From positions 1 through 64,000 of IMG/VR virus record IMGVR_UViG_3300032116_000064: a stretch of DNA of 64,000 nucleotides, one strand, 5' to 3'. This stretch comes from a virus. Positions within the stretch are counted from its first letter, which is position 1, and each line of letters opens with the position of its first letter. The translations under genes and the position numbers were made by a program. Shown here in pieces: positions 1 through 64,000 of this stretch. The notes under the pieces are model-generated. The model was not told the DNA's origin and did not search any database. It was given only the letters and a program-made list of their open reading frames with translations.

Positions 1-251
1 TCACGCGAACCGGGCTTTCCTACCTTGGTGATCATAAGATCACTACCCCCTAAAACGCGGGGATCAACCTTTTCGCTCTTGACCTTGCCAGATCGACGCA
101 AAGCCTTGCGATTGAACTTCAAAACTTTTTCACTGCGAATCGGACCATACACTCCATCGGCTAGACTAGGCTGGTGAGGGATAGCGATTCCGAGAAAGCA
201 CATGCGAGCCTGTCGCTTTGCATCTTCGATGATTTGAAACTTGGTAGCCAT
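1..251 (-). CDS. Hypothetical early protein, 5' part only (runs off left edge)
   Basis: An open leftward frame starts with ATG at 251 and stays open for 83 codons to the window edge, so its C-terminus is missing. The visible protein begins MATKFQIIEDAKRQ and has a basic stretch around residues 48-62 rich in Arg and Lys. I do not recognise a family. It is supported as a gene by a purine-rich ribosome site (AAAGGAAAAGAAA) just before the ATG and by a consensus promoter at 284-312. It is the most downstream visible member of the leftward early cassette array. Function is unknown; small early phage proteins are often host-takeover factors, but that is inference only. Confidence 0.7.
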   Translation of the reverse strand, partial: MATKFQIIEDAKRQARMCFLGIAIPHQPSLADGVYGPIRSEKVLKFNRKALRRSGKVKSEKVDPRVLGGSDLMITKVGKPGSR

Positions 252-283
252 TTTCTTTTCCTTTGGGTTACTTATGATGATGG

Positions 284-312
284 ATTGTACGAAACTTTTC
301 TTGCTCTGTCAA
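284..312 (-). promoter_or_regulatory. Sigma-70 type promoter for the leftward gene at 1-251
   Basis: On the minus strand a perfect -35 TTGACA (307-312) is separated by 17 bp from TACAAT (284-289). The TGA stop codon of the upstream gene (309-311) lies inside the -35 hexamer, so gene end and promoter share bases. Confidence 0.8.
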
Positions 313-512
313 GAGAGACTGAAACCCAGTTCCATTTCCAGAGACATTTTGCAAACCTTGTCACGAAGAGCGTGAAGTCTAGCGGCTTCTGCCTTATAGG
401 CTTCGTGCTGTTCACCCTGCGTAATCGGCAGGATGGTATCCATAATCCGATTTTCACGGTGGATAATGGCAAGGTGGATGTCTTTCAGTTCAGCAGTAGT
501 CAGGTTTCTCAT
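309..512 (-). CDS. Small helical early protein, unknown function (67 aa)
   Basis: ATG at 512 follows a long purine tract (AAGAGAAAGAGAGAAACGAA) that serves as ribosome site. A full promoter lies at 547-575. The protein begins MRNLTTAELKDIHLAI and is rich in Glu, Lys, Ala and Leu, consistent with an all-helical fold, with no transmembrane stretch. I do not recognise a family. Its stop codon overlaps the -35 box of the next cassette downstream. It sits in a row of small leftward genes each with its own promoter. Overlapping open frames on both strands here lack promoter and ribosome site and are taken as shadows. Confidence 0.75.
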   Translation of the reverse strand: MRNLTTAELKDIHLAIIHRENRIMDTILPITQGEQHEAYKAEAARLHALRDKVCKMSLEMELGFSLS

Positions 513-546
513 TTCGTTTCTCTCTTTCTCTTTCTTACTTATCGGT

Positions 547-575
547 ATTCTATACGAGATTCTTTAGGTTGTCAA
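547..575 (-). promoter_or_regulatory. Sigma-70 type promoter for the gene at 309-512
   Basis: Minus strand: TTGACA (570-575), 17 bp spacer, TAGAAT (547-552, 5 of 6 consensus). It begins 2 bp beyond the stop codon of the upstream gene at 577-729. Confidence 0.75.
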
Positions 576-576
576 G

Positions 577-729
577 TCACCATTCGCCATCATCTTGACC
601 GGGAATGTAGTCCCTTTCATAGACTTCTGTGACGATTTCGCAATGCTCACCACAAGCAGAGCAGATACCATAATCGGGGTTACTCTCACAACCACAGCAA
701 TCGGAAACGAAAAAAACTAACTCATTCAT
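577..729 (-). CDS. Small cysteine-rich, zinc-ribbon-like early protein (50 aa)
   Basis: ATG at 729, TGA at 577-579, preceded by a purine-rich tract and a promoter at 757-784. The 50-residue protein begins MNELVFFVSDCCGC and has Cys pairs at about residues 11-14 (CCGC) and 23-26 (CSAC), then Cys 30. This CxxC...CxxC layout is typical of a small zinc ribbon, probably binding one Zn(II). An acidic C-terminus ends in GEW. Small zinc-ribbon proteins in phage early regions often bind host transcription or replication proteins; that role here is inference. It is shorter than many gene callers accept but has its own promoter and ribosome site. Confidence 0.7.
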   Translation of the reverse strand: MNELVFFVSDCCGCESNPDYGICSACGEHCEIVTEVYERDYIPGQDDGEW

Positions 730-756
730 AACTAACTCTCTTTCTTTCTTTCTCTT

Positions 757-784
757 ATTATACCAAACTTTTCCGTCCCGTCAA
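757..784 (-). promoter_or_regulatory. Sigma-70 type promoter for the zinc-ribbon gene
   Basis: Minus strand: TTGACG (779-784), 16 bp spacer, perfect TATAAT (757-762). It lies 9 bp beyond the stop codon of the gene at 794-1018. Confidence 0.75.
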
Positions 785-793
785 CCCCCTCTT

Positions 794-1018
794 TCAGCGG
801 GGGATTGCAATAAATCCCTTGAAATGGGAAAACGTCAACTTGAGAACCCTATTCGGATACTTTTCGTTGATGTACACTTGAGCAGTGCTTTTCCGATTAT
901 CGGTAGCACCGACATACTGTACAACCGTACCGTTTTCATCGGTAACTTTCCAAACCTTCTTTTGGACCATCTTGGGAAGGCTTGCAATAAAACTGTTAAT
1001 ATGGGTAACTTTTTCCAT
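794..1018 (-). CDS. Early protein, paralogue of the gene at 2438-2659 (74 aa)
   Basis: Start taken at 1018 (MEKVTHIN) because its paralogue at 2438-2659 starts at the equivalent residue. An in-frame ATG at 1024 is possible, as it overlaps the upstream stop (TGATG). By eye about 70% of residues match the paralogue, including HIN, FIASLP, KVTD, ATDNRK, EKYP and LTFSHF. The pattern of short strands around KVTDxNG and ATDNRK suggests a compact alpha/beta protein. I do not recognise a known family. An AAGG ribosome site lies 9 bases before the ATG at 1018. It appears co-transcribed with the 48-residue gene just upstream. Function is unknown. Confidence 0.75.
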   Translation of the reverse strand: MEKVTHINSFIASLPKMVQKKVWKVTDENGTVVQYVGATDNRKSTAQVYINEKYPNRVLKLTFSHFKGFIAIPR

Positions 1019-1023
1019 TTTCA

Positions 1024-1170
1024 TCAACCTTTCATGCTTTCAAAAAACTTACGAACCATTTCATCATTCTTTTTTATATCCTTATTCACAACCGGAAGAC
1101 TATAAGCAATCTTCCTATTGTTTTCATTCTTGATTCTCTTAATCGCATTTTTCATTGTCTTATTCATCAT
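1024..1170 (-). CDS. Short basic early protein (48 aa)
   Basis: Two adjacent ATG codons at 1170 and 1167 precede an open frame ending with TGA at 1024-1026. The product begins MMNKTMKNAIKRIKNEN and is strongly basic, with 13 Lys or Arg residues, and probably helical. The stop overlaps a possible start of the next gene (TGATG), pointing to translational coupling. The ribosome site is a purine tract (AAGAAAGAGAG) about 10 bases upstream. A nucleic-acid or acidic-protein binding role would fit its charge, but no family is recognised. It is the first gene after the 1171-1654 regulatory gap in the leftward direction. Confidence 0.6.
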   Translation of the reverse strand: MMNKTMKNAIKRIKNENNRKIAYSLPVVNKDIKKNDEMVRKFFESMKG

Positions 1171-1291
1171 CTTTCAAACTCTCTTTCTTATACCTATATA
1201 TAGAGCAATCGGTGTGCCAAACATAGATTATTTTTTTGTGCGTATTTCGCGGGAAAAACGCTATGCTATTTTCTGTGCCTAGAGATTAAGC

Positions 1292-1306
1292 GTAGCATTT
1301 TGCTAC
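1292..1306. repeat. Perfect palindrome GTAGCA-TTT-TGCTAC
   Basis: Six-base arms flank a TTT centre. Related copies occur at 1312-1326 (TTGCATTTTGCTATA) and 1356-1370 (GTAGCATTTTGCAAC). The GCATTTTGC cores start at 1295, 1315 and 1359, spaced 20 and 44 bp, close to two and four helical turns, so bound dimers would lie on about the same DNA face. Confidence 0.7.
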
Positions 1307-1448
1307 AGTGTGTTGCATTTTGCTATAGCACTTTTGGCCGAGAAACTATAGCAGTGTAGCATTTTGCAACAGATACCCTATCTTACCACGCCTATTCCTT
1401 GAGCATGGGATATTTTATTCCTAAACACCTCATCGATACGATGTCCTC

Positions 1449-1499
1449 ATTAGTCGTAAGTCTATATATAGCAAGGGTTTACGTCAAATCCGGCCCGCC
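1449..1499. repeat. Intergenic repeat element, copy 1
   Basis: Begins ATTAGTCGTAAGTCTAT, continues through AAGGGTTTACG and ends in CGGCCCGCC. Copy 2 at 2835-2884 shares the same blocks with small changes. A diverged third copy follows at 1508-1544. Read on the minus strand it contains TTGACG, 17 bp and TAGACT, so it may be a weak promoter or a regulator target. Confidence 0.65.
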
Positions 1500-1654
1500 G
1501 CCCTCGCCATAAGTCCTTATGTGGTAAGGCTTTACGTTCAATCCTTACACAGTGTACATACGAACAGCCCAATATACGATACCATGAATACTAGAGCGGT
1601 CATTCTATCCCCTATTGTGGGTGGGTGCTTACCGGTGTGGGTAGGGTGATACGT

Positions 1655-1870
1655 TCATGTAGCATGAATGAACACCTGTTCACTCTTAGTCTGATTCGTG
1701 ATGGTCACGATCCAGTTACGACCACTACCATCCTCACGCATGATAGCATTGACAAGGCCAACGTGAGTATTACCCTTCGGGTCGATCACGGCGGTATACT
1801 TACCAGTTACCATAGATGCGAAGATGGTGTTGAGGTTATTCTTACGGATAGCGTATGCAGTGCCAAACAT
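1655..1870 (-). CDS. Early protein of unknown function (71 aa)
   Basis: ATG at 1870 is preceded by a purine-rich ribosome tract (AAAAGAAAGAGAAAAGAA) and a consensus promoter at 1904-1931. The protein begins MFGTAYAIRKNN. It alternates short polar and hydrophobic stretches (KYTAVIDPKG, NWIVTITN) that look like beta strands, so a small beta-rich fold is likely. There is no signal peptide, membrane helix or cysteine motif. I do not recognise a family. It is the last gene of the upper leftward cluster before the 1171-1654 regulatory gap. An open frame on the other strand at 1625-2077 has no ribosome site and is a shadow. Confidence 0.75.
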   Translation of the reverse strand: MFGTAYAIRKNNLNTIFASMVTGKYTAVIDPKGNTHVGLVNAIMREDGSGRNWIVTITNQTKSEQVFIHAT

Positions 1871-1903
1871 TTCTTTTCTCTTTCTTTTGGTGATGATGAA
1901 TGT

Positions 1904-1931
1904 ATTGTACAGGAATCTTTTTATTTGTCAA
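1904..1931 (-). promoter_or_regulatory. Sigma-70 type promoter for the gene at 1655-1870
   Basis: Minus strand: TTGACA (1926-1931), 16 bp, TACAAT (1904-1909). The TGA stop of the upstream small membrane-protein gene (1928-1930) is embedded in the -35 hexamer. Confidence 0.8.
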
Positions 1932-2047
1932 ATCCCGTCAAGGTATCCGCGAATAGCCTGCCCAACAACGTGAGCAGAGTACGACGCGAACGCAGCGACC
2001 GAAATGTATCCAACGAGCAGCGTATAATCAGCAAAAGTCAAAACCAT
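1928..2047 (-). CDS. Single-pass membrane micro-protein (39 aa)
   Basis: The frame ends with TGA at 1928-1930. ATG at 2047 sits one base after the stop of the gene upstream (TGA-A-ATG) and has a GAG seven bases before it, suggesting re-initiation. An alternative ATG at 2059 would add four residues. The product begins MVLTFADYTLLVGYI and has one hydrophobic stretch of about 20 residues (from TLLVGY to HVVG) flanked by polar ends, so an inner-membrane segment is likely. Phage early membrane micro-proteins can act in superinfection exclusion or membrane takeover; here that is only a possibility. Confidence 0.5.
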   Translation of the reverse strand: MVLTFADYTLLVGYISVAAFASYSAHVVGQAIRGYLDGI

Positions 2048-2048
2048 T

Positions 2049-2174
2049 TCAGCACTCATACCTTTTCAGAAGGGTAAAGAAATCATTCAACGAGAGATTG
2101 TAGCCTACCTCAATACCGTGAACAAAGAGATTGTATCGGTGAGGGCTTTCGATTGTCCAAGTGATTCGTGTCAT
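2049..2174 (-). CDS. Short early protein, apparently leaderless mRNA (41 aa)
   Basis: ATG at 2174 lies only six bases downstream of the TATAAT of the promoter at 2181-2209. Transcription would then start at about the A of the start codon, leaving no room for a ribosome site, as in leaderless mRNAs. The product begins MTRITWTIESPHRYN and ends LLKRYEC. It is mixed alpha/beta in composition and matches no family I know. Its end is followed at once by the start of the membrane micro-protein, so the two form a coupled pair. An internal start is not obvious. Confidence 0.55.
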   Translation of the reverse strand: MTRITWTIESPHRYNLFVHGIEVGYNLSLNDFFTLLKRYEC

Positions 2175-2180
2175 GTTGCT

Positions 2181-2209
2181 ATTATACCTATCGGCTTTCC
2201 GCGTGTCAA
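2181..2209 (-). promoter_or_regulatory. Consensus sigma-70 promoter, leaderless start
   Basis: Minus strand: TTGACA (2204-2209), 17 bp, TATAAT (2181-2186). This is a perfect match to both hexamers with ideal spacing. The downstream ATG begins seven bases after the -10 box. Confidence 0.85.
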
Positions 2210-2227
2210 GTCCTTAAAGAATATTTT

Positions 2228-2377
2228 TTAGAGAATCGTACCATCACCACGGATACGGTACATGATCCCGCCAATGCTATAGAGGTAGATACCCTCGCCC
2301 ATGTTCTGAACGAACGTTGCGGAATATCCATGACGGGCGACAAGGCGACGAACAACGTTTTGAACTTGGATGGTCAT
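2228..2377 (-). CDS. Early protein of unknown function (49 aa)
   Basis: ATG at 2377, stop TAA at 2228-2230, with a ribosome tract AAAGGAAAAAAGAA directly upstream and a consensus promoter at 2402-2429. The protein begins MTIQVQNVVRRLVARHGY. It has a helical N-terminus followed by probable strands around GIYLYSIGGIMYRIRGDG. The last part resembles a small beta hairpin. No family is recognised. It stands alone between two promoters, so it should form its own short transcript or be reached by read-through from 2690-2717. Confidence 0.65.
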   Translation of the reverse strand: MTIQVQNVVRRLVARHGYSATFVQNMGEGIYLYSIGGIMYRIRGDGTIL

Positions 2378-2401
2378 TTCTTTTTTCCTTTGCTTTTCTC
2401 T

Positions 2402-2429
2402 ATTATAGCGTATGGTTTTTAGTTGTCAA
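2402..2429 (-). promoter_or_regulatory. Sigma-70 type promoter for the gene at 2228-2377
   Basis: Minus strand: TTGACA (2424-2429), 16 bp, TATAAT (2402-2407). Both hexamers are perfect. It lies 8 bp beyond the stop codon of the gene at 2438-2659. Confidence 0.85.
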
Positions 2430-2437
2430 GCCCCTTT

Positions 2438-2659
2438 TCAGCGAATCGTAATCAATCCGCCAAAGTGTGAGAAGGTAAGGGTAAGAGCCTGAGAAGGATA
2501 CTTCTCATCGATATACTTCTGAGCGGTATCCTTGCGGTTATCGGTAGCACTCACACACTGGATAACCTTTCCATTCTTATCGGTAACCTTCCAGATTTTC
2601 TTTTCCACAATCCTAGGAAGGCTAGCGATGAAGTCGTTGATATGAGTTGTCTTTTCCAT
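2438..2659 (-). CDS. Early protein, paralogue of the gene at 794-1018 (73 aa)
   Basis: ATG at 2659 follows the purine tract AAAGAAAGAGAGAAAGAAA, with a perfect promoter at 2690-2717. The protein begins MEKTTHINDFIASLP. It matches the 794-1018 product at about 70% of positions, without gaps apart from one residue near the C-terminus (IAIPR against ITIR). The conserved ATDNRK and LTFSHF blocks suggest a functional surface. The family is unknown to me. The two copies sit in separate transcription units about 1.4 kb apart, so they probably arose by duplication and then diverged in role or target. It is the first early gene in the leftward direction. Confidence 0.8.
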   Translation of the reverse strand: MEKTTHINDFIASLPRIVEKKIWKVTDKNGKVIQCVSATDNRKDTAQKYIDEKYPSQALTLTFSHFGGLITIR

Positions 2660-2689
2660 TTTCTTTCTCTCTTTCTTTCTTATGCTCTT

Positions 2690-2717
2690 ATTATACCATA
2701 CTTATCGGCCATGTCAA
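2690..2717 (-). promoter_or_regulatory. Consensus sigma-70 early promoter
   Basis: Minus strand: TTGACA (2712-2717), 16 bp, TATAAT (2690-2695). Perfect hexamers suggest strong host-polymerase transcription immediately after infection. Confidence 0.85.
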
Positions 2718-2834
2718 GGGGCAATCTCAAATATTTTTAAATATAATCTTGTGCCAAAGCAATAAATATTCTCTATAGCAAACGCTGTGCCAAATACATT
2801 ATTCTCTTAAACAGAAGATCGTGATGATCATGTG

Positions 2835-2884
2835 ATTAGTCGTAAGTCTATGTGCTATAAGGGTTTACGGCAAACGCGGCCCAC
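2835..2884. repeat. Intergenic repeat element, copy 2
   Basis: Shares with 1449-1499 the blocks ATTAGTCGTAAGTCTAT, AAGGGTTTACG and CGGCCC in the same order and spacing. In both copies CGTAA near the start and TTACG further on form an inverted pair. Confidence 0.65.
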
Positions 2885-3027
2885 CCTAGACTCTCTGATG
2901 TTAAGATAGGGGATATAGGGGGGTTTTACTTTATAGAAGGTTTTTTCTACGACATGCCGGAAAGTCGAGGGTAGTTGGAACGCAATAATCATTAAATCTT
3001 TGATAAGTATTACCCCATCTTCTTGGA

Positions 3028-3843
3028 TCACCCTTGAGTCTGCCTATCTCTTGCATTTTCTCGGTACGATCCACCCTCAAGATGTTTTGGATTCACACAT
3101 CGTCGGTTGTTACACTTGTGTCTGACTAGTTCTGGATATTCACCAGTATATTTGAACAGTGAAACGCGATGAGGTTTGAAATATCTTGTTGCTACCTGTA
3201 TACTTCTACCATATCCATGATAATCAACACTTCTCCACTCCCAACAACCGCTGTCGGTAACAGTATAGTTATCCTCATTTAATTTCTGAGCCGCCATCAA
3301 TAGCTCTTCCTTTACCTCTTCTATATCGATATTGCGCCAAGCGTTATATAGGCCACAATATGAAGCTATCATCTTACTCTCTTTAAACAGTAAATCATTT
3401 TCATCTTCTAGCGACCAAATATAACAATTGATTGATAATCGATCATTGTAGTGAAACTGCATAAAAGCGTTGTAGTGACTATTAGAGTTTAGAGATGCTA
3501 GATGGTTTTTGTATCTCTCCCCAATATTAGTAGAACTACCAACATAATATCCTACATATCCATTCTTCTTCCTCATTTCGATAACGTATATGCCGCATTG
3601 TTCTAGATTGAAATCAACTGTAGATTTCTGAGATAATTCTATCGAAGAAATAGTTTTAATATCAAAGTCTTTACAAATCTTTTTGATTTGTGCGTAACTT
3701 AATCCTGTAATAGTTTCTATTTCTAAAAACGTAAGATGTTTATTTCTTAGAGAACGAATCTGATTTGCTTCAGCCAACCCAAATCCAAATTGATTTCTTT
3801 TACGTCGTTTGATCACATCCATTGAACCTTTTGGTCTACTCAT
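3028..3843 (-). CDS. Fused GIY-YIG and HNH_3 endonuclease (271 aa)
   Basis: The protein combines three parts. A basic N-terminus with a probable helix-turn-helix (about residues 37-60) should bind DNA. A GIY-YIG nuclease follows, with GIY at 84-86, YVG at 100-102, Arg 110 and a catalytic Glu candidate at 155. The C-terminus is an HNH_3-type domain with CWEW at 200-203, KPHR at 223-226, HKC at 242-244, CVNPKHL at 249-255 and a late Asn. Each nuclease type is common in phage homing endonucleases; both in one chain is unusual. The start at 3843 has AAGGGA seven bases upstream. A TATAAT at 3858-3863 may be its -10 box. It lies at the divergent junction between early and late regions, as expected of a mobile endonuclease insertion. 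Confidence 0.85.
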   Translation of the reverse strand: MSRPKGSMDVIKRRKRNQFGFGLAEANQIRSLRNKHLTFLEIETITGLSYAQIKKICKDFDIKTISSIELSQKSTVDFNLEQCGIYVIEMRKKNGYVGYYVGSSTNIGERYKNHLASLNSNSHYNAFMQFHYNDRLSINCYIWSLEDENDLLFKESKMIASYCGLYNAWRNIDIEEVKEELLMAAQKLNEDNYTVTDSGCWEWRSVDYHGYGRSIQVATRYFKPHRVSLFKYTGEYPELVRHKCNNRRCVNPKHLEGGSYRENARDRQTQG

Positions 3844-3992
3844 TTTAACGTCCCTTAATTATAAGATAAAACCACCCCTATATCATACACGTTTTTCAAA
3901 AGAAATACTACCAGTATCGTATATTAGTACTACCCAATCCACCCCCATTGCCCCTGCTAGATTCATTGAATCTGTTAATTTATCTATATGGC

Positions 3993-4001
3993 GTGTATAA
4001 T
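3993..4001 (+). promoter_or_regulatory. Putative phage-class promoter, GTGTATAAT, ahead of the sigma operon
   Basis: The sequence GTGTATAAT lies 19 bases before the ATG at 4021, in the divergent gap. The same core recurs ahead of structural blocks at 26340, 29360, 38437 and 44693. No good -35 hexamer is present here, and this copy lacks the upstream T-run seen in the others. It also contains a perfect TATAAT and could equally be read by the host sigma factor. Confidence 0.5.
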
Positions 4002-4020
4002 GTTGTATAGGAGACATTTT

Positions 4021-4188
4021 ATGAAAAAGAAACAAACAATTGAAACACAATTGGATTGTCGCGCTACAGCTTCTTTACAAGAACAAATAGACTCTGACTT
4101 GCGTCATGAGGATCGTTCTATTGCATCTTTATTAAACGAAGATAAGCACAAGGATAACGACGATAATGACGCCAAAGATAGCGATTGA
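4021..4188 (+). CDS. Small protein, possible ribbon-helix-helix DNA binder (55 aa)
   Basis: ATG at 4021 is preceded by a clear AGGAGA ribosome site seven bases upstream; an earlier in-frame ATG has none. The protein starts MKKKQTIETQLDCRAT, followed by SLQEQIDSDLRHEDRSIASL. This is a strand and two helices arranged like Arc/MetJ ribbon-helix-helix repressors. The tail is highly acidic (repeated Asp). The match is a pattern judgement only, so a regulator of the divergent promoters is possible but unproven. It overlaps the next gene by 23 bases, and begins the rightward programme right behind a GTGTATAAT promoter motif. Confidence 0.7.
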   Translation: MKKKQTIETQLDCRATASLQEQIDSDLRHEDRSIASLLNEDKHKDNDDNDAKDSD

Positions 4189-4942
4189 AACTTGTAAGCA
4201 GGGCGACCTAGATAATAATGATATTATTCTATGTGGACTACTTGATATAGAAAAGGGAAGCATAGTACTATCAGAGGCTAAATATTACAATTATATATCT
4301 GATGAAAACTCTATAGCTAATACTATTGGATTCGGCCCCGACAATAAGTTCTTCTACAAAATTTCTTCTTATAAAGATAATGCTGTTGTTGGATATGAGA
4401 AGGGTATTGGATATGCCTATGAACATAATAATCAAATCTACTTTAAGCGTGAAGTCCCCCTAATTTACGGTAAAAACGAAAATCACGTTCAATTTATTAA
4501 AAGCTCGTCTAGATTTTATTTTCCAGAAGATTCCATTAGCGTAATAGTCTCTGAGATTCCACCGAGTTTAGCATTACTATATCATGCTCAAAATTCTTTA
4601 GTGGTGGCTAGAGATCCATTTTTTCCAGTTACTCTATCATTACCAAATGATTCTTTACTAGCTACTATTAACGACAATATATGCGCACTATCTTTTGATA
4701 GTAAAGAGTTTAGCGATTACGTGTCGGAAGCTTTATCTAAATACTCAAAACAGCTATCTTTGCGAACTAGTAAGCTTAACGTCAACAAGTTGGCAGCAAA
4801 GCAGTTACAATTAGAACCGTCATCTGGCACTAATGCTAAAAAGGGGACTTTTATTTACGATGAAGAAACTGATACCGTGCAGTTTTATAACGGTGAGAAA
4901 TGGAGAACTCTACAGTGGGTAGACGAAGAAAAAGCGGAATGA
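4166..4942 (+). CDS. Unknown protein with virion-type C-terminal motif (258 aa)
   Basis: The protein begins MTPKIAIETCKQGDL and is mainly beta-rich. Its last 45 residues contain GTFIYDEETDTVQFYNG followed by KWRTLQW. This resembles the short 'value-display' repeat (GTxxYdxxTnxxxxYnGxxW) often seen in phage tail and fibre proteins. No catalytic motif is visible, and I do not recognise the rest. It overlaps the gene before and ends with ATGA, sharing bases with the start of the sigma factor, so these genes are translationally coupled. A virion or assembly protein is the best guess. The ribosome site AAGGA lies 11 bases from the ATG, slightly long. Confidence 0.75.
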   Translation: MTPKIAIETCKQGDLDNNDIILCGLLDIEKGSIVLSEAKYYNYISDENSIANTIGFGPDNKFFYKISSYKDNAVVGYEKGIGYAYEHNNQIYFKREVPLIYGKNENHVQFIKSSSRFYFPEDSISVIVSEIPPSLALLYHAQNSLVVARDPFFPVTLSLPNDSLLATINDNICALSFDSKEFSDYVSEALSKYSKQLSLRTSKLNVNKLAAKQLQLEPSSGTNAKKGTFIYDEETDTVQFYNGEKWRTLQWVDEEKAE

Positions 4943-5427
4943 AAATCCCTAAAAATATGACAGAGGCCCAAGTTATAGATCAGATTAACATTGTTGTTAA
5001 TAGAATGTCGGCCCGCTATACATTCCACGGTTATGAGGTTGATGATATAAAACAAGAAGCTTTCATGATTTGTATGGACGCACTGGAGCGATATGATAGC
5101 AACCGCCCCCTTGAGAATTTCCTAGCAGTTCACTTATCTAACAGGCTTAAAAACTTTGTTCGTGATAACTTTTACACTAAGGGCGAAGAAGAAAAGAAGC
5201 GAGTTCTAAAACCAAGCAGTTTGTCTTATGAAGATTTTACCCCTAGTACAGAATACAACAATGACAATAAAATAGATGCCAGAAGTTTACAAGACACCGT
5301 TGACCGCAAGTTACCTTCAGAATATCGCGCAGATTACTTAAAGTTAATCAATGATGTATACGTGCCAAAGAAACGAAGAGAAGAAATCATAGCGATAATT
5401 AAGGAGTTGTTAGATGAAGAAGGGTAG
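4939..5427 (+). CDS. T4 gp55-like late sigma factor (162 aa)
   Basis: The start at 4939 (MKIPKNMTEAQV) overlaps the previous stop as ATGA. Residues about 25-77 match sigma-70 region 2 as found in T4 gp55. RYTFHGYEVDDIKQE is followed by a helix ending ALERYD and then a NFLAVHLSNRLKNFV helix. gp55 has the equivalent RFNFSGY...KQE block. In that family region 2 binds the core polymerase coiled coil and the -10 element of late promoters. The C-terminus is charged and helical (KKRREEIIAIIKELL); whether it binds a sliding clamp as in T4 cannot be told. Family length is similar (gp55 is 185 aa). It probably directs host RNA polymerase to the GTGTATA-type motifs listed here. Confidence 0.75.
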   Translation: MKIPKNMTEAQVIDQINIVVNRMSARYTFHGYEVDDIKQEAFMICMDALERYDSNRPLENFLAVHLSNRLKNFVRDNFYTKGEEEKKRVLKPSSLSYEDFTPSTEYNNDNKIDARSLQDTVDRKLPSEYRADYLKLINDVYVPKKRREEIIAIIKELLDEEG

Positions 5428-6199
5428 GATTTCTAAAGACGAGGAACGTATTATCGGGCGACTGATTGATCACGTTACCGTAGAGGATATTGCCAAGCAA
5501 CTCGACCGCGATGTTGAATCGGTTGACAACTTCGTTAAGCGTAAGTTCAAGGTTGGACTATCAAACGAAGAAGCCGCCGCATATTCACTAGAAGACCGCC
5601 CCTACTGGATTGAACTAGAAAACCAGTTTACTCCTTCTGAGTTAGAGCTTTTTAAGTATCACTGGTCGCGCATAATTTCGCAGTTCAAAGATGACGTTTT
5701 TCCAACAGAAGAACTACAGGTAGTAGATGTTATTAAGCTAGAAATACTCATGAACCGCTGCTTGAAGAGTAATAAGGATAATCTCAATGAGATGACCGTT
5801 TTAGAAAAAATGTTAGCAGACGAACGCGCCGTCGATAAGGATCAACGTGACCACGACTACGTTTTAAATCTAGAGCGTCAGCTTGCTTCATTACGGGCTT
5901 CGCAAGAAGCCCTCAATAGGGATTACCGCGAACTCCAAAGCAAAAAGGCTAGTATGTTACGCGAAATGAAGGGAACCCGTGAACAGCGTATTAAACGACT
6001 AGAAGATAGTAAGCAAAGTTTCACCTCTTGGGTTGCTAATTTAATGCAAGATCCAGAAACTCTAAAGCGATACGGGATCGAAATGGAAAAGATGAGGCTT
6101 GCTATGAATAAGGAGCGTGAGCGACTAAGTGCTTTTCATCAATATGAGGATGGGCAGATTGATCAACCATTCTTAACTCCAGATACAGTAATAGATTAA
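5414..6199 (+). CDS. Candidate terminase small subunit (HTH plus coiled coil, 261 aa)
   Basis: AAGGAG lies seven bases before the ATG, inside the end of the sigma gene (14-base overlap). Residues about 8-45 form a helix-turn-helix (ERIIGRLIDHVTVEDIAKQL then a second recognition helix with many Lys/Arg). Residues about 125-215 are strongly charged heptad-like sequence (LERQLASLRASQEALNRDYR), a long coiled coil. An N-terminal HTH followed by an oligomerising coiled coil is the usual plan of terminase small subunits, and TerL is encoded downstream. However, five kilobases of other genes intervene and no family signature is certain. A different DNA-binding packaging or transcription protein remains possible. 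Confidence 0.5.
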   Translation: MKKGRISKDEERIIGRLIDHVTVEDIAKQLDRDVESVDNFVKRKFKVGLSNEEAAAYSLEDRPYWIELENQFTPSELELFKYHWSRIISQFKDDVFPTEELQVVDVIKLEILMNRCLKSNKDNLNEMTVLEKMLADERAVDKDQRDHDYVLNLERQLASLRASQEALNRDYRELQSKKASMLREMKGTREQRIKRLEDSKQSFTSWVANLMQDPETLKRYGIEMEKMRLAMNKERERLSAFHQYEDGQIDQPFLTPDTVID

Positions 6200-6200
6200 A

Positions 6201-7457
6201 ATGCACGACAATATTTTATACATCGGAAGTGGCCGATCAGCAAAACTCATTGAGAAAATAGATTTATCTAAATATACTATTGTTTGTGTAAATAATGCAT
6301 GGAGACTTTTCGAGAATTCTAGATTTGACGTTTGGATTCATAGCGGAGATTTTCCTAATGAACACAGACCAAAGAATAAAAACTTTGATTTAGAAGTTAG
6401 TTATAAACAATATAGCAAATCTATTGAAAATATAGTTAATAAATTAAATTTACAATGTAAATCACCGCAGCATTACTTAGGATATACTATTTTTTTTAAT
6501 GGTTTATATTGGATTTGTGATACATTCAATCCAAAAACTATTTCATTACTAGGATTTGACCATGATTATAACCCAGAAAAAATTCAAAAATGGAACGATA
6601 ACAAAAAACCAACTCCACAAAATTCATTTTTAAAACCAAAAAATCAATCTATTAAAGATTGGTCAGAAGAATTCTTTTCTGGTATGGAATCTGATTTTTT
6701 TTATGGACATGGAACACCAGATCCACTGCGACTTGGTATGGATCACTTAAAGCAAAAAATGTCTCAAGCCTTAAATCTATTAGAAAGACTTGGAATAGAA
6801 ATTATAAACTTATCCCCAGTTAAATCTGAATTTAATGAAGTTATTCCTACAAAATTAGAAAAAAATAATATGATAATAAATGAAGTAAATAGAATAAAAA
6901 CAGAAAGCAAAATTTATAAAACTCGCGGTGGCGTTATGTCAGATACATTAAAGTCTGTAGGAACAGGCGATATTTTTGAATTTGGTGTTTTTACTGGCAA
7001 TTCCCTAAGATTTATTTCTAAGTATATGCCAAATAATAAAATATATGCATTTGATTCTTTCGAAGGACTTCCAGAGGCATGGCCAGGATCTAGAGGAGTG
7101 ACGCATAAAAAGGGACATTTCAATGTTAATGGTAATCTTCCAAAAATCGATAATTCAAATATTTCTTATGTTAAAGGTTTCTTTGAAGACACTCTTCCAT
7201 CATTTTTGCAAAACTATAATAATACCGTTTCTTTAATTCATATAGATTGCGATATATATTCATCAACTAAAACTATATTACATTATATGAAACCGTATAT
7301 AAAAAAAGATACTGTTATAATATTTGATGAACTTATTGGATATCCAGACTTTGAAATAAATGAAATAAAAGCGTGGATGGAATTCATAGATGAAACACAA
7401 TTACAATATAAATATTTGTATTCAGCTAAAGAGCAAGTATCTTTAAAAATAATATGA
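6201..7457 (+). CDS. Bifunctional protein: nucleotide-type N-domain fused to TylF-like methyltransferase (418 aa)
   Basis: The N-terminal half (about 1-215) starts ILYIGSGRSAKLIEKIDLS and includes CVNNAW and LLGFDHDY. This plan resembles DUF115 or sialyltransferase-like Rossmann domains that handle sugar nucleotides. The C-terminal half (about 240-418) is a class I SAM-dependent methyltransferase of the TylF/Methyltransf_24 type: motif I FEFGVFTGNSL (259-269), AFDSFEGLPEAW (283-294), IHIDCDIYSST (346-356) and IIFDE (373-377). TylF-type enzymes O-methylate sugars. It has no clear ribosome site and begins one base after the previous stop, so it probably depends on coupling. The cassette context suggests modification of glycans on host surface or virion. 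The N-domain assignment is weaker than the methyltransferase. Confidence 0.75.
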   Translation: MHDNILYIGSGRSAKLIEKIDLSKYTIVCVNNAWRLFENSRFDVWIHSGDFPNEHRPKNKNFDLEVSYKQYSKSIENIVNKLNLQCKSPQHYLGYTIFFNGLYWICDTFNPKTISLLGFDHDYNPEKIQKWNDNKKPTPQNSFLKPKNQSIKDWSEEFFSGMESDFFYGHGTPDPLRLGMDHLKQKMSQALNLLERLGIEIINLSPVKSEFNEVIPTKLEKNNMIINEVNRIKTESKIYKTRGGVMSDTLKSVGTGDIFEFGVFTGNSLRFISKYMPNNKIYAFDSFEGLPEAWPGSRGVTHKKGHFNVNGNLPKIDNSNISYVKGFFEDTLPSFLQNYNNTVSLIHIDCDIYSSTKTILHYMKPYIKKDTVIIFDELIGYPDFEINEIKAWMEFIDETQLQYKYLYSAKEQVSLKII

Positions 7458-7816
7458 ATAAACAAGGTAAAGTTTGGGGAAATACGGTAGAGTTATTCAC
7501 CAAAAATAATGTATCTATACATAGAATAGAAATTAATAAAGGCTCTTGTTGCTCCAAACATTATCATAATTATAAATACAATACGTTTTATGTTGAAACA
7601 GGAAAGATAAAAATACAAGAGTGGAAAAATGACTATAATCTTCTAGATGAAACTATCTTATCAAAAGGAGAAATGTGTCAAGTTCCTCCAAAAAACAATC
7701 ATAGATTTATTGGGCTTGAAGACAGTATAGTATATGAAATATACCATGTGGAATTATGTGAAAAAGATATCATCAGAGAAGATGTTGGAAAGGAACAATA
7801 TGAAAACTTACAATGA
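7454..7816 (+). CDS. Small cupin protein (120 aa)
   Basis: One cupin barrel is visible. HYHNYKYNTFYVETGKIKI (36-54) has the HxH...E...G layout of cupin motif 1, with metal-ligand candidates His 36, His 38 and Glu 48. VPPKNNHRF (77-85) is motif 2 with His 83. The size fits single-domain sugar isomerase or epimerase-like cupins. It overlaps the previous stop as ATGA and the next start by 17 bases. Lying between methyltransferases and a GDP-mannose dehydratase, it may act on an activated sugar, or as a sensor for one. The exact reaction cannot be read from sequence. Confidence 0.75.
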   Translation: MNKQGKVWGNTVELFTKNNVSIHRIEINKGSCCSKHYHNYKYNTFYVETGKIKIQEWKNDYNLLDETILSKGEMCQVPPKNNHRFIGLEDSIVYEIYHVELCEKDIIREDVGKEQYENLQ

Positions 7817-8336
7817 AATACAGGGCTGGTTTGATTATCCAAACACATTTGATTTTTTACTATCAACTATACCAGATAATGGTATCTTTGTTGAATGTGG
7901 AGCTTGGCTAGGTTCTAGTTCAGCATATCTATGCGATAAGGCTGGAGATAGGATAAAAATTTATATCGTGGATACATGGCAAGGTTCTCCAGATGAACTG
8001 GAAACTACTCATAAGCTAGCCACAGAAACAGATATCTACACAATCTTCTTAGATAATATGGGTAGTCGTAACTTTACTCCATTACGTATGGACTCTTCTC
8101 TTGCTTCTAAACAATTTGAAGATAATTCATGTGATGTTGTTTATATAGATATGACTCATTCATACGAGGCTGTTAAAAAAGATATTGAATGCTGGCTACC
8201 AAAGGTAAAAGTTGGTGGATACATTTCTGGACATGACTATGGAAATACTCACGGTGTAGTCATGGCAGTAAATGAATTTTTCAGCGGTAAGTTTAAAATA
8301 ATGGATAGCAGTTCTTGGGTAGTAAAAAAGGAATAA
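7800..8336 (+). CDS. SAM-dependent methyltransferase, Methyltransf_24 type (178 aa)
   Basis: The start chosen is ATG 7800 (MKTYNEIQGWF), which has AAGGA five bases upstream; a longer in-frame start lies deeper inside the cupin gene without such support. Residues 29-40 (IFVECGAWLGSS) form the SAM-binding motif I. IYIVDTWQGSP (55-65) is the acidic-loop motif, followed by VVYIDMTHSYEAV and the VGGYISGHDYG turn typical of this family. Members methylate sugars or small hydroxylated substrates. With the fused methyltransferase upstream, two distinct methyl transfers in one glycan pathway are plausible. The substrate is unknown. Confidence 0.8.
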   Translation: MKTYNEIQGWFDYPNTFDFLLSTIPDNGIFVECGAWLGSSSAYLCDKAGDRIKIYIVDTWQGSPDELETTHKLATETDIYTIFLDNMGSRNFTPLRMDSSLASKQFEDNSCDVVYIDMTHSYEAVKKDIECWLPKVKVGGYISGHDYGNTHGVVMAVNEFFSGKFKIMDSSSWVVKKE

Positions 8337-8339
8337 ATT

Positions 8340-9425
8340 ATGAAGGCAATTATATTTGGAGTTACTGGGCAGGATGGAAGCCATCTAGCAGACCTACTAC
8401 TAGAGAAGAACTATCAAGTAGTTGGTGTATCACGAAGGAGCAGTACAGACAATACACAAAGAATAAAGCATATATTGAATCATTCTAGATTCCAGTTAGT
8501 CGAGGGAGACATAACAGATTCTGGTAGTGTTGCTAATGTCCTTAATAATTACGAACATGTAGATGAAGTCTACAACCTCGCTGCCCAATCTCATGTAGGA
8601 ACCTCATTTTCTCAGCCGCTGCTTACTTGGGATATTACCGGAAAAGGTTGCCTAAATATCTTACAGCATATTAAGGATTATATGCCATCGACCCGATTTT
8701 ATCAAGCCTCTTCTAGTGAAATGTTTGGGGCTTGTTATGATAGGGACCGAGAAGGAAATAAATACCAAGATGAAAATACTAAATTTTTACCACAGTCTCC
8801 ATACGCTATTGCTAAGTGTGCCGCTCATCACTCTGTTAGATTATATCGTGAAGCCTACGATTTACACGCAAGTTGTGGTATTTTATTTAATCACGAAGGC
8901 CCGAGGCGTGGCGATAACTTTGTAACCAAGAAAGTCATCAACTGGCTTGCCGATTTTGTACACTGGATGTGTGATAATAATGTAACAAATACATCGTATT
9001 TAGAATCCGACGAAAATTACATTATGTATAATGATGTGACATTTCCTAAATTAATGCTGGGCAATCTAGATTCTTATAGAGATTGGGGCTATGCTGGAGA
9101 TTATGTCGAGGCTATGTGGCTAATGCTTCAGCAAGACGATCCAGACGATTATGTGATATGCACAGAAAAAACCCACTCAATACGCGATCTACTAGATGCC
9201 AGCTTTGGTTATTTTAATATCACAAATTGGAATAAATATGTTGGTCAGGACGAAAGATACTATAGGCCAGCCGAAGTAAATTACCTTAAAGGAAAAGCAG
9301 AAAAAGCAAGAGTTAAGTTGGGATGGACTCCAAAACATGACTTTAATAGTCTTGTAAAACTTATGATAGAAGAGAAATTAAATGAAAAGTTATCGCATAA
9401 TGATAGACATATCAAATGTGTTTAG
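8340..9425 (+). CDS. gmd: GDP-mannose 4,6-dehydratase
   Basis: This short-chain dehydrogenase converts GDP-D-mannose to GDP-4-keto-6-deoxy-D-mannose, the branch point to GDP-fucose, GDP-rhamnose and GDP-perosamine. The Rossmann GVTGQDG loop is at residues 7-13. NADP-selecting SRRSS is at 31-35. The catalytic set is Ser 126, Glu 127, Tyr 155 and Lys 159 (SSSEMFG and YAIAK). The family block NHEGPRRGDNFVTKK follows. Length 361 aa matches bacterial GMD. No reductase or epimerase partner is visible in the window, so the keto sugar must be finished by host enzymes or genes elsewhere. Together with the methyltransferases it points to a methylated deoxy-sugar. Confidence 0.93.
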   Translation: MKAIIFGVTGQDGSHLADLLLEKNYQVVGVSRRSSTDNTQRIKHILNHSRFQLVEGDITDSGSVANVLNNYEHVDEVYNLAAQSHVGTSFSQPLLTWDITGKGCLNILQHIKDYMPSTRFYQASSSEMFGACYDRDREGNKYQDENTKFLPQSPYAIAKCAAHHSVRLYREAYDLHASCGILFNHEGPRRGDNFVTKKVINWLADFVHWMCDNNVTNTSYLESDENYIMYNDVTFPKLMLGNLDSYRDWGYAGDYVEAMWLMLQQDDPDDYVICTEKTHSIRDLLDASFGYFNITNWNKYVGQDERYYRPAEVNYLKGKAEKARVKLGWTPKHDFNSLVKLMIEEKLNEKLSHNDRHIKCV

Positions 9426-9630
9426 CAGAATAAAACACCTATTCCTTAAATCATACAATAGCCCATTTCCAACTATATTTTTGAGTGCAGATGATCCAGA
9501 TGATGCATGTTTTACAGTTCTGAATGATCTTATAAAGATTATCATGAAACAAAATTCGTCAATAGAAATGAGAATAGTTTGTATAGAAATTAGAAAAAAA
9601 TCTAGAATAGACAAAATATATCAATTATGA
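9382..9630 (+). CDS. Hypothetical protein (82 aa)
   Basis: It overlaps the dehydratase by 44 bases and ends in ATGA shared with the HNH gene, so it fits the tightly packed operon. A GAGA lies seven to ten bases before the ATG. The product begins MKSYRIMIDISNVFSRIK, is mostly helical and ends with a basic stretch (EIRKKSRIDK). No domain is recognised. Overlap on both sides and a modest ribosome site support it as real, but no homology can be claimed. Confidence 0.6.
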   Translation: MKSYRIMIDISNVFSRIKHLFLKSYNSPFPTIFLSADDPDDACFTVLNDLIKIIMKQNSSIEMRIVCIEIRKKSRIDKIYQL

Positions 9631-9887
9631 AAAGAAATTACGATAATCCCGCATACTCTGATTTTAGAAAATCCGTCTTAAAAAGAGATAAGAGAAAGTG
9701 TATGATGCCGGGATGTGGTAGAAAAACATGCTTAAATGTTCATCATATTAAGAAATGGGCTTCTGCCTCTTCTCTGAGATATGATCCAGATAATGGTATA
9801 ACACTATGTAAACAATGTCATGATTCTATAAAGGGCAAGGAAATCCATTATGAAGCTCTATTTAAGGAAATAATTAATGCAATATAA
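9627..9887 (+). CDS. Stand-alone HNH endonuclease (86 aa)
   Basis: A compact HNH (McrA-like) nuclease. It has a zinc-binding CMMPGCG (26-32), the catalytic LNVHHIKKW (36-44), the central DNGITLCKQCH (60-70) with Asn 61, and closing Cys/His ligands. Such proteins cleave DNA with one metal ion. They occur either as homing endonucleases or as packaging partners next to terminase genes in HK97-like phages. Here TerL is about 1.1 kb downstream, so a packaging role is possible. The start overlaps the upstream stop (ATGA) and the end overlaps the next gene by 11 bases. Confidence 0.88.
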   Translation: MKRNYDNPAYSDFRKSVLKRDKRKCMMPGCGRKTCLNVHHIKKWASASSLRYDPDNGITLCKQCHDSIKGKEIHYEALFKEIINAI

Positions 9888-10377
9888 AGAAGCCCCTAAA
9901 TTCACTGTGATCAAAGACACAAGAGAGCAAGATGGATATTTTTTTCGTGAGTTCAATACTTGCGCTGGCATGGTCGAAGAAAAACTCGACACCGGAGACT
10001 ATTCCATAAAAGGTATGGAAGATAAGATATGCATAGAAAGAAAAGGATGTGTTGAGGAATTGGCAGTTAATCTTGGTCAAAAGAAACATGCTTTTTTAGC
10101 AGAAATAGAAAGAATGATGCCATTCCCTCATAAATTTATTGTTTTAGAATTTTCTTTGGATGATCTAATAAAGTTCCCAGATGAAACAAGAATACCAGTT
10201 AAGAACAAAGGCTCCTTAAAGATAACTGGTAAATATATGCTTAAGTGTTTGTTTGAATTTCAGTTGTACAATAATGTTCAAATACTATTTTGTGGAAATA
10301 AAACTAATGCATTTATTGCTGTTAGTAGCATACTAAAACGTGTCAATGAAATGTATACAATAGGGAGGAAAAAATGA
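9877..10377 (+). CDS. ERCC4/XPF-type nuclease (166 aa)
   Basis: Residues 11-55 carry the ERCC4 nuclease signature. DTREQDGYFF is followed by KLDTGDYSIKG and CIERKG, matching the GDY...ERK active site of XPF, Mus81 and archaeal Hef. Asp 41, Glu 54 and Lys 56 are candidate metal and catalytic residues. The usual downstream Asp of ERKxxxD is replaced by Glu (ERKGCVEEL). The domain is alone, without HhH repeats. In phages such proteins probably trim branched DNA before packaging or assist recombination. It sits between an HNH nuclease and the protease/TerL genes, consistent with DNA processing ahead of packaging. Confidence 0.85.
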   Translation: MQYKEAPKFTVIKDTREQDGYFFREFNTCAGMVEEKLDTGDYSIKGMEDKICIERKGCVEELAVNLGQKKHAFLAEIERMMPFPHKFIVLEFSLDDLIKFPDETRIPVKNKGSLKITGKYMLKCLFEFQLYNNVQILFCGNKTNAFIAVSSILKRVNEMYTIGRKK

Positions 10378-11018
10378 TGTCTGAACCAGAACTATTGAAA
10401 GATTTTCATGATTACGGGGCTAATATTGCCACTAGGGAAATATTTCTTCACAATCATTACCACGCCGAAGATAACCAAAACCCCGGTGTTGAATATAGAA
10501 TGTCTAATACCTTCATTAAGAACTTGAGGGCATTAGATATGAGGAGCAATGCTAATATAACTATTCATTGCCACAGTATTGGCGGTGAATGGGCTGACGG
10601 AATGGCTATTTATGATGCTATACAGATGTGTAGATCATATGTGACAATTATCATCTATGGTCAGGCTGAATCTATGAGTAGTATTTTTATGCAAGCGGCA
10701 GATTATCGTTATATGACTCCAAATTCCCATTTTATGTCTCATTATGGATCTATTGATATTAATACCGACTATCTTAGTGCTTTGAGTGAATCTGATTATC
10801 ATAGAAAAACAGCTGATACTATGTTTAATATCTATGCCGGAAGGTGTGTAGAGGGCAAGTTCTTCTATGAAAAATTTGGAAAGAAGCCAAGCGTCAAACA
10901 GGTTCGCCAATATTTAATCAGAAAACTGAAATCTGGAGATTGGTATCTCAATGCGGAAGAAACTGTATATTACGGTTTTGCTGATTCTATATTACGAAAC
11001 TGGCATTTCACAGAATGA
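10374..11018 (+). CDS. ClpP-like serine protease (214 aa)
   Basis: The ClpP/crotonase fold is clear. ITIHCHSIGGEWADGMAIYD (62-81) corresponds to the ClpP oxyanion loop region. GQAESMSSIF (96-105) holds the nucleophile Ser 100. NSHFMSHYGS (117-126) holds His 123. GDWYLNAEETVYYGFAD (188-204) supplies an Asp (189) and the closing EA...YG.aD motif. A complete triad suggests an active enzyme. In phages ClpP-like proteins near terL and portal are usually head maturation proteases. A separate protease-scaffold gene lies at 26375, so which one processes the capsid is open. It is preceded by GGGAGG and overlaps its neighbours. Confidence 0.85.
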   Translation: MMSEPELLKDFHDYGANIATREIFLHNHYHAEDNQNPGVEYRMSNTFIKNLRALDMRSNANITIHCHSIGGEWADGMAIYDAIQMCRSYVTIIIYGQAESMSSIFMQAADYRYMTPNSHFMSHYGSIDINTDYLSALSESDYHRKTADTMFNIYAGRCVEGKFFYEKFGKKPSVKQVRQYLIRKLKSGDWYLNAEETVYYGFADSILRNWHFTE

Positions 11019-13003
11019 AAAAAGATAAGTTAAAAATTATAGATGAGGCTTGGCTTGGATTAGATGTCATAGATACAGACATTTTTAATCCAATGTCTAT
11101 CTTAAATCCTTCTGAAGACGATTTTCATCTCAAACTATCTTGGCTTATGAGTAGGCCAGAGTATTTGCCATTCTTATGTCATCAAGTATTGAATATTCAA
11201 CTACTTCCATCTCAGTCTCTCATCATCAATGAACTTTGGAATAGAAAATTCCCTATGCTTGTTGGTAGTCGAGGTCTTGGAAAATCATTTAAATTAGCTC
11301 TTTATTCTATACTTCGTGGAATGTTATTACCCAAAAGAAAAATTGTTATAGTCGGTGCAGCATTTAGACAATCAAAAGTTCTTTTTGAATATATGGAAAC
11401 TATATGGCGTAATGCCCCGTTATTAAGGGATATGTGTGATAGTAATAGTGGTCCCACTAGAGATGTTGATAGATGCACCATGAGAATTAATGAGAGTGTT
11501 ATAACATGCTTACCATTAGGTGATGGTCAAAAGATTAGAGGTCAACGTGCTAACGATATTATTGCAGACGAGTTTGCTTCTATTCCTAGGGATATATTTG
11601 AAAATGTGGTCGCAGGCTTTGCTGCTGTTAGTGCTGATCCTGTACAAAATGTTAAGAGAATGTCTGCAAAAAAGAAGGCAGCTGAATTAGGTATAGAAAT
11701 AGAAACAGAAGAAGAGAATCCAGAAATAAAAGACAATCAAATTATATTGTCTGGTACAGCATACTATGACTTTAATCACTTTGCCACATATTGGAAGAAA
11801 TGGAAATCAATAATAAAAAGTCGTGGTAATATAGCAAAACTAACTGAGGTATTTGGTGGAGAACAGCCGCCAGACACATTTGATTGGCGTCAATACTCTA
11901 TAATACGAATGCCTTATGAACTCTTACCAGTTGGGTTTATGGATGCTGACCAAGTGGCACGATCAAAAGCTACCGTTCATGCTGGTATTTATCAAATGGA
12001 ATATGGGGCTTGTTTTACTAGAGACAGTCAAGGATTCTTTAAGAGATCTCTTATAGAGTCTTGTGTTGTTGGGAATAATGAAACACCTATATTTGATTCT
12101 AAGAAGGACATAATAAAATTTGAAGCTTCTCTTATTGGCGATGTCAATAAAAGATATGTTTTTGGTGTTGACCCAGCATCTGAAGTTGATAACTTTAGTA
12201 TTACTATAATAGAGATTCATGGAGATCACAGAAGAATAGTTCATTGCTGGACTACAACTAGACAAGAACATAAAGAGAAAGTAAAAAAGGGTTATGCTCA
12301 AGAATCAGATTTCTATGCATACTGCGCCAGAAAAATTAGGGATTTAATGAGACTATTTCCATGCGTTCATATTGCTATGGATGCGCAAGGTGGTGGTGTT
12401 GCAGTTATGGAATCGTTACATGACAAAGATAAAATCAAAGATGGCGAGATGGCAATTTGGCCCACTATTGATGACGATAAGCCTAAAGATACAGATGGAG
12501 AAAGAGGATTGCATATATTAGAAATGTGTCAATTCGCTAAGTATGATTGGCTGGCAGAAGCTAATCACGGTATGAGAAAAGATTTTGAAGATAAAGTTTT
12601 GTTATTTCCATTCTTTGACTCTATAACACTTGGATTGTCAAACTCTGAGGATGGTTTAAAAAACAGAATGTTTGATACCTTAGAGGAATGTGTCATGGAT
12701 ATAGAAGAACTAAAAGATGAATTATCTATGATTCAGATGACTCAAACATCTAATGGCAGAGATAGATGGGATACTCCAGAGGTTATAGTTGGTACTGGTA
12801 AAAAGAGTAAAATGCGAAAAGATAGATATTCTGCACTTTTAATGGCAAATATGGCAGCAAGAACATTGCAGCGTACTCCAACTCCAGAAGCATATGAGTT
12901 TTATGGTGGTTTTGCTACCGGTGGCCACGTTCCAGTTAAAGAAGACGAGAAGCTTTATACTGGCCCAAGTTGGTTCTCTGATAACATGAAAGATGTGTAT
13001 TAA
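11015..13003 (+). CDS. terL: Terminase large subunit (662 aa)
   Basis: The DNA-packaging motor has an N-terminal ATPase. Walker A is GSRGLGKS (84-91) and Walker B is IIADEF (182-187) with Asp 185 and catalytic Glu 186. A coupling SGT motif is at 246-248. The C-terminal RNase H-like nuclease shows GVDPASE (Asp 386), AMDAQGGG (Asp 456) and RKDRYSALL (Asp 603), the expected acidic triad. It cuts concatemeric DNA and pumps it through the portal. Length is within the T4 gp17 range. ATGA overlap with the protease gene shows co-translation. The portal gene follows after a 39-base gap. Confidence 0.95.
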   Translation: MKKDKLKIIDEAWLGLDVIDTDIFNPMSILNPSEDDFHLKLSWLMSRPEYLPFLCHQVLNIQLLPSQSLIINELWNRKFPMLVGSRGLGKSFKLALYSILRGMLLPKRKIVIVGAAFRQSKVLFEYMETIWRNAPLLRDMCDSNSGPTRDVDRCTMRINESVITCLPLGDGQKIRGQRANDIIADEFASIPRDIFENVVAGFAAVSADPVQNVKRMSAKKKAAELGIEIETEEENPEIKDNQIILSGTAYYDFNHFATYWKKWKSIIKSRGNIAKLTEVFGGEQPPDTFDWRQYSIIRMPYELLPVGFMDADQVARSKATVHAGIYQMEYGACFTRDSQGFFKRSLIESCVVGNNETPIFDSKKDIIKFEASLIGDVNKRYVFGVDPASEVDNFSITIIEIHGDHRRIVHCWTTTRQEHKEKVKKGYAQESDFYAYCARKIRDLMRLFPCVHIAMDAQGGGVAVMESLHDKDKIKDGEMAIWPTIDDDKPKDTDGERGLHILEMCQFAKYDWLAEANHGMRKDFEDKVLLFPFFDSITLGLSNSEDGLKNRMFDTLEECVMDIEELKDELSMIQMTQTSNGRDRWDTPEVIVGTGKKSKMRKDRYSALLMANMAARTLQRTPTPEAYEFYGGFATGGHVPVKEDEKLYTGPSWFSDNMKDVY

Positions 13004-13042
13004 AAAGTAGCATTCCAATTACATTCCAATTAAGGAAAAACT

Positions 13043-15133
13043 ATGAGCGATGACATGATAACTTGGTCAGATGATAACTTTTCTAGCAAATCTAATGCTA
13101 TGGAAAGATTGTCTGACAATATCGATGCCTATTCTGGCTTAAATAAGTCTTCCGCCAGTAGCGCGTACAGAACTTTCATAGATATTGAACCAAATAGATC
13201 AGTTAGACCCGGTTTTAATAAGACCGATTATTATGCGTTTAGACAGACAGAATCTGTTCCAAATCAACAAAGACGCATTATAAAAATGTGCATGGATGCT
13301 TATGATAAAGTCGGTATCATTAGAAATATTATTGATCTTATGGGCGATTTTGGTAGCCAAGGCATAAGCATCGTTCATCCTAACAAAACTGTTGAAAAAT
13401 TTTATCAGCAATGGTTTAAGAGTGTAAATGGAAAAGAGAGATCAGAAAGATTCCTAAATAATCTATACAAAACTGGTAATGTCATTATGTATAGAAGCTA
13501 TGCTAATATAACATCAGATCTTGAAAAATACATGAAGTCATTAGCAAAAGATATTAGGGTAGAAGTTCCTAATATGAAGCAAAATCAAATACCGTGGAGA
13601 TATAATTTTTTTAGCCCATTGACGGTGGAACTCAAGGATGGAAAGTTATCATTGTTCATGGGTATTTCCAATTATACTTTGAATGCTGGAACATTTTTAG
13701 ATACCTTTGCTGGTGGCACAATACCAAACGATGTTCTTGATAGTTTGCCCGTTGATATTAAAAAAGCACTTCTAAATAAGGAAAAAAGAATTCCCTTAGA
13801 TTCTGAAAGATTATGCGTATTCCATTACAAAAAAGACGATTGGCAAATGTGGGCCAATCCAATGATCTACGCTATTCTAGATGATATTATTATGCTAGAA
13901 AAGATGAGATTAGCAGATATGTCAGCCTTAGATGGTGCTATATCTAACATACGTTTATGGACACTTGGAAATCTTGAGCATAAGATTTTGCCAAATAAAA
14001 CTGCAATTAACAAATTAAGAGATATTCTAGCCAGTAATGTTGGTGGTGGCACAATGGAACTTGTTTGGGGGCCAGAATTAAGTTTCAAAGAATCCAGTAG
14101 CGAAGTATACAAATTTCTAGGCTCTGAAAAGTATACCGCTGTACTAAATAGTATTTATGCTGGATTAGGTGTTCCACCAACGTTAACTGGTATGGCAAGC
14201 AATGGAGGTGGATTTACTAATAACTTCATATCCCTAAAGACATTAGTAGAAAGACTTCAATACGGTAGAGATCAGTTAATTCGATTTTGGGAAAAAGAAA
14301 TAGAGATGGTCAGACAAGCGATGGGATTTAGATATAAAGCATATATTCAATTTGATCAGATGACATTATCTGATGAAGCGGCAGAAAAAGCATTACTATT
14401 ACAGCTTGTTGATAGAGATATTATTAGTCAAGAAACTGTTCTTGAAAGATTTAAGGAGATTCCTCAAATCGAAAAGATCAGATTACAAAGAGAATTTGAA
14501 GATAGACAAGGCGAAGATACGCCCGATAAGGCTGGCCCATTTCATAACGCTAATCATAAAATGGATTTGGAAAAGATTGCTTTACAAGCAGGAAAAGTCA
14601 ATCCACAAGATGTTGGTTTAAAAACCAGTGTTCCAAAAGATATCTTAATGCCAAAGCCACCAACTCCCGGCGGCGGTTTACCCAACTCTCCAAAGCCTAG
14701 CAATCCAAATGGAAGGCCAGTTTTGAAAAAAGATAGCGGCCCAAGAAAACAAAGAACAGAAACTCCACGAAGTAAACCGGGAGTTGCAGAATTCATTTAT
14801 TGGGCTGAAGAAAGTTGGAATGAAATTTCGGATGTTCTGACTGATGCGTACCTAAATTCTAAATCTAAAAAGAATTTGAGACAACTCACAAAGTCGGAAG
14901 TAAAAGAGCTTGAAAAATTAAAAGTCGATGTTCTTACCAATTTGGATATCATGTCTGATGTAAGTGCCACTACAATAAGAGATATTTTATCAGACAATAG
15001 AAGAACCCCGTTAGCCTTTGCTAGCATTCTTAATGAAGAGAATATTAATCCAGAGTCTATGAACATAGATAAGTATAGAATGCGCGTCATAAGTTTATAT
15101 ATCCAAACACAATTAGCAGAAATGGAAGAATAA
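13043..15133 (+). CDS. Portal protein (696 aa)
   Basis: It forms the dodecameric ring at one capsid vertex, bound by TerL during packaging and by the neck afterwards. Support comes from its place straight after terL. Typical portal features are NIIDLMGDFGSQGI near residue 100, the GLGVPPTLTG turn and a long NFISLKTLVERLQYGRDQL helix leading to the stem (about 375-430). A proline- and glycine-rich linker (about 535-570) and a charged C-terminal extension are longer than in many portals. The ribosome site AAGGA precedes the ATG. The gap upstream has a tandem ATTCCAATTA repeat of no clear role. Confidence 0.88.
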   Translation: MSDDMITWSDDNFSSKSNAMERLSDNIDAYSGLNKSSASSAYRTFIDIEPNRSVRPGFNKTDYYAFRQTESVPNQQRRIIKMCMDAYDKVGIIRNIIDLMGDFGSQGISIVHPNKTVEKFYQQWFKSVNGKERSERFLNNLYKTGNVIMYRSYANITSDLEKYMKSLAKDIRVEVPNMKQNQIPWRYNFFSPLTVELKDGKLSLFMGISNYTLNAGTFLDTFAGGTIPNDVLDSLPVDIKKALLNKEKRIPLDSERLCVFHYKKDDWQMWANPMIYAILDDIIMLEKMRLADMSALDGAISNIRLWTLGNLEHKILPNKTAINKLRDILASNVGGGTMELVWGPELSFKESSSEVYKFLGSEKYTAVLNSIYAGLGVPPTLTGMASNGGGFTNNFISLKTLVERLQYGRDQLIRFWEKEIEMVRQAMGFRYKAYIQFDQMTLSDEAAEKALLLQLVDRDIISQETVLERFKEIPQIEKIRLQREFEDRQGEDTPDKAGPFHNANHKMDLEKIALQAGKVNPQDVGLKTSVPKDILMPKPPTPGGGLPNSPKPSNPNGRPVLKKDSGPRKQRTETPRSKPGVAEFIYWAEESWNEISDVLTDAYLNSKSKKNLRQLTKSEVKELEKLKVDVLTNLDIMSDVSATTIRDILSDNRRTPLAFASILNEENINPESMNIDKYRMRVISLYIQTQLAEMEE

Positions 15134-15134
15134 A

Positions 15135-15530
15135 ATGGCAGCAGCTAAGTATGATTTTAATATTGAGCAGGGGTCTTCATACACACTAACTTTTATCTAC
15201 AAGAATAGTGAAGGCACTCCAATTAATATAACCAACTGGTGTGCTAGAATGCTATTGACTACTAGCGATAATCAAACAATAACTTATTCAACTGGTAATG
15301 CTAACTCTGATTATAAGATGACATTAGATGGAGTAAATGGAAAAATTGTATTGATGATTCCAGCAACTGCTACTAATAATTTCACATTTAAAAGTGCCAA
15401 GTATGATCTTGAATTAGAATCTAATGATGTTTTTTATACTCAAGGTGGAACATATGTTACCAGAGTACTTTTTGGTACTATAGCTGTAATAAAGAGAAAT
15501 AGCAAAAATTCTACCAACATGGAGTGCTAA
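15135..15530 (+). CDS. Small beta-sandwich virion protein (131 aa)
   Basis: It begins MAAAKYDFNIEQGSSYTLTF and continues with INITNWCARMLLTT. This is the 'EQGssxtlxfxykdxxGxPidltgw' pattern of a small domain found at the N-terminus of baseplate or fibre proteins (BppU-N-like). The whole protein is one such domain of alternating strands. It starts one base after the portal stop and abuts the large fibre gene. It is likely an adaptor or accessory of that fibre. No enzyme motif is present. Confidence 0.65.
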   Translation: MAAAKYDFNIEQGSSYTLTFIYKNSEGTPINITNWCARMLLTTSDNQTITYSTGNANSDYKMTLDGVNGKIVLMIPATATNNFTFKSAKYDLELESNDVFYTQGGTYVTRVLFGTIAVIKRNSKNSTNMEC

Positions 15531-18500
15531 ATGAGCAACTATACCATAGAAGTTACTGAAAATATTGTTAATCTTGATGTTCTTCAAGATCACGATGTCA
15601 TTATAGAGATAACATCTTCAGATAACTTTATTACATTTGATACGCCTAGTGGCTATCCCATATTAGCAACAAGCGGCATATTACCTGTAGATAGAGTGGC
15701 AAGTGGATATCCAATAAGTAATCTCTTGGATGGTAGCGCTATAGTTAGAACCAGTGGTAATCAAGATGTCAGTGGAATAAAAACTTTTTACGGCGATTCT
15801 ATTTTTGTTGGCAATGTAACATCGTCAGGATCTTATTCAATCAAATCTCAACCGGGAAGTACCTCTGCTACACAGTTTCCAGTATTTCTTTCTGACCCAT
15901 CTTCTTCATCAAAAGTTATTTATACTAGAACACCATCTCAAATTAGATCAGATTTAGGTATAAGTGATGTTCAAAACATTGCGTTATCTGGAATTACATT
16001 TACTGCTGGTAGCGGCTTAGTTGGTGGAGGAGCTTTATCTTCTAGTAGAAGTTTTGATATTGGCCAAGGGGACGGATTAACTGTTAGTGCTGATAGTATT
16101 TCTATAGATTCTACGGTTGTTCGATCTAGTAATGTAGATCAAGTTGTAAGCGGTATTAAGACATTTAGCGGAAGTGGACTAGTAATAACTTCTCCATCTG
16201 GAACTTACAAAAAAAATATTGCTTTAAGAGGTTCATCTGGACTTATTTCAAATAATGTCATTACTATCGCTCCCGTAAGTACTATCTATACAAATAGAAC
16301 ATACTATTTGCCAGAGGCTGGTGCTGATGCAGATTTTGTTATGACTGCTGGAGGGCAAGTTATAACTGGCCCCAAAACATTTACAAATACATTAGTATTT
16401 AACAGTGGATCGTTTCAATCATTAAAAGTAGGATCTACTGATGTTGCATTGAATGGTCATACTCACACATCGTCTAACATAACTGACTTTAATACTTCTG
16501 TTGATTCTAGAATAACTAATGCGAACCTACAACCAAGTGGTAATTATAGCGTTGTTGGCCATACCCACACATCAAGCAATATAACAGACTTCAATAGCAG
16601 TGTGAGCGGTCTACTTCCAGTTAAGAATATTGTTGGTACTAACTACGTAACTATTTCTTCAACAACTGGAAATTATACAATATCAGTAACTGGTCTTCAG
16701 CCATCCGGTAGTTATGCGTCTAGTTCACATACTCATACTAGTTCTGATATTACAAATTTTAATGCTAGTGTTAGTGGACTAGTAAGTGGTATATATGCTC
16801 CACTGTTTAGTCCATCATTTTCTGGAGTTCCACTAGTTCCTACAGCTAGTGCTGGAACAAATACTCAACAAATTGCTAACACATCATTCGTCAGAACTGA
16901 AATAAGTAATCTAGTTGCATCTGCCCCAAGTACATTAGATACTCTTAATGAATTAGCAACTGCTCTTGGTAACGACGCCAATTTTTCTACCACTGTAACT
17001 AACAATCTTGCTAGTAAAGCTAGTCTTAGTGGAGCAATTTTTACAGGTAGTATTAGCGGTCCCAGTGGAAACTTTACTTCGTTAAAAGTCAATGGTGTGG
17101 ATGTTAGTGCTAGTGGTCATACTCATACAGCATCAAACATAACGGATTTCAACAGTGCTGTAAGTGGTTTAATTCCTACTTTTAGTACAGAGTTAGACGT
17201 TTATGTTAAGAATACTACTGGTGGAAATCTATATAAAGGACAAGTTGTATATATAAATGGAGCGCAAGGCGATCATCCAACTATTACATTAGCTATGGCA
17301 TCTAGTGAGATGACATCTAGCAAGACTCTTGGATTATTGAAACAAGATCTTCTTGTTAATGAGTTTGGATATGTTGTTAGCGAAGGAGCGTTAGATGGAA
17401 TTGATACTAGTAGTGCCAATGCTGCTGGAGATACTATGTGGCTATCTCCCACAGTCTCTGGTGGAATTGTTTATGGTTTGAGCAACAAGCCATCTGCCCC
17501 TAATCATATGGTATTCCTTGGCTATGTTTTGCGAAAGCAACTCAATAACGGTAAGGTATACGTCAAAGTTCAGAACGGGTATGAGCTAGAAGAACTTCAT
17601 AATGTTGCTATTAGCGGTGTTACTAATGGTCAATTTTTACAATATAATAGTTCTAGTGGTCTTTGGATGCCATCTAGCAGTGGTAATTTCTCATCACTAA
17701 GCGTAAATAGTACCGGCGTTAGCGTCAACGGTCACACTCATACATCAAGTAACATTACGGATTTTAATAGTAGTGTTAGTGGGTTGCTAACACCTTATCA
17801 GCTAACTTTAACGAATCCCGTTACTGGTACTGGTACTACAAACTATCATACAAAATGGGTAAGTAGTAGTGGTATAGGAAATAGTTTAATTTTTGATAAT
17901 GGAACTAATGTTGGTATTGGAACTGTTACCCCTTCATCGCTCTTGCATATTGAGGGTTCGGTTAGATTCAAAGAAAATACTTATCATACTTTAGCAACAA
18001 AACCACTTTTTGGCGGTAATGGAAGTACACTTAATTATTTGTACTCAGCAAACACAGCTTTAATAATTAGGAATTCTTCAGATAGTACTGACTTAGTTAG
18101 AATAAATGACGATGGTAGAGTTGGCATAGGAATAAGTCCAACATCTCAACTTCATGTTATAGGTACTGGATTATTTACTAGTGGTATTATTGTAGGTAAT
18201 AATAGTAATAATAGCTACATTTATGGTGCTATAAATCCTATTACTAATAATATACGATTTAATAATGGTGGTGGAGACAGAATAGACTTTAATTCTTCTC
18301 AATTATTTTATGTTGGAACATCTTATTTTCAAGGTAATAATTATGTAACAAGAGTTGGAGAAACTACCTCCACAGCCACTCAAAAAGATTCTTATCAGTT
18401 AGTGTTTCAAAATGCTTTGTGGGACGGTGCTGCTAGTCAATATTCAGTTAGTACTATAACTTCTATTGCTTCCACAAGTCAAAATTTGATGTCACGATTA

Positions 18501-19766
18501 GCGTTTAGGACTCACAATAGTAGTAATAACACTCAAGTTGAGAGAATGTGCATCACTAGTAGTGGTGGATATGTCGGAATAGGAACCTCTTCACCTTCTT
18601 ACCAAATAGACGTTTCTGGATCTGGCAACTTTACCTTTGCTGGAAATTCTATAATTATTGATCCTTCTGGTAAAAGTATAAATTCATCTGCAACTGACAT
18701 ATTCATCAAAGCTAATAATAAAACAGTCTTTAGGGGATTAGATGCCGCAGCATGGACAGACAATGTAAATACAACTTACTTTCAAGTTGGAACATTTAAT
18801 GCTAATTGCGCTTTTGCTTCCCAAAGTGCTAATCCATTCACAAGATTAGGATTTTCTGCTGCTAATTTTCATTTTACTCCTAATTACATCAATACTGTAG
18901 CTGCTCCAACGGCTATGTTCCAAGTTGATGGAGCATCTACAATTGGAAATTTAGTTGTCACTTCTGCTGGTAGCGTTGGAGTTGGAACAACAAGTCCAAG
19001 TACTCAATTACATGTTGTTGGTACTGGAATATTTGATAACCTAGCTATAGGAACTACGGGAACATCTGTAGGAGCAACGTCCTATAAATTATTAGTAGAT
19101 GGAGATGTGAGTATTGGAAGTGGAAATGCTAATAGATCATTAACAATCTATGGAAATCATGTTTCCGCAAAACGAACAGTAATAAAAAATGTTAATGGTG
19201 ATTCATTTTTAAGTTTTGCTGTAGGCAGTCAAAATCTTAGCCTCGGAGAAACTGGAGGATTAAGATTCAATAACATTAATTATTATGCTGGATCATCGAC
19301 TGCTGGATTACATAGATTTTTTGTTTCTAATGATACCACTCCAGAAGTTGTTATTGGTAGTGGCTCATTAGGAATTGGAACCACCACTCCAAGTGGACAA
19401 TTACATGTTGTTGGAACTGGTTTATTTACTAATATTGACATCAACGGATCAGTACTTGCTGGGTCTGCATCATTAACAGTAAATGGTGGGATTTTGACTC
19501 AAGGAGCATTTGTACGAACATCTATATTTAGTCTTTATGGTGACAACAATACAAAAATATATAAGCCAGATGGTTCTACCTTGGGTTATAGTGTAAGTAG
19601 CTCTACCTATAAACACTCTTTTGGGTATGATCTTACTGGAAATCATAATTCATGGGCTACTATTAGCTCTAGCGGCTTGACTATTGGGAGTAGTACACTG
19701 TCAAGCTCCAATCTACCCAGTATAATAAATAACACAAATCTATATTTATGGTCAAATTTTAACTAA
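15531..19766 (+). CDS. Large fibre protein with HTHTSSNITDFN repeats (1411 aa)
   Basis: A long repetitive virion fibre. Residues about 300-755 contain five copies of a GHTHTSSNITDFNSSVSGLL-like unit, a repeat common in phage tail fibres. From about 790 onward, five units of the form GIGTxxPSxQLHVxGTGxF recur, another classic fibre repeat that likely trimerises. 'SGIKTFSG' and 'GSGLVGGG' segments lie in the N-terminal third. The C-terminus shows no intramolecular chaperone (S74) motif. It follows directly on the small adaptor protein. Because it lies between portal and scaffold genes, it could be a head-attached fibre rather than a tail fibre. Confidence 0.85.
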   Translation: MSNYTIEVTENIVNLDVLQDHDVIIEITSSDNFITFDTPSGYPILATSGILPVDRVASGYPISNLLDGSAIVRTSGNQDVSGIKTFYGDSIFVGNVTSSGSYSIKSQPGSTSATQFPVFLSDPSSSSKVIYTRTPSQIRSDLGISDVQNIALSGITFTAGSGLVGGGALSSSRSFDIGQGDGLTVSADSISIDSTVVRSSNVDQVVSGIKTFSGSGLVITSPSGTYKKNIALRGSSGLISNNVITIAPVSTIYTNRTYYLPEAGADADFVMTAGGQVITGPKTFTNTLVFNSGSFQSLKVGSTDVALNGHTHTSSNITDFNTSVDSRITNANLQPSGNYSVVGHTHTSSNITDFNSSVSGLLPVKNIVGTNYVTISSTTGNYTISVTGLQPSGSYASSSHTHTSSDITNFNASVSGLVSGIYAPLFSPSFSGVPLVPTASAGTNTQQIANTSFVRTEISNLVASAPSTLDTLNELATALGNDANFSTTVTNNLASKASLSGAIFTGSISGPSGNFTSLKVNGVDVSASGHTHTASNITDFNSAVSGLIPTFSTELDVYVKNTTGGNLYKGQVVYINGAQGDHPTITLAMASSEMTSSKTLGLLKQDLLVNEFGYVVSEGALDGIDTSSANAAGDTMWLSPTVSGGIVYGLSNKPSAPNHMVFLGYVLRKQLNNGKVYVKVQNGYELEELHNVAISGVTNGQFLQYNSSSGLWMPSSSGNFSSLSVNSTGVSVNGHTHTSSNITDFNSSVSGLLTPYQLTLTNPVTGTGTTNYHTKWVSSSGIGNSLIFDNGTNVGIGTVTPSSLLHIEGSVRFKENTYHTLATKPLFGGNGSTLNYLYSANTALIIRNSSDSTDLVRINDDGRVGIGISPTSQLHVIGTGLFTSGIIVGNNSNNSYIYGAINPITNNIRFNNGGGDRIDFNSSQLFYVGTSYFQGNNYVTRVGETTSTATQKDSYQLVFQNALWDGAASQYSVSTITSIASTSQNLMSRLAFRTHNSSNNTQVERMCITSSGGYVGIGTSSPSYQIDVSGSGNFTFAGNSIIIDPSGKSINSSATDIFIKANNKTVFRGLDAAAWTDNVNTTYFQVGTFNANCAFASQSANPFTRLGFSAANFHFTPNYINTVAAPTAMFQVDGASTIGNLVVTSAGSVGVGTTSPSTQLHVVGTGIFDNLAIGTTGTSVGATSYKLLVDGDVSIGSGNANRSLTIYGNHVSAKRTVIKNVNGDSFLSFAVGSQNLSLGETGGLRFNNINYYAGSSTAGLHRFFVSNDTTPEVVIGSGSLGIGTTTPSGQLHVVGTGLFTNIDINGSVLAGSASLTVNGGILTQGAFVRTSIFSLYGDNNTKIYKPDGSTLGYSVSSSTYKHSFGYDLTGNHNSWATISSSGLTIGSSTLSSSNLPSIINNTNLYLWSNFN

Positions 19767-19776
19767 GAGGTGAAAT

Positions 19777-20157
19777 ATGGCAGTATCCCCACAATTTGCA
19801 GTTACTCCAAGATTATCTATCGTTCAAGCCTCTGGTGCTAATACCGCTACGGATGGTACAGGAACTTTAGCCACATTAATTACAGCTGGTTCTAGTGGAA
19901 CCAAAATATATGAAGTTGTAGTAGATGCGGTATCAACCACAACCGCCGGAATGGTAAGGCTATTTGTTAATGATGGTACTAATAATAGACTATTTGATGA
20001 GTTTAACGTTTCTGCAACAATAGCATCTTCAACAGTGCCAACATTCAGAACATCTAAGAGTTATTCTAACTTAGTACTACCAAGCGGATATGGATTAAGA
20101 GCATCAACACACAACGCTGAAACATTCAACGTATATGCATTTGGAGCAGACTTATGA
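19777..20157 (+). CDS. Small virion-type protein (126 aa)
   Basis: A Ser/Thr/Ala-rich beta protein starting MAVSPQFAVTPRLSIVQASG, with KIYEVVVDAVSTTTAGMVRLF and a C-terminal NVYAFGADL. Proteins of this size and pattern are frequent next to phage fibre genes and are predicted single jelly-roll-like domains. An AAGAGGTGAAAT ribosome site precedes the ATG, and the end overlaps the next start by four bases. The role is inferred only from context: decoration or fibre accessory. Confidence 0.65.
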   Translation: MAVSPQFAVTPRLSIVQASGANTATDGTGTLATLITAGSSGTKIYEVVVDAVSTTTAGMVRLFVNDGTNNRLFDEFNVSATIASSTVPTFRTSKSYSNLVLPSGYGLRASTHNAETFNVYAFGADL

Positions 20158-21395
20158 ATGATGGTATCCTAGGACAGAAGAAACAAAACCTCTTCAATTT
20201 TACTAGTTATCCGACTCTTACTAAAGATGAAAATAACTTTTCATTATCTAATGACGCTAATGTTATACGATTAAGTTCTGATGCTACAAGAAGCATAACG
20301 GGCTTTGTTGCATTACCTAATACTTCTATAACTATCTATAACGTTGGCTCTTATGATATTAGAATAGTGCATCAGTCTGCAAATAGTATTGCACCAAATA
20401 GAGTTATTAGTGCTACTAGCAATGATCTGGTTATCGGACCTAATGACAGTTTAACGTTAGTATATGATAACGTGTCGTTAAGATGGAGAAGCGGTGGTGC
20501 TGTAAAGGTAGACTCTATATCTGGTCAGGCTGGTGTTTATAGTTTTTACAGAAATTCTGGTCCTAGTGATGCTACTTTTGTTAGTGCCGGAAGCTGGACT
20601 TGGAATATTCCTTCTGGCGCAAAATTGATTACTATTGACGCTATTGGTGCTGGTCAAGGTGGAGGTAGTGGTAGAAGAGGTGCTGCTGGAACTGCTAGAG
20701 GTGGTGGCGGTGGTGGTGCTGGTGGTGGCCGAAGTATGTTTACTATTCCAGTTGTTGAACTTGGTGGAAATACTAATCTAACTATCGTAGTAGGTGCTGG
20801 TGGTGCTGGTGCTGCTGCCGTTACTGTTAATGATACTAATGGTAATACTCCTGCTGCTACTTTTGCTACTATTGTTAGAATCACAGCAACATCCAAAGCT
20901 TTAATTTATATCTGGAGAACTAACGGTGCTGGTGGTGGAACAACCACTGGTGGAGCGGCTGGCTATTCAGATTGGACTAATATGTGGGTCGGTAGTCAGG
21001 GCGGTGCTGGAAGTAATAGTTCTACTGCTGCTGGAGGTTCTTTTTCAATTGCTGCGGCGTGTGGTGGTGGTGGTGGTGGCGGTATTGGAGCAAATGATGT
21101 TGCTGGTGCTGGAGGCGGAACAGTAAGCGAAGAAATTGCTAGAGGAGCCGTATCTGTAGCTTTCGGAACTGCTGGCGGCGGTGCTGGTGTTTCTGCCCCA
21201 ACATATATTCCCGGCGGTGCTGGTGGTGGAGGTTCTGGCGGTGGTGGTAATGCTAGCGGTGCTGGTGGAAATGGTGGTAATGGGGCTTTTCCCGGTGGTG
21301 GTGGTGGCGGCGGCGGTGCTAGTTTAAATGGTTTTGCTAGCGGTGCTGGAGGCAACGGTGCTGACGGCTTTGTTAAAATTTATGTATGGTACTAA
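20154..21395 (+). CDS. Glycine-rich adhesin-like fibre protein (413 aa)
   Basis: Residues 1-140 are a beta domain (ITIYNVGSYDIRIVHQS, NDSLTLVYDN) of the type that precedes receptor-binding tips. Residues about 170-413 are extremely rich in glycine, with many GGG, GGGG and GAGG runs separated by short strands. This resembles the polyglycine-II sandwich of T-even gp38 adhesins and other glycine-rich phage tip domains. In those proteins, loops joining the glycine helices vary and define host range. It ends in VKIYVWY, a common fibre C-terminus. The ATGA overlap ties it to the preceding small protein. A receptor-binding role is inferred. Confidence 0.75.
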   Translation: MNDGILGQKKQNLFNFTSYPTLTKDENNFSLSNDANVIRLSSDATRSITGFVALPNTSITIYNVGSYDIRIVHQSANSIAPNRVISATSNDLVIGPNDSLTLVYDNVSLRWRSGGAVKVDSISGQAGVYSFYRNSGPSDATFVSAGSWTWNIPSGAKLITIDAIGAGQGGGSGRRGAAGTARGGGGGGAGGGRSMFTIPVVELGGNTNLTIVVGAGGAGAAAVTVNDTNGNTPAATFATIVRITATSKALIYIWRTNGAGGGTTTGGAAGYSDWTNMWVGSQGGAGSNSSTAAGGSFSIAAACGGGGGGGIGANDVAGAGGGTVSEEIARGAVSVAFGTAGGGAGVSAPTYIPGGAGGGGSGGGGNASGAGGNGGNGAFPGGGGGGGGASLNGFASGAGGNGADGFVKIYVWY

Positions 21396-21397
21396 TT

Positions 21398-21823
21398 ATG
21401 ATACAAATAACAAAAAATACAACATCGATTGCTATTGTTAGACAAGAAGACAATAAAGTATTAACCTTCATAAGAATGGATTATCCAGAAGGATGGGAAC
21501 CAGAAGAAGGTTATTATGCTATTGGAGATGATTTACTTCCAGAAGGTTGGGAGCGAATTCCTCCAGAACCAGAAAAAGTTCCAGATAGCGTGACCGCTAC
21601 ACAAATAAGATTATGGTTAGTAACTCATGGAATAAGTTTACAATCTATTGAATCAGCAATAGACAGTATAGAAGATCAACAAACTAAAGATATCGTTAGA
21701 GTTCAATGGGAATATGCTCCCTATGTTGAACGAAAGCATTTTATGATGGACACCCTTGGCATTGCTCTCGGTTTTTCAACAGAGCAGATAGATAATGCGT
21801 TCATAGAAGCTAGTAAATTATAG
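21398..21823 (+). CDS. Fibre-associated protein with conserved C-terminal helical domain (141 aa)
   Basis: Start at 21398 (MIQITKNTTSIAIV) is chosen because an upstream in-frame ATG lies inside the previous gene. After a short N-domain, residues about 68-141 match a helical block seen in many phage fibre-region proteins. SVTATQIRLWLVTHGIS is followed by IEWEYA-like VQWEYAPYVERKHFMM and LGIALGFSTEQIDNAF. That block often occurs in tail fibre assembly or accessory proteins. It lies directly behind the adhesin-like gene, so a chaperone or cap for it is plausible. No catalytic motif is visible. Confidence 0.7.
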   Translation: MIQITKNTTSIAIVRQEDNKVLTFIRMDYPEGWEPEEGYYAIGDDLLPEGWERIPPEPEKVPDSVTATQIRLWLVTHGISLQSIESAIDSIEDQQTKDIVRVQWEYAPYVERKHFMMDTLGIALGFSTEQIDNAFIEASKL

Positions 21824-21830
21824 AGGACTT

Positions 21831-24800
21831 ATGGCCGGAATAATAACTTCATCGTCGGTTGGATTTAATCCTTTAACAGCTTTTACAACTAATTGCTCAT
21901 TTTGGTTAGACGCTGATGATCTAACCACAATGACGCTTAGTGGATCTAGTGTTACTGAATGGAGAGATAAAGCTAGAAATCTAAGCTTTACTATTGGAAC
22001 TGGATCTGTTGATGGCAATCGTTCTCCTCCAATTTTAAGTATTAGAAATGGAAGGGGTGCTGTTCAGTTTAATGGTACTAATACTATTTTACGAAATGCA
22101 ACCGGTGATCTTACTCCTTTGAACAGGACAATCTTTGTTGTTATTGAAAAGGGGAGCGGATCTGATACTAACGGAGAAGCGGCAGTTAGTTTCTGCCCAA
22201 AGGACAATACTGGATTTGGATATTTTACAACATTTGGTTTTGTTACTGGATATCCCTACAATAGCAAAAGAGTAGATTTGGCTGGTGCTACCGCTAGATG
22301 GTATGAATATACTTTTAATACTGGTGATTTAATTTTGATGAGAAGTCAAAATAAAGATGATACCTATTTAAATGGAACATTTACTGACTCTCAATTATAT
22401 GTTAATAAGACTATAGTCACCAGAACCACTAATATAATAGGTGGTTTTATGACATCATTTACTAAGGGTATAATTCTTGGTGGAACTGATGGTAGATCAG
22501 CAAGTGGATATTATGGAAATTATTTTTCTGGAAAAATTTGTGAAATAATCTGTTTTGATAATATTCTTTCATCACAAGAATCTGAGATTGTAGAAAATTA
22601 CTTGAGTAGAAAGTGGGGGTTGGGATTGTCTGGTAGCGATGATCCAGCACAAGATATAGCCTCTATTTCTATTCCACGATACTCTATTGATACTTATCCA
22701 GTAAATATTGATCAATTTATTCAAGATATAGCGTCACCGAATAATATTTCTGGTTGTCAACTATGGTTAGACGGAAGTGATCTCTCTAGCATTTCTTTAT
22801 CTGGTGTTTATGCAACTCAATGGAATGATAAGAGCGGATATAATAGACATATGGTTGAACAATCTACTAGTGCGCCCACATTGCAAGCTAGTGGCCTCAG
22901 TAATAAAAATGTTATTAATTTTTCTGCTACAGCTAAAATGTCTATTCCAAATAGTAGTGGATCATTTAACTTTCTACACAATACAACTGGTGGCACAATT
23001 ATATATGTGGTAAAGCCATTTGCTATTGATAACAATGCACAGTATGGCAGGTTTTTGCATAATGATGATAATGCAAGTAATAATATTGGTTTTAATATCT
23101 TTTTTGATGATAGACCGGCTACTTTAGGCACTAGCAATAGTTTAAGAGGCGGTATAACTAGAGGAGTTGGTGGTACTAGTACGGCAGATTATTTGGTAAA
23201 TAATGTAATACCAGAAATGAATAAATTTGTCTTACAGTCTGTCATGTTTAATAGCAATGAAGCAGTTGCTAGAAATCGAATAAAGACATTTACTAATAGC
23301 AAACAAAATGCTGGTTCAAATTCATCTACCAACGCTCCATCGTCTTCCCTAACCTCAACTATTAACCTTACTTTAGGATCGGCAAATTCTGATAGTTTTA
23401 CAGGACAACTTGCAGAGTTAATAATATATTCTGGTTCTTTATCTACTTATGACTTGTTAAGAGTAGAAAGATACTTAGCAAAAAAGTGGGCAACTCAAAC
23501 AAACTCTTCTTGTAAGTTGTGGGCTGATTGTAGTGATCTATCTACTTTAAAACAAAATAGTGATGGCACAGGAGCAGTAATATCATCTGGAGATCCGGTT
23601 GGTTATATTTTAGACAAGAGTGGTAATGGAAATCATCTTATTCAGCCAACAGCTTCCTCAAAACCATTTCTTGATACTACTACATTTAATGGCTTACCTT
23701 CTGCTAATTTTGAAGCCCCTCAATTTATGTATAGTGACTCACTGACTATTTTAAATGGCAGCGATAAGCCCGCTACTGTTATCATGGTTTGCAAGCCCAA
23801 ACGATTTGTTGTGAATGGGAGTATATTTGCTTTTACTAGATATGATAGTAATATTCCTTATCTTGCTCTTTGGGGGCAAGGTGGAGGTAGGGGAGAAACT
23901 GGATACGTGGACATAAGAACAAGAGCAGATGATTTAACTAATAAGTCAGCAGCTTCAGCTTATACTTCTCAGCTTACTACAGAGCCGGTTATCTTTACTA
24001 TAAAAACAGATGGTTTAAAAGTTCATGCCAGACAAAATGGTTTAATTGTTCTTAATAATTCTGACATAGATGTTACTAACAAAACTCAAAATAGATTTAG
24101 TATTAATGTTAATGCTAACTCTGCGATAGGTTTTCATCAAAATATTACTCTTGGAGAAGTATTAGTATTTGACAGCGCACTAACAGATACTCAAATTTCT
24201 TCGTTAGAAAAATATCTTAGTAAAAAATGGGGCATTGGAATAGAAAGACCAACATCAAGTCATAAAGAAGTAAAAGACTACATTAATAGAGTGTATGCTA
24301 ACGGCGGATTGATTAGTCAAGAAACTATAAATAAAGTTACTGATTTTTGTTACGATATAGATAATGCTGGACTGCGCAACAAAATGTGGAGAACAAACTT
24401 ATTTTGTGGAAACAATCTTAATGCCGCACTTGTTCCACTATACAGAGGTCCAACTCCCGTTGATCAATTCTATGGTAATCCCGTTGATGTTAATTCTGGA
24501 CCATTTACTGGACCAGACTATAACGAAAGGGGCCAGCAAGGCGGATTAAGAAGTGACAGACGAAGTAAATATTTAAATACCGGATTTAGATGTGATACTA
24601 TTCCATATACTGATACCCACTTGTCATTTCATGCTAGACCGCCAAATACCACAGCGATGATAGCTTCTCCAACTGGTATTACTGGATGCTCATTATGGTT
24701 AGATGCTAGTGACGCAACATCAGTTTTACTTAATGGTAGTGCAGTTTCTGGATGGAATGATAAAAGCGGTAACTCCAGACACTTCATTCAAAATTCTGGA

Positions 24801-26264
24801 GTTTGCCAACCCACTTATGTTACATCTAGTATTAACTCTAAAAATATAGTTAGGTTTGATGGCACTAATGATTTTATGATTGGTAGTTCTGGCTGTAATA
24901 GCTTGCTACAAAATTTAGGAAACTATACTATATTAACAGTATATAAACCAACTAATTTGACTAGTCAGAATCGCACAATAATAGCGGACACATATGGACT
25001 AGGCAGTGAACTATGGAGTGTTGTAACCCCCACTATACAAAACACAGCTGGATCTAATGGTGTCTGGAATAATAGCACTTTGACAATGAGTAATACTGCT
25101 ATTGGAACTAATGCTGGATATCCAAGATTCGACTTTGGCTTTCCAAGTATGGTTGCTGGAAGAATCTATACAGTGTCTGGCACATTAACTGGTGATATTA
25201 CTGGATTACAGGCCGGATCACCAATTAGATTATCAACAGCTGGGGCTAATAACTATATAACATATGAACCATCTACTGGAAAGTTTTTTGGCACAGTAGC
25301 AGCAGCAGCAACCGTTGGCATAGAAATTGTATTGGATGGTACAAAATTATCTAGTGTTAGTATATCTGGAGTTTCTATCAAAGAAACATCATTACGAAGT
25401 AGATTATATACCAATACTAGCAGTTCTTTTTCACAAGGAGTTAAGCGTACCACATCAGACACACTATCTGTTCTTTCTAGTAATAATACCATGAGTGCCG
25501 GTACTACTTACTTATTTAGTTCTTGGTTTTCTCCAAATAGCCAAAAATTATCTATTTATTTTGCTGGCGAGTTAGATAATATTGGTACAGGATATCAAGG
25601 TCTTGGAAATACTGATAATACAGCTTCTTATGAAGTTGTTATAGGATCTATAGGTTCACTATATAATAGCCCCGGTTGTGAAATGCTTCAAGGCGATCTT
25701 GCAGAATTAGTGATATATAATAAAAAACTTAGTGATGATGAAATGACTAGCCTTACCAAATATTTTGCTAATAAGTGGGGGCTTACTGGTATGGGAGTTA
25801 TGTGTGGACCAACTATGGGAAGTTTTATGGGTGGCACTCCAGACGCTTCAGTATGGTATACTAACCAATATAGACTTAGTTTAGATTATAATAGTGTAAC
25901 AACTAATACTTTAGTCGGGGGAATTTTAGCTGGTAATTCTCAAGCTTCTCAATCTTCACGATCAGTAGACAATGGTGGACACTTTGTTGTTAGTAGAAGT
26001 GGCACTTCAGATATTAGATCGTATGACGATGGTACTCAAATAGGATTTAGCTCCACCGTTCCAACTTCTGGATATTTTCAAACCAGCGTTCCCATTTTCG
26101 TATTTGCATTTTCTAATTTTTCATCAGTACTACAAGGTGGTTCACCAAACACATTCATTGGATATGGTGGAGGATATAGTATAGGAAATTATTTATCACC
26201 AACAGAAGTTAGTACATTTAGTAGAATTATGAATAAGTTTCAAAATGCTCTAGGAAGAATATAA
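21831..26264 (+). CDS. Giant protein with four LamG-like domains (1477 aa)
   Basis: Four diverged concanavalin/LamG-type modules can be aligned by their opening SLWLDASD...W.DKSGN pattern. They start at about residues 22, 304, 563 and 956: CSFWLDADD, CQLWLDGSD, CKLWADCSD and CSLWLDASD. Each ends with LAELIIY...SSLEKYLSKKWG-like strands. Such domains bind glycans or surface proteins. Between modules 3 and 4 is a distinct segment (about 810-940), and a unique C-terminal domain follows residue 1320. The gene is preceded by GAGGACTT. Very likely a virion adhesin; four copies in one chain suggest multivalent carbohydrate binding. Confidence 0.85.
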   Translation: MAGIITSSSVGFNPLTAFTTNCSFWLDADDLTTMTLSGSSVTEWRDKARNLSFTIGTGSVDGNRSPPILSIRNGRGAVQFNGTNTILRNATGDLTPLNRTIFVVIEKGSGSDTNGEAAVSFCPKDNTGFGYFTTFGFVTGYPYNSKRVDLAGATARWYEYTFNTGDLILMRSQNKDDTYLNGTFTDSQLYVNKTIVTRTTNIIGGFMTSFTKGIILGGTDGRSASGYYGNYFSGKICEIICFDNILSSQESEIVENYLSRKWGLGLSGSDDPAQDIASISIPRYSIDTYPVNIDQFIQDIASPNNISGCQLWLDGSDLSSISLSGVYATQWNDKSGYNRHMVEQSTSAPTLQASGLSNKNVINFSATAKMSIPNSSGSFNFLHNTTGGTIIYVVKPFAIDNNAQYGRFLHNDDNASNNIGFNIFFDDRPATLGTSNSLRGGITRGVGGTSTADYLVNNVIPEMNKFVLQSVMFNSNEAVARNRIKTFTNSKQNAGSNSSTNAPSSSLTSTINLTLGSANSDSFTGQLAELIIYSGSLSTYDLLRVERYLAKKWATQTNSSCKLWADCSDLSTLKQNSDGTGAVISSGDPVGYILDKSGNGNHLIQPTASSKPFLDTTTFNGLPSANFEAPQFMYSDSLTILNGSDKPATVIMVCKPKRFVVNGSIFAFTRYDSNIPYLALWGQGGGRGETGYVDIRTRADDLTNKSAASAYTSQLTTEPVIFTIKTDGLKVHARQNGLIVLNNSDIDVTNKTQNRFSINVNANSAIGFHQNITLGEVLVFDSALTDTQISSLEKYLSKKWGIGIERPTSSHKEVKDYINRVYANGGLISQETINKVTDFCYDIDNAGLRNKMWRTNLFCGNNLNAALVPLYRGPTPVDQFYGNPVDVNSGPFTGPDYNERGQQGGLRSDRRSKYLNTGFRCDTIPYTDTHLSFHARPPNTTAMIASPTGITGCSLWLDASDATSVLLNGSAVSGWNDKSGNSRHFIQNSGVCQPTYVTSSINSKNIVRFDGTNDFMIGSSGCNSLLQNLGNYTILTVYKPTNLTSQNRTIIADTYGLGSELWSVVTPTIQNTAGSNGVWNNSTLTMSNTAIGTNAGYPRFDFGFPSMVAGRIYTVSGTLTGDITGLQAGSPIRLSTAGANNYITYEPSTGKFFGTVAAAATVGIEIVLDGTKLSSVSISGVSIKETSLRSRLYTNTSSSFSQGVKRTTSDTLSVLSSNNTMSAGTTYLFSSWFSPNSQKLSIYFAGELDNIGTGYQGLGNTDNTASYEVVIGSIGSLYNSPGCEMLQGDLAELVIYNKKLSDDEMTSLTKYFANKWGLTGMGVMCGPTMGSFMGGTPDASVWYTNQYRLSLDYNSVTTNTLVGGILAGNSQASQSSRSVDNGGHFVVSRSGTSDIRSYDDGTQIGFSSTVPTSGYFQTSVPIFVFAFSNFSSVLQGGSPNTFIGYGGGYSIGNYLSPTEVSTFSRIMNKFQNALGRI

Positions 26265-26339
26265 CCTCCCGACCGCTACTAATATGCTTATATATTTAAT
26301 TACTAGAATGATCTCATTTAATACGTTTATGTCTTTTTT

Positions 26340-26348
26340 GTGTATATT
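26340..26348 (+). promoter_or_regulatory. Putative late promoter ahead of the capsid operon
   Basis: TTTTTTGTGTATATTATCTT lies in the 110-base gap before the protease-scaffold gene, 26 bases from its ATG. It shares TTTTnGTGTATA with the motifs at 29360, 38437 and 44693. No -35 hexamer is seen, as expected for a gp55-type late promoter. Confidence 0.65.
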
Positions 26349-26374
26349 ATCTTGAGAGACACCAAGGAAAAAAT

Positions 26375-27778
26375 ATGAAGATATATGCACAAGAAATAGC
26401 TGACGGACTATCAGAACGTATCAAAAGTGATACGACTGTAGCTTATTGTTCGCAAGCAGTATTAACAACCGAAACAAATTCAATTAAGCGATTGATTGAT
26501 AAAGTAAAGGCTTCTAGTAATCCTAATCAAATTGATCTTTACTATATCAAATCAATTCTTGTTTCCACTGGATGGAATAAAAACGATGACGTTTTCGATC
26601 CGCAACAAACTTGGGCGGCTCGTAGTACTCCAGAGGATAAACAATTCAATTTAATGCACAATGAAAATGATATTATAGGACATATCACTGGAAGTTACGT
26701 TGTTGATCAAGATGGTAATAAAATCGGCGCAACTGAAAACGATGCCGCCCCATCTCAGTTCGATATTGTAACCGAAGCTGTAATTTATAACAGTTGGACT
26801 AATCCAGAGAACAGAGAGAGGATGAGTAAGATTATATCAGAGATAGAGCAAGGCAAGTGGTTCGTTTCGATGGAATGTTTATTCGCCGGTTTTGACTATT
26901 CTGTTAAAGATAACTCTGGACAAACCAAGGTTATAGCGCGTAGTGAAGATTCGGCATTTTTGACAAAACATCTTAGAGCATACGGTGGAACCGGAGAATA
27001 CGAAGGCTATCAAATTGGTAGATTACTAAGAGATATTTCTTTTTCTGGTAAGGGTTTAGTATCCAGACCAGCAAATCCAAGAAGTATAATTCTTGATTCT
27101 AGCAAGGCTTTCTCTGTTAATGAAGAACAAACTATTTCCAATGTTTCAGAAGGAGAAGTTAATATGTCAGAAAACAACGAAGAGAAGCAGCTAGAAACTG
27201 CCCCAGTGGCAGAAGAGGCTGTACAGGTTGTGGCTGAAGAAGTCAAAGTGGAAAACAACGCTTCAGAATTAGAGGCCGCTTTAGCAGCTAAAGATACTGA
27301 AATTCAAGCTTATGCTTCAAAGGTCGCAACATTAGAAGAGACTCTTGCTAGTTTACAAAAAGAACTAGCAGCAGTCAACGAAGAAATGAAAGATATGAAG
27401 AAGAAAGAAAAAGATCGCAGCCGCAAGGAAAAGCTAGTTATGGCTGGCTTTGAAGAAGCCGAAGCTGATGAATCAATTTCTTTATATGATGCTCTTAGTG
27501 ACGAAGCCTTCGAAGCAGTGGTTGCTGCTATGAAGAAAAAGTGGGGAGCTATGAAAGACAAGATGATGAAAGAAGAAAAGAAAGAGATGGCTTCCGAAGC
27601 AGAAGTTGTCACAGAGGAGAAAACAGAAGTAGCAGAAGAATCAACTGAAGCTATTTTTGAAGAAGTCAAAACAACAGAAGCCACTCTTGTAGCTGCTTCT
27701 GATGAAGACGAAGAAATAGAGTCCACAAGAGCTAGTGTGGCAGAGTGGCTAACAAACAACGTTTTACGTAATAAGTGA
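26375..27778 (+). CDS. Prohead protease-scaffold fusion (467 aa, candidate)
   Basis: Residues 1-243 form a globular domain with LMHNENDIIGHITGSYVV and GKWFVSMECLFAGFDYS. The arrangement, with a conserved His and a Ser in a strand followed by GLVSRPANP, recalls prohead proteases. From about 244 the chain is very rich in Glu, Lys and Ala, with a heptad stretch (VATLEETLASLQKEL) and an acidic tail, as in scaffolding proteins. A strong internal ribosome site and ATG at 27164 would give a free scaffold. This is the lambda C/Nu3 arrangement. It precedes decoration and capsid genes, where protease and scaffold are expected. The exact protease clan is uncertain. Confidence 0.75.
   Translation: MKIYAQEIADGLSERIKSDTTVAYCSQAVLTTETNSIKRLIDKVKASSNPNQIDLYYIKSILVSTGWNKNDDVFDPQQTWAARSTPEDKQFNLMHNENDIIGHITGSYVVDQDGNKIGATENDAAPSQFDIVTEAVIYNSWTNPENRERMSKIISEIEQGKWFVSMECLFAGFDYSVKDNSGQTKVIARSEDSAFLTKHLRAYGGTGEYEGYQIGRLLRDISFSGKGLVSRPANPRSIILDSSKAFSVNEEQTISNVSEGEVNMSENNEEKQLETAPVAEEAVQVVAEEVKVENNASELEAALAAKDTEIQAYASKVATLEETLASLQKELAAVNEEMKDMKKKEKDRSRKEKLVMAGFEEAEADESISLYDALSDEAFEAVVAAMKKKWGAMKDKMMKEEKKEMASEAEVVTEEKTEVAEESTEAIFEEVKTTEATLVAASDEDEEIESTRASVAEWLTNNVLRNK
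27164..27778 (+). CDS. Nested in-frame scaffolding protein (204 aa)
   Basis: AGAAGGAG at 27148-27155 lies eight bases before an in-frame ATG (MSENNEEKQLE), a better ribosome site than most in the window. The product equals residues 264-467 of the larger gene: acidic N-region, coiled coil, KKEKDRSRKEKL basic patch and acidic C-terminus. Scaffolds guide capsid assembly and are then removed by the protease. Nested scaffold genes inside a protease gene are known from lambda (C and Nu3). Expression of both forms is inferred from the site, not shown. Confidence 0.7.
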   Translation: MSENNEEKQLETAPVAEEAVQVVAEEVKVENNASELEAALAAKDTEIQAYASKVATLEETLASLQKELAAVNEEMKDMKKKEKDRSRKEKLVMAGFEEAEADESISLYDALSDEAFEAVVAAMKKKWGAMKDKMMKEEKKEMASEAEVVTEEKTEVAEESTEAIFEEVKTTEATLVAASDEDEEIESTRASVAEWLTNNVLRNK

Positions 27779-27793
27779 TAAAGGAGAAAAACT

Positions 27794-28261
27794 ATGGCCC
27801 TAAAAGCAGATAGATATGAGCTTCAAACTGATATCAGTTTCTTCTACAATGCCGGGGTAGCAACTCGCGGCGGTGTAGTATGTCATGATACAGCTGGTTC
27901 TGGCGCAGCTATGGACCAAGGTGTAAACCTTGTTAAGTATGCTGCTGCAACATCGGCAACTGTACCAGTTGGCGTGTTATTAAATGATGTAGTAAATAAG
28001 GATCTAACCCGTACTCACCTTAATCAATATAAGGATGAAGTTCAAAAGGGTGGTAAAGTTACAGTACTCCGCAAGGGTTATGTTGTAACAAATAACGTCA
28101 CAGGCACACCAACAGCCGGTTCACTTGCCTATGCTTGCCATGTTAATGCTGGCAATTTCAGAGGTGATAGCCCCGGTAGTTCTGGCGCACTAGTCGTTGG
28201 TCGTTTCCTTACTAGTAAGGACGCTGACGGTTATGCCAAAGTCGAAGTAAACCTCCCCTGA
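27794..28261 (+). CDS. Head decoration-type protein (155 aa)
   Basis: It begins MALKADRYELQTDISFFYN, with RGGVVCHDTAGSG, VPVGVLLNDVV and a final strand block VVGRFLTSKDADGYAKVEV. The lay-out (start-up value, then 'VGVLLxD', then a stable beta tail) resembles DUF2190-like and other capsid decoration proteins encoded just upstream of major capsid genes. AAGGAG precedes the ATG. Its codons, like those of the capsid gene, contain more C-ending choices than the fibre genes, as expected for a highly expressed protein. Identification rests on size and position. Confidence 0.7.
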   Translation: MALKADRYELQTDISFFYNAGVATRGGVVCHDTAGSGAAMDQGVNLVKYAAATSATVPVGVLLNDVVNKDLTRTHLNQYKDEVQKGGKVTVLRKGYVVTNNVTGTPTAGSLAYACHVNAGNFRGDSPGSSGALVVGRFLTSKDADGYAKVEVNLP

Positions 28262-28289
28262 GAATAATAAAATAAAAGGAGAATTAAAC

Positions 28290-29300
28290 ATGCCAATAAC
28301 AGAAAGACCCAGCGATGATTTTATCGCTCTCCTACGCAAGTCAGGGGATGCCGATATGAATGTAGCAATGGCCGCTCAACGTGAGTTTGCCAAAGCACTA
28401 GAACTCCCACTACGTAAGGGTGTTTTAGTTGGTAATATCCTCGGTAATATTTTCGAAACCATCAACGTGGAAGCCGGTTCAACAACTGAATTTCCTCTAG
28501 ATCTTATCTCCCCCGGCCTTGAAGGTGAGCATGTTGCTTACACCAATCCCGGTCACGGTAGAATTCCAGAGCGTTCAGTCGAAGGCGACTACGTTATGAT
28601 TCCAACCTACACAATCGCTTCATCGGTTGACTATCTACTTCGTTTTGCCCGCGAAGCCAGATGGGATATCGTTGGTCGTGCAATGCAGGTTATGGAAGCT
28701 GGTTTCACCAAGAAGATGAACGATGACGGCTGGCACACACTTCTCGCCGCTGGCGTTGATCGTAACATCCTAGTCTATGATGCTGATGCAACAGCTGGTC
28801 TATTCTCAAAGAGATTAGTATCACTTATGCAAACAGTTATGCGTAGAAACTCTGGTGGCAACTCGGCATCAGTTGGTCGTGGCCGTTTAACTGATATGTA
28901 CGTTTCACCAGAAGCGTTAGAAGATATCAGAAATTGGGGTCTAGATCAAGTTGATGATGTAACTCGTCGTGAAATCTACAACTCTGCTCCAGACGGTTCA
29001 GTTATAACAAGAGTATTTGGTGTTAATCTTCATGACCTAGATGAACTAGGCGAAGGTCAACAGTACCAAAACTTCGTTACATCTGATCTCGGTGGCTCAC
29101 TTGCTACTGGTGGCGATGTTGAACTCGTAGTTGGTCTTGACCAATCAATGAGTGATAGCTTCGTTATGCCCGTTAAGCAACAGCTACAGGTCTTCGAAGA
29201 TCCAGCACTACATCGTCAGCAACGCGCTGGCTACTACGGCTGGGCTGAACTCGGTTTTGGTGTTCTAGACAATCGTAGAGTCATCCTTGGCTCATTCTGA
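28290..29300 (+). CDS. Major capsid protein, HK97-type (336 aa)
   Basis: Position after scaffold and decoration genes, a strong AAGGAG site, codon bias towards high expression and a terminator directly behind all mark the main capsid gene. Sequence features include GNIFETINVEAGSTTEFPLD in the N-arm/E-loop region and TIASSVDYLLRFAREARWDI for the spine helix. The P-domain pattern DMYVSPEALEDIRNWG is followed by DQSMSDSFVMPVKQQL and the C-terminal WAELGFGVLDNRRVI strand. 336 residues is usual for the HK97 fold. It builds the icosahedral shell and is probably trimmed at the N-terminus by one of the proteases. Confidence 0.85.
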   Translation: MPITERPSDDFIALLRKSGDADMNVAMAAQREFAKALELPLRKGVLVGNILGNIFETINVEAGSTTEFPLDLISPGLEGEHVAYTNPGHGRIPERSVEGDYVMIPTYTIASSVDYLLRFAREARWDIVGRAMQVMEAGFTKKMNDDGWHTLLAAGVDRNILVYDADATAGLFSKRLVSLMQTVMRRNSGGNSASVGRGRLTDMYVSPEALEDIRNWGLDQVDDVTRREIYNSAPDGSVITRVFGVNLHDLDELGEGQQYQNFVTSDLGGSLATGGDVELVVGLDQSMSDSFVMPVKQQLQVFEDPALHRQQRAGYYGWAELGFGVLDNRRVILGSF

Positions 29301-29326
29301 TATATTTTAATATATCTGTCGCACTT

Positions 29327-29359
29327 AAGCCACTCTCAAGAGATTGGGGGTGGCTTTTT
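29327..29359 (+). terminator. Strong intrinsic terminator after the major capsid gene
   Basis: A 13-bp stem (29327-29339 with 29344-29356, including two G-U pairs) closes on a GAGA tetraloop and ends in TTTTT. It lies 26 bases behind the capsid stop and directly abuts the next promoter-like motif. Confidence 0.9.
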
Positions 29360-29368
29360 GTGTATAAT
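29360..29368 (+). promoter_or_regulatory. Putative late promoter ahead of the second fibre block
   Basis: GTGTATAAT preceded by TTTTT lies immediately after the capsid terminator and 43 bases before the ATG at 29412. It shares the core of the motifs at 26340, 38437 and 44693. Confidence 0.7.
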
Positions 29369-29411
29369 ACTTGTAGATAACGTTATTTTAGGATAAAAAT
29401 AGGAGAATATT

Positions 29412-30119
29412 ATGGCCGCACTATCGGATTATCTTGAGTCTGGTCTTTTAAGTCATATTTTTCGCAACGCTGCATTTCCAAGACCATCTTCAATAGCAAT
29501 TGCTTTAACTAGCGGAGTACCATTAGATTCTGACACTGGTCAGACTATCCCAGAGTTACCGTCTGGCGTTTTAAATGGTAACATATGGACTTCAACAAAC
29601 TATAAAAGAATACCGCTTGGACCTCCAGCCGCAAGTGGGGATAATACTTGGCAAAGTATTGGTATAAATGCTAATGGGTCATATAGTGTTTCTGGAAGAC
29701 GCCATGATAATACGCCGGGATATTTTTATCCACTATACTTAACAGCATCTGCTGCCAATGATGCTAGTGCTATAGCTGCAAATGTTGTTAATGGTAATAG
29801 TACTGTATTTTATTTTTCAGATTTTCCAAATATTCCTTTCTTTGCTCCAAGCGGAGGAAATTTATTTCAATCTGGTGTTCCTACCAAATCTTCTTATCCA
29901 GACTATGAAGGCAATGGGTTTATTAGAAACAAAAATCAAATTGTGTTTAACACAGCTTTAACTGAATGGGGCTGGGTTTCTGGCATAGCAATTGTTGACC
30001 ACGATACTGTTGGTTCTGGTAATTTATTAATGTATTCTAAACTAACTAATCCAAGATATGTATTTTTAGGAGATAATATTCGATTTGATATTAATTCATT
30101 AGAAATTAGCCTCAAATAA
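29412..30119 (+). CDS. Conserved phage virion protein (235 aa)
   Basis: The N-terminus MAALSDYLESGLLSHIF then SSIAIALTSGVP matches a family of phage structural proteins that open with a short helix and 'P.slyvaLtts' strand. A central insert with GYFYPLYLTAS and a C-terminal W-G-W-V-SGIAIVD block follow. Members are usually called tail or fibre proteins without a proven role. The AGGAGAA site precedes the ATG. It heads the transcript that follows the capsid terminator, and is followed 12 bases later by the YadA-like fibre. Confidence 0.75.
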   Translation: MAALSDYLESGLLSHIFRNAAFPRPSSIAIALTSGVPLDSDTGQTIPELPSGVLNGNIWTSTNYKRIPLGPPAASGDNTWQSIGINANGSYSVSGRRHDNTPGYFYPLYLTASAANDASAIAANVVNGNSTVFYFSDFPNIPFFAPSGGNLFQSGVPTKSSYPDYEGNGFIRNKNQIVFNTALTEWGWVSGIAIVDHDTVGSGNLLMYSKLTNPRYVFLGDNIRFDINSLEISLK

Positions 30120-30131
30120 TTGGAATAAAAA

Positions 30132-33100
30132 ATGCAACTAAGCAAGTCCCAGCTTGTTAATAATATCAATGCTGAGATATCCGATCAATCCTATGGTCAA
30201 ATTAGTCCATACGATATTAGGCACAACTTGCTTGATATCATTGATTCTATATCTAATTTAACGCTTGATAAAAATTTAGAATCATTGAATTTTGCTACAT
30301 TTTCAGATGGAAATACTAGAGTTGGTATTTCTGCATTAGATAATGTTAAAATTGATAACTCAATTAGCAATCATAATACAGCTATTGGGTTTAACTCTCT
30401 AAGATCAAATTATCAGTCAGTCCAGAATACAGCTATAGGGTCGCATTCGCTATCTTGTAACGTTTATGGTGAGGGTAACGTAGCTGTAGGTTATAATGCT
30501 TTGGCTGGCAATACCGTAGGTCATTTGAATATAGGGATTGGCAATTATACTTTAAATAATAACAAGTCTGGCAATGGAAATATAGCTATTGGTCATGGTG
30601 CTGGATATTATGCAACCAAGAACACCAGCAATCATTTATTTATTGGCTATCATCCGGTTGACGATCAACATATATGTGACAATCCTAATGGAAGTGGATG
30701 GATGCCATTAATATATGGTGATTTGTCTAATATTAAATTAGGCATTGGCACTAAGTCGCTAAATAACTATGGTGTTCTTCATGTTGGCGGTAACATATTA
30801 CCATCCGGTTCCAATGTAAGTAGTTTAGGATATGATTCATACTTTTGGTCTAAGTTATATCTTTCTAGATCAATTGAATTTAGCAATTTATCTTCTATTT
30901 TTTCTAGTGGATCTTCCTTACTATGTACCAGCAATCACATTTATCCTAGTCAGACTAATAAGTATTCATTAGGATCTAATTCTTATGTTTGGGAATCTGG
31001 ATTCTTTAAAGATTTGACAGTAACTGGTAGAGCCATAATAAATCAATTATTCTATAGCAATGTATATACTTACAGTAATAAAACTTTCTATCTTGGAGTA
31101 AACTCTAACAATCAACCACTATATTCAGATTTACAACTATCTGATGGTGGCGTGGTATTAAAATCTTCTACAAATAATAAAGAATACAAAATATCATTTC
31201 GTCCTCCAGCCGAAGGTATGCCGGGATTCGTTGATGATTATAATGCTGTATGGTTTAGTAATATTAACTTACAAGTTCCTAGCAATAGATATGTCAAAAC
31301 CAATAGTTTAATTTCTTATGACCCTGACGCCTTTGATGATAATGACTCTTTTGGTTTATTCTTTAATAGCGGTATAACTTATATATCTCGTAAAAATGTT
31401 CTAGGTTCCAATCTAGGTCTTCCAAATGGTCATGTTGCCGGTATAAGTAACATTAATTTAATTTCTAATTCTGGTAGCATTCAAGACTATTCTATATCTT
31501 TAATGTCTTTGGAATCCGGTGTTTCAGTAAGTCAAAAATTCTTGACAGGCACAAAGCAACGTATAAAAGACTCAGCTAACCAAAATAAAGATAAACTTAA
31601 AGGTTTTGAACTTAAGTATGTCGATGAATCATTCTCTAATATAGTTGGTCCATTATTAGATAGATTTGTTATTGCTTCATATAATAATACTTCTAAGCCA
31701 ATAAATGCTCTTACTCTAATGAAGCAAAATGCCGATGGCGGTGTAGTCGGTATAACAAACATGTCATCCATAGCAGACAATGTTACTCCAAAAACTATAT
31801 TTAATATTCGTTCCATTAATGATTGTGTAGCTAGATTTACAGCTGAAAGTAATGGATACCACAAAGCAGCTATCCAATTATTAGGATCATCCAATTGCGA
31901 AAGTAGTGGGATAGAGTTAACTTATTTAAACAATAGTGGTATAGCCGATATAAACTTATTCAAAAACTATGGTACAACATGTTTTGTAAGATTTAAAGAT
32001 GACCAACAAATAGGTATTTTATCTAGTGGTATTACAAATGCTACTATTACCATTGGTCATAGTGGCGCACCAAAGCTACCAACTATTAGTTTAAAAGACG
32101 ATACTTTTGTCGCTAATACGACAGTAGTTGCTAATAGTGGATATGGTAAACTATACAATCTTAGAGATGTTCGTCAGTATGCCAACCAGTATAATTCTTT
32201 AATTTATCTTGATTCGTCTGGCAACAAGTTTGATGTTGTTGTTAACAAATTAGATAATATTGATGGAAGGGCTGTTTACACAGATACCAGTGGCAATACA
32301 TTTGCTGGATATGCTTCTCCATCAAATAGAAAAATTACTAGTTCAATTAAAGAAAATACTACCCATGGCTACCAAGCATTATATGATATTAGATCTGGAT
32401 CTGGTAATCTAGCCATAGGGCATAATGCTTTATATAATTTGTTTTCTGGTAATGATAATATAGCTATCGGTAGGTTCGCTGGTTCTGGCTTGCTATCTTC
32501 TGTAGATAACATTATAATTGGTAACCAAGCGTTCAATAAAACAAGTCCACTAAATCACACCAGCGGCAACATAATAATTGGTCATAATATTGGTGCTAGT
32601 CAAAGTGGATCTTATCAGTTTATACTTGGAAATAGGTCCAATATCATCTTATTACAAGGTAAGCTTGGACCAAATAATACTGACAAATTTTTGAGCTTAC
32701 CAAGCAGTGGCAGATTATATGTTCACAATCACGATAATACTGAAGGGTTATGTTTAAAATCTAATCTTATAGAAATTATTGATAGCGGTGGAAGCAACTA
32801 CCCAGAAAATGATTTAAGATTTAGATTCATTGGCAATAATTCAGCCGATCTTTTAGTTCTAAATCATAATTCTAATCCAAATAATTATAATTCATTATGG
32901 GGTAGTCCAGCTCTTAATGTTGGTAGTCCTGCTGTATCATATGTAGATGAATATTGGTTCCCGTCTAGTGGAGTTGCTTCTGACTCAAATGTGACGGTAT
33001 CCAAACCGTATGCTCAACTCAATGGAAATCTAAGACTAAAAGGTAATATACAATTTTCAGATGGAACATATCTTGGTAGTACAAAGCCTATTCACACCAA

Positions 33101-33428
33101 CACAAGACTTGCTAATAGCGGCATAGCACTAGGCAACAGCGGGATAGCAATTGCGCACAGTGGAATAAATCTCACTAATTCCATGTTTATTGAAGGATAT
33201 ATGCCTACTGGTATGAATGCTGCTCCTAATTCTTCTGCTAAGACAAGCGGTATATTGATTACTAAAGATGTGAATTGGTCAAATTCTGGAGTAGTGTTTT
33301 TAACAAATAGAGATACAACATCTGTTGTTCATGCTGGCGCATACGTTATTGCAGCTAAAATAAATAATGAATATAGACCAATATGGGTAAGTTCTAGCGA
33401 TACAACTTGCGTATGTTGCAATAGTTGA
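30132..33428 (+). CDS. Fibre with YadA-head-like repeats (1098 aa)
   Basis: Residues 1-40 form a short domain (GQISPYDIRHNLLDIIDSI) also present at the start of the gene at 39013, probably a virion-docking module. Residues about 78-175 and again about 740-835 hold repeats of NTAIGxxSL, NVAVGYNAL, NIGIGNYTL and NIAIGxxAG. This is the left-handed beta-roll pattern of trimeric autotransporter (YadA/Hep_Hag) heads. The middle is beta-rich and the C-terminus carries ...NSGIALGNSGIAIAHSG. Such proteins trimerise and bind surfaces. A trimeric virion fibre is the likely role. Confidence 0.85.
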   Translation: MQLSKSQLVNNINAEISDQSYGQISPYDIRHNLLDIIDSISNLTLDKNLESLNFATFSDGNTRVGISALDNVKIDNSISNHNTAIGFNSLRSNYQSVQNTAIGSHSLSCNVYGEGNVAVGYNALAGNTVGHLNIGIGNYTLNNNKSGNGNIAIGHGAGYYATKNTSNHLFIGYHPVDDQHICDNPNGSGWMPLIYGDLSNIKLGIGTKSLNNYGVLHVGGNILPSGSNVSSLGYDSYFWSKLYLSRSIEFSNLSSIFSSGSSLLCTSNHIYPSQTNKYSLGSNSYVWESGFFKDLTVTGRAIINQLFYSNVYTYSNKTFYLGVNSNNQPLYSDLQLSDGGVVLKSSTNNKEYKISFRPPAEGMPGFVDDYNAVWFSNINLQVPSNRYVKTNSLISYDPDAFDDNDSFGLFFNSGITYISRKNVLGSNLGLPNGHVAGISNINLISNSGSIQDYSISLMSLESGVSVSQKFLTGTKQRIKDSANQNKDKLKGFELKYVDESFSNIVGPLLDRFVIASYNNTSKPINALTLMKQNADGGVVGITNMSSIADNVTPKTIFNIRSINDCVARFTAESNGYHKAAIQLLGSSNCESSGIELTYLNNSGIADINLFKNYGTTCFVRFKDDQQIGILSSGITNATITIGHSGAPKLPTISLKDDTFVANTTVVANSGYGKLYNLRDVRQYANQYNSLIYLDSSGNKFDVVVNKLDNIDGRAVYTDTSGNTFAGYASPSNRKITSSIKENTTHGYQALYDIRSGSGNLAIGHNALYNLFSGNDNIAIGRFAGSGLLSSVDNIIIGNQAFNKTSPLNHTSGNIIIGHNIGASQSGSYQFILGNRSNIILLQGKLGPNNTDKFLSLPSSGRLYVHNHDNTEGLCLKSNLIEIIDSGGSNYPENDLRFRFIGNNSADLLVLNHNSNPNNYNSLWGSPALNVGSPAVSYVDEYWFPSSGVASDSNVTVSKPYAQLNGNLRLKGNIQFSDGTYLGSTKPIHTNTRLANSGIALGNSGIAIAHSGINLTNSMFIEGYMPTGMNAAPNSSAKTSGILITKDVNWSNSGVVFLTNRDTTSVVHAGAYVIAAKINNEYRPIWVSSSDTTCVCCNS

Positions 33429-33437
33429 GGACTAATA

Positions 33438-34733
33438 ATGGGAAGACCATCGGACCCATGTTTTAAACCGCCAAGGCCATATGTAACATATGCGGAACCT
33501 ACAGCGGTTACAACTCTAGCCCCATATGATATTGATTTTTTTATTGTACCATCTAGCGAGATAGGATGTTCTAAAGATATTGATGCTTCATATTTATTTA
33601 ATATTTTTGCTGATTTGTCTCTTGATAGTTCTTATATTAAAGTAGCAGATATCATTATTCCAGAATCTTGTAAAGGATATAAGTTTGAATTAGCTGGCTC
33701 TGATAGATTCATAATAAGTGGCACAAGTCTTTATTTTAATACATATCTTATTAAATATAGTCAACTTTTTATAGCTAAACTATATATTATCGATGTTAAT
33801 GGACTGCTTGGACGCAAAATTAAAAATTTCTATTTGTCATATGAATGTGCTTACAATTTTTGCCCAACTACTACAACAACGTCTACTAGCACTTCTACCA
33901 GCACTAGCACTTCTACCAGCACTAGCACTTCTACCAGCACTAGCACTTCTACCAGCACTAGCACTTCTACCAGCACTAGCACTTCTACCACAACGACTAG
34001 TAGTCCAACTACTACAGAAAGTCCAACTACTACAGAAAGTCCAACTACTACAGAAAGTCCAACTACTAGCACAAGTACAACCTCACAAGGAGATTGTTGT
34101 AATTGGGACGGAAATACAACTTTAGATTTTGGATCGCTTTGCGGCAAACGTAAACATTCATTTTCATGTACCAAGACAGGAGATAATACTTGGACTTGCA
34201 ATGGAACACTATCGTGTGGCGATGTGATATCAGCTGTTATTTCTTGTAATCCTTCAGCAGATATATCTCCATGTTCATCCAAATGGTCTGCTAGCGTAAA
34301 TGTACCGTGCGTATTGGGGTTTGTTCTTAACCCACCAGATGAATCGTGCGGATGTGACGATCCTCCATATTGGATGTTTAGTGGTGACCCGTCAGGTTGT
34401 AATTGTTGTGAACACTGTGGACCATGCGAAGTATACAATGAAGAAACAGAGACTTGTGAAAGTGTTTGTGTTGATGGAGAAATATGTTGTAGCAATCAAT
34501 GTGTTATACCGGGTACTATATCTGCACCAACATTTTTAGAATATGGAACTGGATTGGTTTGTTCTGGAGGCGCAGGAGTAGATTGCAGAATGCAGTGTCC
34601 CAATGAAGGTTGCGATGTAATATACTCACAATGTTATAATATTAATGGAGAACTACAGTGTTTTTGTTGTGACGGTTTTTGTGGTAGCGGTGGAGATCCT
34701 TGTGACTGTATATCTCAAGTAGGTGGTATATGA
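33438..34733 (+). CDS. Mucin-like Thr/Ser-rich, cysteine-rich virion protein (431 aa)
   Basis: Three parts are visible. Residues 1-140 are a beta domain with FIISGTSLYFNTYLIKY and AKLYIIDVNG, faintly cadherin-like. Residues about 143-215 are a pure Thr/Ser/Pro linker encoded by 18-bp tandem DNA repeats (33891-34070). Residues 216-431 contain about 40 Cys with doublets (CNCCEHCGPC, EICCSNQC), unlike normal cytoplasmic proteins. Many disulfides are expected once outside the cell. No signal peptide is present. This plan is typical of secreted eukaryotic or planctomycete-type surface proteins and unusual in phage. A surface adhesin on the virion is the working guess; I do not recognise a named family. 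Confidence 0.75.
   Translation: MGRPSDPCFKPPRPYVTYAEPTAVTTLAPYDIDFFIVPSSEIGCSKDIDASYLFNIFADLSLDSSYIKVADIIIPESCKGYKFELAGSDRFIISGTSLYFNTYLIKYSQLFIAKLYIIDVNGLLGRKIKNFYLSYECAYNFCPTTTTTSTSTSTSTSTSTSTSTSTSTSTSTSTSTSTSTSTSTTTTSSPTTTESPTTTESPTTTESPTTSTSTTSQGDCCNWDGNTTLDFGSLCGKRKHSFSCTKTGDNTWTCNGTLSCGDVISAVISCNPSADISPCSSKWSASVNVPCVLGFVLNPPDESCGCDDPPYWMFSGDPSGCNCCEHCGPCEVYNEETETCESVCVDGEICCSNQCVIPGTISAPTFLEYGTGLVCSGGAGVDCRMQCPNEGCDVIYSQCYNINGELQCFCCDGFCGSGGDPCDCISQVGGI
33891..33980 (+). repeat. Tandem 18-bp repeat ACTTCTACCAGCACTAGC, five copies
   Basis: Five perfect copies encode alternating Thr-Ser. The near absence of silent differences suggests recent expansion or copy-number change by slippage. 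Any change is a multiple of six residues and keeps the frame. Confidence 0.9.
34002..34055 (+). repeat. Tandem 18-bp repeat AGTCCAACTACTACAGAA, three copies
   Basis: Three identical units plus a partial fourth encode Ser-Pro-Thr-Thr-Glu-type repeats at the end of the mucin-like linker. Confidence 0.85.
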
Positions 34734-37700
34734 CTTGTTTATGTGGATCAATAAATTTACCTAAAGGAACCAAGTATTCAGAATATGGACTTGGATTGAA
34801 GATACTACATACTCAAGGTGAAATAGTTCTAAAGCTGGTACATGACCAAGATATCAATCTAAATTACGGACATACGTTTCTTACCACTACAGAAAAGTAT
34901 CTTTTAAATGAAAACCTAAATATAACTGGTTTTGATTTACTTTGTGAAGGTAAAACAAAGTTATATAACTCTATTATAATCTCAATTTATGATTATTCTA
35001 CTGATAAATTATTATGTCATAGAACATTCAATAGTAACGGAACTGAAGACATTACAAATTTCTATTTACCTTTAGAGTGTGACTCTACAGTATTAAATGT
35101 AGAAAATAAAAAATTTAAAATTCAAATAGATAGCATATGTCAAAACACAAACATAAAATGTTGCGATAAATTGCCAGACTTGTCATTATCTCCAAGCATA
35201 ATGACTGTCCATGGTCCATGTTGTGAAATTGTTGACCCTCCCCCCACAACCTCCACAACAATAAATCCATCTCTTTTGGGTCCACCAAAAAATATTATCT
35301 ATACACTCAGTGGAAATTCAGTTAACATATCTTGGATACCACCAACTATAAGTCATAATCAGACTATTACTAATTATGTATTAGAGTACCAAACACAAAA
35401 TGGCGGAAATTGGACTAGCATAATAATTCCGCCAAGTCAATTAAGTTATGTTTTGTCATCTATTAGTGGAATATATAGCTTTAAGATGGCTACTCAAACT
35501 GCCGGTGGCGTGGGACCATTCTCAGACATATTTTATCCTTACCTTGTTGGTCCACCAACTAATATAGTAGCTAATCCAAATAATGGTTCAATAAATATAT
35601 TATGGACACGACCAGTAACAATTAGTGGACAAACTATAACAAATTATATTTTAGAATACCAAAATGAAAATAGTAATGATTGGACGAGAATAATCATACC
35701 AGCAAATTCATTAAGTTATGTATTATCATCTACTAACTTTACTGGTTATATCATTAGAATGGCTACTCAAACGTCTAGTGGGATTGGGCCATTTTCCGAT
35801 ATTATTGGACCTATTATATATAATACATCTGGACCAGTAAGAGATGTTGATTTAACTTATACAACACCAACCTCAGTAGTAATTACATGGCAACCCGGAT
35901 TAAATACCCCCGGTTTTGGAACTACATCTTATAAATTAGAAATTTCTAACGACGGTGGTAAAACATGGACCACGCTAGAACAAACTAACTCTACTAATTA
36001 TTCTCTTAGCGGCTTATCAAGCGGTATATATCTTATTAAGATAACACAGACATTTAATGGTATATCTGGCATACCAGTTATTATTTACATAATTATTCCC
36101 AACATATCGATAACTACTACTAGTACTTCTACCACCATTGAGCCATCAACCTCAACTAGCACTTCAACCTCAACTAGTACTTCTACCACCATTGAGCCAT
36201 CAACCTCGACTAGTACCTCTACCTCAACTAGTACTACTGTATTACCAACAGATCCACCGCCGTCAACTACTACATCTACTACGCAACAACCAACTACAAC
36301 AAGTAGTAGTTCATCTACTAGTACCAGCACCACGACTAGTCAACCAAGCACCAGCACTACAACTAGCACATCTTCTAGTACATCTTCTAGTACATCTTCT
36401 AGTACATCTTCTAGTACATCAACTACTACTAGCACTACTTTATCGCCACCTACTACGATTTCTCCTAGCACTACAACCAGCAGCACAAGCACATCGACTA
36501 GTAGTACTAGTAGTACTAGTAGTACTAGTAGCACTAGTAGTAGTACATCGACATCAACTACAGACAATCCACCGCCAGCTTACTTTATTTGCGTTATGAA
36601 TAAAGTTATTGTTCCAACTAGCACAACATATTTTCCACCTAACACATCTTACACTACTTCTACTTCTACTACTACTATAGATCCTAATAAATATTATTGT
36701 GTTACAGATAAGATAATTACAACCACTAGTCCGCCGTTTACAACTACTCAGCATCCAGATCCAATATTCTGTATTCCTTTATATGAATATAATCCAGCTA
36801 TTCACATAGCGGTTACTAGTCCTAGTTTAAGTTGTAGCGAATGTCCTCCCATATCGACTACAGCTATGCCTAGTACTACTATGACAACTAATACCACTGG
36901 TACTACTGGAACCACTGGTACCACCACGACATCAGAACCTCCAGAAGTGAAATGTATCACTGTAGGATCTTATGATCCTTTTATTCATAATTTAGTTAGT
37001 GGACCACACGATAATTGTATGTCTTGTGGAACTACCACAACTTCTACTTCTACTTCTACTTCTAGTACTAGTACTACTGCCACTTCCACAACTAATACTA
37101 CTTCACATCCATCAACTACAACTGGAACCACATCGTCACCAACTACTACCGGTACAGTTAATCCAACCGGAACGGATGATCCAAATTCAAGCACAACGAA
37201 TGATCCCGGTAATTCTACCACTTCTTCTCCTACTAATACTCCTAATCCTACCGATGATCCAAACATTGGAGATTGCGGCGGTATACCCGGATTATGTCCT
37301 ATGGGTTCGGTGTGCTGCCCATGCGATTGGAGTCTAGTGGGCGGTTTGTGTTGTCCACCTAATGGTCCTAGTTGTGTTCCACCAACAGATCCAGATAATC
37401 CATCAGCAGCATGTGATCCACCATGCGTTGCATTAGATTGTGACATATGCGTAGATGGTGTATGCAGAGATAAGTGCAATGCTAGCAAATGCTATGTATG
37501 CGATAATGCCGGAACTTGTGTAGAAAATTGCGAGTCTCTTTCCGATATGTCAATTTGCATACAAGGAACATGTTTTAACTGTGGTGCTTGCCAATGGATG
37601 GCAGTTGATGGAAACTGGGTCAAAGTTCATCCAGTATATTTTACACCAATACAAAATGGATGCTTTACAAGCACTTTGGAAAATTCATATATTAATATGC

Positions 37701-37780
37701 CCAATTGTAACTGTCTTCCACCAGCATTTCCAACAAATCAATCACAAGGATTTGAAATAACCCCCTGTTTTAGACTGTAA
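34730..37780 (+). CDS. FN3-repeat, mucin-like, cysteine-rich virion protein (1016 aa)
   Basis: An N-terminal beta domain (1-180) ends in paired Cys (KCCDK, PCCEI). Three fibronectin type III domains follow at about 182-272, 273-365 and 368-455, with the conserved PxN, ISWxPP, ITNYVLEYQ, SYVLS and ATQTxxGxGPFSD positions. Then come Thr/Ser-rich linkers at about 455-620 and 690-840, containing short DNA tandem repeats. They are separated by Cys-containing modules ending YICVM or YCVTDK. A C-terminal 150 residues rich in Cys follows (CCPCDWSL, LCCPP, CDPPCVALDCDIC), resembling granulin/EGF spacing. The gene is coupled to the previous one by ATGA. It is probably an extended surface adhesin; a glycan-decorated stalk is possible but unproven. 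Confidence 0.8.
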   Translation: MTCLCGSINLPKGTKYSEYGLGLKILHTQGEIVLKLVHDQDINLNYGHTFLTTTEKYLLNENLNITGFDLLCEGKTKLYNSIIISIYDYSTDKLLCHRTFNSNGTEDITNFYLPLECDSTVLNVENKKFKIQIDSICQNTNIKCCDKLPDLSLSPSIMTVHGPCCEIVDPPPTTSTTINPSLLGPPKNIIYTLSGNSVNISWIPPTISHNQTITNYVLEYQTQNGGNWTSIIIPPSQLSYVLSSISGIYSFKMATQTAGGVGPFSDIFYPYLVGPPTNIVANPNNGSINILWTRPVTISGQTITNYILEYQNENSNDWTRIIIPANSLSYVLSSTNFTGYIIRMATQTSSGIGPFSDIIGPIIYNTSGPVRDVDLTYTTPTSVVITWQPGLNTPGFGTTSYKLEISNDGGKTWTTLEQTNSTNYSLSGLSSGIYLIKITQTFNGISGIPVIIYIIIPNISITTTSTSTTIEPSTSTSTSTSTSTSTTIEPSTSTSTSTSTSTTVLPTDPPPSTTTSTTQQPTTTSSSSSTSTSTTTSQPSTSTTTSTSSSTSSSTSSSTSSSTSTTTSTTLSPPTTISPSTTTSSTSTSTSSTSSTSSTSSTSSSTSTSTTDNPPPAYFICVMNKVIVPTSTTYFPPNTSYTTSTSTTTIDPNKYYCVTDKIITTTSPPFTTTQHPDPIFCIPLYEYNPAIHIAVTSPSLSCSECPPISTTAMPSTTMTTNTTGTTGTTGTTTTSEPPEVKCITVGSYDPFIHNLVSGPHDNCMSCGTTTTSTSTSTSSTSTTATSTTNTTSHPSTTTGTTSSPTTTGTVNPTGTDDPNSSTTNDPGNSTTSSPTNTPNPTDDPNIGDCGGIPGLCPMGSVCCPCDWSLVGGLCCPPNGPSCVPPTDPDNPSAACDPPCVALDCDICVDGVCRDKCNASKCYVCDNAGTCVENCESLSDMSICIQGTCFNCGACQWMAVDGNWVKVHPVYFTPIQNGCFTSTLENSYINMPNCNCLPPAFPTNQSQGFEITPCFRL
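36368..36415 (+). repeat. Tandem 12-bp repeat ACATCTTCTAGT, four copies
   Basis: Four perfect copies encode Thr-Ser-Ser-Ser. Adjacent simple-sequence tracts make the region prone to in-frame length change. Confidence 0.9.
36497..36541 (+). repeat. Tandem 9-bp repeat ACTAGTAGT, five copies
   Basis: Five copies, one with a single change, encode Thr-Ser-Ser within the second Thr/Ser-rich linker. Confidence 0.9.
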
Positions 37781-37831
37781 AAATACCTATAATATAAGTA
37801 AAAGGATAAGTTATATCTGAAAGGAATAAAT

Positions 37832-38431
37832 ATGAAACTTAAAAATCAAGTAACAATTCAGCCACCACCATATTCTGATAACAGCGGAAGGATAATCAAT
37901 CCTAATGCTATTACTACTGATAGTATAGATCTAATATTTATAGATAACCCTAAAACCAAGACGTTAAACGTACAAATATTACCATTATCTGTTACTGCCA
38001 ATTTATGGAGTGGAGACAATTATACATTAATTGGTGATTGGACTAAATCTCAAGCGGAAAAAAAATTAGAGGAATTAATGAGTAATAATCCTGCTGTATA
38101 TTTGCGATCACTTTATCCAAAGACTCTAGAAGAAAACCCCAATCATCCCGGCACTGTTCTGTCTAAGATGATTAAAAGTGTTGGTATTCAAATGACAGAC
38201 AGTTGCTCTTGTAAGCGTCATGCTCTAGAAATGAATGAAAAGGGCAACGATTGGTGTGAGCAAAATATAGATACTATTGTTGGGTGGCTAAGAGATGAAG
38301 CCAAGCGTAGAAACTTACCATTTATGGACGCTCTTGGTAAATTACTAGTAGGCAGGGCTATTAAAAAGTCCCGTAAATTGCTAGCAAATGAACCAGTTCC
38401 AGAAAATGACGAAGAATTAGATAGTATTTAG
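37832..38431 (+). CDS. Virion-type N-domain with conserved cysteine-helical C-domain (199 aa)
   Basis: The first 70 residues form a beta domain (VTIQPPPYSDNSGRI, LNVQILPLSVTANLW). Residues about 103-185 carry a known phage block: HPGTVLSKMIKSVGI, then CSCKRHALEMNEKGNDWCE, then IVGWLRDEAKRRNLPF and LVGRAIKKSRK. In other phage proteins this CxC...MN.wG...C...WLR.EA pattern is a helical, probably metal-binding, domain of unknown function, often attached to glycosyltransferases or virion proteins. Here it is alone with a short beta domain. The ribosome site AAAGGA precedes the ATG. Function unknown. Confidence 0.7.
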   Translation: MKLKNQVTIQPPPYSDNSGRIINPNAITTDSIDLIFIDNPKTKTLNVQILPLSVTANLWSGDNYTLIGDWTKSQAEKKLEELMSNNPAVYLRSLYPKTLEENPNHPGTVLSKMIKSVGIQMTDSCSCKRHALEMNEKGNDWCEQNIDTIVGWLRDEAKRRNLPFMDALGKLLVGRAIKKSRKLLANEPVPENDEELDSI

Positions 38432-38436
38432 TTTTG

Positions 38437-38445
38437 GTGTATACT
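38437..38445 (+). promoter_or_regulatory. Putative late promoter ahead of the neck genes
   Basis: TTTTGGTGTATACTATACT lies six bases after the previous stop and 36 bases before the ATG at 38482. It matches the TTTTnGTGTATAnT consensus. Confidence 0.65.
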
Positions 38446-38481
38446 ATACTAGATAAACTAACCTAATAACAGGGACACATT

Positions 38482-39000
38482 ATGTCTTGGCGTAGTCAAA
38501 TACCATTAATTGTTAGGCATCTAATAAATGACCTTGACCAAGAAAAATACAAGTATTCTGACGAAAGAATAGAAACATCTATTCTAGTTAGCGCACAATT
38601 GCTGTCAATTGAAACAGATTTTACTAATTCATACATTATAGATATTGCTAACGGTGGGTTATCTCCAGATCCAACTGAAGGTATGATAGATAACGCCTTC
38701 ATAAATCTTACTGCTCTTAAATCAGCATGTATTATAATTGGAAGTGAGTTAAAAACAGAAGCTTCAAATGCTATATCTATAAAAGATGGTCCTTCAGCAA
38801 TAGATCTACGTGGAGTAGCATCTACGTTATCTATTCTATATAAAGATCTATCTGATAAATATTCTAAACTGTTATTAGATTATCGCGCTGGCAATAGTAT
38901 TGCTGGACATGCAATTCTTGGCCCATATAGTCCCGCTAGTGATTATGTCGTAAGAACGCATGGCGATTACGATTCTCGGGGTGGTTATTTTAGATATTAA
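38482..39000 (+). CDS. Head-tail connector-type protein (172 aa)
   Basis: It begins MSWRSQIPLIVRHLINDLD, then KYSDERIETSILVSAQLLSIE: an all-helical start followed by 'ALKSACIIIGSELKTEA' and 'STLSILYKDLSDKYSKLL'. Helical adaptor proteins of this size (gp6/gp15-like) bind under the portal, and their genes usually precede the tail genes. The C-terminus ends with aromatic DSRGGYFRY. Position at the start of the neck block supports the call, but no family signature is decisive. Confidence 0.6.
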   Translation: MSWRSQIPLIVRHLINDLDQEKYKYSDERIETSILVSAQLLSIETDFTNSYIIDIANGGLSPDPTEGMIDNAFINLTALKSACIIIGSELKTEASNAISIKDGPSAIDLRGVASTLSILYKDLSDKYSKLLLDYRAGNSIAGHAILGPYSPASDYVVRTHGDYDSRGGYFRY

Positions 39001-39012
39001 TGGAGGCTCGAA

Positions 39013-39978
39013 ATGACGGCTAAAAATAAGGATGCTTTGATAGCATATGTAACTGGAGTTTTAGCAGATAATAATGCTGGACAAATATCAGCCGCTGATG
39101 TTCGTATCAGTATAATTGATACAATTGATTCTATAGTTCCTATTGTTAGCAGTGGGGACTTTTATAGTTATCCATTTATCAAAAATGTTAGAATTAAAAG
39201 AACTGACGGCGATGGAGATACTGGACATTTAATTGTGGATTCTGGTATAAAATTCTCAGATGATTCTATACAATATGTAGCTTACCCCGGAGCTATGGCA
39301 ATTTCTCATACAGGATTAGCTCAACTAAATATTGGCGATCCTCACCCACAATATGTTCCAGCCGATGGTGGCAGAGCATTTACACAGAATGTTGCTCTAG
39401 GAAATAAATGGGTCAACGCTAGTGGTAGTTCCATAGTACAATCTACAACCGGCAAAGGATTACAATTTATATACTCAACAGACCCACTTAGAGAAACTAT
39501 TAATGTTGGTAGCGGAACACAATTTACATTCTTAAAAGATAGATCTGTTCTAAATTCATCTAGAGGAGTTGCTAAAGCTTGGATCAGATTCCAAGGTAGT
39601 GGCATCGGTGGAGATGGAAGTCCAGCTGTTCTAGATGCCTATAATGTATCTGGTATTAAAAAAGAAGATAGGGGCAAATTTACTATTATATTTGCATCTG
39701 GTATTTTAAAAGATAACAACTATGTTGCTATTGGTCATAGTAATGGTAGAAGTACATCTGCTAGTAGAGAAGACTTTAGTGAAAACACTGTTGCTATGGT
39801 ATCTAGAGTTGGCGATGATGCTCAAAAGTTACGATCTGTGAGCTTTGTTGTTATGGGTGAAGACACTGGCACGTATTTAGATGGTATAGTTAATGATTTA
39901 GTTGTATTTGGTACAGAACCCGGAGGTAGTGGTAATCCACCTACCGTAGTTATAAATCCAAACTACACAGCTTACTAA
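39013..39978 (+). CDS. Virion protein with shared docking domain (321 aa)
   Basis: Residues 1-45 (AYVTGVLADNNAGQIS, then AADVRISIIDTIDSI) match the N-terminus of the large fibre at 30132, so both probably attach to the same virion component. A typical fibre linker follows (DPHPQYVPADGGRAFTQNV), with the 'HTGLAQLNIGDPHPQY' motif common in tail fibres. A globular C-domain ends in TVVINPNYTAY. It is short for a fibre; a spike or connector-associated fibre is likely. GGAGG precedes the ATG. Confidence 0.7.
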   Translation: MTAKNKDALIAYVTGVLADNNAGQISAADVRISIIDTIDSIVPIVSSGDFYSYPFIKNVRIKRTDGDGDTGHLIVDSGIKFSDDSIQYVAYPGAMAISHTGLAQLNIGDPHPQYVPADGGRAFTQNVALGNKWVNASGSSIVQSTTGKGLQFIYSTDPLRETINVGSGTQFTFLKDRSVLNSSRGVAKAWIRFQGSGIGGDGSPAVLDAYNVSGIKKEDRGKFTIIFASGILKDNNYVAIGHSNGRSTSASREDFSENTVAMVSRVGDDAQKLRSVSFVVMGEDTGTYLDGIVNDLVVFGTEPGGSGNPPTVVINPNYTAY

Positions 39979-39985
39979 ATAAAAT

Positions 39986-42085
39986 ATGATTAAGTTATAT
40001 GATCGTATAAAAGAATTAAGTTATGTGATTGGCACCGGTAACATTACGTTATCTGGTGCCACTCGCGGATTTTCTACATTCTCATCTTGTTATTCCAATG
40101 GTGATGCTTTATTTTATGGGATCACTGACGGCACTGTGTATGAACTTGGTTCTGGATTATACGTATCTTCATCTAATCAGATACAACGCTTTCCCGTAAA
40201 ATCTACTAATAACAATTCTCTTGTAAATTTTACAGAAGGAACCAAAGAGGTATATGTAAACTATCCAGCTACCAACTCTGTTTTTAATACTTCTGGTATA
40301 AATCCAGTTCCTCAAAGTAGTGGCTTGGCTTTTTGGACTTCTTCCAACTCATTATCATACAATGACAATCTTATTTTTAATTCTGGAAATAGTAGATTAG
40401 GACTTAATAAGTCTTCTCCATCTGTTGCTTTAGATATTGGTGGAAGTTTAGCTTATTCACAATTAAGAGTTTCTGGTATAAGCGTTAGTGAGTCTGGCAT
40501 ATATTTTCCTTCTGGTAATAATGGATTATCATCTTATTCCGGTGGAAGACAACTAGTACACTTTCAGCCAAATCAATTAAGTTCACAGTTGTCTCAAGTG
40601 TTGCAACTCAGTGGAATTGTAAATCAAAATATTGTACTCAAAAAACAAAATTCAAACATGGTCTTTGCTGGACCTTCCGGTTATTGTAATCCTCCATGCG
40701 GCCCAGACTATCCATCTTTTAGACTATTAAATAAGTATGATATACCACAAGAAATTCCAAATCTTGATGTTGGCAACGATGATAGCTCTGTTACATTTTT
40801 AAGGATCTTCTTACCAAATGGTTTACCAGATAATGTCTATAGAGATATAAATGCTATTGAAGTTAATAGTAATAGCAATGTTTTTGCAGTAAATGGGTTG
40901 GGTCATATTGAAATTGGCACAATAGGTTATTCGCAAGTTCTTGATTTAGACGATACTATGAATTCTGTTTCTGGTGTATCTGGAATCATATATTCTGTAT
41001 CGGGAGCGTTAAATTCTAGAATTACAGCAGTGTCTGGAGTAATAAACTCAGCATCTGGAGCATTAAATTCTAGGATTACATCAGTGTCTGGTTATTTAGA
41101 CAACAGAATATCAAATATTAATAACTTTATATCAAATCCAAATAATAATTTATGGAATGCTCGACTTTCTTTGAGTTCGACTGATTCTACATATAGTGGC
41201 AGTGGAACATCATTATACTTAACCCAACACCTTGGTAATGCTATTTCATTGTATAATGGCTCTTCTTGGCAGACCATGCAATTTAATTCTAAGTTAGTTT
41301 CTAATTTTTCTTCTTTAAGTCCAAACACTATCTATGATGTTTTTGGATATTTAAATAACAATGATATTAGTTTTGAATTGACTCCTTGGTCAATGTACAC
41401 ACCTTATGATCCAGAGACTCCAGAAATAGAACCGGTAAACTCATCAAGAACTATTAATTTATCAACAGTTGATGGAGTATATTGTAAATCTGGGAATAAT
41501 ACCAGAAGATATATTGGCACTATAAGAACATCTAGTTCTGGTTTTCTTGACAATGAATCTGATAGATTAATATGCAATTTTTACAATAAAATCAAAAAAA
41601 TAATTCGATCAGATGTAAATTCAATCAATAATGATCCATATTTTACCTTTTCGTGGATTTATCCAACCAACGTTATAAGGCAAATTCCATACATATCAGA
41701 AGTTTCTGTAGTTAATGGCTTAAATTCTAATATAGACTTAAAAGTAATACTAGAAATATTGATACCATATGTTAGATCAGAATACACTCTTGGTATTATA
41801 AGAAAGCCAGAAATAAATAATATCTTAGAAAGTATAGATAACGATGCAACTTTTGATTACTATGCTGCCATTGTGCTATCTGGAACCAATGGCTTAGTAA
41901 CCACAGAAAATATTGGTGGAGACTATCAAGATGGATTACAAAAAACTATTTCCGCCTCTATATACTGTCAGCCGGTTGGATATGAAAAGTATCATGCTAT
42001 AGAAAAATCTAGACTTGGTTCGCCCGTAGTATATGGTAACAGGGTAGTAGGCAGCTATGGAATTATGGGAACATACGAATGTTAA
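39986..42085 (+). CDS. Fibre protein with SGALNSRI repeats and conserved display domain (699 aa)
   Basis: It starts MIKLYDRIKELSYVIGTGN with an ALxGATRGFxTF-like block usual at the N-terminus of virion fibres. Residues about 330-375 contain repeated VSGALNSRITAVSGV-type heptads, probably a trimeric coiled coil. Residues about 390-560 match a domain frequent in phage fibres: LWNARLSLSS, GNAISLYNG, SLSPNTIYDVFGYLNN, DGVYCKSGNNTRRYIGTI and ICNFYNKI. The C-terminal 140 residues are unique. Its stop overlaps the next start. A host-facing fibre is likely. Confidence 0.8.
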   Translation: MIKLYDRIKELSYVIGTGNITLSGATRGFSTFSSCYSNGDALFYGITDGTVYELGSGLYVSSSNQIQRFPVKSTNNNSLVNFTEGTKEVYVNYPATNSVFNTSGINPVPQSSGLAFWTSSNSLSYNDNLIFNSGNSRLGLNKSSPSVALDIGGSLAYSQLRVSGISVSESGIYFPSGNNGLSSYSGGRQLVHFQPNQLSSQLSQVLQLSGIVNQNIVLKKQNSNMVFAGPSGYCNPPCGPDYPSFRLLNKYDIPQEIPNLDVGNDDSSVTFLRIFLPNGLPDNVYRDINAIEVNSNSNVFAVNGLGHIEIGTIGYSQVLDLDDTMNSVSGVSGIIYSVSGALNSRITAVSGVINSASGALNSRITSVSGYLDNRISNINNFISNPNNNLWNARLSLSSTDSTYSGSGTSLYLTQHLGNAISLYNGSSWQTMQFNSKLVSNFSSLSPNTIYDVFGYLNNNDISFELTPWSMYTPYDPETPEIEPVNSSRTINLSTVDGVYCKSGNNTRRYIGTIRTSSSGFLDNESDRLICNFYNKIKKIIRSDVNSINNDPYFTFSWIYPTNVIRQIPYISEVSVVNGLNSNIDLKVILEILIPYVRSEYTLGIIRKPEINNILESIDNDATFDYYAAIVLSGTNGLVTTENIGGDYQDGLQKTISASIYCQPVGYEKYHAIEKSRLGSPVVYGNRVVGSYGIMGTYEC

Positions 42086-42591
42086 ACATTTTATTATCTA
42101 AATTACAAAATATTATACCTATTAAAGCTATAGTGGAAAGAAATTCTACTATTGATATAGAATATTTTATAGACAATATGCCATCTGAGTCTCAATTATT
42201 ACAAATTAGTAATATTATAGATCAGTGGCCTCTTGAAAAAATAAAATTAGAAAAAATTAAGTTATTAGATGAATCTTGGAAAGTAAGACTTAGAACTGGA
42301 TGGGAAACTCCAGATGGATATAATCTCGGTATAGATATATCTGACGTTACTCTTTTGAATGGAGCTTTCACATTGGCTAAGGAAGCGTCTTTAATGGGTA
42401 TGAATAATCCCACATCTATTGTAGATTTAGATGGGGCTTCACATTCACTATCTTTACAAGATCTAACTACGTTAATGTTGCAATACGGACAAGCAAGAGC
42501 ATCTTTAAGTAATTCATATGCATCCATAAAACAATCAATAAATATGGCAACTACAACAGAAGAATTAGAAGCTATAAACACTAATATATAG
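42079..42591 (+). CDS. Tail/fibre accessory protein (170 aa)
   Basis: The second half carries a pattern like the DUF4376 domain: GWETPDGYNLGIDISDVTLL, FTLAKEASLMG, SIVDLDGASHSLSL and LTTLMLQYGQAR. That domain is found in many phage tail-fibre-region proteins and is helical. The N-terminal 70 residues are helical with a VERNSTIDIEYFI strand. It overlaps the previous gene by seven bases. It may be a fibre chaperone or attachment protein; the exact role is unknown. Confidence 0.7.
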   Translation: MLNILLSKLQNIIPIKAIVERNSTIDIEYFIDNMPSESQLLQISNIIDQWPLEKIKLEKIKLLDESWKVRLRTGWETPDGYNLGIDISDVTLLNGAFTLAKEASLMGMNNPTSIVDLDGASHSLSLQDLTTLMLQYGQARASLSNSYASIKQSINMATTTEELEAINTNI

Positions 42592-42599
42592 GTATTAAT

Positions 42600-43082
42600 A
42601 TGCCAGTAAACGTACCAGAAAGTGTATTCGACAAGTACTATGATGTTATAGATTCTACTTTTGACATATTTGGAGTAGTTTGTAAACTTGTTACTACCAA
42701 TAAAATAGAAGAAGTAATATATAATCCTAGCAATAATATACCAGAAAGAAATTCTATTAATGCTCATCGTATAAACAATCCAGATTATGAGCGATCCAAT
42801 AAAATCATAAGGGAAGTAGAAGTATATAATGAGATAAAATTAAAAGTATACTGGAATCCAAGAGATTGGATCAACGTTGCTGGAGATATACAAGTTCCCA
42901 ATAATGTGATACAAACAATCGGCTTTATGAAAGATTTGCCACTAATATTGAAATCTAAAGCTTTAATAGTCCATAAAGGAATAGAAGACTACAAAGAAAT
43001 GAGATTTGAAAGAATGGGTGAGCATATACCAGTTGGATTAAGACAAGATAGATATTTTTCTTGTTTATGGAGTAGAGCATGA
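42600..43082 (+). CDS. Head-closure/neck protein candidate (160 aa)
   Basis: The beta-rich protein contains VCKLVTTNKIEEVIYNPSN, NEIKLKVYWNPRDWINV and GFMKDLPLILKSKALIV. Head-closure or stopper proteins of siphophages are small beta barrels at exactly this gene position, between the connector and tail terminator. It overlaps the next start as ATGA. No signature motif is visible, so the call rests on order and fold impression. Confidence 0.55.
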   Translation: MPVNVPESVFDKYYDVIDSTFDIFGVVCKLVTTNKIEEVIYNPSNNIPERNSINAHRINNPDYERSNKIIREVEVYNEIKLKVYWNPRDWINVAGDIQVPNNVIQTIGFMKDLPLILKSKALIVHKGIEDYKEMRFERMGEHIPVGLRQDRYFSCLWSRA

Positions 43083-43714
43083 GTATCTCTCTAAAATTAT
43101 TAGATTCAGTAGATGAAGTAGAGAGCAAAATATTATCTGCTATTTCTTCGAATTTTAATTCCTTAATGAAATCAAACAAGACTAAAATATTTAATGAAAT
43201 CAAACTCTTAATTCCTTCATGGATATCTAATCAACCAGAAATTAGTTCTTTATCTTCTAGTGACCCCCAATCATTAGTTGGACAATTCGGTATAACTATT
43301 GACCCATCTTCGATTATAAATAGTATAATATCCGCTGTTGTTAACTCATGTTCCGTATCTATAGTTCCATATGACAGTAAACTAAAAAATGGCGGAATTG
43401 AGATCAATATACAACCAGATAATTTTGCTAATCTCATTGGACTTCCACAAGGGCATTCAACTTATTTAGGTGGCGACCTACATTGGTTAGATTGGTTATT
43501 AAATAGGGGTGATGAAATAATAGTAGTTGGTTATCAATACAACCCACAAACTGGTTTAGGCAGATCTAAACTAGGAAATATGAAATCTGGCGGATCTTTT
43601 AGAGTGCCTCCACAATTTTCTGGTACTCAAGACAATAACTTTATAACTCGCTCATTAGTAGGGGCCGAACAAGAAAAACAAATAGCCAAGATCTTTGAAA
43701 AAATACTAAACTAA
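43079..43714 (+). CDS. Neck/tail-completion protein candidate (211 aa)
   Basis: An N-terminal helical half is followed by a C-terminal half containing HWLDWLLNRGDEIIVVGY, GLGRSKLGNMKSGGSFRVPP and NNFITRSLVG. This last run resembles the 'GrGRsGlGiM...g..wrVP..faGtadnNfitral' block of phage virion morphogenesis proteins (HK97 gp10-like and Mu gpG-like). Such proteins sit at the head-tail interface. Gene order agrees. Confidence 0.6.
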   Translation: MSISLKLLDSVDEVESKILSAISSNFNSLMKSNKTKIFNEIKLLIPSWISNQPEISSLSSSDPQSLVGQFGITIDPSSIINSIISAVVNSCSVSIVPYDSKLKNGGIEINIQPDNFANLIGLPQGHSTYLGGDLHWLDWLLNRGDEIIVVGYQYNPQTGLGRSKLGNMKSGGSFRVPPQFSGTQDNNFITRSLVGAEQEKQIAKIFEKILN

Positions 43715-43715
43715 A

Positions 43716-44687
43716 ATGAATTATTTAAACTTAAAGGGTTTTGATAGCGTATTCGACACAACTCTTAACAATGAGTTGCAAGATAATATTGTTGAATTTT
43801 TAGAGTGGTCCCTTTTAGAAAAGGGTAACTATATGAATGTTTCACTTGGGGAATTATCTCCAGAAGGAATAGATTATAGTAAACTAAGAATATCTTCTAA
43901 TTCATCTTTTCCAAGCGGTAAGGCTTGGGAGGGATTTAGACAAAACTGGATTTGGCAAAGTGGCGTTTCTTACAATCCTCCTCCCATAGTAGGGAATAAT
44001 CATGCTATACCCGGTATTTCTGGAATATATGTAAATAATGTATTTTATCCATCAAATACTAGTGGAACATATGCTCACAAAGTAGATTATTTCAATGGTC
44101 GCGTTGTATTTAATAACATAATCCCAACAAATAGTGTAGTAAAAGCTGAATATAGTTATAGATATATAAATGTAGTATATGCTAATAGTTTACCTTGGTT
44201 AACAGAAGTTCAGTATTCATCCCTAAACTTAGGGGAAGACTTTGATGATCTTAATAAAGGTAAATATGATATTCCCGCAGAAGCTAGAATTCAATTGCCT
44301 GCTATAGCCATTGAGATTGTTCCAAGAAGAACATTGAAAGGTTATCAACTCGGCGGTGGTCAGTGGGTAGATACCGACATTTTGTTCCACTGTTTAGCTG
44401 AAGATGAATATACTCGTAATAAATTAGTAGATATTATATCCTTACAAAATGATAAAACTATATATATGTTTAATAGTAATGCTATAGCAAGGAGTGGGTC
44501 TTTTCCGTTGGATTATCATGGTTTTCCTGTTTCTGGAGCTTTAAGATACCCAGACTTGGTAGAAAATTACTATCGCGGAAATTTACGCCTTAAAAACTCT
44601 AGTGTTCAAAATATGAAAGTAGTAAATAGTAATTTTTACGCTGGTATTGTGAGAATGACATTAGAAACAATCGAAACATCAATATAA
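43716..44687 (+). CDS. Tail-completion/structural protein (323 aa)
   Basis: A beta-rich protein beginning MNYLNLKGFDSVFDTTL, with a central EYSYRYINVVYANSLPWL block and VQYSSLNLGEDFDDL. The ARIQLPAIAIEIVPRRTLKGYQLGGG stretch is followed by VDTDILFHCLAEDEYTRNKLVDII. The second half reads like tail terminator or completion proteins, which take 'ILFHxLaede' modules. It lies directly upstream of the tail tube gene. It is the last gene before a late-promoter motif. Not clearly assignable to a named family. Confidence 0.6.
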   Translation: MNYLNLKGFDSVFDTTLNNELQDNIVEFLEWSLLEKGNYMNVSLGELSPEGIDYSKLRISSNSSFPSGKAWEGFRQNWIWQSGVSYNPPPIVGNNHAIPGISGIYVNNVFYPSNTSGTYAHKVDYFNGRVVFNNIIPTNSVVKAEYSYRYINVVYANSLPWLTEVQYSSLNLGEDFDDLNKGKYDIPAEARIQLPAIAIEIVPRRTLKGYQLGGGQWVDTDILFHCLAEDEYTRNKLVDIISLQNDKTIYMFNSNAIARSGSFPLDYHGFPVSGALRYPDLVENYYRGNLRLKNSSVQNMKVVNSNFYAGIVRMTLETIETSI

Positions 44688-44692
44688 TTTTA

Positions 44693-44701
44693 GTGTATAA
44701 C
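44693..44701 (+). promoter_or_regulatory. Putative late promoter ahead of the tail tube gene
   Basis: TTTTAGTGTATAACTAACT lies just after the previous stop and 36 bases before the ATG at 44738. It matches the TTTTnGTGTATA core. Confidence 0.65.
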
Positions 44702-44737
44702 TAACTAGAGCTTACCATCTTAAAATAGGAGAGAATT

Positions 44738-45964
44738 ATGCCCGCTTCAAACAATAATAGAATTTTTTATGCTTGCCAAGCAGTGGCCCTTCACCCACAG
44801 CAAACTAATGCACAAACCGGTGCTTTATCAAATTACGGTGCTGCAACAGTTTTACACGGCGTACAAAGCGTAGGTATCAATACAACATTTAATTTAGAGC
44901 AAGTATTTGAACTAGGTCAAATTCATATTTATGAAAATATTGAAGGTGTGCCAGACGTTGAAGTAACTCTTGAAAAGGTACTTGATGGTTATCCATTAAT
45001 GTATCACGTTGCAACAGCCGCCGTGGCAACTGATAATTCTACAACCGGTGCCGCTAAAGCTTCTCTAGTCGCTAGAACAAAATACAGATGCAATGTTGGT
45101 CTAGGCATTTTCTCGGATACTGTTTCTCACGTTGGCGATGATTCAGCTACACCAATAGAAGTTTTAATGAGCGGAATGTATGTTAGTAGTATTGGTTATA
45201 CTATTCCTGTAGATGGCAATGCTACTGAGTCACTTACATTGGTTGGCAACCACAAGCAATGGAATACTAGTCCATCAGTAGCAACCAATGCTGTTGTTAG
45301 AACTCTTACATCTGGAACAAATTACTATGACGGTCCCGGCAATTTTAGCGGTGGTGCTGGAGGTCCAGCATTCAGAGGTGGAGTACAAAGAAGAGAAAAT
45401 GTTGCTTTAAATGGTTCTGTGCTTCCCGTATCAATCAAGGGAGTTGTAGGAACTACTACTGGCAATGCTTGGACGGGCGGAACAGCCGCTACTGGAGTAC
45501 CTAGAGTACACTTACAGAATATTAGCATAAGTTGTGACTTAAATCGTGAAAGTGTACAGGAACTTGGAAGAAAAGCTCCATATACAAGATATGCAAATTT
45601 CCCTGTAGAAGTTACATGTGAAATTGAAGCTCTTTGTGCTTCTGGGGACTTTGTACAGGCATTAGAAGAAGGCATTAAGGGCGGTACTGTGAATGGGGTA
45701 AGTTATGCTCTCGGTACAGAAAATTATGGAAATAATACTCCAAATGAAACCATCTTAATCAGATTACATGATGGTACATGTTTTGACCTTGGTAATAAAA
45801 ACAGATTATCATCTATTAACTATACGGGCGGTGACGCTGGTGGTGGTAATGTAACAACTACATATAGTTATAGCACCTTTAATGCTCTAAGCGTTTTCCA
45901 CCCCTTGGATCCAGCCGGAAGCACTGTTGCTCCAGTTGGTGGATTTAAGTTTAATGGTCAGTAA
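44738..45964 (+). CDS. Major tail tube protein (408 aa)
   Basis: It contains VLHGVQSVGINTTFNLEQVFELGQ split over residues about 33-58, and IEGVPDVEVTLEKVLDGYPLMYH (split by family pattern). This is the 'gvqsvgi.ttf.leqvfelGqlelye..egvP.vE.tlekvldG' signature of tail tube-like proteins in some long-tailed phages. A second domain follows after residue 165, containing GGAGGPAFRGGVQRRENV and LQNISISCDLNRESVQELG. Higher codon quality, a strong AGGAGA site and an own promoter-like motif fit an abundant product. A hairpin follows the gene. Confidence 0.75.
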   Translation: MPASNNNRIFYACQAVALHPQQTNAQTGALSNYGAATVLHGVQSVGINTTFNLEQVFELGQIHIYENIEGVPDVEVTLEKVLDGYPLMYHVATAAVATDNSTTGAAKASLVARTKYRCNVGLGIFSDTVSHVGDDSATPIEVLMSGMYVSSIGYTIPVDGNATESLTLVGNHKQWNTSPSVATNAVVRTLTSGTNYYDGPGNFSGGAGGPAFRGGVQRRENVALNGSVLPVSIKGVVGTTTGNAWTGGTAATGVPRVHLQNISISCDLNRESVQELGRKAPYTRYANFPVEVTCEIEALCASGDFVQALEEGIKGGTVNGVSYALGTENYGNNTPNETILIRLHDGTCFDLGNKNRLSSINYTGGDAGGGNVTTTYSYSTFNALSVFHPLDPAGSTVAPVGGFKFNGQ

Positions 45965-46008
45965 TATATCGTTTAGCTAAAACTTAATAGGATTTTTAAG
46001 GAAACAAA

Positions 46009-46050
46009 ATGAGACTCCCGCTTGTGAGAAAGCTGTATGAAGCATCATGA
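46009..46050 (+). CDS. Leader peptide ORF inside hairpin, MRLPLVRKLYEAS
   Basis: AAGGA lies six bases before ATG 46009. The 13-codon frame ends with TGA at 46048-46050. It runs through the left arm and loop of the hairpin at 46014-46058. Its stop is near the possible starts of the next gene (46037 and 46070, in another frame). It may couple translation, disturb the hairpin, or be the first part of a shifted longer protein. It is listed because its ribosome site is much better than that of the following gene. Confidence 0.45.
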   Translation: MRLPLVRKLYEAS

Positions 46051-46062
46051 GCGGGAGTTTTT
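46014..46062 (+). terminator. Hairpin with T-run between tail tube and chaperone genes
   Basis: ACTCCCGCT (46014-46022) pairs with AGCGGGAGT (46050-46058), followed by a T-run to 46062. The 27-base loop contains a small ATGA/TCAT inner pair. It resembles an intrinsic terminator or attenuator that would lower downstream transcription after the tail tube gene. Confidence 0.7.
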
Positions 46063-47065
46063 CGTTTCTATGATACGATCTGGAAAAGTATTTATTAACC
46101 ATAATAATATAGAATTGGAAATACACCCTATCACAGTTGAGCAAAACTTCAAATCTTGCCAAATCTATAAATCTGCTTATGACAAAGCTTATTCAGAAGA
46201 AATAATGACAGAAGAGGATATGGATCAGTGGATGTTAGAAAATGAACTGTGGACTATTCATGATAATAAAAAGGAAGAATCACTGAAAAATGATCTTGAA
46301 CGTCTTAAAGTTGAAATCTATAATAATAGAGATAATACGATGATGGTTAATAGTATAAGAAAATACTTACGTGCTGGTGAGCTTCAGTTGTCTAGCCATC
46401 TCAATAAAAAATACATGTATCATCAAAATACATGCGAAGGAGTAGCCTCAACAGAAAGACTAGCTTGGATAATAAAAAACACTACATATTGTGATAATCA
46501 ACCATATGATTTTGATGAGATATCTTTACAATATGTTATAGATGAGTGGCAGTCTCATTTTTTGAGCGATACTAAATGTAGAGATTTAGCACGAAATGAT
46601 CCATGGAAATCGCTATGGATAGTTCGTGAGAAAAGTAACATTTCACTTTTTGCTAATCCACCAAATACAGAATTAACACATAATCAAAAAAGTTTATTAA
46701 TTTGGTCACAAATGTATGATAATATACAAGAATCAATGGACTGTCCCAATAAAGAAGTTATAGAAGATGATGATATGCTAGATGGATGGTTCATAGTTCA
46801 GCATAAGAAACGAGAAAAAGAACGCTATGAACGTGAATTTGAAAACCAAACAAACAATGAAAAAATAAAAAATGCTGGTGAAGTGTATGTAATGTCTAGC
46901 AATAAGCAAACTACAGATAAAATTAATAGTTTAAATAATACTCAAGCTAATATTATTAAAGCTCAAAGATTTGCTGCTCTTAGACAACTTGACAGCATTC
47001 AAGAACAACACTTGCCCGATCAGCGACAAAATATTCAAATGCAGGCTACTCGACAAGGAATATAG
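46037..47065 (+). CDS. Tail assembly chaperone-type protein, copy 1 (342 aa)
   Basis: The residue block AYSEEIMTEEDMDQWMLENELW, split in two at the ImT motif, aligns with CVREGIMTKKELEKFMKEQGIW in the gene at 47420. Both go on to a heptad 'LxxdLexLKvxiY' stretch and an aromatic STERLAWIIKNTTYCD/SDNVRFDYLVAHSAFY segment, so the two are paralogues. Two such genes just ahead of the tape measure gene fit tail assembly chaperones, which coat the tape measure before tube growth. The start is unsure: ATG 46037 lies inside the hairpin loop, ATG 46070 just after it. A +1 shift from the leader ORF is a third option. The C-terminus is Gln/Asn-rich. Confidence 0.65.
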   Translation: MKHHEREFFVSMIRSGKVFINHNNIELEIHPITVEQNFKSCQIYKSAYDKAYSEEIMTEEDMDQWMLENELWTIHDNKKEESLKNDLERLKVEIYNNRDNTMMVNSIRKYLRAGELQLSSHLNKKYMYHQNTCEGVASTERLAWIIKNTTYCDNQPYDFDEISLQYVIDEWQSHFLSDTKCRDLARNDPWKSLWIVREKSNISLFANPPNTELTHNQKSLLIWSQMYDNIQESMDCPNKEVIEDDDMLDGWFIVQHKKREKERYEREFENQTNNEKIKNAGEVYVMSSNKQTTDKINSLNNTQANIIKAQRFAALRQLDSIQEQHLPDQRQNIQMQATRQGI

Positions 47066-47077
47066 AAGGAGGATATG

Positions 47078-47407
47078 ATGGACGATTATAAAAAGATTAG
47101 AGACTCAAAATACAAATCTGACTCAAGAGATAGATTGTCTAAAATTCTAAAAAAGAAAATACAGACGACTATGATTGGTGCTTTAAGCACTATAGAAGAG
47201 AATTTTGGATTCTTGTGGAATAGTGAATCCAAAGAGCCACTTACTAAAGATCAAGAGATGATGAAGAATCTTTATAATAAGGTTAGATCAGAAATCTTAG
47301 ATCGTGGTAATAATCAAGCTAGAAATATTGATGCTGAGTTAGCTCAATATGAAGTAGAGTGGACAAGATATCAACTTAAAATTCCAGTAATAAATCCTAA
47401 CAAATAA
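47078..47407 (+). CDS. Small protein between chaperone-type genes (109 aa)
   Basis: AGGAGG at 47067-47072 is best spaced for ATG 47078 rather than 47075. The product begins MDDYKKIRDSKYKSDSRD and is basic and helical with VEWTRYQLKIPV at the end. No family is recognised. Its position between two paralogous chaperone-type genes suggests a function in tape measure or tail assembly. Confidence 0.7.
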   Translation: MDDYKKIRDSKYKSDSRDRLSKILKKKIQTTMIGALSTIEENFGFLWNSESKEPLTKDQEMMKNLYNKVRSEILDRGNNQARNIDAELAQYEVEWTRYQLKIPVINPNK

Positions 47408-47419
47408 TTGGAGGAACCC

Positions 47420-48310
47420 ATGTCACAGGATAAGGAAAAGATAGTAGATGTAGTTTTAAATAAGAATGGCAAAGATGAAAACGTCAAGTTAGTAGTTAAA
47501 CGCCCCAGTAGCGCATTAATTTCTCAAGCTCAACGAGTCGGAGCAAAAGCTTGGACAGATTGTGTTCGTGAAGGAATTATGACCAAGAAGGAACTTGAAA
47601 AATTTATGAAAGAGCAGGGGATTTGGGACGAAGGTAAAGACGAAGAGCAAAGAAAGGTTGTTCAAGAAATCTCTGATTTAGAAAAAAGATTGTATGTTAG
47701 CGGGAATGGTGGTAAAAAGCTAAAAGCATCAGAAGGCAAGGATATTGCTATTCAGATGAGAATTAAGCGAAATGAGCTTAGAGACTTAATTGCAGAGAAA
47801 ATGAGCCTTGAGCAAAACACCGCAGAATCCATCTCAGATAATGTCAGATTTGACTATCTAGTAGCACATTCTGCCTTTTATGAAAATGGTCAGAAAGTGT
47901 ATAACAGTTTAGATGATTATAAAGAAAGGTCTGACGATCAGATAGCTTTTAGTGCTGCATCAGCACTTGCGGGTATGATGTACGCTGTAGATAAGGACTT
48001 TGAGGCAAAGCTGCCGGAAAATAAATTCCTTAAAATGTTCCACTTTGTCAACGAGGATTTAAGTCTAGTTAATGACAAGGGCGAAACTGTAGATACTCAA
48101 GGTCGCAGAATAGACAAGAACGGATACTGGCTCAACGAAGATGGTAAGCGAGTAGATAAAGATGGTAATGTTCTTGACGAAAATGGTAATTATATTCCGA
48201 GCGTTGTTTATGTAGATGACCAAGATAAGGAAATTAAGCCAGAAGAAACAGAAGAAGCCGAAAAACCAACATCCAAGAAAAAGAAGTCAACAGCAACGGA
48301 TAGTGAATGA
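47420..48310 (+). CDS. Tail assembly chaperone-type protein, copy 2 (296 aa)
   Basis: ATG 47420 (MSQDKEKIVDVV) has GGAGG six bases upstream; a TTG at 47408 is inside that site and unlikely. Residues about 33-170 match copy 1 at 46037 (see the EGIMTKKELEKFM block). The C-terminal 80 residues contain a run of short repeats. TQGRRIDKNGYWLNEDGKR, then VDKDGNVLDENGN, make a series of 'xDxxGxxLDEnG' turns, and a Lys-rich tail ends the chain. The Asp-rich repeats could bind calcium. Its place right before the tape measure gene supports the chaperone call. Confidence 0.7.
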   Translation: MSQDKEKIVDVVLNKNGKDENVKLVVKRPSSALISQAQRVGAKAWTDCVREGIMTKKELEKFMKEQGIWDEGKDEEQRKVVQEISDLEKRLYVSGNGGKKLKASEGKDIAIQMRIKRNELRDLIAEKMSLEQNTAESISDNVRFDYLVAHSAFYENGQKVYNSLDDYKERSDDQIAFSAASALAGMMYAVDKDFEAKLPENKFLKMFHFVNEDLSLVNDKGETVDTQGRRIDKNGYWLNEDGKRVDKDGNVLDENGNYIPSVVYVDDQDKEIKPEETEEAEKPTSKKKKSTATDSE

Positions 48311-48343
48311 GATAGAGTTGTGTGGCATCAGTAAAGGAGAATT

Positions 48344-51300
48344 ATGTCAAGATTCGTACTGACCGCACAATTACAGTTACAAGCTCCAAATAACGTTAGG
48401 CAAGTTGTACAACAAATTCAGAGCCAGTTACAGGGTGTAAATGTTAATGTACAAATTCAGAATAGCCCACAAGCACAGCGTCAATTACAGCAAGTAACTC
48501 AACAGGTTAATCAAGCAACAACGGCAGCAGAACGCATGGGCAAGGCATTTGCTTTGTCCATTAGGCGTTTTGCTGCTTTTTCTGTAGCCACAAGAGCAGT
48601 TGGTTTATTTACTAGTACTCTCAATAGTGCTGTTAATAGTGCTATTGATTTTGAAAGACAGTTAATTAAAGTCTCTCAAGTTACTGGTAAAAGTGTTGGT
48701 CAGCTTCGCGGATTAACAAAGCAAATTACTAGTCTGTCTACTGGTTTTGGTGTAGCATCTTCTGATTTGTTAGAAGTTTCTACAGTCTTAGCACAGGCTG
48801 GTTTGACCGCTGAAGATACATCTATTGCACTAAAGACACTAGCAAAAGCGGCACTTGCCCCTAACTTTGATAGTATCACAGAAACTGCCGAAGGTGCCAT
48901 TGCTATCTTAGCACAATTCCAGCAGGGAGTTGGAGCTTTAGAACAGCAGCTTGGTTCTATTAATGCTGTTGCTGGTGCATTCGCTGTAGAAGCTAGTGAC
49001 TTAATTGACGTTGTTCGTAGAACTGGTGGTGTGTTTAAAGCTTCTGGTGGTAATCTAAATGAACTATTAGCATTATTTACAAGCGTAAGAGCCACAACGC
49101 GAGAAAGTGCCGAAAGTATTGGTACAGGTTTGCGTACTATCTTTACACGTATTCAACGACCCAAGACTATTGAGTTCTTAAAACAATTTGGTGTTGAACT
49201 TACTGACTTAGACGGTAAATTTGTTGGTCCATATGAGGCTATTAAACGACTAAGTGAAGCCCTAAGTGGACTTGGAGAAGGTGATCTTACTTTTATTAGT
49301 ATAGCTGAAGAGCTTGGTGGATTCAGACAAATTGGTAAAGTTCTTCCACTTTTACAGCAATTTTCTACCGCTCAGTCCGCGTTAAATGTTGCTATGAAAG
49401 CCGGTGATTCTTTGACTAATGATGCTGCATCAGCACAAGCGGCATTAGCTATTAGAATTATGAAAGTCAAAGAAGAGTTTTTGGCACTTATTCGTAGTGT
49501 TACTGAAACATCTACTTTTCAAGTAATGGCTAATACTGCTCTTAGTTTAGCATCTGCCCTCATAAAGATTGGTGACTCTATTAAGCCATTGCTTCCAATG
49601 TTAGCAGCTTTGGCGGCTTTTAAATTAGTGAAGGGTATGGGAGGTTTCTTGGGCGGAATGATGAGCGGTGCCACTTCTGGTAGAGCTTATAATAAAGGTG
49701 GTAAAGTTCTTGGTTTTGCTAGGGGTGGTCTAGTTCCCGGTTCTGGTAATGGAGATACTGTTCCAGCGATGCTAGCTCCGGGTGAATTTGTTATACGCAA
49801 GAGTAGCGTTAATAAGATGGGTGCTGGTACTCTTGCTGCGATGAATGAAAATCGTTATGAAAATGGTGGACCTATGACCACGGCTCAGAAGCTGGCTATG
49901 GCTAGAGGTCCACAAAAAACACAATCTCTTGGAAAAAAAGATAAAAAAGCAAAATATACATCTGGTCGAGATAAAGATGAATTAAGATTTTCTGTAGCTG
50001 ATGGAAGTATTGGCGCATTCTTTATGAATAAAGAAGGCACTCCAGATGGTTTAAAACCATTTAAAAGTAAAAGTTTTAATATAACAAATTCTGAATTGTT
50101 ATCATTAGCTGGAGTTAAGCCGTATAAAAACAAAGGCGACAAAATGGCTGGTAAATCAGATACATTTTTTGCCAAAGGAATTTTAGAAGCTGGAAACATA
50201 CAAACATTTTATCCATCTATTGGAGATATAAAGTCTGGCTCTTTAAGTCAAATTATTCAGAACAATGTAAAAACTAAACTATCTGAAGCGGTTGCATCCG
50301 TAGCTAATGAAGTTTCGTCTAAAAAGTTATTAGACATTCCACCAGTTGATAGTAATGATGCACTGTTATCGGCAGCAGCAAAAAGAATTCAATCTGATGC
50401 AGGTGCCATAAGAACTACTTCCGGGTATTTATATGAAGGTGTAATCGATGCTTTAACTGGTGCTAGACCAGCTTCTGGTAATGCTGTATTCGATTTTCCT
50501 GCGTCTTCTTTACAAGGAAATAGACAGAGATTGGCGGCATTATTTGGTAATGCTGGAGCTATAGGTAAATTAAGACAAGCTGATGCTAAAGCCTCATACT
50601 CCAGTAAGATTATCGATGGAGATATGGGAAGCGGTAGTATATCTAGTAAGATTGTAAACTCAATCAATAACGGTGTTTTAGCTGGTATCAATGTAAAGAA
50701 AAAGTTTTTTGGTGGTCCTATCTCTAAGTTTGCTGCTGGTGGTGGAGTTGGTACTGATACCGTTCCGGCCCTATTAACTCCCGGTGAATTTGTTGTTAAC
50801 AGATCATCTGCACAAAATATAGGATACGGTAATTTAAATCGTATGAATAAAGTTGGTAAATACGCCAAGGGTGGAGTTGTTCAGCGTTTTGCCGCTGGAA
50901 CTTCTGGAACTGGGGCAAAATCAATTGTTAGCGACTCAAATATTCCCGGCTTTGATATAAAAGCTCCTACAGTATTGAATAAAATAATCAGTAAATTAAC
51001 TGGTACTTTTTCCGTTATGGATGTTAGTGTTGAAGAGGGCCGTAAACAATTCCAAGTATTAAAAGCCGTTACTCCAGATTTAAGTAAATCATTAGTAGAT
51101 TATGCAAATGCTAATAATTTATCTTTTAAGCAAGCCGCTCAATTATCTTCGGCATATTCACAACTTGTAACACAAATGTTGAAGCAGGGAGCATCAAGTG
51201 CTGTAATTCAAATACGTATGCAAGATTATGTTGATGCTTTGACTTCGGGCGCAAAAGCAATTGGTACTACAGCAAGTGAAACAGCTTCATCTTCAGCAAC

Positions 51301-54300
51301 TTCTCCAGCATCTTCTGCGGCAGCAACTGCTGCAACAGCAACTACGACTAATAAAGCTGGTGGCGCAGTAACATCAAGTAATGTTAAATCTAAAATTTCT
51401 GGATTAGCTGATAATGGGGAAATTCAACGTGAAATTGCTGCTACAGCACAAGAAATCAAGAAAACTGGTAGTTATTCTAAAGTATTGTCTACTTCGCTAG
51501 AAAAACAAAAGCAAGTAACGGATGGTTTATATCAAGAATCTGCCGCTTTGGATGCAAGAATAAGTGCTTATGATCAAGCTCTGGCAAAATTAGCAACACA
51601 ACAAGGAAAAGCTGCTGCAACTGGAACAGCTGCCAATAGAATTGTTCAGATGAAAATGGATGCTGAGTCCAAGCGAATTGAAGTAGATCAAAGGGCTTTG
51701 GCTGAAGAACAAAAATTTGAGGGTATACAGAAAAAACATCAAGCAACTATAGAAAAACAAACTCAGTTGATGGATAAACAAAATGCCTTGATACAACAAG
51801 CTAAATCCAACAAACAAGCTGCTAGTCAACTCACAAAAGATACTTTACAAGGTGGAACACAATCCAATTTTAAAGATAGTGACACTCGCGCTAATAGTCG
51901 CGCTGATAGCTGGAATCAACTACAAAAACAAAAAGCAGATGCAATATCAGCTAGAGAAAATGAATTTGCTAGAGCAAGAACTGCAAATAAGGAAAGACAA
52001 TCTCAGAGATCTGGCGGATTAGGTAGCATGATGCCATCAGACGTTGGCGGTGCAGCTATAGCTATATCAATGGTTACTGCATCATTACAAGCTATGCTTC
52101 CGCCACTTGATGAAAACTCATCCGCTTTGACTACAATGTCTCATTCTTTATTGGGATTGGTTACTACAGTGGCTGGAGTAGCTTTTGCTTTACAAGCATT
52201 TGGCGTAGAGCTAAAAGCTCAGAGCGTAATGAAATTTTTAGGTGGTGGTGGCCTTGGTACTGGCGGCAAAAAAGCTGTCATCAGTGCTGCTCAAGGCTTA
52301 GGATTTGGTAGGGACGCAACTGTTGGCATTATGAAAACTGTTAATGCAATATCTAAAATAGCTGGACCATTATTAGCTGTTGCTGGAGGGGCATATCTTG
52401 CTCAACAAGCCTTTAATGTCATTGCAGAAAGTATTTATAATTTTGACGGAAGATTAAAACAATCTATAGAGTCGGGAGATGTAGAGGGGGCTAAAACAGC
52501 TGCCCGCGAAAAGGCAGATTTTCAACAAGGCTCTGGAGCGATTGGTGGAGTATTAGCAGCAACAGCAGCTGGTGCCGCTATTGGTAGTTTTATTCCAGTA
52601 ATAGGTACAGTGATTGGTGGACTTGTTGGTTTAGGAGTTGGAATTTTAGGAGTATCATCGTCATTTTTAACAACAACTGATAGTGCCGTGGCTTTAGCTG
52701 CGGCTCAAGCCGGTGCGGTTAAAACTCAAAAAGCTTTAGATGAAGCTCAAAAAGTTGCAGCTACCGCTATGGATGATTTTAAAAATGGCACCATTTCTGC
52801 TTCTGAAGCTCTTGCGAAAATTAGAGCTAAAACAGGAGAAGCAAATGCTCAAATGGGACGAGCAAATACTTTCGCTACTGAAAATTTAAAAAATAGATCC
52901 AATGCTTATAGTGACAGTGGTTTCCTAAGAAATGTTGGAGCTTTAGGTGGTTTAAATCCATTTATGGAGACTACTGGAGCGCGTAATGCGCGACTAGGAA
53001 AAGAAAGTGCAGATCAAATAAATAATGCCGCAAAACAACAACAAGAAGCATTCAATATTGAAAGTCCAGCCCGACAAGCTGCTATTAGATCTGGCGTAGC
53101 TAGAGGAAAAAATATAAATGCTGTTAGAGCAGAGGCAACTAATGGGTTACAGAAACAAATTAGTGAACAAAGATTATTAGGTAATCAACTACAGTCTTCT
53201 GGCGATGAGGCTGGAGCAAAAGCCGCATTTGCAGCAGCATCACAGATGGAAGCACAACTTAAACAAGTTAACAAAGAAATAGAAAATATTGAAAAGGAAG
53301 TCAAGCGTCAGAAAGAATTGTATGATGCTATGAATTTAGGATTACGTTCAGCAACGGCAACATCATCCGCACTATCAGCTACGATGGATAGATTTTCTGC
53401 TGGATTTGAGGTAGGCGGATCTACACTTGGCAGTGATATTGAATTTTTACAGCAGTCAATGAGTAGTGCCGCACAAGCTATGGATCCAAATGAAATTAAA
53501 GATGCAGTTAGTAATGTATCTTCTAACTTACGCGAATTTGGTGTTGGTGAAGAATATATTAAGAAATTTGAAGGTAATGTGGCAGCATTTACATCTGCTC
53601 AACAAAATTACAACAAAGCCTTTGATAATATTAAAAATTCAATGGCCGAAGCAGATTTCAAGGGTCTAAGTTCTGATGAAATAAAGAAAAAGTTTGCTGA
53701 TGAACTTACAAAAGGGATGGATGAAGAAGGCGCAAAGAGTCTTAAAGCGGCAATCGGAGGAATGGATTTAAGCGATACTGATGTTGACCAAATTATTGCT
53801 GGAGATTTAAGCGTTTTTGGCAATAAATTAACTGAAGTACAGAAAAAAATGTTTGAAGATCTTCAGAAAATTGAGCAAGATAGAGCTAGAGCCGAACAGG
53901 TACTTATAGATTTTACAAAAAAGAGAATTGATGCTGAACGTAATTTAGTTGCTGCTCAACAAGAAGCACTAGATTTAACTTTAGAAGGAAGAGAAGTACA
54001 AGCCAAGTATGGCGGTAAAGCTGTAAGTGCTGAAGAAAGACGGGCTAATATTCTTGGTAAGTCTAACGTAGAGGGCAATCGTCTTGGTTTGACGGCTATG
54101 AGAACTGGTAGTATTCAAGAATTAAGAGCTAGAAATGCAGAAATTAGAGGCGGATTTGCTAACGTCGAAGCCCGTAGGACTGAACGTGGTGGTATGGATA
54201 GAACTGCCGGTGTAGTCGCTGATGAGTCACAAAAAGACTTAGAGAAAGCATACAAGACACAAATAGAAACAATTAGAGGATTGATTAAATTAGAAGAAGA

Positions 54301-55381
54301 ACAATTAAAGATTACCCAAGAAAAGAATAAACTTGAGAAAGAATCTATGGAATCTTTAATTAAGGGAGATGTAGAAGAATTTTTCAAGAAGCAATCAGCT
54401 GTTGGTGCTACAGCCGCAATTGCTAGTGGAGATACTCGTCTACAAAATTATTATGGTGCTGACGCTTTAGGCATGGCATATCAAGATATTCAACGTCAGC
54501 AAGAAGCCGGTGTTCAAGAATTATATGGTCAACAACTTGGTGGTGCCGGTGGATTAGTAGAAAGTGCTGCCGGTGCTGCACTATCAGCCAGAGGTGTAAC
54601 TGATATGAGAGCAGCACAAGTTATGGCCGGTACTACAGCAGAAGAAGAAGCAAGTAAATCTAGATTAAGAGAACTTGGCGGTATGCTAGGAGAAACTGGG
54701 CAACTTGGAACAGAAATGGCAGAAATGCAAGTCACAACTGCTACAATGAATGTAACAGCAGCGCAAGTTAAGTTTGATGAAACTATGGCAAGAGGAAGAG
54801 CAAAAGCAGAAGAAGGGTTGGCTTCTGAAAATAAGAGTGCTGCCGAATTCAAGTCTCGCGGCGGATTAATTTATGCAAGTCGTGGTATCTTCGTTCCTCG
54901 CGGAACGGACACTGTGCCAGCAATGTTAACTCCGGGTGAATTTGTGGTTAATCGCGCCGCTGTTCAACGTGATAATAACTTGCAAATTTTACAAGCAATG
55001 AATGGTAACTCTTCTCCTCCACCAGCCGCTGGGCAAGCAGTTGGAATGGCAAAGGGCGGAATGGTTCAATACTTCAGAGATGGAGGTCAACCTCAAGGTG
55101 GTGGTTCTTTTGCTGGAATGTTTGCGGGTATAACTGATGGATTATCTAAATTTGCTACTTCTTTTGGATCACAAATATCTGAAGCCGTCGATAAACTTAA
55201 AGGTATTAATATCACATTAAGTTCTAATTCAAATGTCAATGTAAATATTAATGATAGTTCTGGATTGTTAAAAATGCTCAAAGAAGATACTAGAAAAGAC
55301 ATATTAGCAGCAATAGAAAGAGAGTTCAAGGATTCTCAAGGTGGATCACTTAAAAGAAATAGTTCAGTATTAGGATCATAA
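48344..55381 (+). CDS. Tape measure protein (2345 aa)
   Basis: The N-terminal 350 residues contain the TP901-type core: FERQLIKVSQVTGKSVGQLR, LLEVSTVLAQAGLTAEDT, LKTLAKAALAPNF and SAESIGTGLRTIFTRIQRP. Three GTDTVPAxLTPGEFVVN-type motifs occur at about residues 468, 804 and 2188. Hydrophobic segments lie between about 1240 and 1450 (for example AIGSFIPVIGTVIGGLVGLG). Long coiled coils follow. The protein fixes tail length and later may form a channel through the host membrane. At 1.5 A per residue it predicts about 350 nm. AAGGAGAATT precedes the ATG. The size argues for a long, flexible siphovirus tail. Confidence 0.92.
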   Translation: MSRFVLTAQLQLQAPNNVRQVVQQIQSQLQGVNVNVQIQNSPQAQRQLQQVTQQVNQATTAAERMGKAFALSIRRFAAFSVATRAVGLFTSTLNSAVNSAIDFERQLIKVSQVTGKSVGQLRGLTKQITSLSTGFGVASSDLLEVSTVLAQAGLTAEDTSIALKTLAKAALAPNFDSITETAEGAIAILAQFQQGVGALEQQLGSINAVAGAFAVEASDLIDVVRRTGGVFKASGGNLNELLALFTSVRATTRESAESIGTGLRTIFTRIQRPKTIEFLKQFGVELTDLDGKFVGPYEAIKRLSEALSGLGEGDLTFISIAEELGGFRQIGKVLPLLQQFSTAQSALNVAMKAGDSLTNDAASAQAALAIRIMKVKEEFLALIRSVTETSTFQVMANTALSLASALIKIGDSIKPLLPMLAALAAFKLVKGMGGFLGGMMSGATSGRAYNKGGKVLGFARGGLVPGSGNGDTVPAMLAPGEFVIRKSSVNKMGAGTLAAMNENRYENGGPMTTAQKLAMARGPQKTQSLGKKDKKAKYTSGRDKDELRFSVADGSIGAFFMNKEGTPDGLKPFKSKSFNITNSELLSLAGVKPYKNKGDKMAGKSDTFFAKGILEAGNIQTFYPSIGDIKSGSLSQIIQNNVKTKLSEAVASVANEVSSKKLLDIPPVDSNDALLSAAAKRIQSDAGAIRTTSGYLYEGVIDALTGARPASGNAVFDFPASSLQGNRQRLAALFGNAGAIGKLRQADAKASYSSKIIDGDMGSGSISSKIVNSINNGVLAGINVKKKFFGGPISKFAAGGGVGTDTVPALLTPGEFVVNRSSAQNIGYGNLNRMNKVGKYAKGGVVQRFAAGTSGTGAKSIVSDSNIPGFDIKAPTVLNKIISKLTGTFSVMDVSVEEGRKQFQVLKAVTPDLSKSLVDYANANNLSFKQAAQLSSAYSQLVTQMLKQGASSAVIQIRMQDYVDALTSGAKAIGTTASETASSSATSPASSAAATAATATTTNKAGGAVTSSNVKSKISGLADNGEIQREIAATAQEIKKTGSYSKVLSTSLEKQKQVTDGLYQESAALDARISAYDQALAKLATQQGKAAATGTAANRIVQMKMDAESKRIEVDQRALAEEQKFEGIQKKHQATIEKQTQLMDKQNALIQQAKSNKQAASQLTKDTLQGGTQSNFKDSDTRANSRADSWNQLQKQKADAISARENEFARARTANKERQSQRSGGLGSMMPSDVGGAAIAISMVTASLQAMLPPLDENSSALTTMSHSLLGLVTTVAGVAFALQAFGVELKAQSVMKFLGGGGLGTGGKKAVISAAQGLGFGRDATVGIMKTVNAISKIAGPLLAVAGGAYLAQQAFNVIAESIYNFDGRLKQSIESGDVEGAKTAAREKADFQQGSGAIGGVLAATAAGAAIGSFIPVIGTVIGGLVGLGVGILGVSSSFLTTTDSAVALAAAQAGAVKTQKALDEAQKVAATAMDDFKNGTISASEALAKIRAKTGEANAQMGRANTFATENLKNRSNAYSDSGFLRNVGALGGLNPFMETTGARNARLGKESADQINNAAKQQQEAFNIESPARQAAIRSGVARGKNINAVRAEATNGLQKQISEQRLLGNQLQSSGDEAGAKAAFAAASQMEAQLKQVNKEIENIEKEVKRQKELYDAMNLGLRSATATSSALSATMDRFSAGFEVGGSTLGSDIEFLQQSMSSAAQAMDPNEIKDAVSNVSSNLREFGVGEEYIKKFEGNVAAFTSAQQNYNKAFDNIKNSMAEADFKGLSSDEIKKKFADELTKGMDEEGAKSLKAAIGGMDLSDTDVDQIIAGDLSVFGNKLTEVQKKMFEDLQKIEQDRARAEQVLIDFTKKRIDAERNLVAAQQEALDLTLEGREVQAKYGGKAVSAEERRANILGKSNVEGNRLGLTAMRTGSIQELRARNAEIRGGFANVEARRTERGGMDRTAGVVADESQKDLEKAYKTQIETIRGLIKLEEEQLKITQEKNKLEKESMESLIKGDVEEFFKKQSAVGATAAIASGDTRLQNYYGADALGMAYQDIQRQQEAGVQELYGQQLGGAGGLVESAAGAALSARGVTDMRAAQVMAGTTAEEEASKSRLRELGGMLGETGQLGTEMAEMQVTTATMNVTAAQVKFDETMARGRAKAEEGLASENKSAAEFKSRGGLIYASRGIFVPRGTDTVPAMLTPGEFVVNRAAVQRDNNLQILQAMNGNSSPPPAAGQAVGMAKGGMVQYFRDGGQPQGGGSFAGMFAGITDGLSKFATSFGSQISEAVDKLKGINITLSSNSNVNVNINDSSGLLKMLKEDTRKDILAAIEREFKDSQGGSLKRNSSVLGS

Positions 55382-58300
55382 ATGAGTTGCTCAGTTTGTA
55401 ATATAAATACTAATATTATCTTACAATCAGATAGTAAAATATCTGCTAATATATCTCCATTCAATCATGGCTTTTCTTGCCGTATATCTTCATCTGCTAA
55501 AGTTTCTTCTTCTGCTTCAATATTTAGAAATCTTACTCAAGCATTAACTAGTGTTGGAAAAGTAGTGGCTCATGAGAATGTTAATTTCTCTCCAAAGGAA
55601 GACTTATATGAATCCGCTGTTGGTAAAATTCTCGGGTCAACATCTGCCACACTTGGCGTAAATAATAGATTTTTGTCCTCTAGTAATTTTCAAACTACAA
55701 AAACTGATAAATTTAGTGGAAGTAAATTATCTTTTCAAGCATCATCTAAGCTATATCCTATTGGTGACATATCATTTAAAAATAAGTTTACTGATACCAA
55801 CGTCAATATAAGCAATTCACAAGCTCAATCTACCAATATATATACAAGTATTGATGAAGGAATTTTTGCGGGTAATTACACTGATAATAATTCCAATGGA
55901 TTTTTAACATCTGATGATGCTAGAAGTTTTGTATTTCTTAATCAAGCTCTTGCGTCTGGAGATTTAGAATACAAATTTAGAGTAACATATCCACTTGCTA
56001 ATCCCAAGTTTAGCTATTTCGCTTTAAGGGCATATGCACCATTTGACAATTATTTATTGAGAAGACCTCAGAGATACAAAATATATGATATTACTCTTAA
56101 TGATCCAAGCGGCAATTTGATCATTAAGTATGATGATATATTTGTAGAAGGTGATAATAACTTTACTACATATATATCACAAGCTAATATAAATAAAGTG
56201 AATCAAACGACATGGAGTTCTGGTTATCCATACATGGATTCTGGCAGTCCACTATTTTTAGAAAATAAACCATATACATGCAACTTTAGTGTATCTGTAG
56301 ATTGTCCACAGCGTCCATTTGATGATCGATTTAATTTGGGTTACGAGCAACTATGTATCAAAGATGCCCCTAGTCCAAATCCATACAATGCATTGCTTAT
56401 TTCTGCTATTGAGATTGGAAATAGTGGAGGTGTTGGAGTTCGAAAAGACAATGCATTGAACTGCTTTGTAAAAGTTCGGGACAAGTCTGAAAGAATTAAA
56501 AAAATAATATTACCAAATACATTGTTTACGAATGAGTTTAACAATGGTATATATCCAGAGGCTAGTAGCGTATGGAGAACGCCAGATTATGAACACAGTA
56601 ATCAAGATGTATTGTCATCTAATACGCTGTTGCAAAAAATTAGACATGTAAATACGGATTATGGAGATTATATCAGTCTCAGCGGGTCATTACCAAATGT
56701 TGACAGCGGTAGATTAATTCTTAAATTTGATACGGATCGCGATGAATTAAACGTATATGCTGGCGGTGCATTTAATTTTGGTGGAAATAAAGTCTTTGAC
56801 GATGCTACAAAACAACAGTATCAATATCAAGACTACTTTGAAGTAGACTATGCTGAGTTAAAAGTTATAGCCCGCAAGCACCCTAGTAATTCTGATTATC
56901 CAATCGACATAGTTGGATATAGTGACGATAAGTTATTATATGTCACTCCAGCCATTGGTGGATTCTTACAAAATAGTGGATCTTTACCCACAATCTCAAG
57001 TAGTATTCCAGATGTATCTGGTTTTAAAAAACCTAACTTGAGTATTTCTAGCAGTAGTATATCTGATGGCAGTGAGTTTTTCTTGAATGATATATCTTCG
57101 CTGGGTGATCACTACGTACTAAATACTTCAATCTTAGTAGACAGTACATCATTTAAAGAATATATAATACCATTAGATATATATTCTGACCCAAATAAAT
57201 TAGGATACAATAAATATTCTTTAAGTCCGTATTTTGAAAATCTATATATAGATATATGTCCGATACCTAGCGGGGCTTCTATAGCTCATGTTAGTTTGAT
57301 CTTATATTACAAACCAGCCAATGCTCTACATCTTCATACTTTAGGTAGTCCATCTAACCGAAATGCTGTACAAAAAATAATAACACTACTACCAGATGGA
57401 AGCGGCACAATATCAAGCAACGAACAGCCTAGCGGATTAGTAGTTGGATTCTCATCTCCTAGTTACTTATCTACCAATTTTGCCAGAAGGTGGAGAGGTC
57501 ATACTGGAGATATATTTGTTGGAGGAGATTTTGACCGTGAAAGATTTGATTTCTCTTTTAATCATCAGCAGTCTGACGCTTTATTTTTAAATTCTTACAT
57601 AGATTTTACAAACTGCGATGGTCAAAATATATATGATCATAATAAAGTAGCGGTAGGGGCATCTATAAACGATGATTTAGATATATTAAGTAATTTTGGA
57701 TGGAGATATTCTTCTCAGCAGCTAATTGATGGTATTACAACAGATTATTCATCATTATCTTGGAACAACAGTGTATATGATAATTTTGATAGAGCTTTGC
57801 GTATTGGAAACGATTATGTAAATACCAATTTTTTGACTAGCTCAAATAATGATTTTGTATTATTCTTTCGATATACTCCCGACAAAGTATCGAGCGGTGA
57901 GCTAAACAATCATTTAATAATGTGCTGCGAAGATGGAGATTGGTCTATTGCAATAGTTGTAGAGAATGAAAACTTAACACTAAAAGTAAAAAATACCAAC
58001 TCCACAATATCTACAATAGTTGATACAATCAAAATTTCACAATATTCTTTCCCGCTCCCAATATTGATAACTTATAACAGTGCCACTAAAAAATTCAAAT
58101 TATACACCGACAATCAATTGATAAAACCATTTGATCGATTTAGAGGTGAAGTAACTATTAATTCATATAGTAGCAGTACAAACAATTTCTTTGGATATTC
58201 TAATTATTTTACATCACTTGGATCTATACCAATGTTTTTGCATGAAATTGGTTATTCAAGTGGTTGTCATATAGTAGATTCTAATCCTAATAGATTTTTA

Positions 58301-59887
58301 AATCAAATTACTGCAAATGATTTCTTTGATTCTTATAGTGTATTAGCATCTAATATAGATGATGATATATCTAGATGGAAGCTTGGTGCGTTTAAGATAT
58401 GTAGTTTTTCATCAGATTTTGATTCCTACACAAAGCGAGAAGGAAAAGATTATATTACGTTTAGTCTAGACCATCCGGGTTCTGGATATTCTCAGTTAAC
58501 AAATAAAACCTTACCATCCAACATACATTTATCTGGTGTATCTTATCATACTCAGATAGAAAATGATTTTTTGAGATTCGACATATCTGATATTCCATCT
58601 GAAGATCAATCAAGATTTTACGGGTTAGCTCCGCGTATATCTAAAAATTTACCAAAGGGTTATGACTTTAGAGAAGACTCTCTTTGTGTTGATACTGTAT
58701 TAGAGCATCATACTAATAATGATATTATTTGGCCAAATGGAAAAGTTGGTCCTAAATTTATTGTAAGTATTTATGCGCCAACTCAAGAATCACAAGAACG
58801 TCCAAGTAAATCTCTTGGATTGGTAAACAGATCTATTCATTATCTTGAACCATCTGGGTGTATAAGAAAAATTACTAGTAAATTAACATTCAATGATATT
58901 TTAGATAAATCTGAACCTTGGGCTACATTTGATAGTGAATCATATTTTAATGAATTCAGAGATAAGTATCTCTTAAATGATGTCAATCAGATGTTCTTAC
59001 AATATGATCTTGTTTACCCATCTGGTTCGCCTTATAAATCTAAAGTCAAAATTCATAATACTAATATTAGAGCAAACAATGCAATTTATCTTGATGGCCA
59101 CACTAGTGGAACTTTGTTCTTATATACAAGTGGATATTATTATCAATTTAATACTTTAAATCTATTCACACCAGAAAATGGCCCACCTGTTAGTGGGTTT
59201 CCGCCACTCAATTTATTTGTTACTGGCCATGGACCAACCGGCATACATAATAGTGGTTTGAACTTATTCGTTGACAATAGTAGCAGTGGATATTTTACGC
59301 CGCCAGAGATATTGAGTCTATATACTATTGGCAATGGTTCTATTGACAGTAGTGAACAAGTTTTTACTGGCATGTTTGGATCTCTACCATTTAGGGGTCT
59401 AGGTCTTAATGTCAGTGGGCAACTTATGAATGAAACTGTTATGCCACTCTATGTGTCTGGCATGGCATTTAATTCAAATGACTATTTAAATCTTTGTAAT
59501 TTAGGACCGGAAGGTTATCAACCAGCTGATAATATACTAAATTTACGTGTACGCGGAATAAATAGATCAATTAATGCATACCCATCTTCGGTTATGTCAT
59601 TGCATATTTATAATGATCAACAATTTATTGGGAATACATCTAACTCATTTAATTTATTCTTATCTAGTTTCGATCCGGTTAAAACTAACATTTCTGGAAA
59701 TTTGCCGCTGGTGACATTAAATTATCCTATCTCCGACAATTTAGCCTCTAAAAGTGCTACAATAAAATGGGATAGTGATAACATTGGTCAGGGTATAACA
59801 TCTGTAGATAATGTCTATGCATATGTCGATGCTGATGATAATATAAGAGGAGTTAATTTAGCATGTTACGGAGACTGTAAAAAATGA
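55382..59887 (+). CDS. Giant tail-tip or fibre protein with C-terminal beta repeats (1501 aa)
   Basis: It starts immediately after the tape measure stop, where distal tail or tip proteins are encoded. No standard domain (Dit, Tal) is certain. The N-terminus has Cys pairs (MSCSVCNIN). The middle is beta-rich, with a LamG-like stretch near 810-970 (DRALRIGNDYVNTNFL, FVLFFRYTPDKVSSG). The C-terminal 300 residues carry about ten repeats of 20-30 residues built on LNLF(V/T)xG or LxLYxxG. Examples are TLNLFTPENG, LNLFVTGHG, LNLFVDNSSSG and LSLYTIGNG, a probable stacked beta repeat. The gene ends in NLACYGDCKK, overlapping the next start as ATGA. A structural and perhaps host-facing protein. Confidence 0.7.
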   Translation: MSCSVCNINTNIILQSDSKISANISPFNHGFSCRISSSAKVSSSASIFRNLTQALTSVGKVVAHENVNFSPKEDLYESAVGKILGSTSATLGVNNRFLSSSNFQTTKTDKFSGSKLSFQASSKLYPIGDISFKNKFTDTNVNISNSQAQSTNIYTSIDEGIFAGNYTDNNSNGFLTSDDARSFVFLNQALASGDLEYKFRVTYPLANPKFSYFALRAYAPFDNYLLRRPQRYKIYDITLNDPSGNLIIKYDDIFVEGDNNFTTYISQANINKVNQTTWSSGYPYMDSGSPLFLENKPYTCNFSVSVDCPQRPFDDRFNLGYEQLCIKDAPSPNPYNALLISAIEIGNSGGVGVRKDNALNCFVKVRDKSERIKKIILPNTLFTNEFNNGIYPEASSVWRTPDYEHSNQDVLSSNTLLQKIRHVNTDYGDYISLSGSLPNVDSGRLILKFDTDRDELNVYAGGAFNFGGNKVFDDATKQQYQYQDYFEVDYAELKVIARKHPSNSDYPIDIVGYSDDKLLYVTPAIGGFLQNSGSLPTISSSIPDVSGFKKPNLSISSSSISDGSEFFLNDISSLGDHYVLNTSILVDSTSFKEYIIPLDIYSDPNKLGYNKYSLSPYFENLYIDICPIPSGASIAHVSLILYYKPANALHLHTLGSPSNRNAVQKIITLLPDGSGTISSNEQPSGLVVGFSSPSYLSTNFARRWRGHTGDIFVGGDFDRERFDFSFNHQQSDALFLNSYIDFTNCDGQNIYDHNKVAVGASINDDLDILSNFGWRYSSQQLIDGITTDYSSLSWNNSVYDNFDRALRIGNDYVNTNFLTSSNNDFVLFFRYTPDKVSSGELNNHLIMCCEDGDWSIAIVVENENLTLKVKNTNSTISTIVDTIKISQYSFPLPILITYNSATKKFKLYTDNQLIKPFDRFRGEVTINSYSSSTNNFFGYSNYFTSLGSIPMFLHEIGYSSGCHIVDSNPNRFLNQITANDFFDSYSVLASNIDDDISRWKLGAFKICSFSSDFDSYTKREGKDYITFSLDHPGSGYSQLTNKTLPSNIHLSGVSYHTQIENDFLRFDISDIPSEDQSRFYGLAPRISKNLPKGYDFREDSLCVDTVLEHHTNNDIIWPNGKVGPKFIVSIYAPTQESQERPSKSLGLVNRSIHYLEPSGCIRKITSKLTFNDILDKSEPWATFDSESYFNEFRDKYLLNDVNQMFLQYDLVYPSGSPYKSKVKIHNTNIRANNAIYLDGHTSGTLFLYTSGYYYQFNTLNLFTPENGPPVSGFPPLNLFVTGHGPTGIHNSGLNLFVDNSSSGYFTPPEILSLYTIGNGSIDSSEQVFTGMFGSLPFRGLGLNVSGQLMNETVMPLYVSGMAFNSNDYLNLCNLGPEGYQPADNILNLRVRGINRSINAYPSSVMSLHIYNDQQFIGNTSNSFNLFLSSFDPVKTNISGNLPLVTLNYPISDNLASKSATIKWDSDNIGQGITSVDNVYAYVDADDNIRGVNLACYGDCKK

Positions 59888-62800
59888 GTTATTGCACAGA
59901 AGCCATAGTAGATATTCATGGAATTAAGTGGTATTATCCAGAGATATGTGTAGACGGTGGCGTATTTAGAGCTAAAAATACTTATACCAATCTTACATTT
60001 CCTAGTGGATCATTTAAGCATACTATAGATAGTAACTCATTGCAGTACATAGCGGCGGAAAATCAAAATATAATTACTACGGAAAATAATATTTCTTTTG
60101 TAACTGAAAGCACATATGACTCAGTTGTTTTTGATCCTATGCCATATAGTGGTCATTTTTACGGTATAAGAAAATATACTGGCTTGGCTCCCAACTTGCC
60201 CTACGTCGTTAATATAACAGGTAAATCTGGATCTTCAAACGCTATAAAGATTCCAACAGAAATTCTAGAAGTAGAGTACAATAAAAACGAAACTGACGAA
60301 ATCAGCAATGATTATAGTGGATTTAGATTAGTTGATAACGTTTTTGCCGGTGGAGAATATGGTAAATCTGTCGCGTCTAAAAATGATTTGTTAGCTATTG
60401 GATGTCCAAAGATGCCAGTTACATCTGGATCTACCACATATGAAGAAGCTGGCAAAGTATTCTTGTATAGAAGAGATGCCAGACCATCTACTGTTGATTG
60501 GCCGCTTGATAATTATAAGTCAGAATGGAGTCTTGAGACAGAATTAACTTTACCATCTGGATTGCTAGGTGATTATGCGATAGAGTCAAATATTTTTATC
60601 AATGGGTTGCCGTCTGATTTCACTGGTGTACAAACATCATGGTTTGTGGGTCAGGACGGAAGACAGTTTGGACATTCTGTAGATCTCTCTGTAAATGAAA
60701 ATATAAAATCTTTAGGAGAAGATAAACAAGAAATATTGGTAGTTGGTGGAGTTGGTGCAAGATGGACAAGAACTTTTGAAGATGATCCACCATCTAAAGT
60801 ATCTATTGGTTTGATGATTTTTACTGACGAGTTTAGTTATATTTTACCGGACCCATCACCCGGTGCGCCTTGGAAAGTAAAAACATATGAAAATATTTTG
60901 TCTAGCATAGCTAATAAAGATTTGGTATTCAACTATTTTTCTGATCCTAGAGTAGAGTTTGATGTCAAAATTATTGTTTGCGTACCAACCGCTAACTCTG
61001 ACGAATCTGATCCCGTCTTTCCAGAAAAACCGGATTTTATTACATTAAAACGTATAAGTAAAAACTTTGGATACCCATTATCAGAGTCCTCTATTAATGG
61101 AACATTGAGTGGAATTACTTCTTCATTTTTGGAAGCTTTTCCTTACAACAATAGTATAAATAGTGGGATTCCACCGATGCTAGGTATTTGTATCGATGGA
61201 AGTTTTTCAATGGGTGGTAGAGAAGCCTTAGAGCCAGCATTAGATAGATTCATTGACTTTTATCAGAAATATAGTTTTGCTAGTGGGTTAAAAGACTTTT
61301 ATGGCGTTCAATCATCTGGAATAGTATATGAATATTTGACAGAAGGCGATACTGATTGGATAGACATGTCCAAATTGATTTTAGGTGAAGTTCTAGATAC
61401 TGGACGATTAGTTGAAAGTAATCAAGTAAGATTTTTCTCTAATAATGTCGGAACATTTAACAAGTATGACAAAAATTTTAACATCCCACCAGACAGTGGT
61501 GGAAAAGTATATATTTTTGAAAAAGAAAGTGGATCATGGAATTTAATTCAAGCAATTTCTTCTCCCAATGTAACAAGAGATTACAATGATAGATTTGGAC
61601 ACGCAGTTAGTATAAGTGATGACGGCGAACTTGTAGTAATTGGTTCTCCATATATCAATCAAGCAGTCATGATGTATGAAAGGAATTACGAAGCGCGTAA
61701 TTACTTTTACAACTATCAAATTGCTGATTGGGTTGCATCTAAAAGGTCAGACAAGTATTCTAAACAGCTTGCGGCATATTACAGTAAGCCTCAATTATTA
61801 GAAGACAAAAAAGCTCTATATCTATCATTAGATCCAGAAGACAAATTTCAAGCTAGATTAGATAATAATGTAGAAGAATATCAAAATATATATACATTTG
61901 ATTATAGCAATATGCAACCGGCTGGTGGCTGGTCATTTGTCGCACAAGAACACGCACCAACTTCTAGACTAGGTTATAGTGTAGACACCAATGAAAATGG
62001 CACAGTAGTAGTAGCTGGCGCACCAACGGATAGTCTTAATTTTCATAACAATGCAGATGTTTATTATAATACAGATGGACATGCACCAAATGGAAAGACT
62101 TTACAAGCTAGATATCTAGGATCCGAAGGAATTCCCGCTGGTAGAATTCATCCATCTTGGTCAGCAAGTTTGTATACAGGGTCAGTACACGTATTTGAAT
62201 CTAGAAAATATTATCCTCATAACAAAGCTATTGAGTATGGTAAGTTTGGAAATTTACATGAGAATATTAGTTCAAACACGGCAGATTCTGGACACTTTAA
62301 TTATTTAGCTCAAATTTTTTCTGACAAAAATTATGTAAAAACTCAATTCGATGATTCTGAAATTCCGCAGGATGCTGGATTGATCTTTATAATAACGCCA
62401 GCGGTTTCCGCTCTTAGTGAAGAAATCTTGGATAAGATTAAAAATTGGTTAGCACTTGGAGACAGAAATTTAGTATTGGTTGGAAATGATCCAAGGTGGG
62501 AAGCCAATGGAATATATTCTCAATCAAACAACATCTTAAATGATTTGTTATCTAAATTACAATCTAGAATGAGAATTGTTCCAGCTAGAAATGAATATGA
62601 ATCACTTCCAAGTGGATACTCTTCATTTAACAATATTGTTCCATCTTTTACTCCACAAGGATTAACAAGTACTTATGTAACAAGATCTCCAGTTAGAGGT
62701 AGTGGTGTTGCTGACATCAAAATATATTATCCATACTTTGAAGAAATGCCCTGCAAAGAAGTTGATGATTGTTCAATTGATCAAACAAAAATACAAATAC

Positions 62801-64000
62801 AAACCAAATGTCAGATGCCATTAAAAAATTACGGAGACTTAAGGGCAGAATGGAATGCTTCTTGTTGTACAAATGGTGGATTATTAATATATGGTTATAA
62901 TTGGCCTTTAATATTTGGATCATATACTCCAGCCTGTGGGGATGTAGCCTTTGAACCAAAACCAACTAAAAATTTTGAACCGATACCAATACTAGTAGCA
63001 GCTGAAAAAGTAAAACAAGAAATTATATATCCAGCCATACCTGCGGTTTCTGGAACACGTATTGTCTACGATACAATTACAGCAGGTTCTAATAACTATT
63101 ATGAATTTGGTTCTCCTATGAGTGAAGAGCTTAACTTCGCTTTTAGTTCTGGCAGCAGGGTTGGTCATGACTATAACAGCATTTTATACAATATTAATAA
63201 CAGAACCAATACTCCTTTATTTTATATTCCAACAGACGAACTTGGCGGTGTTTTACAAGCTAAAGGTTCTCCGAAAATTGATATTACACCATATTTGTCT
63301 AGAGAAGAAATTTCAGATAAATCATATTTTGCTTTAGAATACTCTTACAAAAATCAACCAACTTCTAAAATTGATATCATACCTAGTCTTGTTATAGAGT
63401 CTCAATTAAAACAGGGATCAAATGATGAAAACATCTTATTCTATCAAAATTTAATTTCTTTTTCTAAAACTGTATTTGGACGATCATATATAGCGCAGTT
63501 GAATTGGAATGGATGGGAGTCTTTTTATGATGCATATAGCAATTCTTTGTTAAAAGATGCTTTAGGTGCAGATAATAATATTACATATAATGTTAATGTT
63601 TTAGATAGCACTTATAACGTCGCATGGTTACCAAACTTAATTTCTCAACCTTCTAACTCGCAAATTGATAATCTATCTCTTTGGTTATTATTGGGAAATA
63701 GAAGATTGATAATTACTTGCGATAATACAATATCTAGTATTATTCAAACAAAGACATTCCTAGAGAAGTTAGGTATAAATTTGGAATTATTGCAAAAGTA
63801 TAATGGAGAATATCCACTATCTGGCTTTGGTTCTTTTTCAATAAATCAAAATCATCAAATAGGTGGTCAATACTTTAGTAATGTTAAAAACAAGAAAATA
63901 AATTATTTTTCTGGTAATGGATCATTTTATCCATTCAAATTAAATGATGGTGCTGTTCCGCTAGCATATATAGATTATCCTGTTTATGATGAAATTCCAA
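59884..64000 (+). CDS. Giant integrin-like tail protein, 5' part (FG-GAP repeats plus vWA MIDAS; runs off right edge)
   Basis: The frame opens with ATG 59884 (MSYCTEAIVDIHGIKW), overlaps the previous stop and is open for at least 1372 codons. FG-GAP/beta-propeller units are visible at about residues 158 (GKSVASKNDLLAIG), 266 (FGHSVDLSV), 571 (FGHAVSISDDGELVVIGSP) and 695 (LGYSVDTNENGTVVVAGAP). These give the pattern of integrin alpha propellers. Between them lies a von Willebrand A-like segment whose CIDGSFSMGG holds a DxSxS metal site at Asp 438. A Rossmann-like block (IFIITPAVSALSEEILDKI then NWLALGDRNLVLVGN, about 832-866) follows, and a second similar block (LWLLLGNRRLII) lies near residue 1270. 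A large adhesive tail-tip protein is likely. Confidence 0.75.
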   Translation, partial: MSYCTEAIVDIHGIKWYYPEICVDGGVFRAKNTYTNLTFPSGSFKHTIDSNSLQYIAAENQNIITTENNISFVTESTYDSVVFDPMPYSGHFYGIRKYTGLAPNLPYVVNITGKSGSSNAIKIPTEILEVEYNKNETDEISNDYSGFRLVDNVFAGGEYGKSVASKNDLLAIGCPKMPVTSGSTTYEEAGKVFLYRRDARPSTVDWPLDNYKSEWSLETELTLPSGLLGDYAIESNIFINGLPSDFTGVQTSWFVGQDGRQFGHSVDLSVNENIKSLGEDKQEILVVGGVGARWTRTFEDDPPSKVSIGLMIFTDEFSYILPDPSPGAPWKVKTYENILSSIANKDLVFNYFSDPRVEFDVKIIVCVPTANSDESDPVFPEKPDFITLKRISKNFGYPLSESSINGTLSGITSSFLEAFPYNNSINSGIPPMLGICIDGSFSMGGREALEPALDRFIDFYQKYSFASGLKDFYGVQSSGIVYEYLTEGDTDWIDMSKLILGEVLDTGRLVESNQVRFFSNNVGTFNKYDKNFNIPPDSGGKVYIFEKESGSWNLIQAISSPNVTRDYNDRFGHAVSISDDGELVVIGSPYINQAVMMYERNYEARNYFYNYQIADWVASKRSDKYSKQLAAYYSKPQLLEDKKALYLSLDPEDKFQARLDNNVEEYQNIYTFDYSNMQPAGGWSFVAQEHAPTSRLGYSVDTNENGTVVVAGAPTDSLNFHNNADVYYNTDGHAPNGKTLQARYLGSEGIPAGRIHPSWSASLYTGSVHVFESRKYYPHNKAIEYGKFGNLHENISSNTADSGHFNYLAQIFSDKNYVKTQFDDSEIPQDAGLIFIITPAVSALSEEILDKIKNWLALGDRNLVLVGNDPRWEANGIYSQSNNILNDLLSKLQSRMRIVPARNEYESLPSGYSSFNNIVPSFTPQGLTSTYVTRSPVRGSGVADIKIYYPYFEEMPCKEVDDCSIDQTKIQIQTKCQMPLKNYGDLRAEWNASCCTNGGLLIYGYNWPLIFGSYTPACGDVAFEPKPTKNFEPIPILVAAEKVKQEIIYPAIPAVSGTRIVYDTITAGSNNYYEFGSPMSEELNFAFSSGSRVGHDYNSILYNINNRTNTPLFYIPTDELGGVLQAKGSPKIDITPYLSREEISDKSYFALEYSYKNQPTSKIDIIPSLVIESQLKQGSNDENILFYQNLISFSKTVFGRSYIAQLNWNGWESFYDAYSNSLLKDALGADNNITYNVNVLDSTYNVAWLPNLISQPSNSQIDNLSLWLLLGNRRLIITCDNTISSIIQTKTFLEKLGINLELLQKYNGEYPLSGFGSFSINQNHQIGGQYFSNVKNKKINYFSGNGSFYPFKLNDGAVPLAYIDYPVYDEIP

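What the first reader, a model, noticed from the sequence alone, without database searches (positions are those of the whole stretch)
3993..44701. A probable phage-specific late promoter class, TTTTnGTGTATAnT, paired with a gp55-like sigma factor
The intergenic gaps before the capsid operon (26340), second fibre block (29360), neck block (38437) and tail tube gene (44693) share a T-run followed by GTGTATA and a short AT tail. All are on the plus strand, 26 to 43 bases before a start codon and without a -35 box. The gap before the sigma operon (3993) has the same GTGTATAAT core without the T-run. A gp55-like sigma (region 2 with RYTFHGYEVDDIKQE) is encoded at 4939-5427. In T4, gp55 directs polymerase to a -10-only element TATAAATA. 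Here the element seems to be GTGTATAnT, which I do not know as a described promoter class. The core is seen directly; the link to the sigma factor is inference.
Basis: partly seen in the sequence, partly recalled or inferred. Interest (0 to 1): 0.8.

Follow-up and report, generated by a model that had tools for sequence, protein, structure and literature searches.

The report
Late phage promoter GTGTATA, co-evolving sigma
A large group of uncultured phages switches on its late genes from a short DNA signal (GTGTATA) that is almost certainly read by the phages' own small sigma factor, and related lineages have changed that signal at several promoters of the genome at once, giving a natural series for asking how a sigma factor changes what it reads.

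Summary
The window is part of a 101,537-base phage record. GTGTATA occurs at 3993, 26340, 29360, 38437, 44693 and, outside the window, 76854: six plus-strand copies in 745 non-coding bases before starts, 0.14 expected (P about 1e-8). Counted without regard to place, the motif is not enriched. Relatives decide it. Before the head-operon gene, 90 of 102 distinct leaders keep GTGTAT while the rest of the gap diverges. In 40 of 46 sigma loci a GTGTATA sits at the head of the sigma operon. In 13 whole records 73 of 247 copies lie 8-60 bases before a start (controls 0-4). Early-strand promoters in the same genomes are TTGACA-N16/17-TATAAT, so there are two classes. In one clade the triplet before the -10 changed from GTG to GAG or GCG at several orthologous promoters within a genome, with the same syntenic sigma gene, itself altered. 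That implies a phage-encoded reader, most likely the sigma. Corrections: the T-run is an optional A/T-run; the sigma matches the phiEco32 gp36 family better than T4 gp55; the closest described promoter is phiEco32 tAATGTAtA. Function is inferred; no RNA data exist.

The parts
3993..4001 (+). GTGTATAAT promoter core of the sigma operon, no T-run
   Evidence: 40 of 46 sigma loci have a GTGTATA about 690-1075 nt upstream of sigma at the operon head; a second conserved TG-containing A/T-rich box lies about 20-12 nt upstream of it
4021..4188 (+). first small gene of the sigma operon (start reassigned from 3988)
   Evidence: SD AGGAGA and ATG conserved in relatives; function unknown
4166..4942 (+). 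gene before sigma, poorly conserved
   Evidence: 28.7-55% identity in relatives or not found; no Pfam match
4939..5427 (+). phage sigma factor: region 2 plus a C-terminal helical part, no recognisable region 4
   Evidence: Pfam Sigma70_r2 E 4.6e-6; A1 alignment; AF2 model and Foldseek match to SigE N-terminal domain
5414..6199 (+). D5-like transcription regulator, next to sigma in every record where sigma was found
   Evidence: phrog_323, best E 4.2e-7, 9 of 12 members; synteny in 18 records
26335..26348 (+). late promoter TTTTTGTGTATATT of the head operon
   Evidence: 90 of 102 distinct orthologous leaders keep GTGTAT
26375..27778 (+). first gene of the head operon (looks like a prohead protease/scaffold fusion, by eye only)
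   Evidence: no Pfam or PHROG match; the gene at 28290 is a weak match to a major head protein, phrog_2522
29327..29356 (+). intrinsic-terminator-like hairpin whose T-tract overlaps the next promoter
   Evidence: the same GGCTTTTTTGTGTATA arrangement in relatives
29355..29368 (+). late promoter TTTTTGTGTATAAT before the gene at 29412
   Evidence: orthologous in 9 records
38432..38445 (+). late promoter TTTTGGTGTATACT before the gene at 38482
   Evidence: orthologous in 6 records
   Evidence: orthologous in 9 records

Best explanation
The element is the core of a phage-specific promoter, consensus WWWWnGTG-TATAnT-N4-TAG(A): a -10 hexamer, a GTG triplet directly upstream at -15 to -13, an A/T run in front of it, no -35, and an initiator about 6-7 bases downstream. 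The small phage sigma factor (4939-5427; region 2, no recognisable region 4) most likely takes over the host core polymerase and recognises GTG-TATAnT, probably with the D5-like protein encoded next to it as a partner. Early genes on the other strand are read first by the host sigma-70-type holoenzyme from TTGACA-N16/17-TATAAT. The sigma operon itself starts with GTGTATAAT plus a further upstream box, so it is probably boosted by its own product once started. Shown: the motif, its positions, its conservation, the two classes, and the changed core at orthologous promoters of single genomes. Inferred: transcription start, timing, and recognition by the sigma.
For: Location and enrichment in the record itself. 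Conservation upstream of orthologous genes in about 100 relatives, the head-operon protein down to about 40% identity. 73 of 247 GTGTATA copies in 13 records are intergenic and 8-60 nt before a start, against 0-4 for unrelated control 7-mers. In an unguided search GTGTATA is the most enriched 7-mer before genes in G000, G001, G004, G007, G011 and G014. Initiator-like TAG at fixed spacing. GTG before intergenic TATAnT: 41/103 on the late strand against 7/127 on the early strand, P 1e-10; TTGACA with at most one mismatch: 31/120 early non-GTG sites against 3/41 late GTG sites, P 0.014. No multi-subunit RNA polymerase gene in 17 records. Sigma in 15 of 17 first-set records, the other two lacking that end of the late cluster. 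Changed core: G026 uses GCGTATT, G027 and G029 mostly GAGTAT, G028 GCGTAT; in G027 and G028 the head-operon, portal-size (about 700 aa) and opposite-strand (about 208 aa) genes changed together, in G026 the head-operon and opposite-strand genes, in G029 the portal-size (GAG) and head-operon (GCG) genes. The GAG/GCG leaders fall in one clade of 21 (SH-aLRT 99), apart from one outlying GAG leader (L388); the clade also holds two GTG leaders. Their sigmas are altered in the region 2 block: PLENFL becomes PFENFI in G027, G028, G029 and L461, while a GTG relative nested in the same clade (G018) keeps PLENFL.
Against: No transcript 5' ends, no infection data, no known host. Sigma changes and core changes both follow the phylogeny; the within-clade contrast rests on a handful of genomes. 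Two loci with 2.5 kb of upstream sequence (L032, L034) lack the sigma-operon site. Some late gaps have no element. For G027, G028 and G029 no changed core of promoter-like context was found ahead of sigma.
Confidence: 0.82

Rival explanations
1. The host's own primary sigma reads GTGTATAnT as an extended -10 promoter without a -35, and the phage sigma serves something else.
For: TATAnT fits the sigma-70 -10 consensus; extended -10 promoters without -35 are known, and late promoters of Listeria phage CKA15 were described that way (TGCTATATTA, PMC12282133).
Against: The same genomes have consensus TTGACA/TATAAT promoters on the early strand where GTG is rare. GTG abuts the -10 and is out of register with TGn. 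The triplet changes to GAG or GCG at several orthologous sites in one lineage while TATAnT often stays.
Confidence: 0.08
2. The D5-like DNA-binding protein beside sigma reads the GNG triplet and A/T run and recruits polymerase carrying either sigma.
For: Strictly syntenic with sigma in all 18 records where sigma was found; phrog_323 is annotated as a transcriptional regulator.
Against: The triplet lies at -15 to -13, inside the usual footprint of sigma rather than at a usual activator site; sigma is more diverged than the D5-like protein in the changed lineages (G026: 62 of 292 bits for sigma, 273 of 465 for D5-like).
Confidence: 0.08
3. The element is an RNA signal in leaders (processing, stability or translation), not a promoter.
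For: It lies close to Shine-Dalgarno sequences in short leaders.
Against: No Rfam match in the window; distance to the start varies from about 5 to about 100 nt while the distance to the TAG initiator is nearly constant; one site sits directly on a terminator T-tract, where a new start is needed.
Confidence: 0.02

Closest known systems
phiEco32 gp36 sigma and its middle/late promoters (tAATGTAtA; PMC8948821)
   Same: Phage sigma without region 4 reads a single element with no -35; middle and late genes; host sigma-70 for early genes; both elements share TGTATA; the sigma family here matches the same PHROG (phrog_1740, 36 of 40 members).
   Different: Core is (W-run)nGTGTATAnT, not AATGTATA; direct profile alignment with gp36 is not significant; no relative of the capsid-operon protein or sigma among 50,697 phage records; the sigma here is paired with a D5-like protein and preceded by its own element.
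T4 gp55 and T4 late promoters (8-bp TATA box at -10, no -35; PMC2988020, PMC7892883)
   Same: Small sigma with region-2 homology only, -10-only late promoters, host core polymerase, early/late switch; the model here also has region 2 followed by extra helices.
   Different: Element differs and TATAAATA is not enriched; homology to gp55 not detectable; no bacterial-type beta clamp found (gp45-type not tested); gp33 not sought.
Late promoters of Listeria phage CKA15, P100-like (TDTGCTATATTA; PMC12282133)
   Same: -10-centred late promoters without a -35, proposed switch by phage sigma and anti-sigma factors.
   Different: Canonical extended -10 (TGn) there, GTG directly on the hexamer here.

Membership tests
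sigma-70 family, region 2 | Region 2 fold and sequence | tested here: met
   Pfam Sigma70_r2 26.8 bits, cut-off 24; AF2 helices 22-37, 47-64, 71-90; Foldseek SigE N-terminal domain 8b3z_A, 70 columns, 1.9 A, probability 1.00, though E 0.07
phiEco32 gp36-type phage sigma | Membership of phrog_1740 | tested here: inconclusive
   36 of 40 members match, best 1.4e-7, window member 1.1e-3; gp36 itself 1.9e-45; hhalign of A1 against gp36 probability 0.4%
phiEco32 gp36-type phage sigma | No region 4 | tested here: met
   No Pfam region 4 match; no close region-4 superposition among the Foldseek hits; the C-terminal helices remain unassigned
phiEco32 gp36-type promoters | Consensus tAATGTAtA | tested here: not met
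   nGT in place of AAT; only TGTATA shared
phiEco32 gp36-type promoters | Single element, no -35 | tested here: met
   Late GTG sites: 3 of 41 have TTGACA with at most one mismatch; capsid-leader profile shows no -35
phiEco32 gp36-type promoters | Transcription start 6-8 bp downstream | not testable with these tools
   Conserved TAG at the expected place only
T4 gp55 / late transcription | TATAAATA element | tested here: not met
   15 copies in the record, both strands alike; 7 of 276 before starts in 13 records
T4 gp55 / late transcription | Sequence homology to gp55 | tested here: not met
   hhalign probability 3%; phrog_234 in 2 of 40 members, best 0.0086
T4 gp55 / late transcription | Sliding clamp and gp33 co-activation | tested here: inconclusive
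   No PF02768 beta clamp in 18 records; gp45-type clamp and gp33 not searched
host sigma-70 extended -10 promoter | TGn directly upstream of TATAAT | tested here: not met
   GTG at -15 to -13, i.e. TG one base too close to the hexamer

The most novel reading that the evidence does not exclude
A region-2-only phage sigma reads a GNG triplet abutting the -10 in place of a -35, and lineages of one phage clade have switched the middle base (GTG, GAG, GCG) at several promoters of a genome, tracked by few residues of region 2 (PLENFL to PFENFI): a natural specificity-switch series for a minimal sigma factor.
Probability: 0.45. Interest if true: 0.75.

Novelty: new variant of a known kind. Interest (0 to 1): 0.63.

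Why it matters
It links that signal to a small sigma factor, and it supplies related phages in which the signal has changed at several sites at once. How a sigma changes its promoter without losing its regulon is an open question that such a series makes directly testable with purified proteins.

Tried and rejected
Counting GTGTATAnT over the whole window: no excess, so location was used instead. Phage-encoded RNA polymerase as reader: no PF04997 in 17 records; PF00940 also found nothing, but its control rang nowhere, so it is uninformative. T4 gp55 kinship: built a 17-member gp55 alignment, not significant. Rfam elements: none. Sequence relatives of sigma and capsid-operon protein in cultured phages: none. 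Host: one TerL relative (76%) on a contig of a SAR202 MAG and one (54%) in a Flavobacteriales MAG; binning is too weak to name a host, and GTGTATA is not enriched in the SAR202 MAG as a whole. G005 was left out of the sigma argument because its end carries a TerL of 40% identity while its portal is 92%, so it may be chimeric. Literature: no paper found that describes GTGTATA as a phage promoter.

Full report
What was checked. The window is bases 1-64000 of a 101,537-base virus record; the rest was fetched. Late genes run on the + strand up to 77.6 kb and replication genes (DnaB, primase, DNA polymerase III alpha) on the - strand beyond it.

The motif. Exact GTGTATAnT occurs 5 times in the window, no more than chance. 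With the T-run there are 4 sites, all +, against 1.36 expected. The signal is in the placing: 6 of the 12 + strand copies of GTGTATA in the record fall in 745 non-coding bases just before + strand starts, 0.14 expected, P about 1e-8. One of them, at 76854, is outside the window and has an A-run in place of the T-run.

Conservation. The sigma gene brought in 55 loci, TerL more than 580, the head-operon gene more than 590. Before the head-operon gene the TTTTGTGTATA(A/T)T string stands almost unchanged in gaps that have otherwise diverged; over 102 distinct leaders, including distant ones, 90 keep GTGTAT and 73 GTGTATA, while six control strings occur in 0-7. Column statistics show a preference for T at -5 to -2 (counted from the first G), an invariant GTGTAT, TATAnT, and a G/A initiator about 15 bases downstream of that G. 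Sigma loci have a GTGTATA about 690-1075 nt upstream of sigma in 40 of 46 cases, without a T-run, with GTGTATAAT nearly fixed and a second TG-containing box centred about 16 nt further upstream. That box sits near -31 and recalls either a -35 or a T4 MotA box in place; this is a resemblance only, from memory.

Two promoter classes. In 13 whole records GTGTATA has 247 copies, 99 intergenic, 73 of them 8-60 nt before a start; unrelated control 7-mers give 0-4. On the early strand the intergenic TATAnT sites instead often carry TTGACA at 16-17 nt (31 of 120 with at most one mismatch), and GTG is rare there (7 of 127 against 41 of 103 on the late strand, P 1e-10). So the host-type promoter and the GTG promoter are separate. 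Some GTGTATA promoters are on the opposite strand, among them one before a 208-residue gene whose product looks like a virion or surface protein (by eye).

The sigma. It has region 2 by Pfam and by model; the linker and C-terminal helices match nothing firmly. It is the only clear Sigma70_r2 protein in most records. PHROG matches favour the phiEco32 gp36 family over T4 gp55, but the window member alone is weak (1.1e-3) and direct profile alignments with either are not significant. A D5-like regulator follows it in every one of the 18 records where sigma was found.

Co-variation. Among distant relatives the core differs at the same place: GCGTATTT, GGCGTATT, GGAGTATT, GTGTATTA, GTGTAG. Whole records show that the change is not confined to the head operon: an unguided 7-mer search puts GTGTATA first in much of the main group, GCGTATT first in G026, TGGAGTA first in G029 and among the enriched strings in G027, and GGCGTAT among the enriched strings in G028; a table of cores by record is close to diagonal. 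In L441 both the sigma's own leader (379) and the head-operon leader (8568) read GTGTAG. By orthologue, head-operon, portal-size and opposite-strand promoters changed together in G027 (GAG) and G028 (GCG), head-operon and opposite-strand promoters in G026 (GCG), while in G029 the portal-size promoter is GAG and the head-operon promoter GCG. On a tree of the head-operon protein the GAG/GCG rows form one clade of 21 with two GTG rows (SH-aLRT 99); one further GAG row, L388, lies outside it on a long branch. The sigmas of that clade are altered in the region 2 block; positions 71 and 75 (PLENFL to PFENFI) separate the four GAG/GCG sigmas compared from the 55 sigmas labelled GTG, and the nested GTG member keeps PLENFL. 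In that comparison nine other columns outside this block also separate the sets, and the G026-type sigmas (also GCG) keep L at both positions but differ elsewhere in the block (HLSNRLKN to SVSKRLIS), so naming residues 71 and 75 is a suggestion by place, not a statistical result. A change at several sites at once needs a trans-acting reader made by the phage; sigma is the natural candidate, the D5-like neighbour the only other one seen.

Verdict. Real, well-conserved promoter class; sigma as reader likely but unproven; new variant of the known kind of single-element phage-sigma promoters, nearest to phiEco32.

Noticed in passing
L010:5231-6799 and L010:8314-9936 (record 89231-90799 and 92314-93936, - strand): DNA polymerase III alpha appears split into two ORFs, one with PHP and NTPase domains, one with the finger domain, with other ORFs between them; could be an intein, intron or gene split.
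   Followed up: no
29327-29368: An intrinsic terminator-like hairpin whose T-tract runs straight into the next GTGTATA promoter, an arrangement kept in several relatives (GGCTTTTTTGTGTATA).
   Followed up: partly
5414-6199: The D5-like protein beside sigma is more conserved than sigma itself (70-97% in the main group) and strictly syntenic; its role with sigma is unknown.
   Followed up: partly
window 3970-3985 and the same place in sigma loci L012-L062: A second conserved box (TG followed by A/T-rich bases) about 20-12 nt upstream of the GTGTATAAT before the sigma operon, absent from late promoters; possibly an activator box or a weak -35.
   Followed up: partly
G005 (IMGVR_UViG_3300002835_000015; L256-L263): Its right end holds a TerL of 40% identity and a diverged sigma while its portal is 92% identical to the window's: possibly a chimeric contig.
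   Followed up: no
opposite strand of relatives, for example G001 (L241) and G027 (L499): A conserved leader of about 75 nt (GTGTATA ... TAGGAA..GGAC..AAAGGA) before a glycine/serine-rich protein of about 208 residues.
   Followed up: partly
L010:1449-4228 and 11671-12546; window 6201-8336: Several glycosyltransferase and methyltransferase-like genes in the phage.
   Followed up: no

What the first reader, a model, noticed from the sequence alone, without database searches (positions are those of the whole stretch)
6201..9425. Sugar-modification cassette placed inside the packaging operon
A two-domain methyltransferase, a cupin, another methyltransferase and GDP-mannose 4,6-dehydratase lie between the candidate small terminase and terL. 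Together they could make a methylated 6-deoxy sugar from host GDP-mannose. No glycosyltransferase or ketoreductase is visible, so the end product, whether on host surface or on virion proteins, is open. The mucin-like virion proteins at 33438-37780 are attractive acceptors, but that is speculation.
Basis: partly seen in the sequence, partly recalled or inferred. Interest (0 to 1): 0.6.

Follow-up and report, generated by a model that had tools for sequence, protein, structure and literature searches.

The report
Swappable sugar-tailoring slot in phage genomes
A large group of uncultured phages always carries a sugar-building enzyme gene just upstream of its DNA-packaging motor gene, and beside it a slot where sugar-attaching and sugar-decorating genes are swapped in and out, probably so that each phage can coat its own particles (or its host's surface) with a different sugar.

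Summary
The four genes are real and lie exactly at 6201-9425. ORF1 is an N-terminal domain plus a TylF-type methyltransferase; then come a cupin, a Methyltransf_24 protein (true start 7800) and a GDP-mannose 4,6-dehydratase (GMD). (1) GMD is not part of a unique insert. It is a core gene of this uncultured phage lineage: every terL-selected contig reaching far enough upstream has it in the same position (45/45 and 31/31), and all 80 viral GMD relatives retrieved have the same synteny. (2) Only the 6201-8336 stretch is variable. It occupies a terS|GMD slot that is empty in 50 of 105 loci and in 49 holds 1-4 genes, mostly glycosyltransferases, methyltransferases and sulfotransferases, exchanged at gene boundaries. 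(3) Glycosyltransferases are not absent: the record carries five Pfam-supported ones outside the window, and the ORF1 N-terminal domain belongs to a family that weakly resembles sialyltransferase/MptE-like folds, is fused to a GlcNAc-transferase in one phage and sits directly after the major capsid gene in two others. Best reading: a modular virion-glycan (less likely host-surface-glycan) diversification locus. The target is inferred, not shown. New variant of a known kind (virus-encoded glycosylation).

The parts
5414..6199 (+). upstream border of the slot; candidate small terminase (function unproven)
   Evidence: conserved in position next to GMD in 105 loci; only a weak PHROG hit, D5-like regulator, to aa 2-46
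6201..6896 (+). ORF1 N-terminal domain (aa 1-232): candidate glycosyltransferase of a family without a Pfam model
   Evidence: weak PHROG alpha-2,3-sialyltransferase hit aa 8-40, E 0.006; AF2 model pTM 0.71; Foldseek viral library: MptE-like E 5e-4, GT29 E 0.012; PDB: CstII E 0.026, nothing below 0.001; bacterial and viral relatives with NNAW, DFP and GxxDPLR motifs; fused to a GlcNAc glycosyltransferase in L281
6897..7457 (+). ORF1 C-terminal domain (aa 233-418): TylF/Methyltransf_24 SAM methyltransferase, probably sugar O-methyltransferase
   Evidence: Pfam 1e-12; CalS11 TDP-rhamnose 3'-O-methyltransferase, E 5e-11; 35.6% identical to C-terminal half of Che8 gp108
7454..7816 (+). cupin, overlaps ORF1 stop by 4 nt; similar cupins occur in cyanophages
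   Evidence: Cupin_2 E 1.9e-6; cyanophage hits; NCBIfam WbuC-like cupin E 1.8e-4, below cut-off
7800..8336 (+). Methyltransf_24 protein (178 aa), commonest cargo family of the slot
   Evidence: Pfam 2.6e-19; 97% and 95% identical in L006 and L009, next to GMD there too; dN/dS 0.05-0.12
8340..9425 (+). GDP-mannose 4,6-dehydratase, core gene of the phage lineage
   Evidence: Pfam 2.4e-106; PDB 1n7g E 1e-90; S125, E127, Y155, K159 and the GxTGQDG motif invariant in 41 sequences; core in 45/45 and 31/31 terL-selected loci
9382..9630 (+). conserved 82-aa ORF overlapping the GMD end, function unknown
   Evidence: 32-88% identity in loci that reach it
9627..13003 (+). downstream border: HNH, ERCC4 nuclease, ClpP-like prohead protease, terL
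   Evidence: Pfam and PHROGs; conserved order
33438..37780 (+). two mucin-like proteins, candidate acceptors (inference)
   Evidence: Ser+Thr 92% in the richest 60-residue windows

Best explanation
This is a modular glycan-modification locus. GMD, a fixed gene of the phage lineage, turns GDP-mannose into GDP-4-keto-6-deoxymannose. That sugar is then reduced (by a host enzyme, by a phage enzyme missing from this partial record, or by GMD itself) to a 6-deoxy sugar nucleotide such as GDP-rhamnose or GDP-fucose. Phage glycosyltransferases (the cluster at about 81-89 kb and probably the ORF1 N-terminal domain) attach it, and the TylF-type and Methyltransf_24 enzymes methylate it. The slot between terS and GMD is where tailoring genes are swapped between related phages by recombination at gene boundaries, so that each phage makes a different glycan. 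The most likely acceptor is the phage's own virion protein. Shown by computation: gene identities, core status of GMD, slot variability, exchange breakpoints, glycosyltransferases in the same genome. Inferred: reaction products, order of steps, acceptor, and benefit.
For: GMD in every terL-selected locus with enough upstream sequence: 45/45 and 31/31 (some contigs are in both sets); all 80 viral GMD hits, down to about 50% identity, in the same synteny. GMD divergence tracks terL (Spearman 0.74 over 107 loci); the lineage's GMDs fall on one side of a branch in a tree with bacterial and other viral GMDs. terS-GMD gap is over 300 nt in 49/105 loci, against 0-12 of 95-136 for the other neighbouring core pairs. 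Cargo: 57 of 88 ORFs in clusters whose representative matches GT2, GT6, GT11, GT25, GT29, sugar-binding GT, methyltransferase, sulfotransferase or cytidylyltransferase families. Breakpoints at gene boundaries against L002, L005, L006, L007, L009; the Methyltransf_24-GMD block has dS 0.19-0.28 against L006/L009 where flanking genes have about 1.05-2.0, with the identity drop near 9446. Glycosyltransferase cluster in the same genome, partly conserved in two other large records. ORF1 N-terminal relatives lie directly after the major capsid gene in L283, one gene or two after it in L282, and are fused to a GlcNAc-transferase in L281. ORF1 C-half resembles mycobacteriophage Che8 gp108, annotated as glycosyltransferase.
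Against: No direct evidence of any glycan or of its location. No 4-ketoreductase gene found in this partial record. GMD scores below the NCBIfam equivalog cut-off (356 against 415 bits), so the exact substrate is not assured. The ORF1 N-terminal assignment is weak (no PDB hit below E 0.001). Half of the slots are empty, so cargo is dispensable. Some cargo is not sugar-related (fatty-acid hydroxylase, 2OG-Fe oxygenase, HNH-like) and about a quarter is unannotated.
Confidence: 0.58

Rival explanations
1. The same locus modifies the host cell surface (O-antigen or capsule) during infection, for example to block superinfection or re-adsorption to debris. GMD, glycosyltransferases, methyltransferases and sulfotransferases act on host polysaccharide.
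For: Cargo families such as GT11, GT25 and Caps_synth-like are typical of surface polysaccharide loci; cyanophage S-SCSM1 carries GMD, GDP-fucose synthase and alpha-1,2-fucosyltransferase and its authors read them as cell-wall modification genes (PMC9602691).
Against: Genes sit in the head/packaging operon (presumably late) rather than among early genes; no O-antigen polymerase, flippase or membrane glycosyltransferase was noticed in the slot; relatives of the ORF1 N-terminal domain sit next to capsid genes.
Confidence: 0.27
2. The sugar is put on the phage DNA (hypermodified base) as in T-even phages.
For: Phage glycosyltransferases and nucleotide-sugar genes serve DNA modification elsewhere, e.g. 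Shewanella phage Thanatos, which carries a hydroxymethyltransferase/thymidylate synthase homologue (PMC12838424).
Against: No member of the thymidylate synthase/hydroxymethylase family PF00303 in 13 records of this lineage, including two of 132-136 kb; diversity of sulfotransferases and methyltransferases is unusual for base modification. A ThyX-type route was not tested.
Confidence: 0.05
3. GMD is an auxiliary metabolic gene that drains or redirects host GDP-mannose, with no specific glycan product; slot genes are unrelated passengers (morons).
For: Half of the slots are empty while GMD stays; some cargo is not sugar-related.
Against: Cargo next to GMD is mostly glycan enzymes; the Methyltransf_24 gene and GMD moved together and are under purifying selection.
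Confidence: 0.1

Closest known systems
Mycobacteriophage virion glycosylation (Che8 gp108-110 type; Freeman et al. 2023, cited in PMC13313380)
   Same: Two-domain gene whose methyltransferase half is 35.6% identical to the ORF1 C-half, beside further glycosyltransferases; glycosyltransferase plus methyltransferase genes are taken as a sign of glycosylated virions.
   Different: In Che8 the genes lie near the right end of the genome and no GMD is annotated in the stretch read; the ORF1 N-half did not match gp108 (match starts at residue 233). The 2023 paper itself was not available to read.
Chlorovirus (PBCV-1) capsid glycosylation with virus-encoded GMD/GMER
   Same: Virus-encoded GMD feeding virus-encoded glycosylation of the major capsid protein; PBCV-1 GMD also reduces its product to GDP-D-rhamnose (PMC5408694), which would solve the missing-reductase problem.
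   Different: Eukaryotic algal viruses; no swappable slot of this kind is known to me there (own knowledge).
Cyanophage nucleotide-sugar genes (S-SCSM1, DSL-LC03)
   Same: GMD with GDP-fucose synthase and fucosyltransferase in phages.
   Different: Their GMD groups with bacterial ones, is about 44% identical to this one, and in DSL-LC03 does not lie beside terL.
Maf/MptE-like (DUF115), GT29 and GT42 sialyltransferase-type folds
   Same: Weak fold and motif resemblance of the ORF1 N-terminal domain.
   Different: No Pfam membership, no PDB match below E 0.001; own conserved motifs (NNAW, DFP, GxxDPLR).

Membership tests
GDP-mannose 4,6-dehydratase (GMD) | Pfam GDP_Man_Dehyd / SDR fold with closest solved relatives being GMDs | tested here: met
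   E 2.4e-106, far above cut-off; the best PDB sequences are GMDs, the next class (a reductase) only at E 1e-23
GDP-mannose 4,6-dehydratase (GMD) | nucleotide-binding GxTGQDG and catalytic Ser/Thr-Glu-Tyr-Lys residues | tested here: met
   GxTGQDG motif, S125, E127, Y155, K159 invariant in 41 sequences; assignment of catalytic roles from knowledge of the family
GDP-mannose 4,6-dehydratase (GMD) | NCBIfam equivalog TIGR01472 curated cut-off | tested here: not met
   356.1 bits against 415; still by far the best of 18 families. So it is filed as a divergent GMD-type dehydratase, not as a certified equivalog
GDP-mannose 4,6-dehydratase (GMD) | activity on GDP-mannose | not testable with these tools
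   needs enzyme assay
TylF-type O-methyltransferase (ORF1 C-half) | Pfam TylF / Methyltransf_24 above cut-off | tested here: met
   45.5 bits against 23, and 49 against 26.3
Glycosyltransferase of GT29/GT42/MptE-like type (ORF1 N-half) | significant match to a family model or solved structure | tested here: inconclusive
   no Pfam hit; PHROG E 0.006; Foldseek viral MptE-like E 5e-4, GT29 0.012, PDB CstII 0.026
Mycobacteriophage-type virion glycosylation genes | fused glycosyltransferase-methyltransferase gene | tested here: inconclusive
   methyltransferase half homologous, N-half not shown homologous
Virion glycosylation system | glycan on virion proteins | not testable with these tools
   no isolate
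T-even-type DNA glycosylation | dCMP/dUMP hydroxymethylase (PF00303) | tested here: not met
   none in 13 records; the records are partial

The most novel reading that the evidence does not exclude
The locus is an antigenic-variation-like system of phages: a fixed nucleotide-sugar enzyme anchors a recombination slot in which relatives exchange tailoring enzymes, so that otherwise similar phages present different virion glycans (methylated, sulfated, fucosylated or sialyl-like), with escape from host receptors, defences or grazers as the selective force.
Probability: 0.3. Interest if true: 0.85.

Novelty: new variant of a known kind. Interest (0 to 1): 0.62.

Why it matters
Sugar genes in phages are usually treated as sporadic auxiliary genes. 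Here a nucleotide-sugar dehydratase is as fixed as the terminase in a large uncultured lineage and is flanked by a hot spot for glycan tailoring genes. That makes a testable case that some phages depend on making a particular sugar, and that virion (or host-surface) glycans diversify by cassette exchange. It also brings to notice a bacterial and viral protein family without a Pfam model (the ORF1 N-half) that may be a new glycosyltransferase family.

Tried and rejected
Single-sequence AlphaFold of ORF1: useless, pLDDT 34. Single-sequence scans for ORF1 relatives in viral contigs found only the same phage; the N-half alone found nothing in phages, plasmids or genome contigs; relatives came only through the genome search, whose hits in the two other phyla searched look like chance (phospholipase, terminase, GT2). 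Direct BLAST of the ORF1 N-half against the GT29 gene of L063 gave no match, so the idea that ORF1 is simply the fused form of L063's GT29 + TylF gene pair is not supported by sequence; the parallel of architecture remains. PDB sequence profile search for the N-half: nothing credible. DNA glycosylation was considered and set aside. An attempt to correlate terS and cargo divergence with terL failed for a technical reason and is not used.
Full report
What was checked. The window is the first 64 kb of a 101,537-bp IMG/VR virus record. The reported ORFs are present at 6201-9425 with the domains claimed: TylF/Methyltransf_24 in the C-half of ORF1, a cupin, Methyltransf_24, and a GMD-type dehydratase. 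The second methyltransferase starts at 7800: its relatives start there with MKTYNE and DNA similarity to L006 and L009 resumes at 7797-7798. GMD, an 82-aa ORF, HNH, ERCC4 nuclease, ClpP-like protease and terL follow.

GMD is a core gene. A scan of viral contigs with terL gave 80 relatives. In all 45 of them (the window's own phage left out) with at least 2.9 kb upstream of terL, GMD is present, in the same place. A second, more distant terL scan gave 31 of 31; some contigs occur in both sets. A scan with the GMD alignment kept 80 viral loci from 96% down to about 50% identity, and all 80 have the order sig - terS - slot - GMD - HNH - ERCC4 - (ClpP) - terL as far as the contigs reach. Pairwise identity of GMD follows that of terL (Spearman 0.74, 107 loci; ERCC4 0.85, ClpP 0.84, HNH 0.63). 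The closest bacterial GMDs found reach 47%. In a tree of 61 sequences the lineage's 34 GMDs need one label change and are parted from bacterial ones and from the cyanophage GMD (support 53/97 for the one-branch grouping, 97/88 for the bacterial side), so one old acquisition is the simplest reading but the deepest branches are not firm. Catalytic residues are invariant. The protein is below the NCBIfam equivalog cut-off and so is called a divergent GMD.

The slot. In 105 loci the gap between terS and GMD is at most 60 nt in 50 and over 300 nt in 49; the other neighbouring core pairs exceed 300 nt in 3/95, 6/132, 12/136, 0/114, 1/118 and 4/131. The empty form joins the terS stop to the GMD start within a few bases. 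The 49 filled slots hold 88 ORFs in 36 similarity clusters (several contigs are near-identical, so counts are of loci, not of events). By scanning one representative per cluster, 57 ORFs in 20 clusters fall in glycan-type families: 23 glycosyltransferases (GT2, GT6, GT11, GT25, GT29, sugar-binding type), 24 methyltransferases, 8 sulfotransferases and 2 cytidylyltransferase-like proteins. Thirty-three of 49 filled slots hold at least one such gene. Exceptions: FA_hydroxylase in three, 2OG-Fe oxygenase in one, HNH-like genes in three (by eye), and the rest unannotated.

Exchange. Against L006 and L009 (GMD 95-96% identical) DNA similarity stops at 6189/6195, at the end of terS, and resumes at 7797-7798, the start of the Methyltransf_24 gene; the middle is unrelated. 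Against L002, L005 and L007 it stops at 6195-6201 and resumes at 8327-8328, just before GMD. Against L006 and L009 the Methyltransf_24-GMD block has dS 0.19-0.28, while terS, HNH, ERCC4 and terL have about 1.05-2.0, and identity falls from about 92% to about 80% near 9446. So the Methyltransf_24 gene and the GMD allele moved together more recently than the surrounding core genes diverged. The proposal that the compact stop/ribosome-site/start junctions help recombination is a guess.

ORF1. The C-half is closest among solved structures to CalS11, TDP-rhamnose 3'-O-methyltransferase, and among phages to Che8 gp108 and relatives, annotated as glycosyltransferase or glycosyltransferase/methyltransferase. 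The N-half has no Pfam model. Relatives were found in the phylum of an Undibacterium genome (Pseudomonadota; E down to 7.6e-6; alignment) and in four other virus contigs. In L280 (48%) it lies beside a GT2-like gene that is itself 49% identical to one at about 95.7 kb of this record; in L281 it is fused behind a GlcNAc glycosyltransferase (E 4e-64); in L283 it follows the major capsid gene directly, and in L282 it lies between the capsid gene and a head-tail attachment gene, with two small genes before it. With a six-sequence alignment AlphaFold2 gave pTM 0.71, mean pLDDT 70. Foldseek: viral library MptE-like (E 5e-4) and GT29 (0.012); PDB nothing below 0.001, CstII sialyltransferase at 0.026. 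Together with the PHROG alpha-2,3-sialyltransferase hit (E 0.006) this points to a sialyltransferase/Maf-like glycosyltransferase, which I hold at about 60%.

The rest of the pathway. The record has a glycosyltransferase cluster at about 81.1-88.9 kb (one GT2, three GT4, one sugar-binding type) with a weak methyltransferase; the three GT4 genes are conserved in order in two other large records. The only PF01370 protein in this record and in a 132-kb relative is GMD, whereas a 135.8-kb relative also has a GDP-fucose-synthase-like gene (below its equivalog cut-off). So the reduction step is open: host enzyme, missing part of the record, or GMD itself as in PBCV-1 (PMC5408694).

Target. Virion is preferred for four reasons: the genes lie in the head/packaging operon; ORF1-N relatives sit beside capsid genes in other phages; the nearest phage parallel concerns virion glycosylation (Freeman et al. 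2023, known here only through its citation in PMC13313380); and the phage has extreme Ser/Thr-rich proteins at 33438-37780. Host surface remains a serious rival. DNA is unlikely (no PF00303 protein in 13 records).

Novelty. Virus-encoded glycosylation, GMD in phages and variable tailoring genes are each known kinds; the fixed place of GMD in a whole uncultured lineage with an adjoining slot for glycan genes was not found described in the papers searched, a limited library. Hosts and habitats of these contigs were not established here.

Noticed in passing
record G000 about 80.3-88.9 kb (L084:318-8866, outside the window): Cluster of five glycosyltransferases by Pfam, a weak methyltransferase and several unannotated ORFs; the three GT4 genes are conserved in order in G001 and G002.
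   Followed up: partly
record G000 about 89.2-93.9 kb (L084:9231-10799 and 12314-13936): What looks by eye like a DNA polymerase III alpha subunit split into two ORFs with an exonuclease-like gene (and in G000/G002 an HNH-like gene) between; the arrangement is conserved in G001 and G002.
   Followed up: no
window 33438-37780: Two proteins with mucin-like stretches, up to 92% Ser+Thr in 60 residues, between virion-type genes.
   Followed up: partly
L095:109-4910 and L096:24-9146 (G002): Two further sugar islands in a related 135.8-kb record: GDP-fucose-synthase-like gene, and by eye RmlA-, RmlB/D- and CMP-sugar-synthetase-like genes.
   Followed up: partly
L282:3992-4570 and L283:919-1515: Relatives of the ORF1 N-terminal domain just downstream of HK97-type major capsid genes in two other phages; L282 has a second, distantly similar gene (2613-3155) in between.
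   Followed up: partly
L194:3885-4334, L221:1313-1768, L224:4549-5004: A fatty-acid hydroxylase family gene as the cargo of the slot, which fits neither sugar nor DNA work.
   Followed up: no
window 9382-9630: Short ORF overlapping the end of GMD, kept in most relatives (32-88% identity), no known domain.
   Followed up: no
window 794-1027 and 2438-2659, minus strand: Two similar small ORFs (MEKVTHINSFIASLP / MEKTTHINDFIASLP) that look like paralogues in the left-hand region.
   Followed up: no
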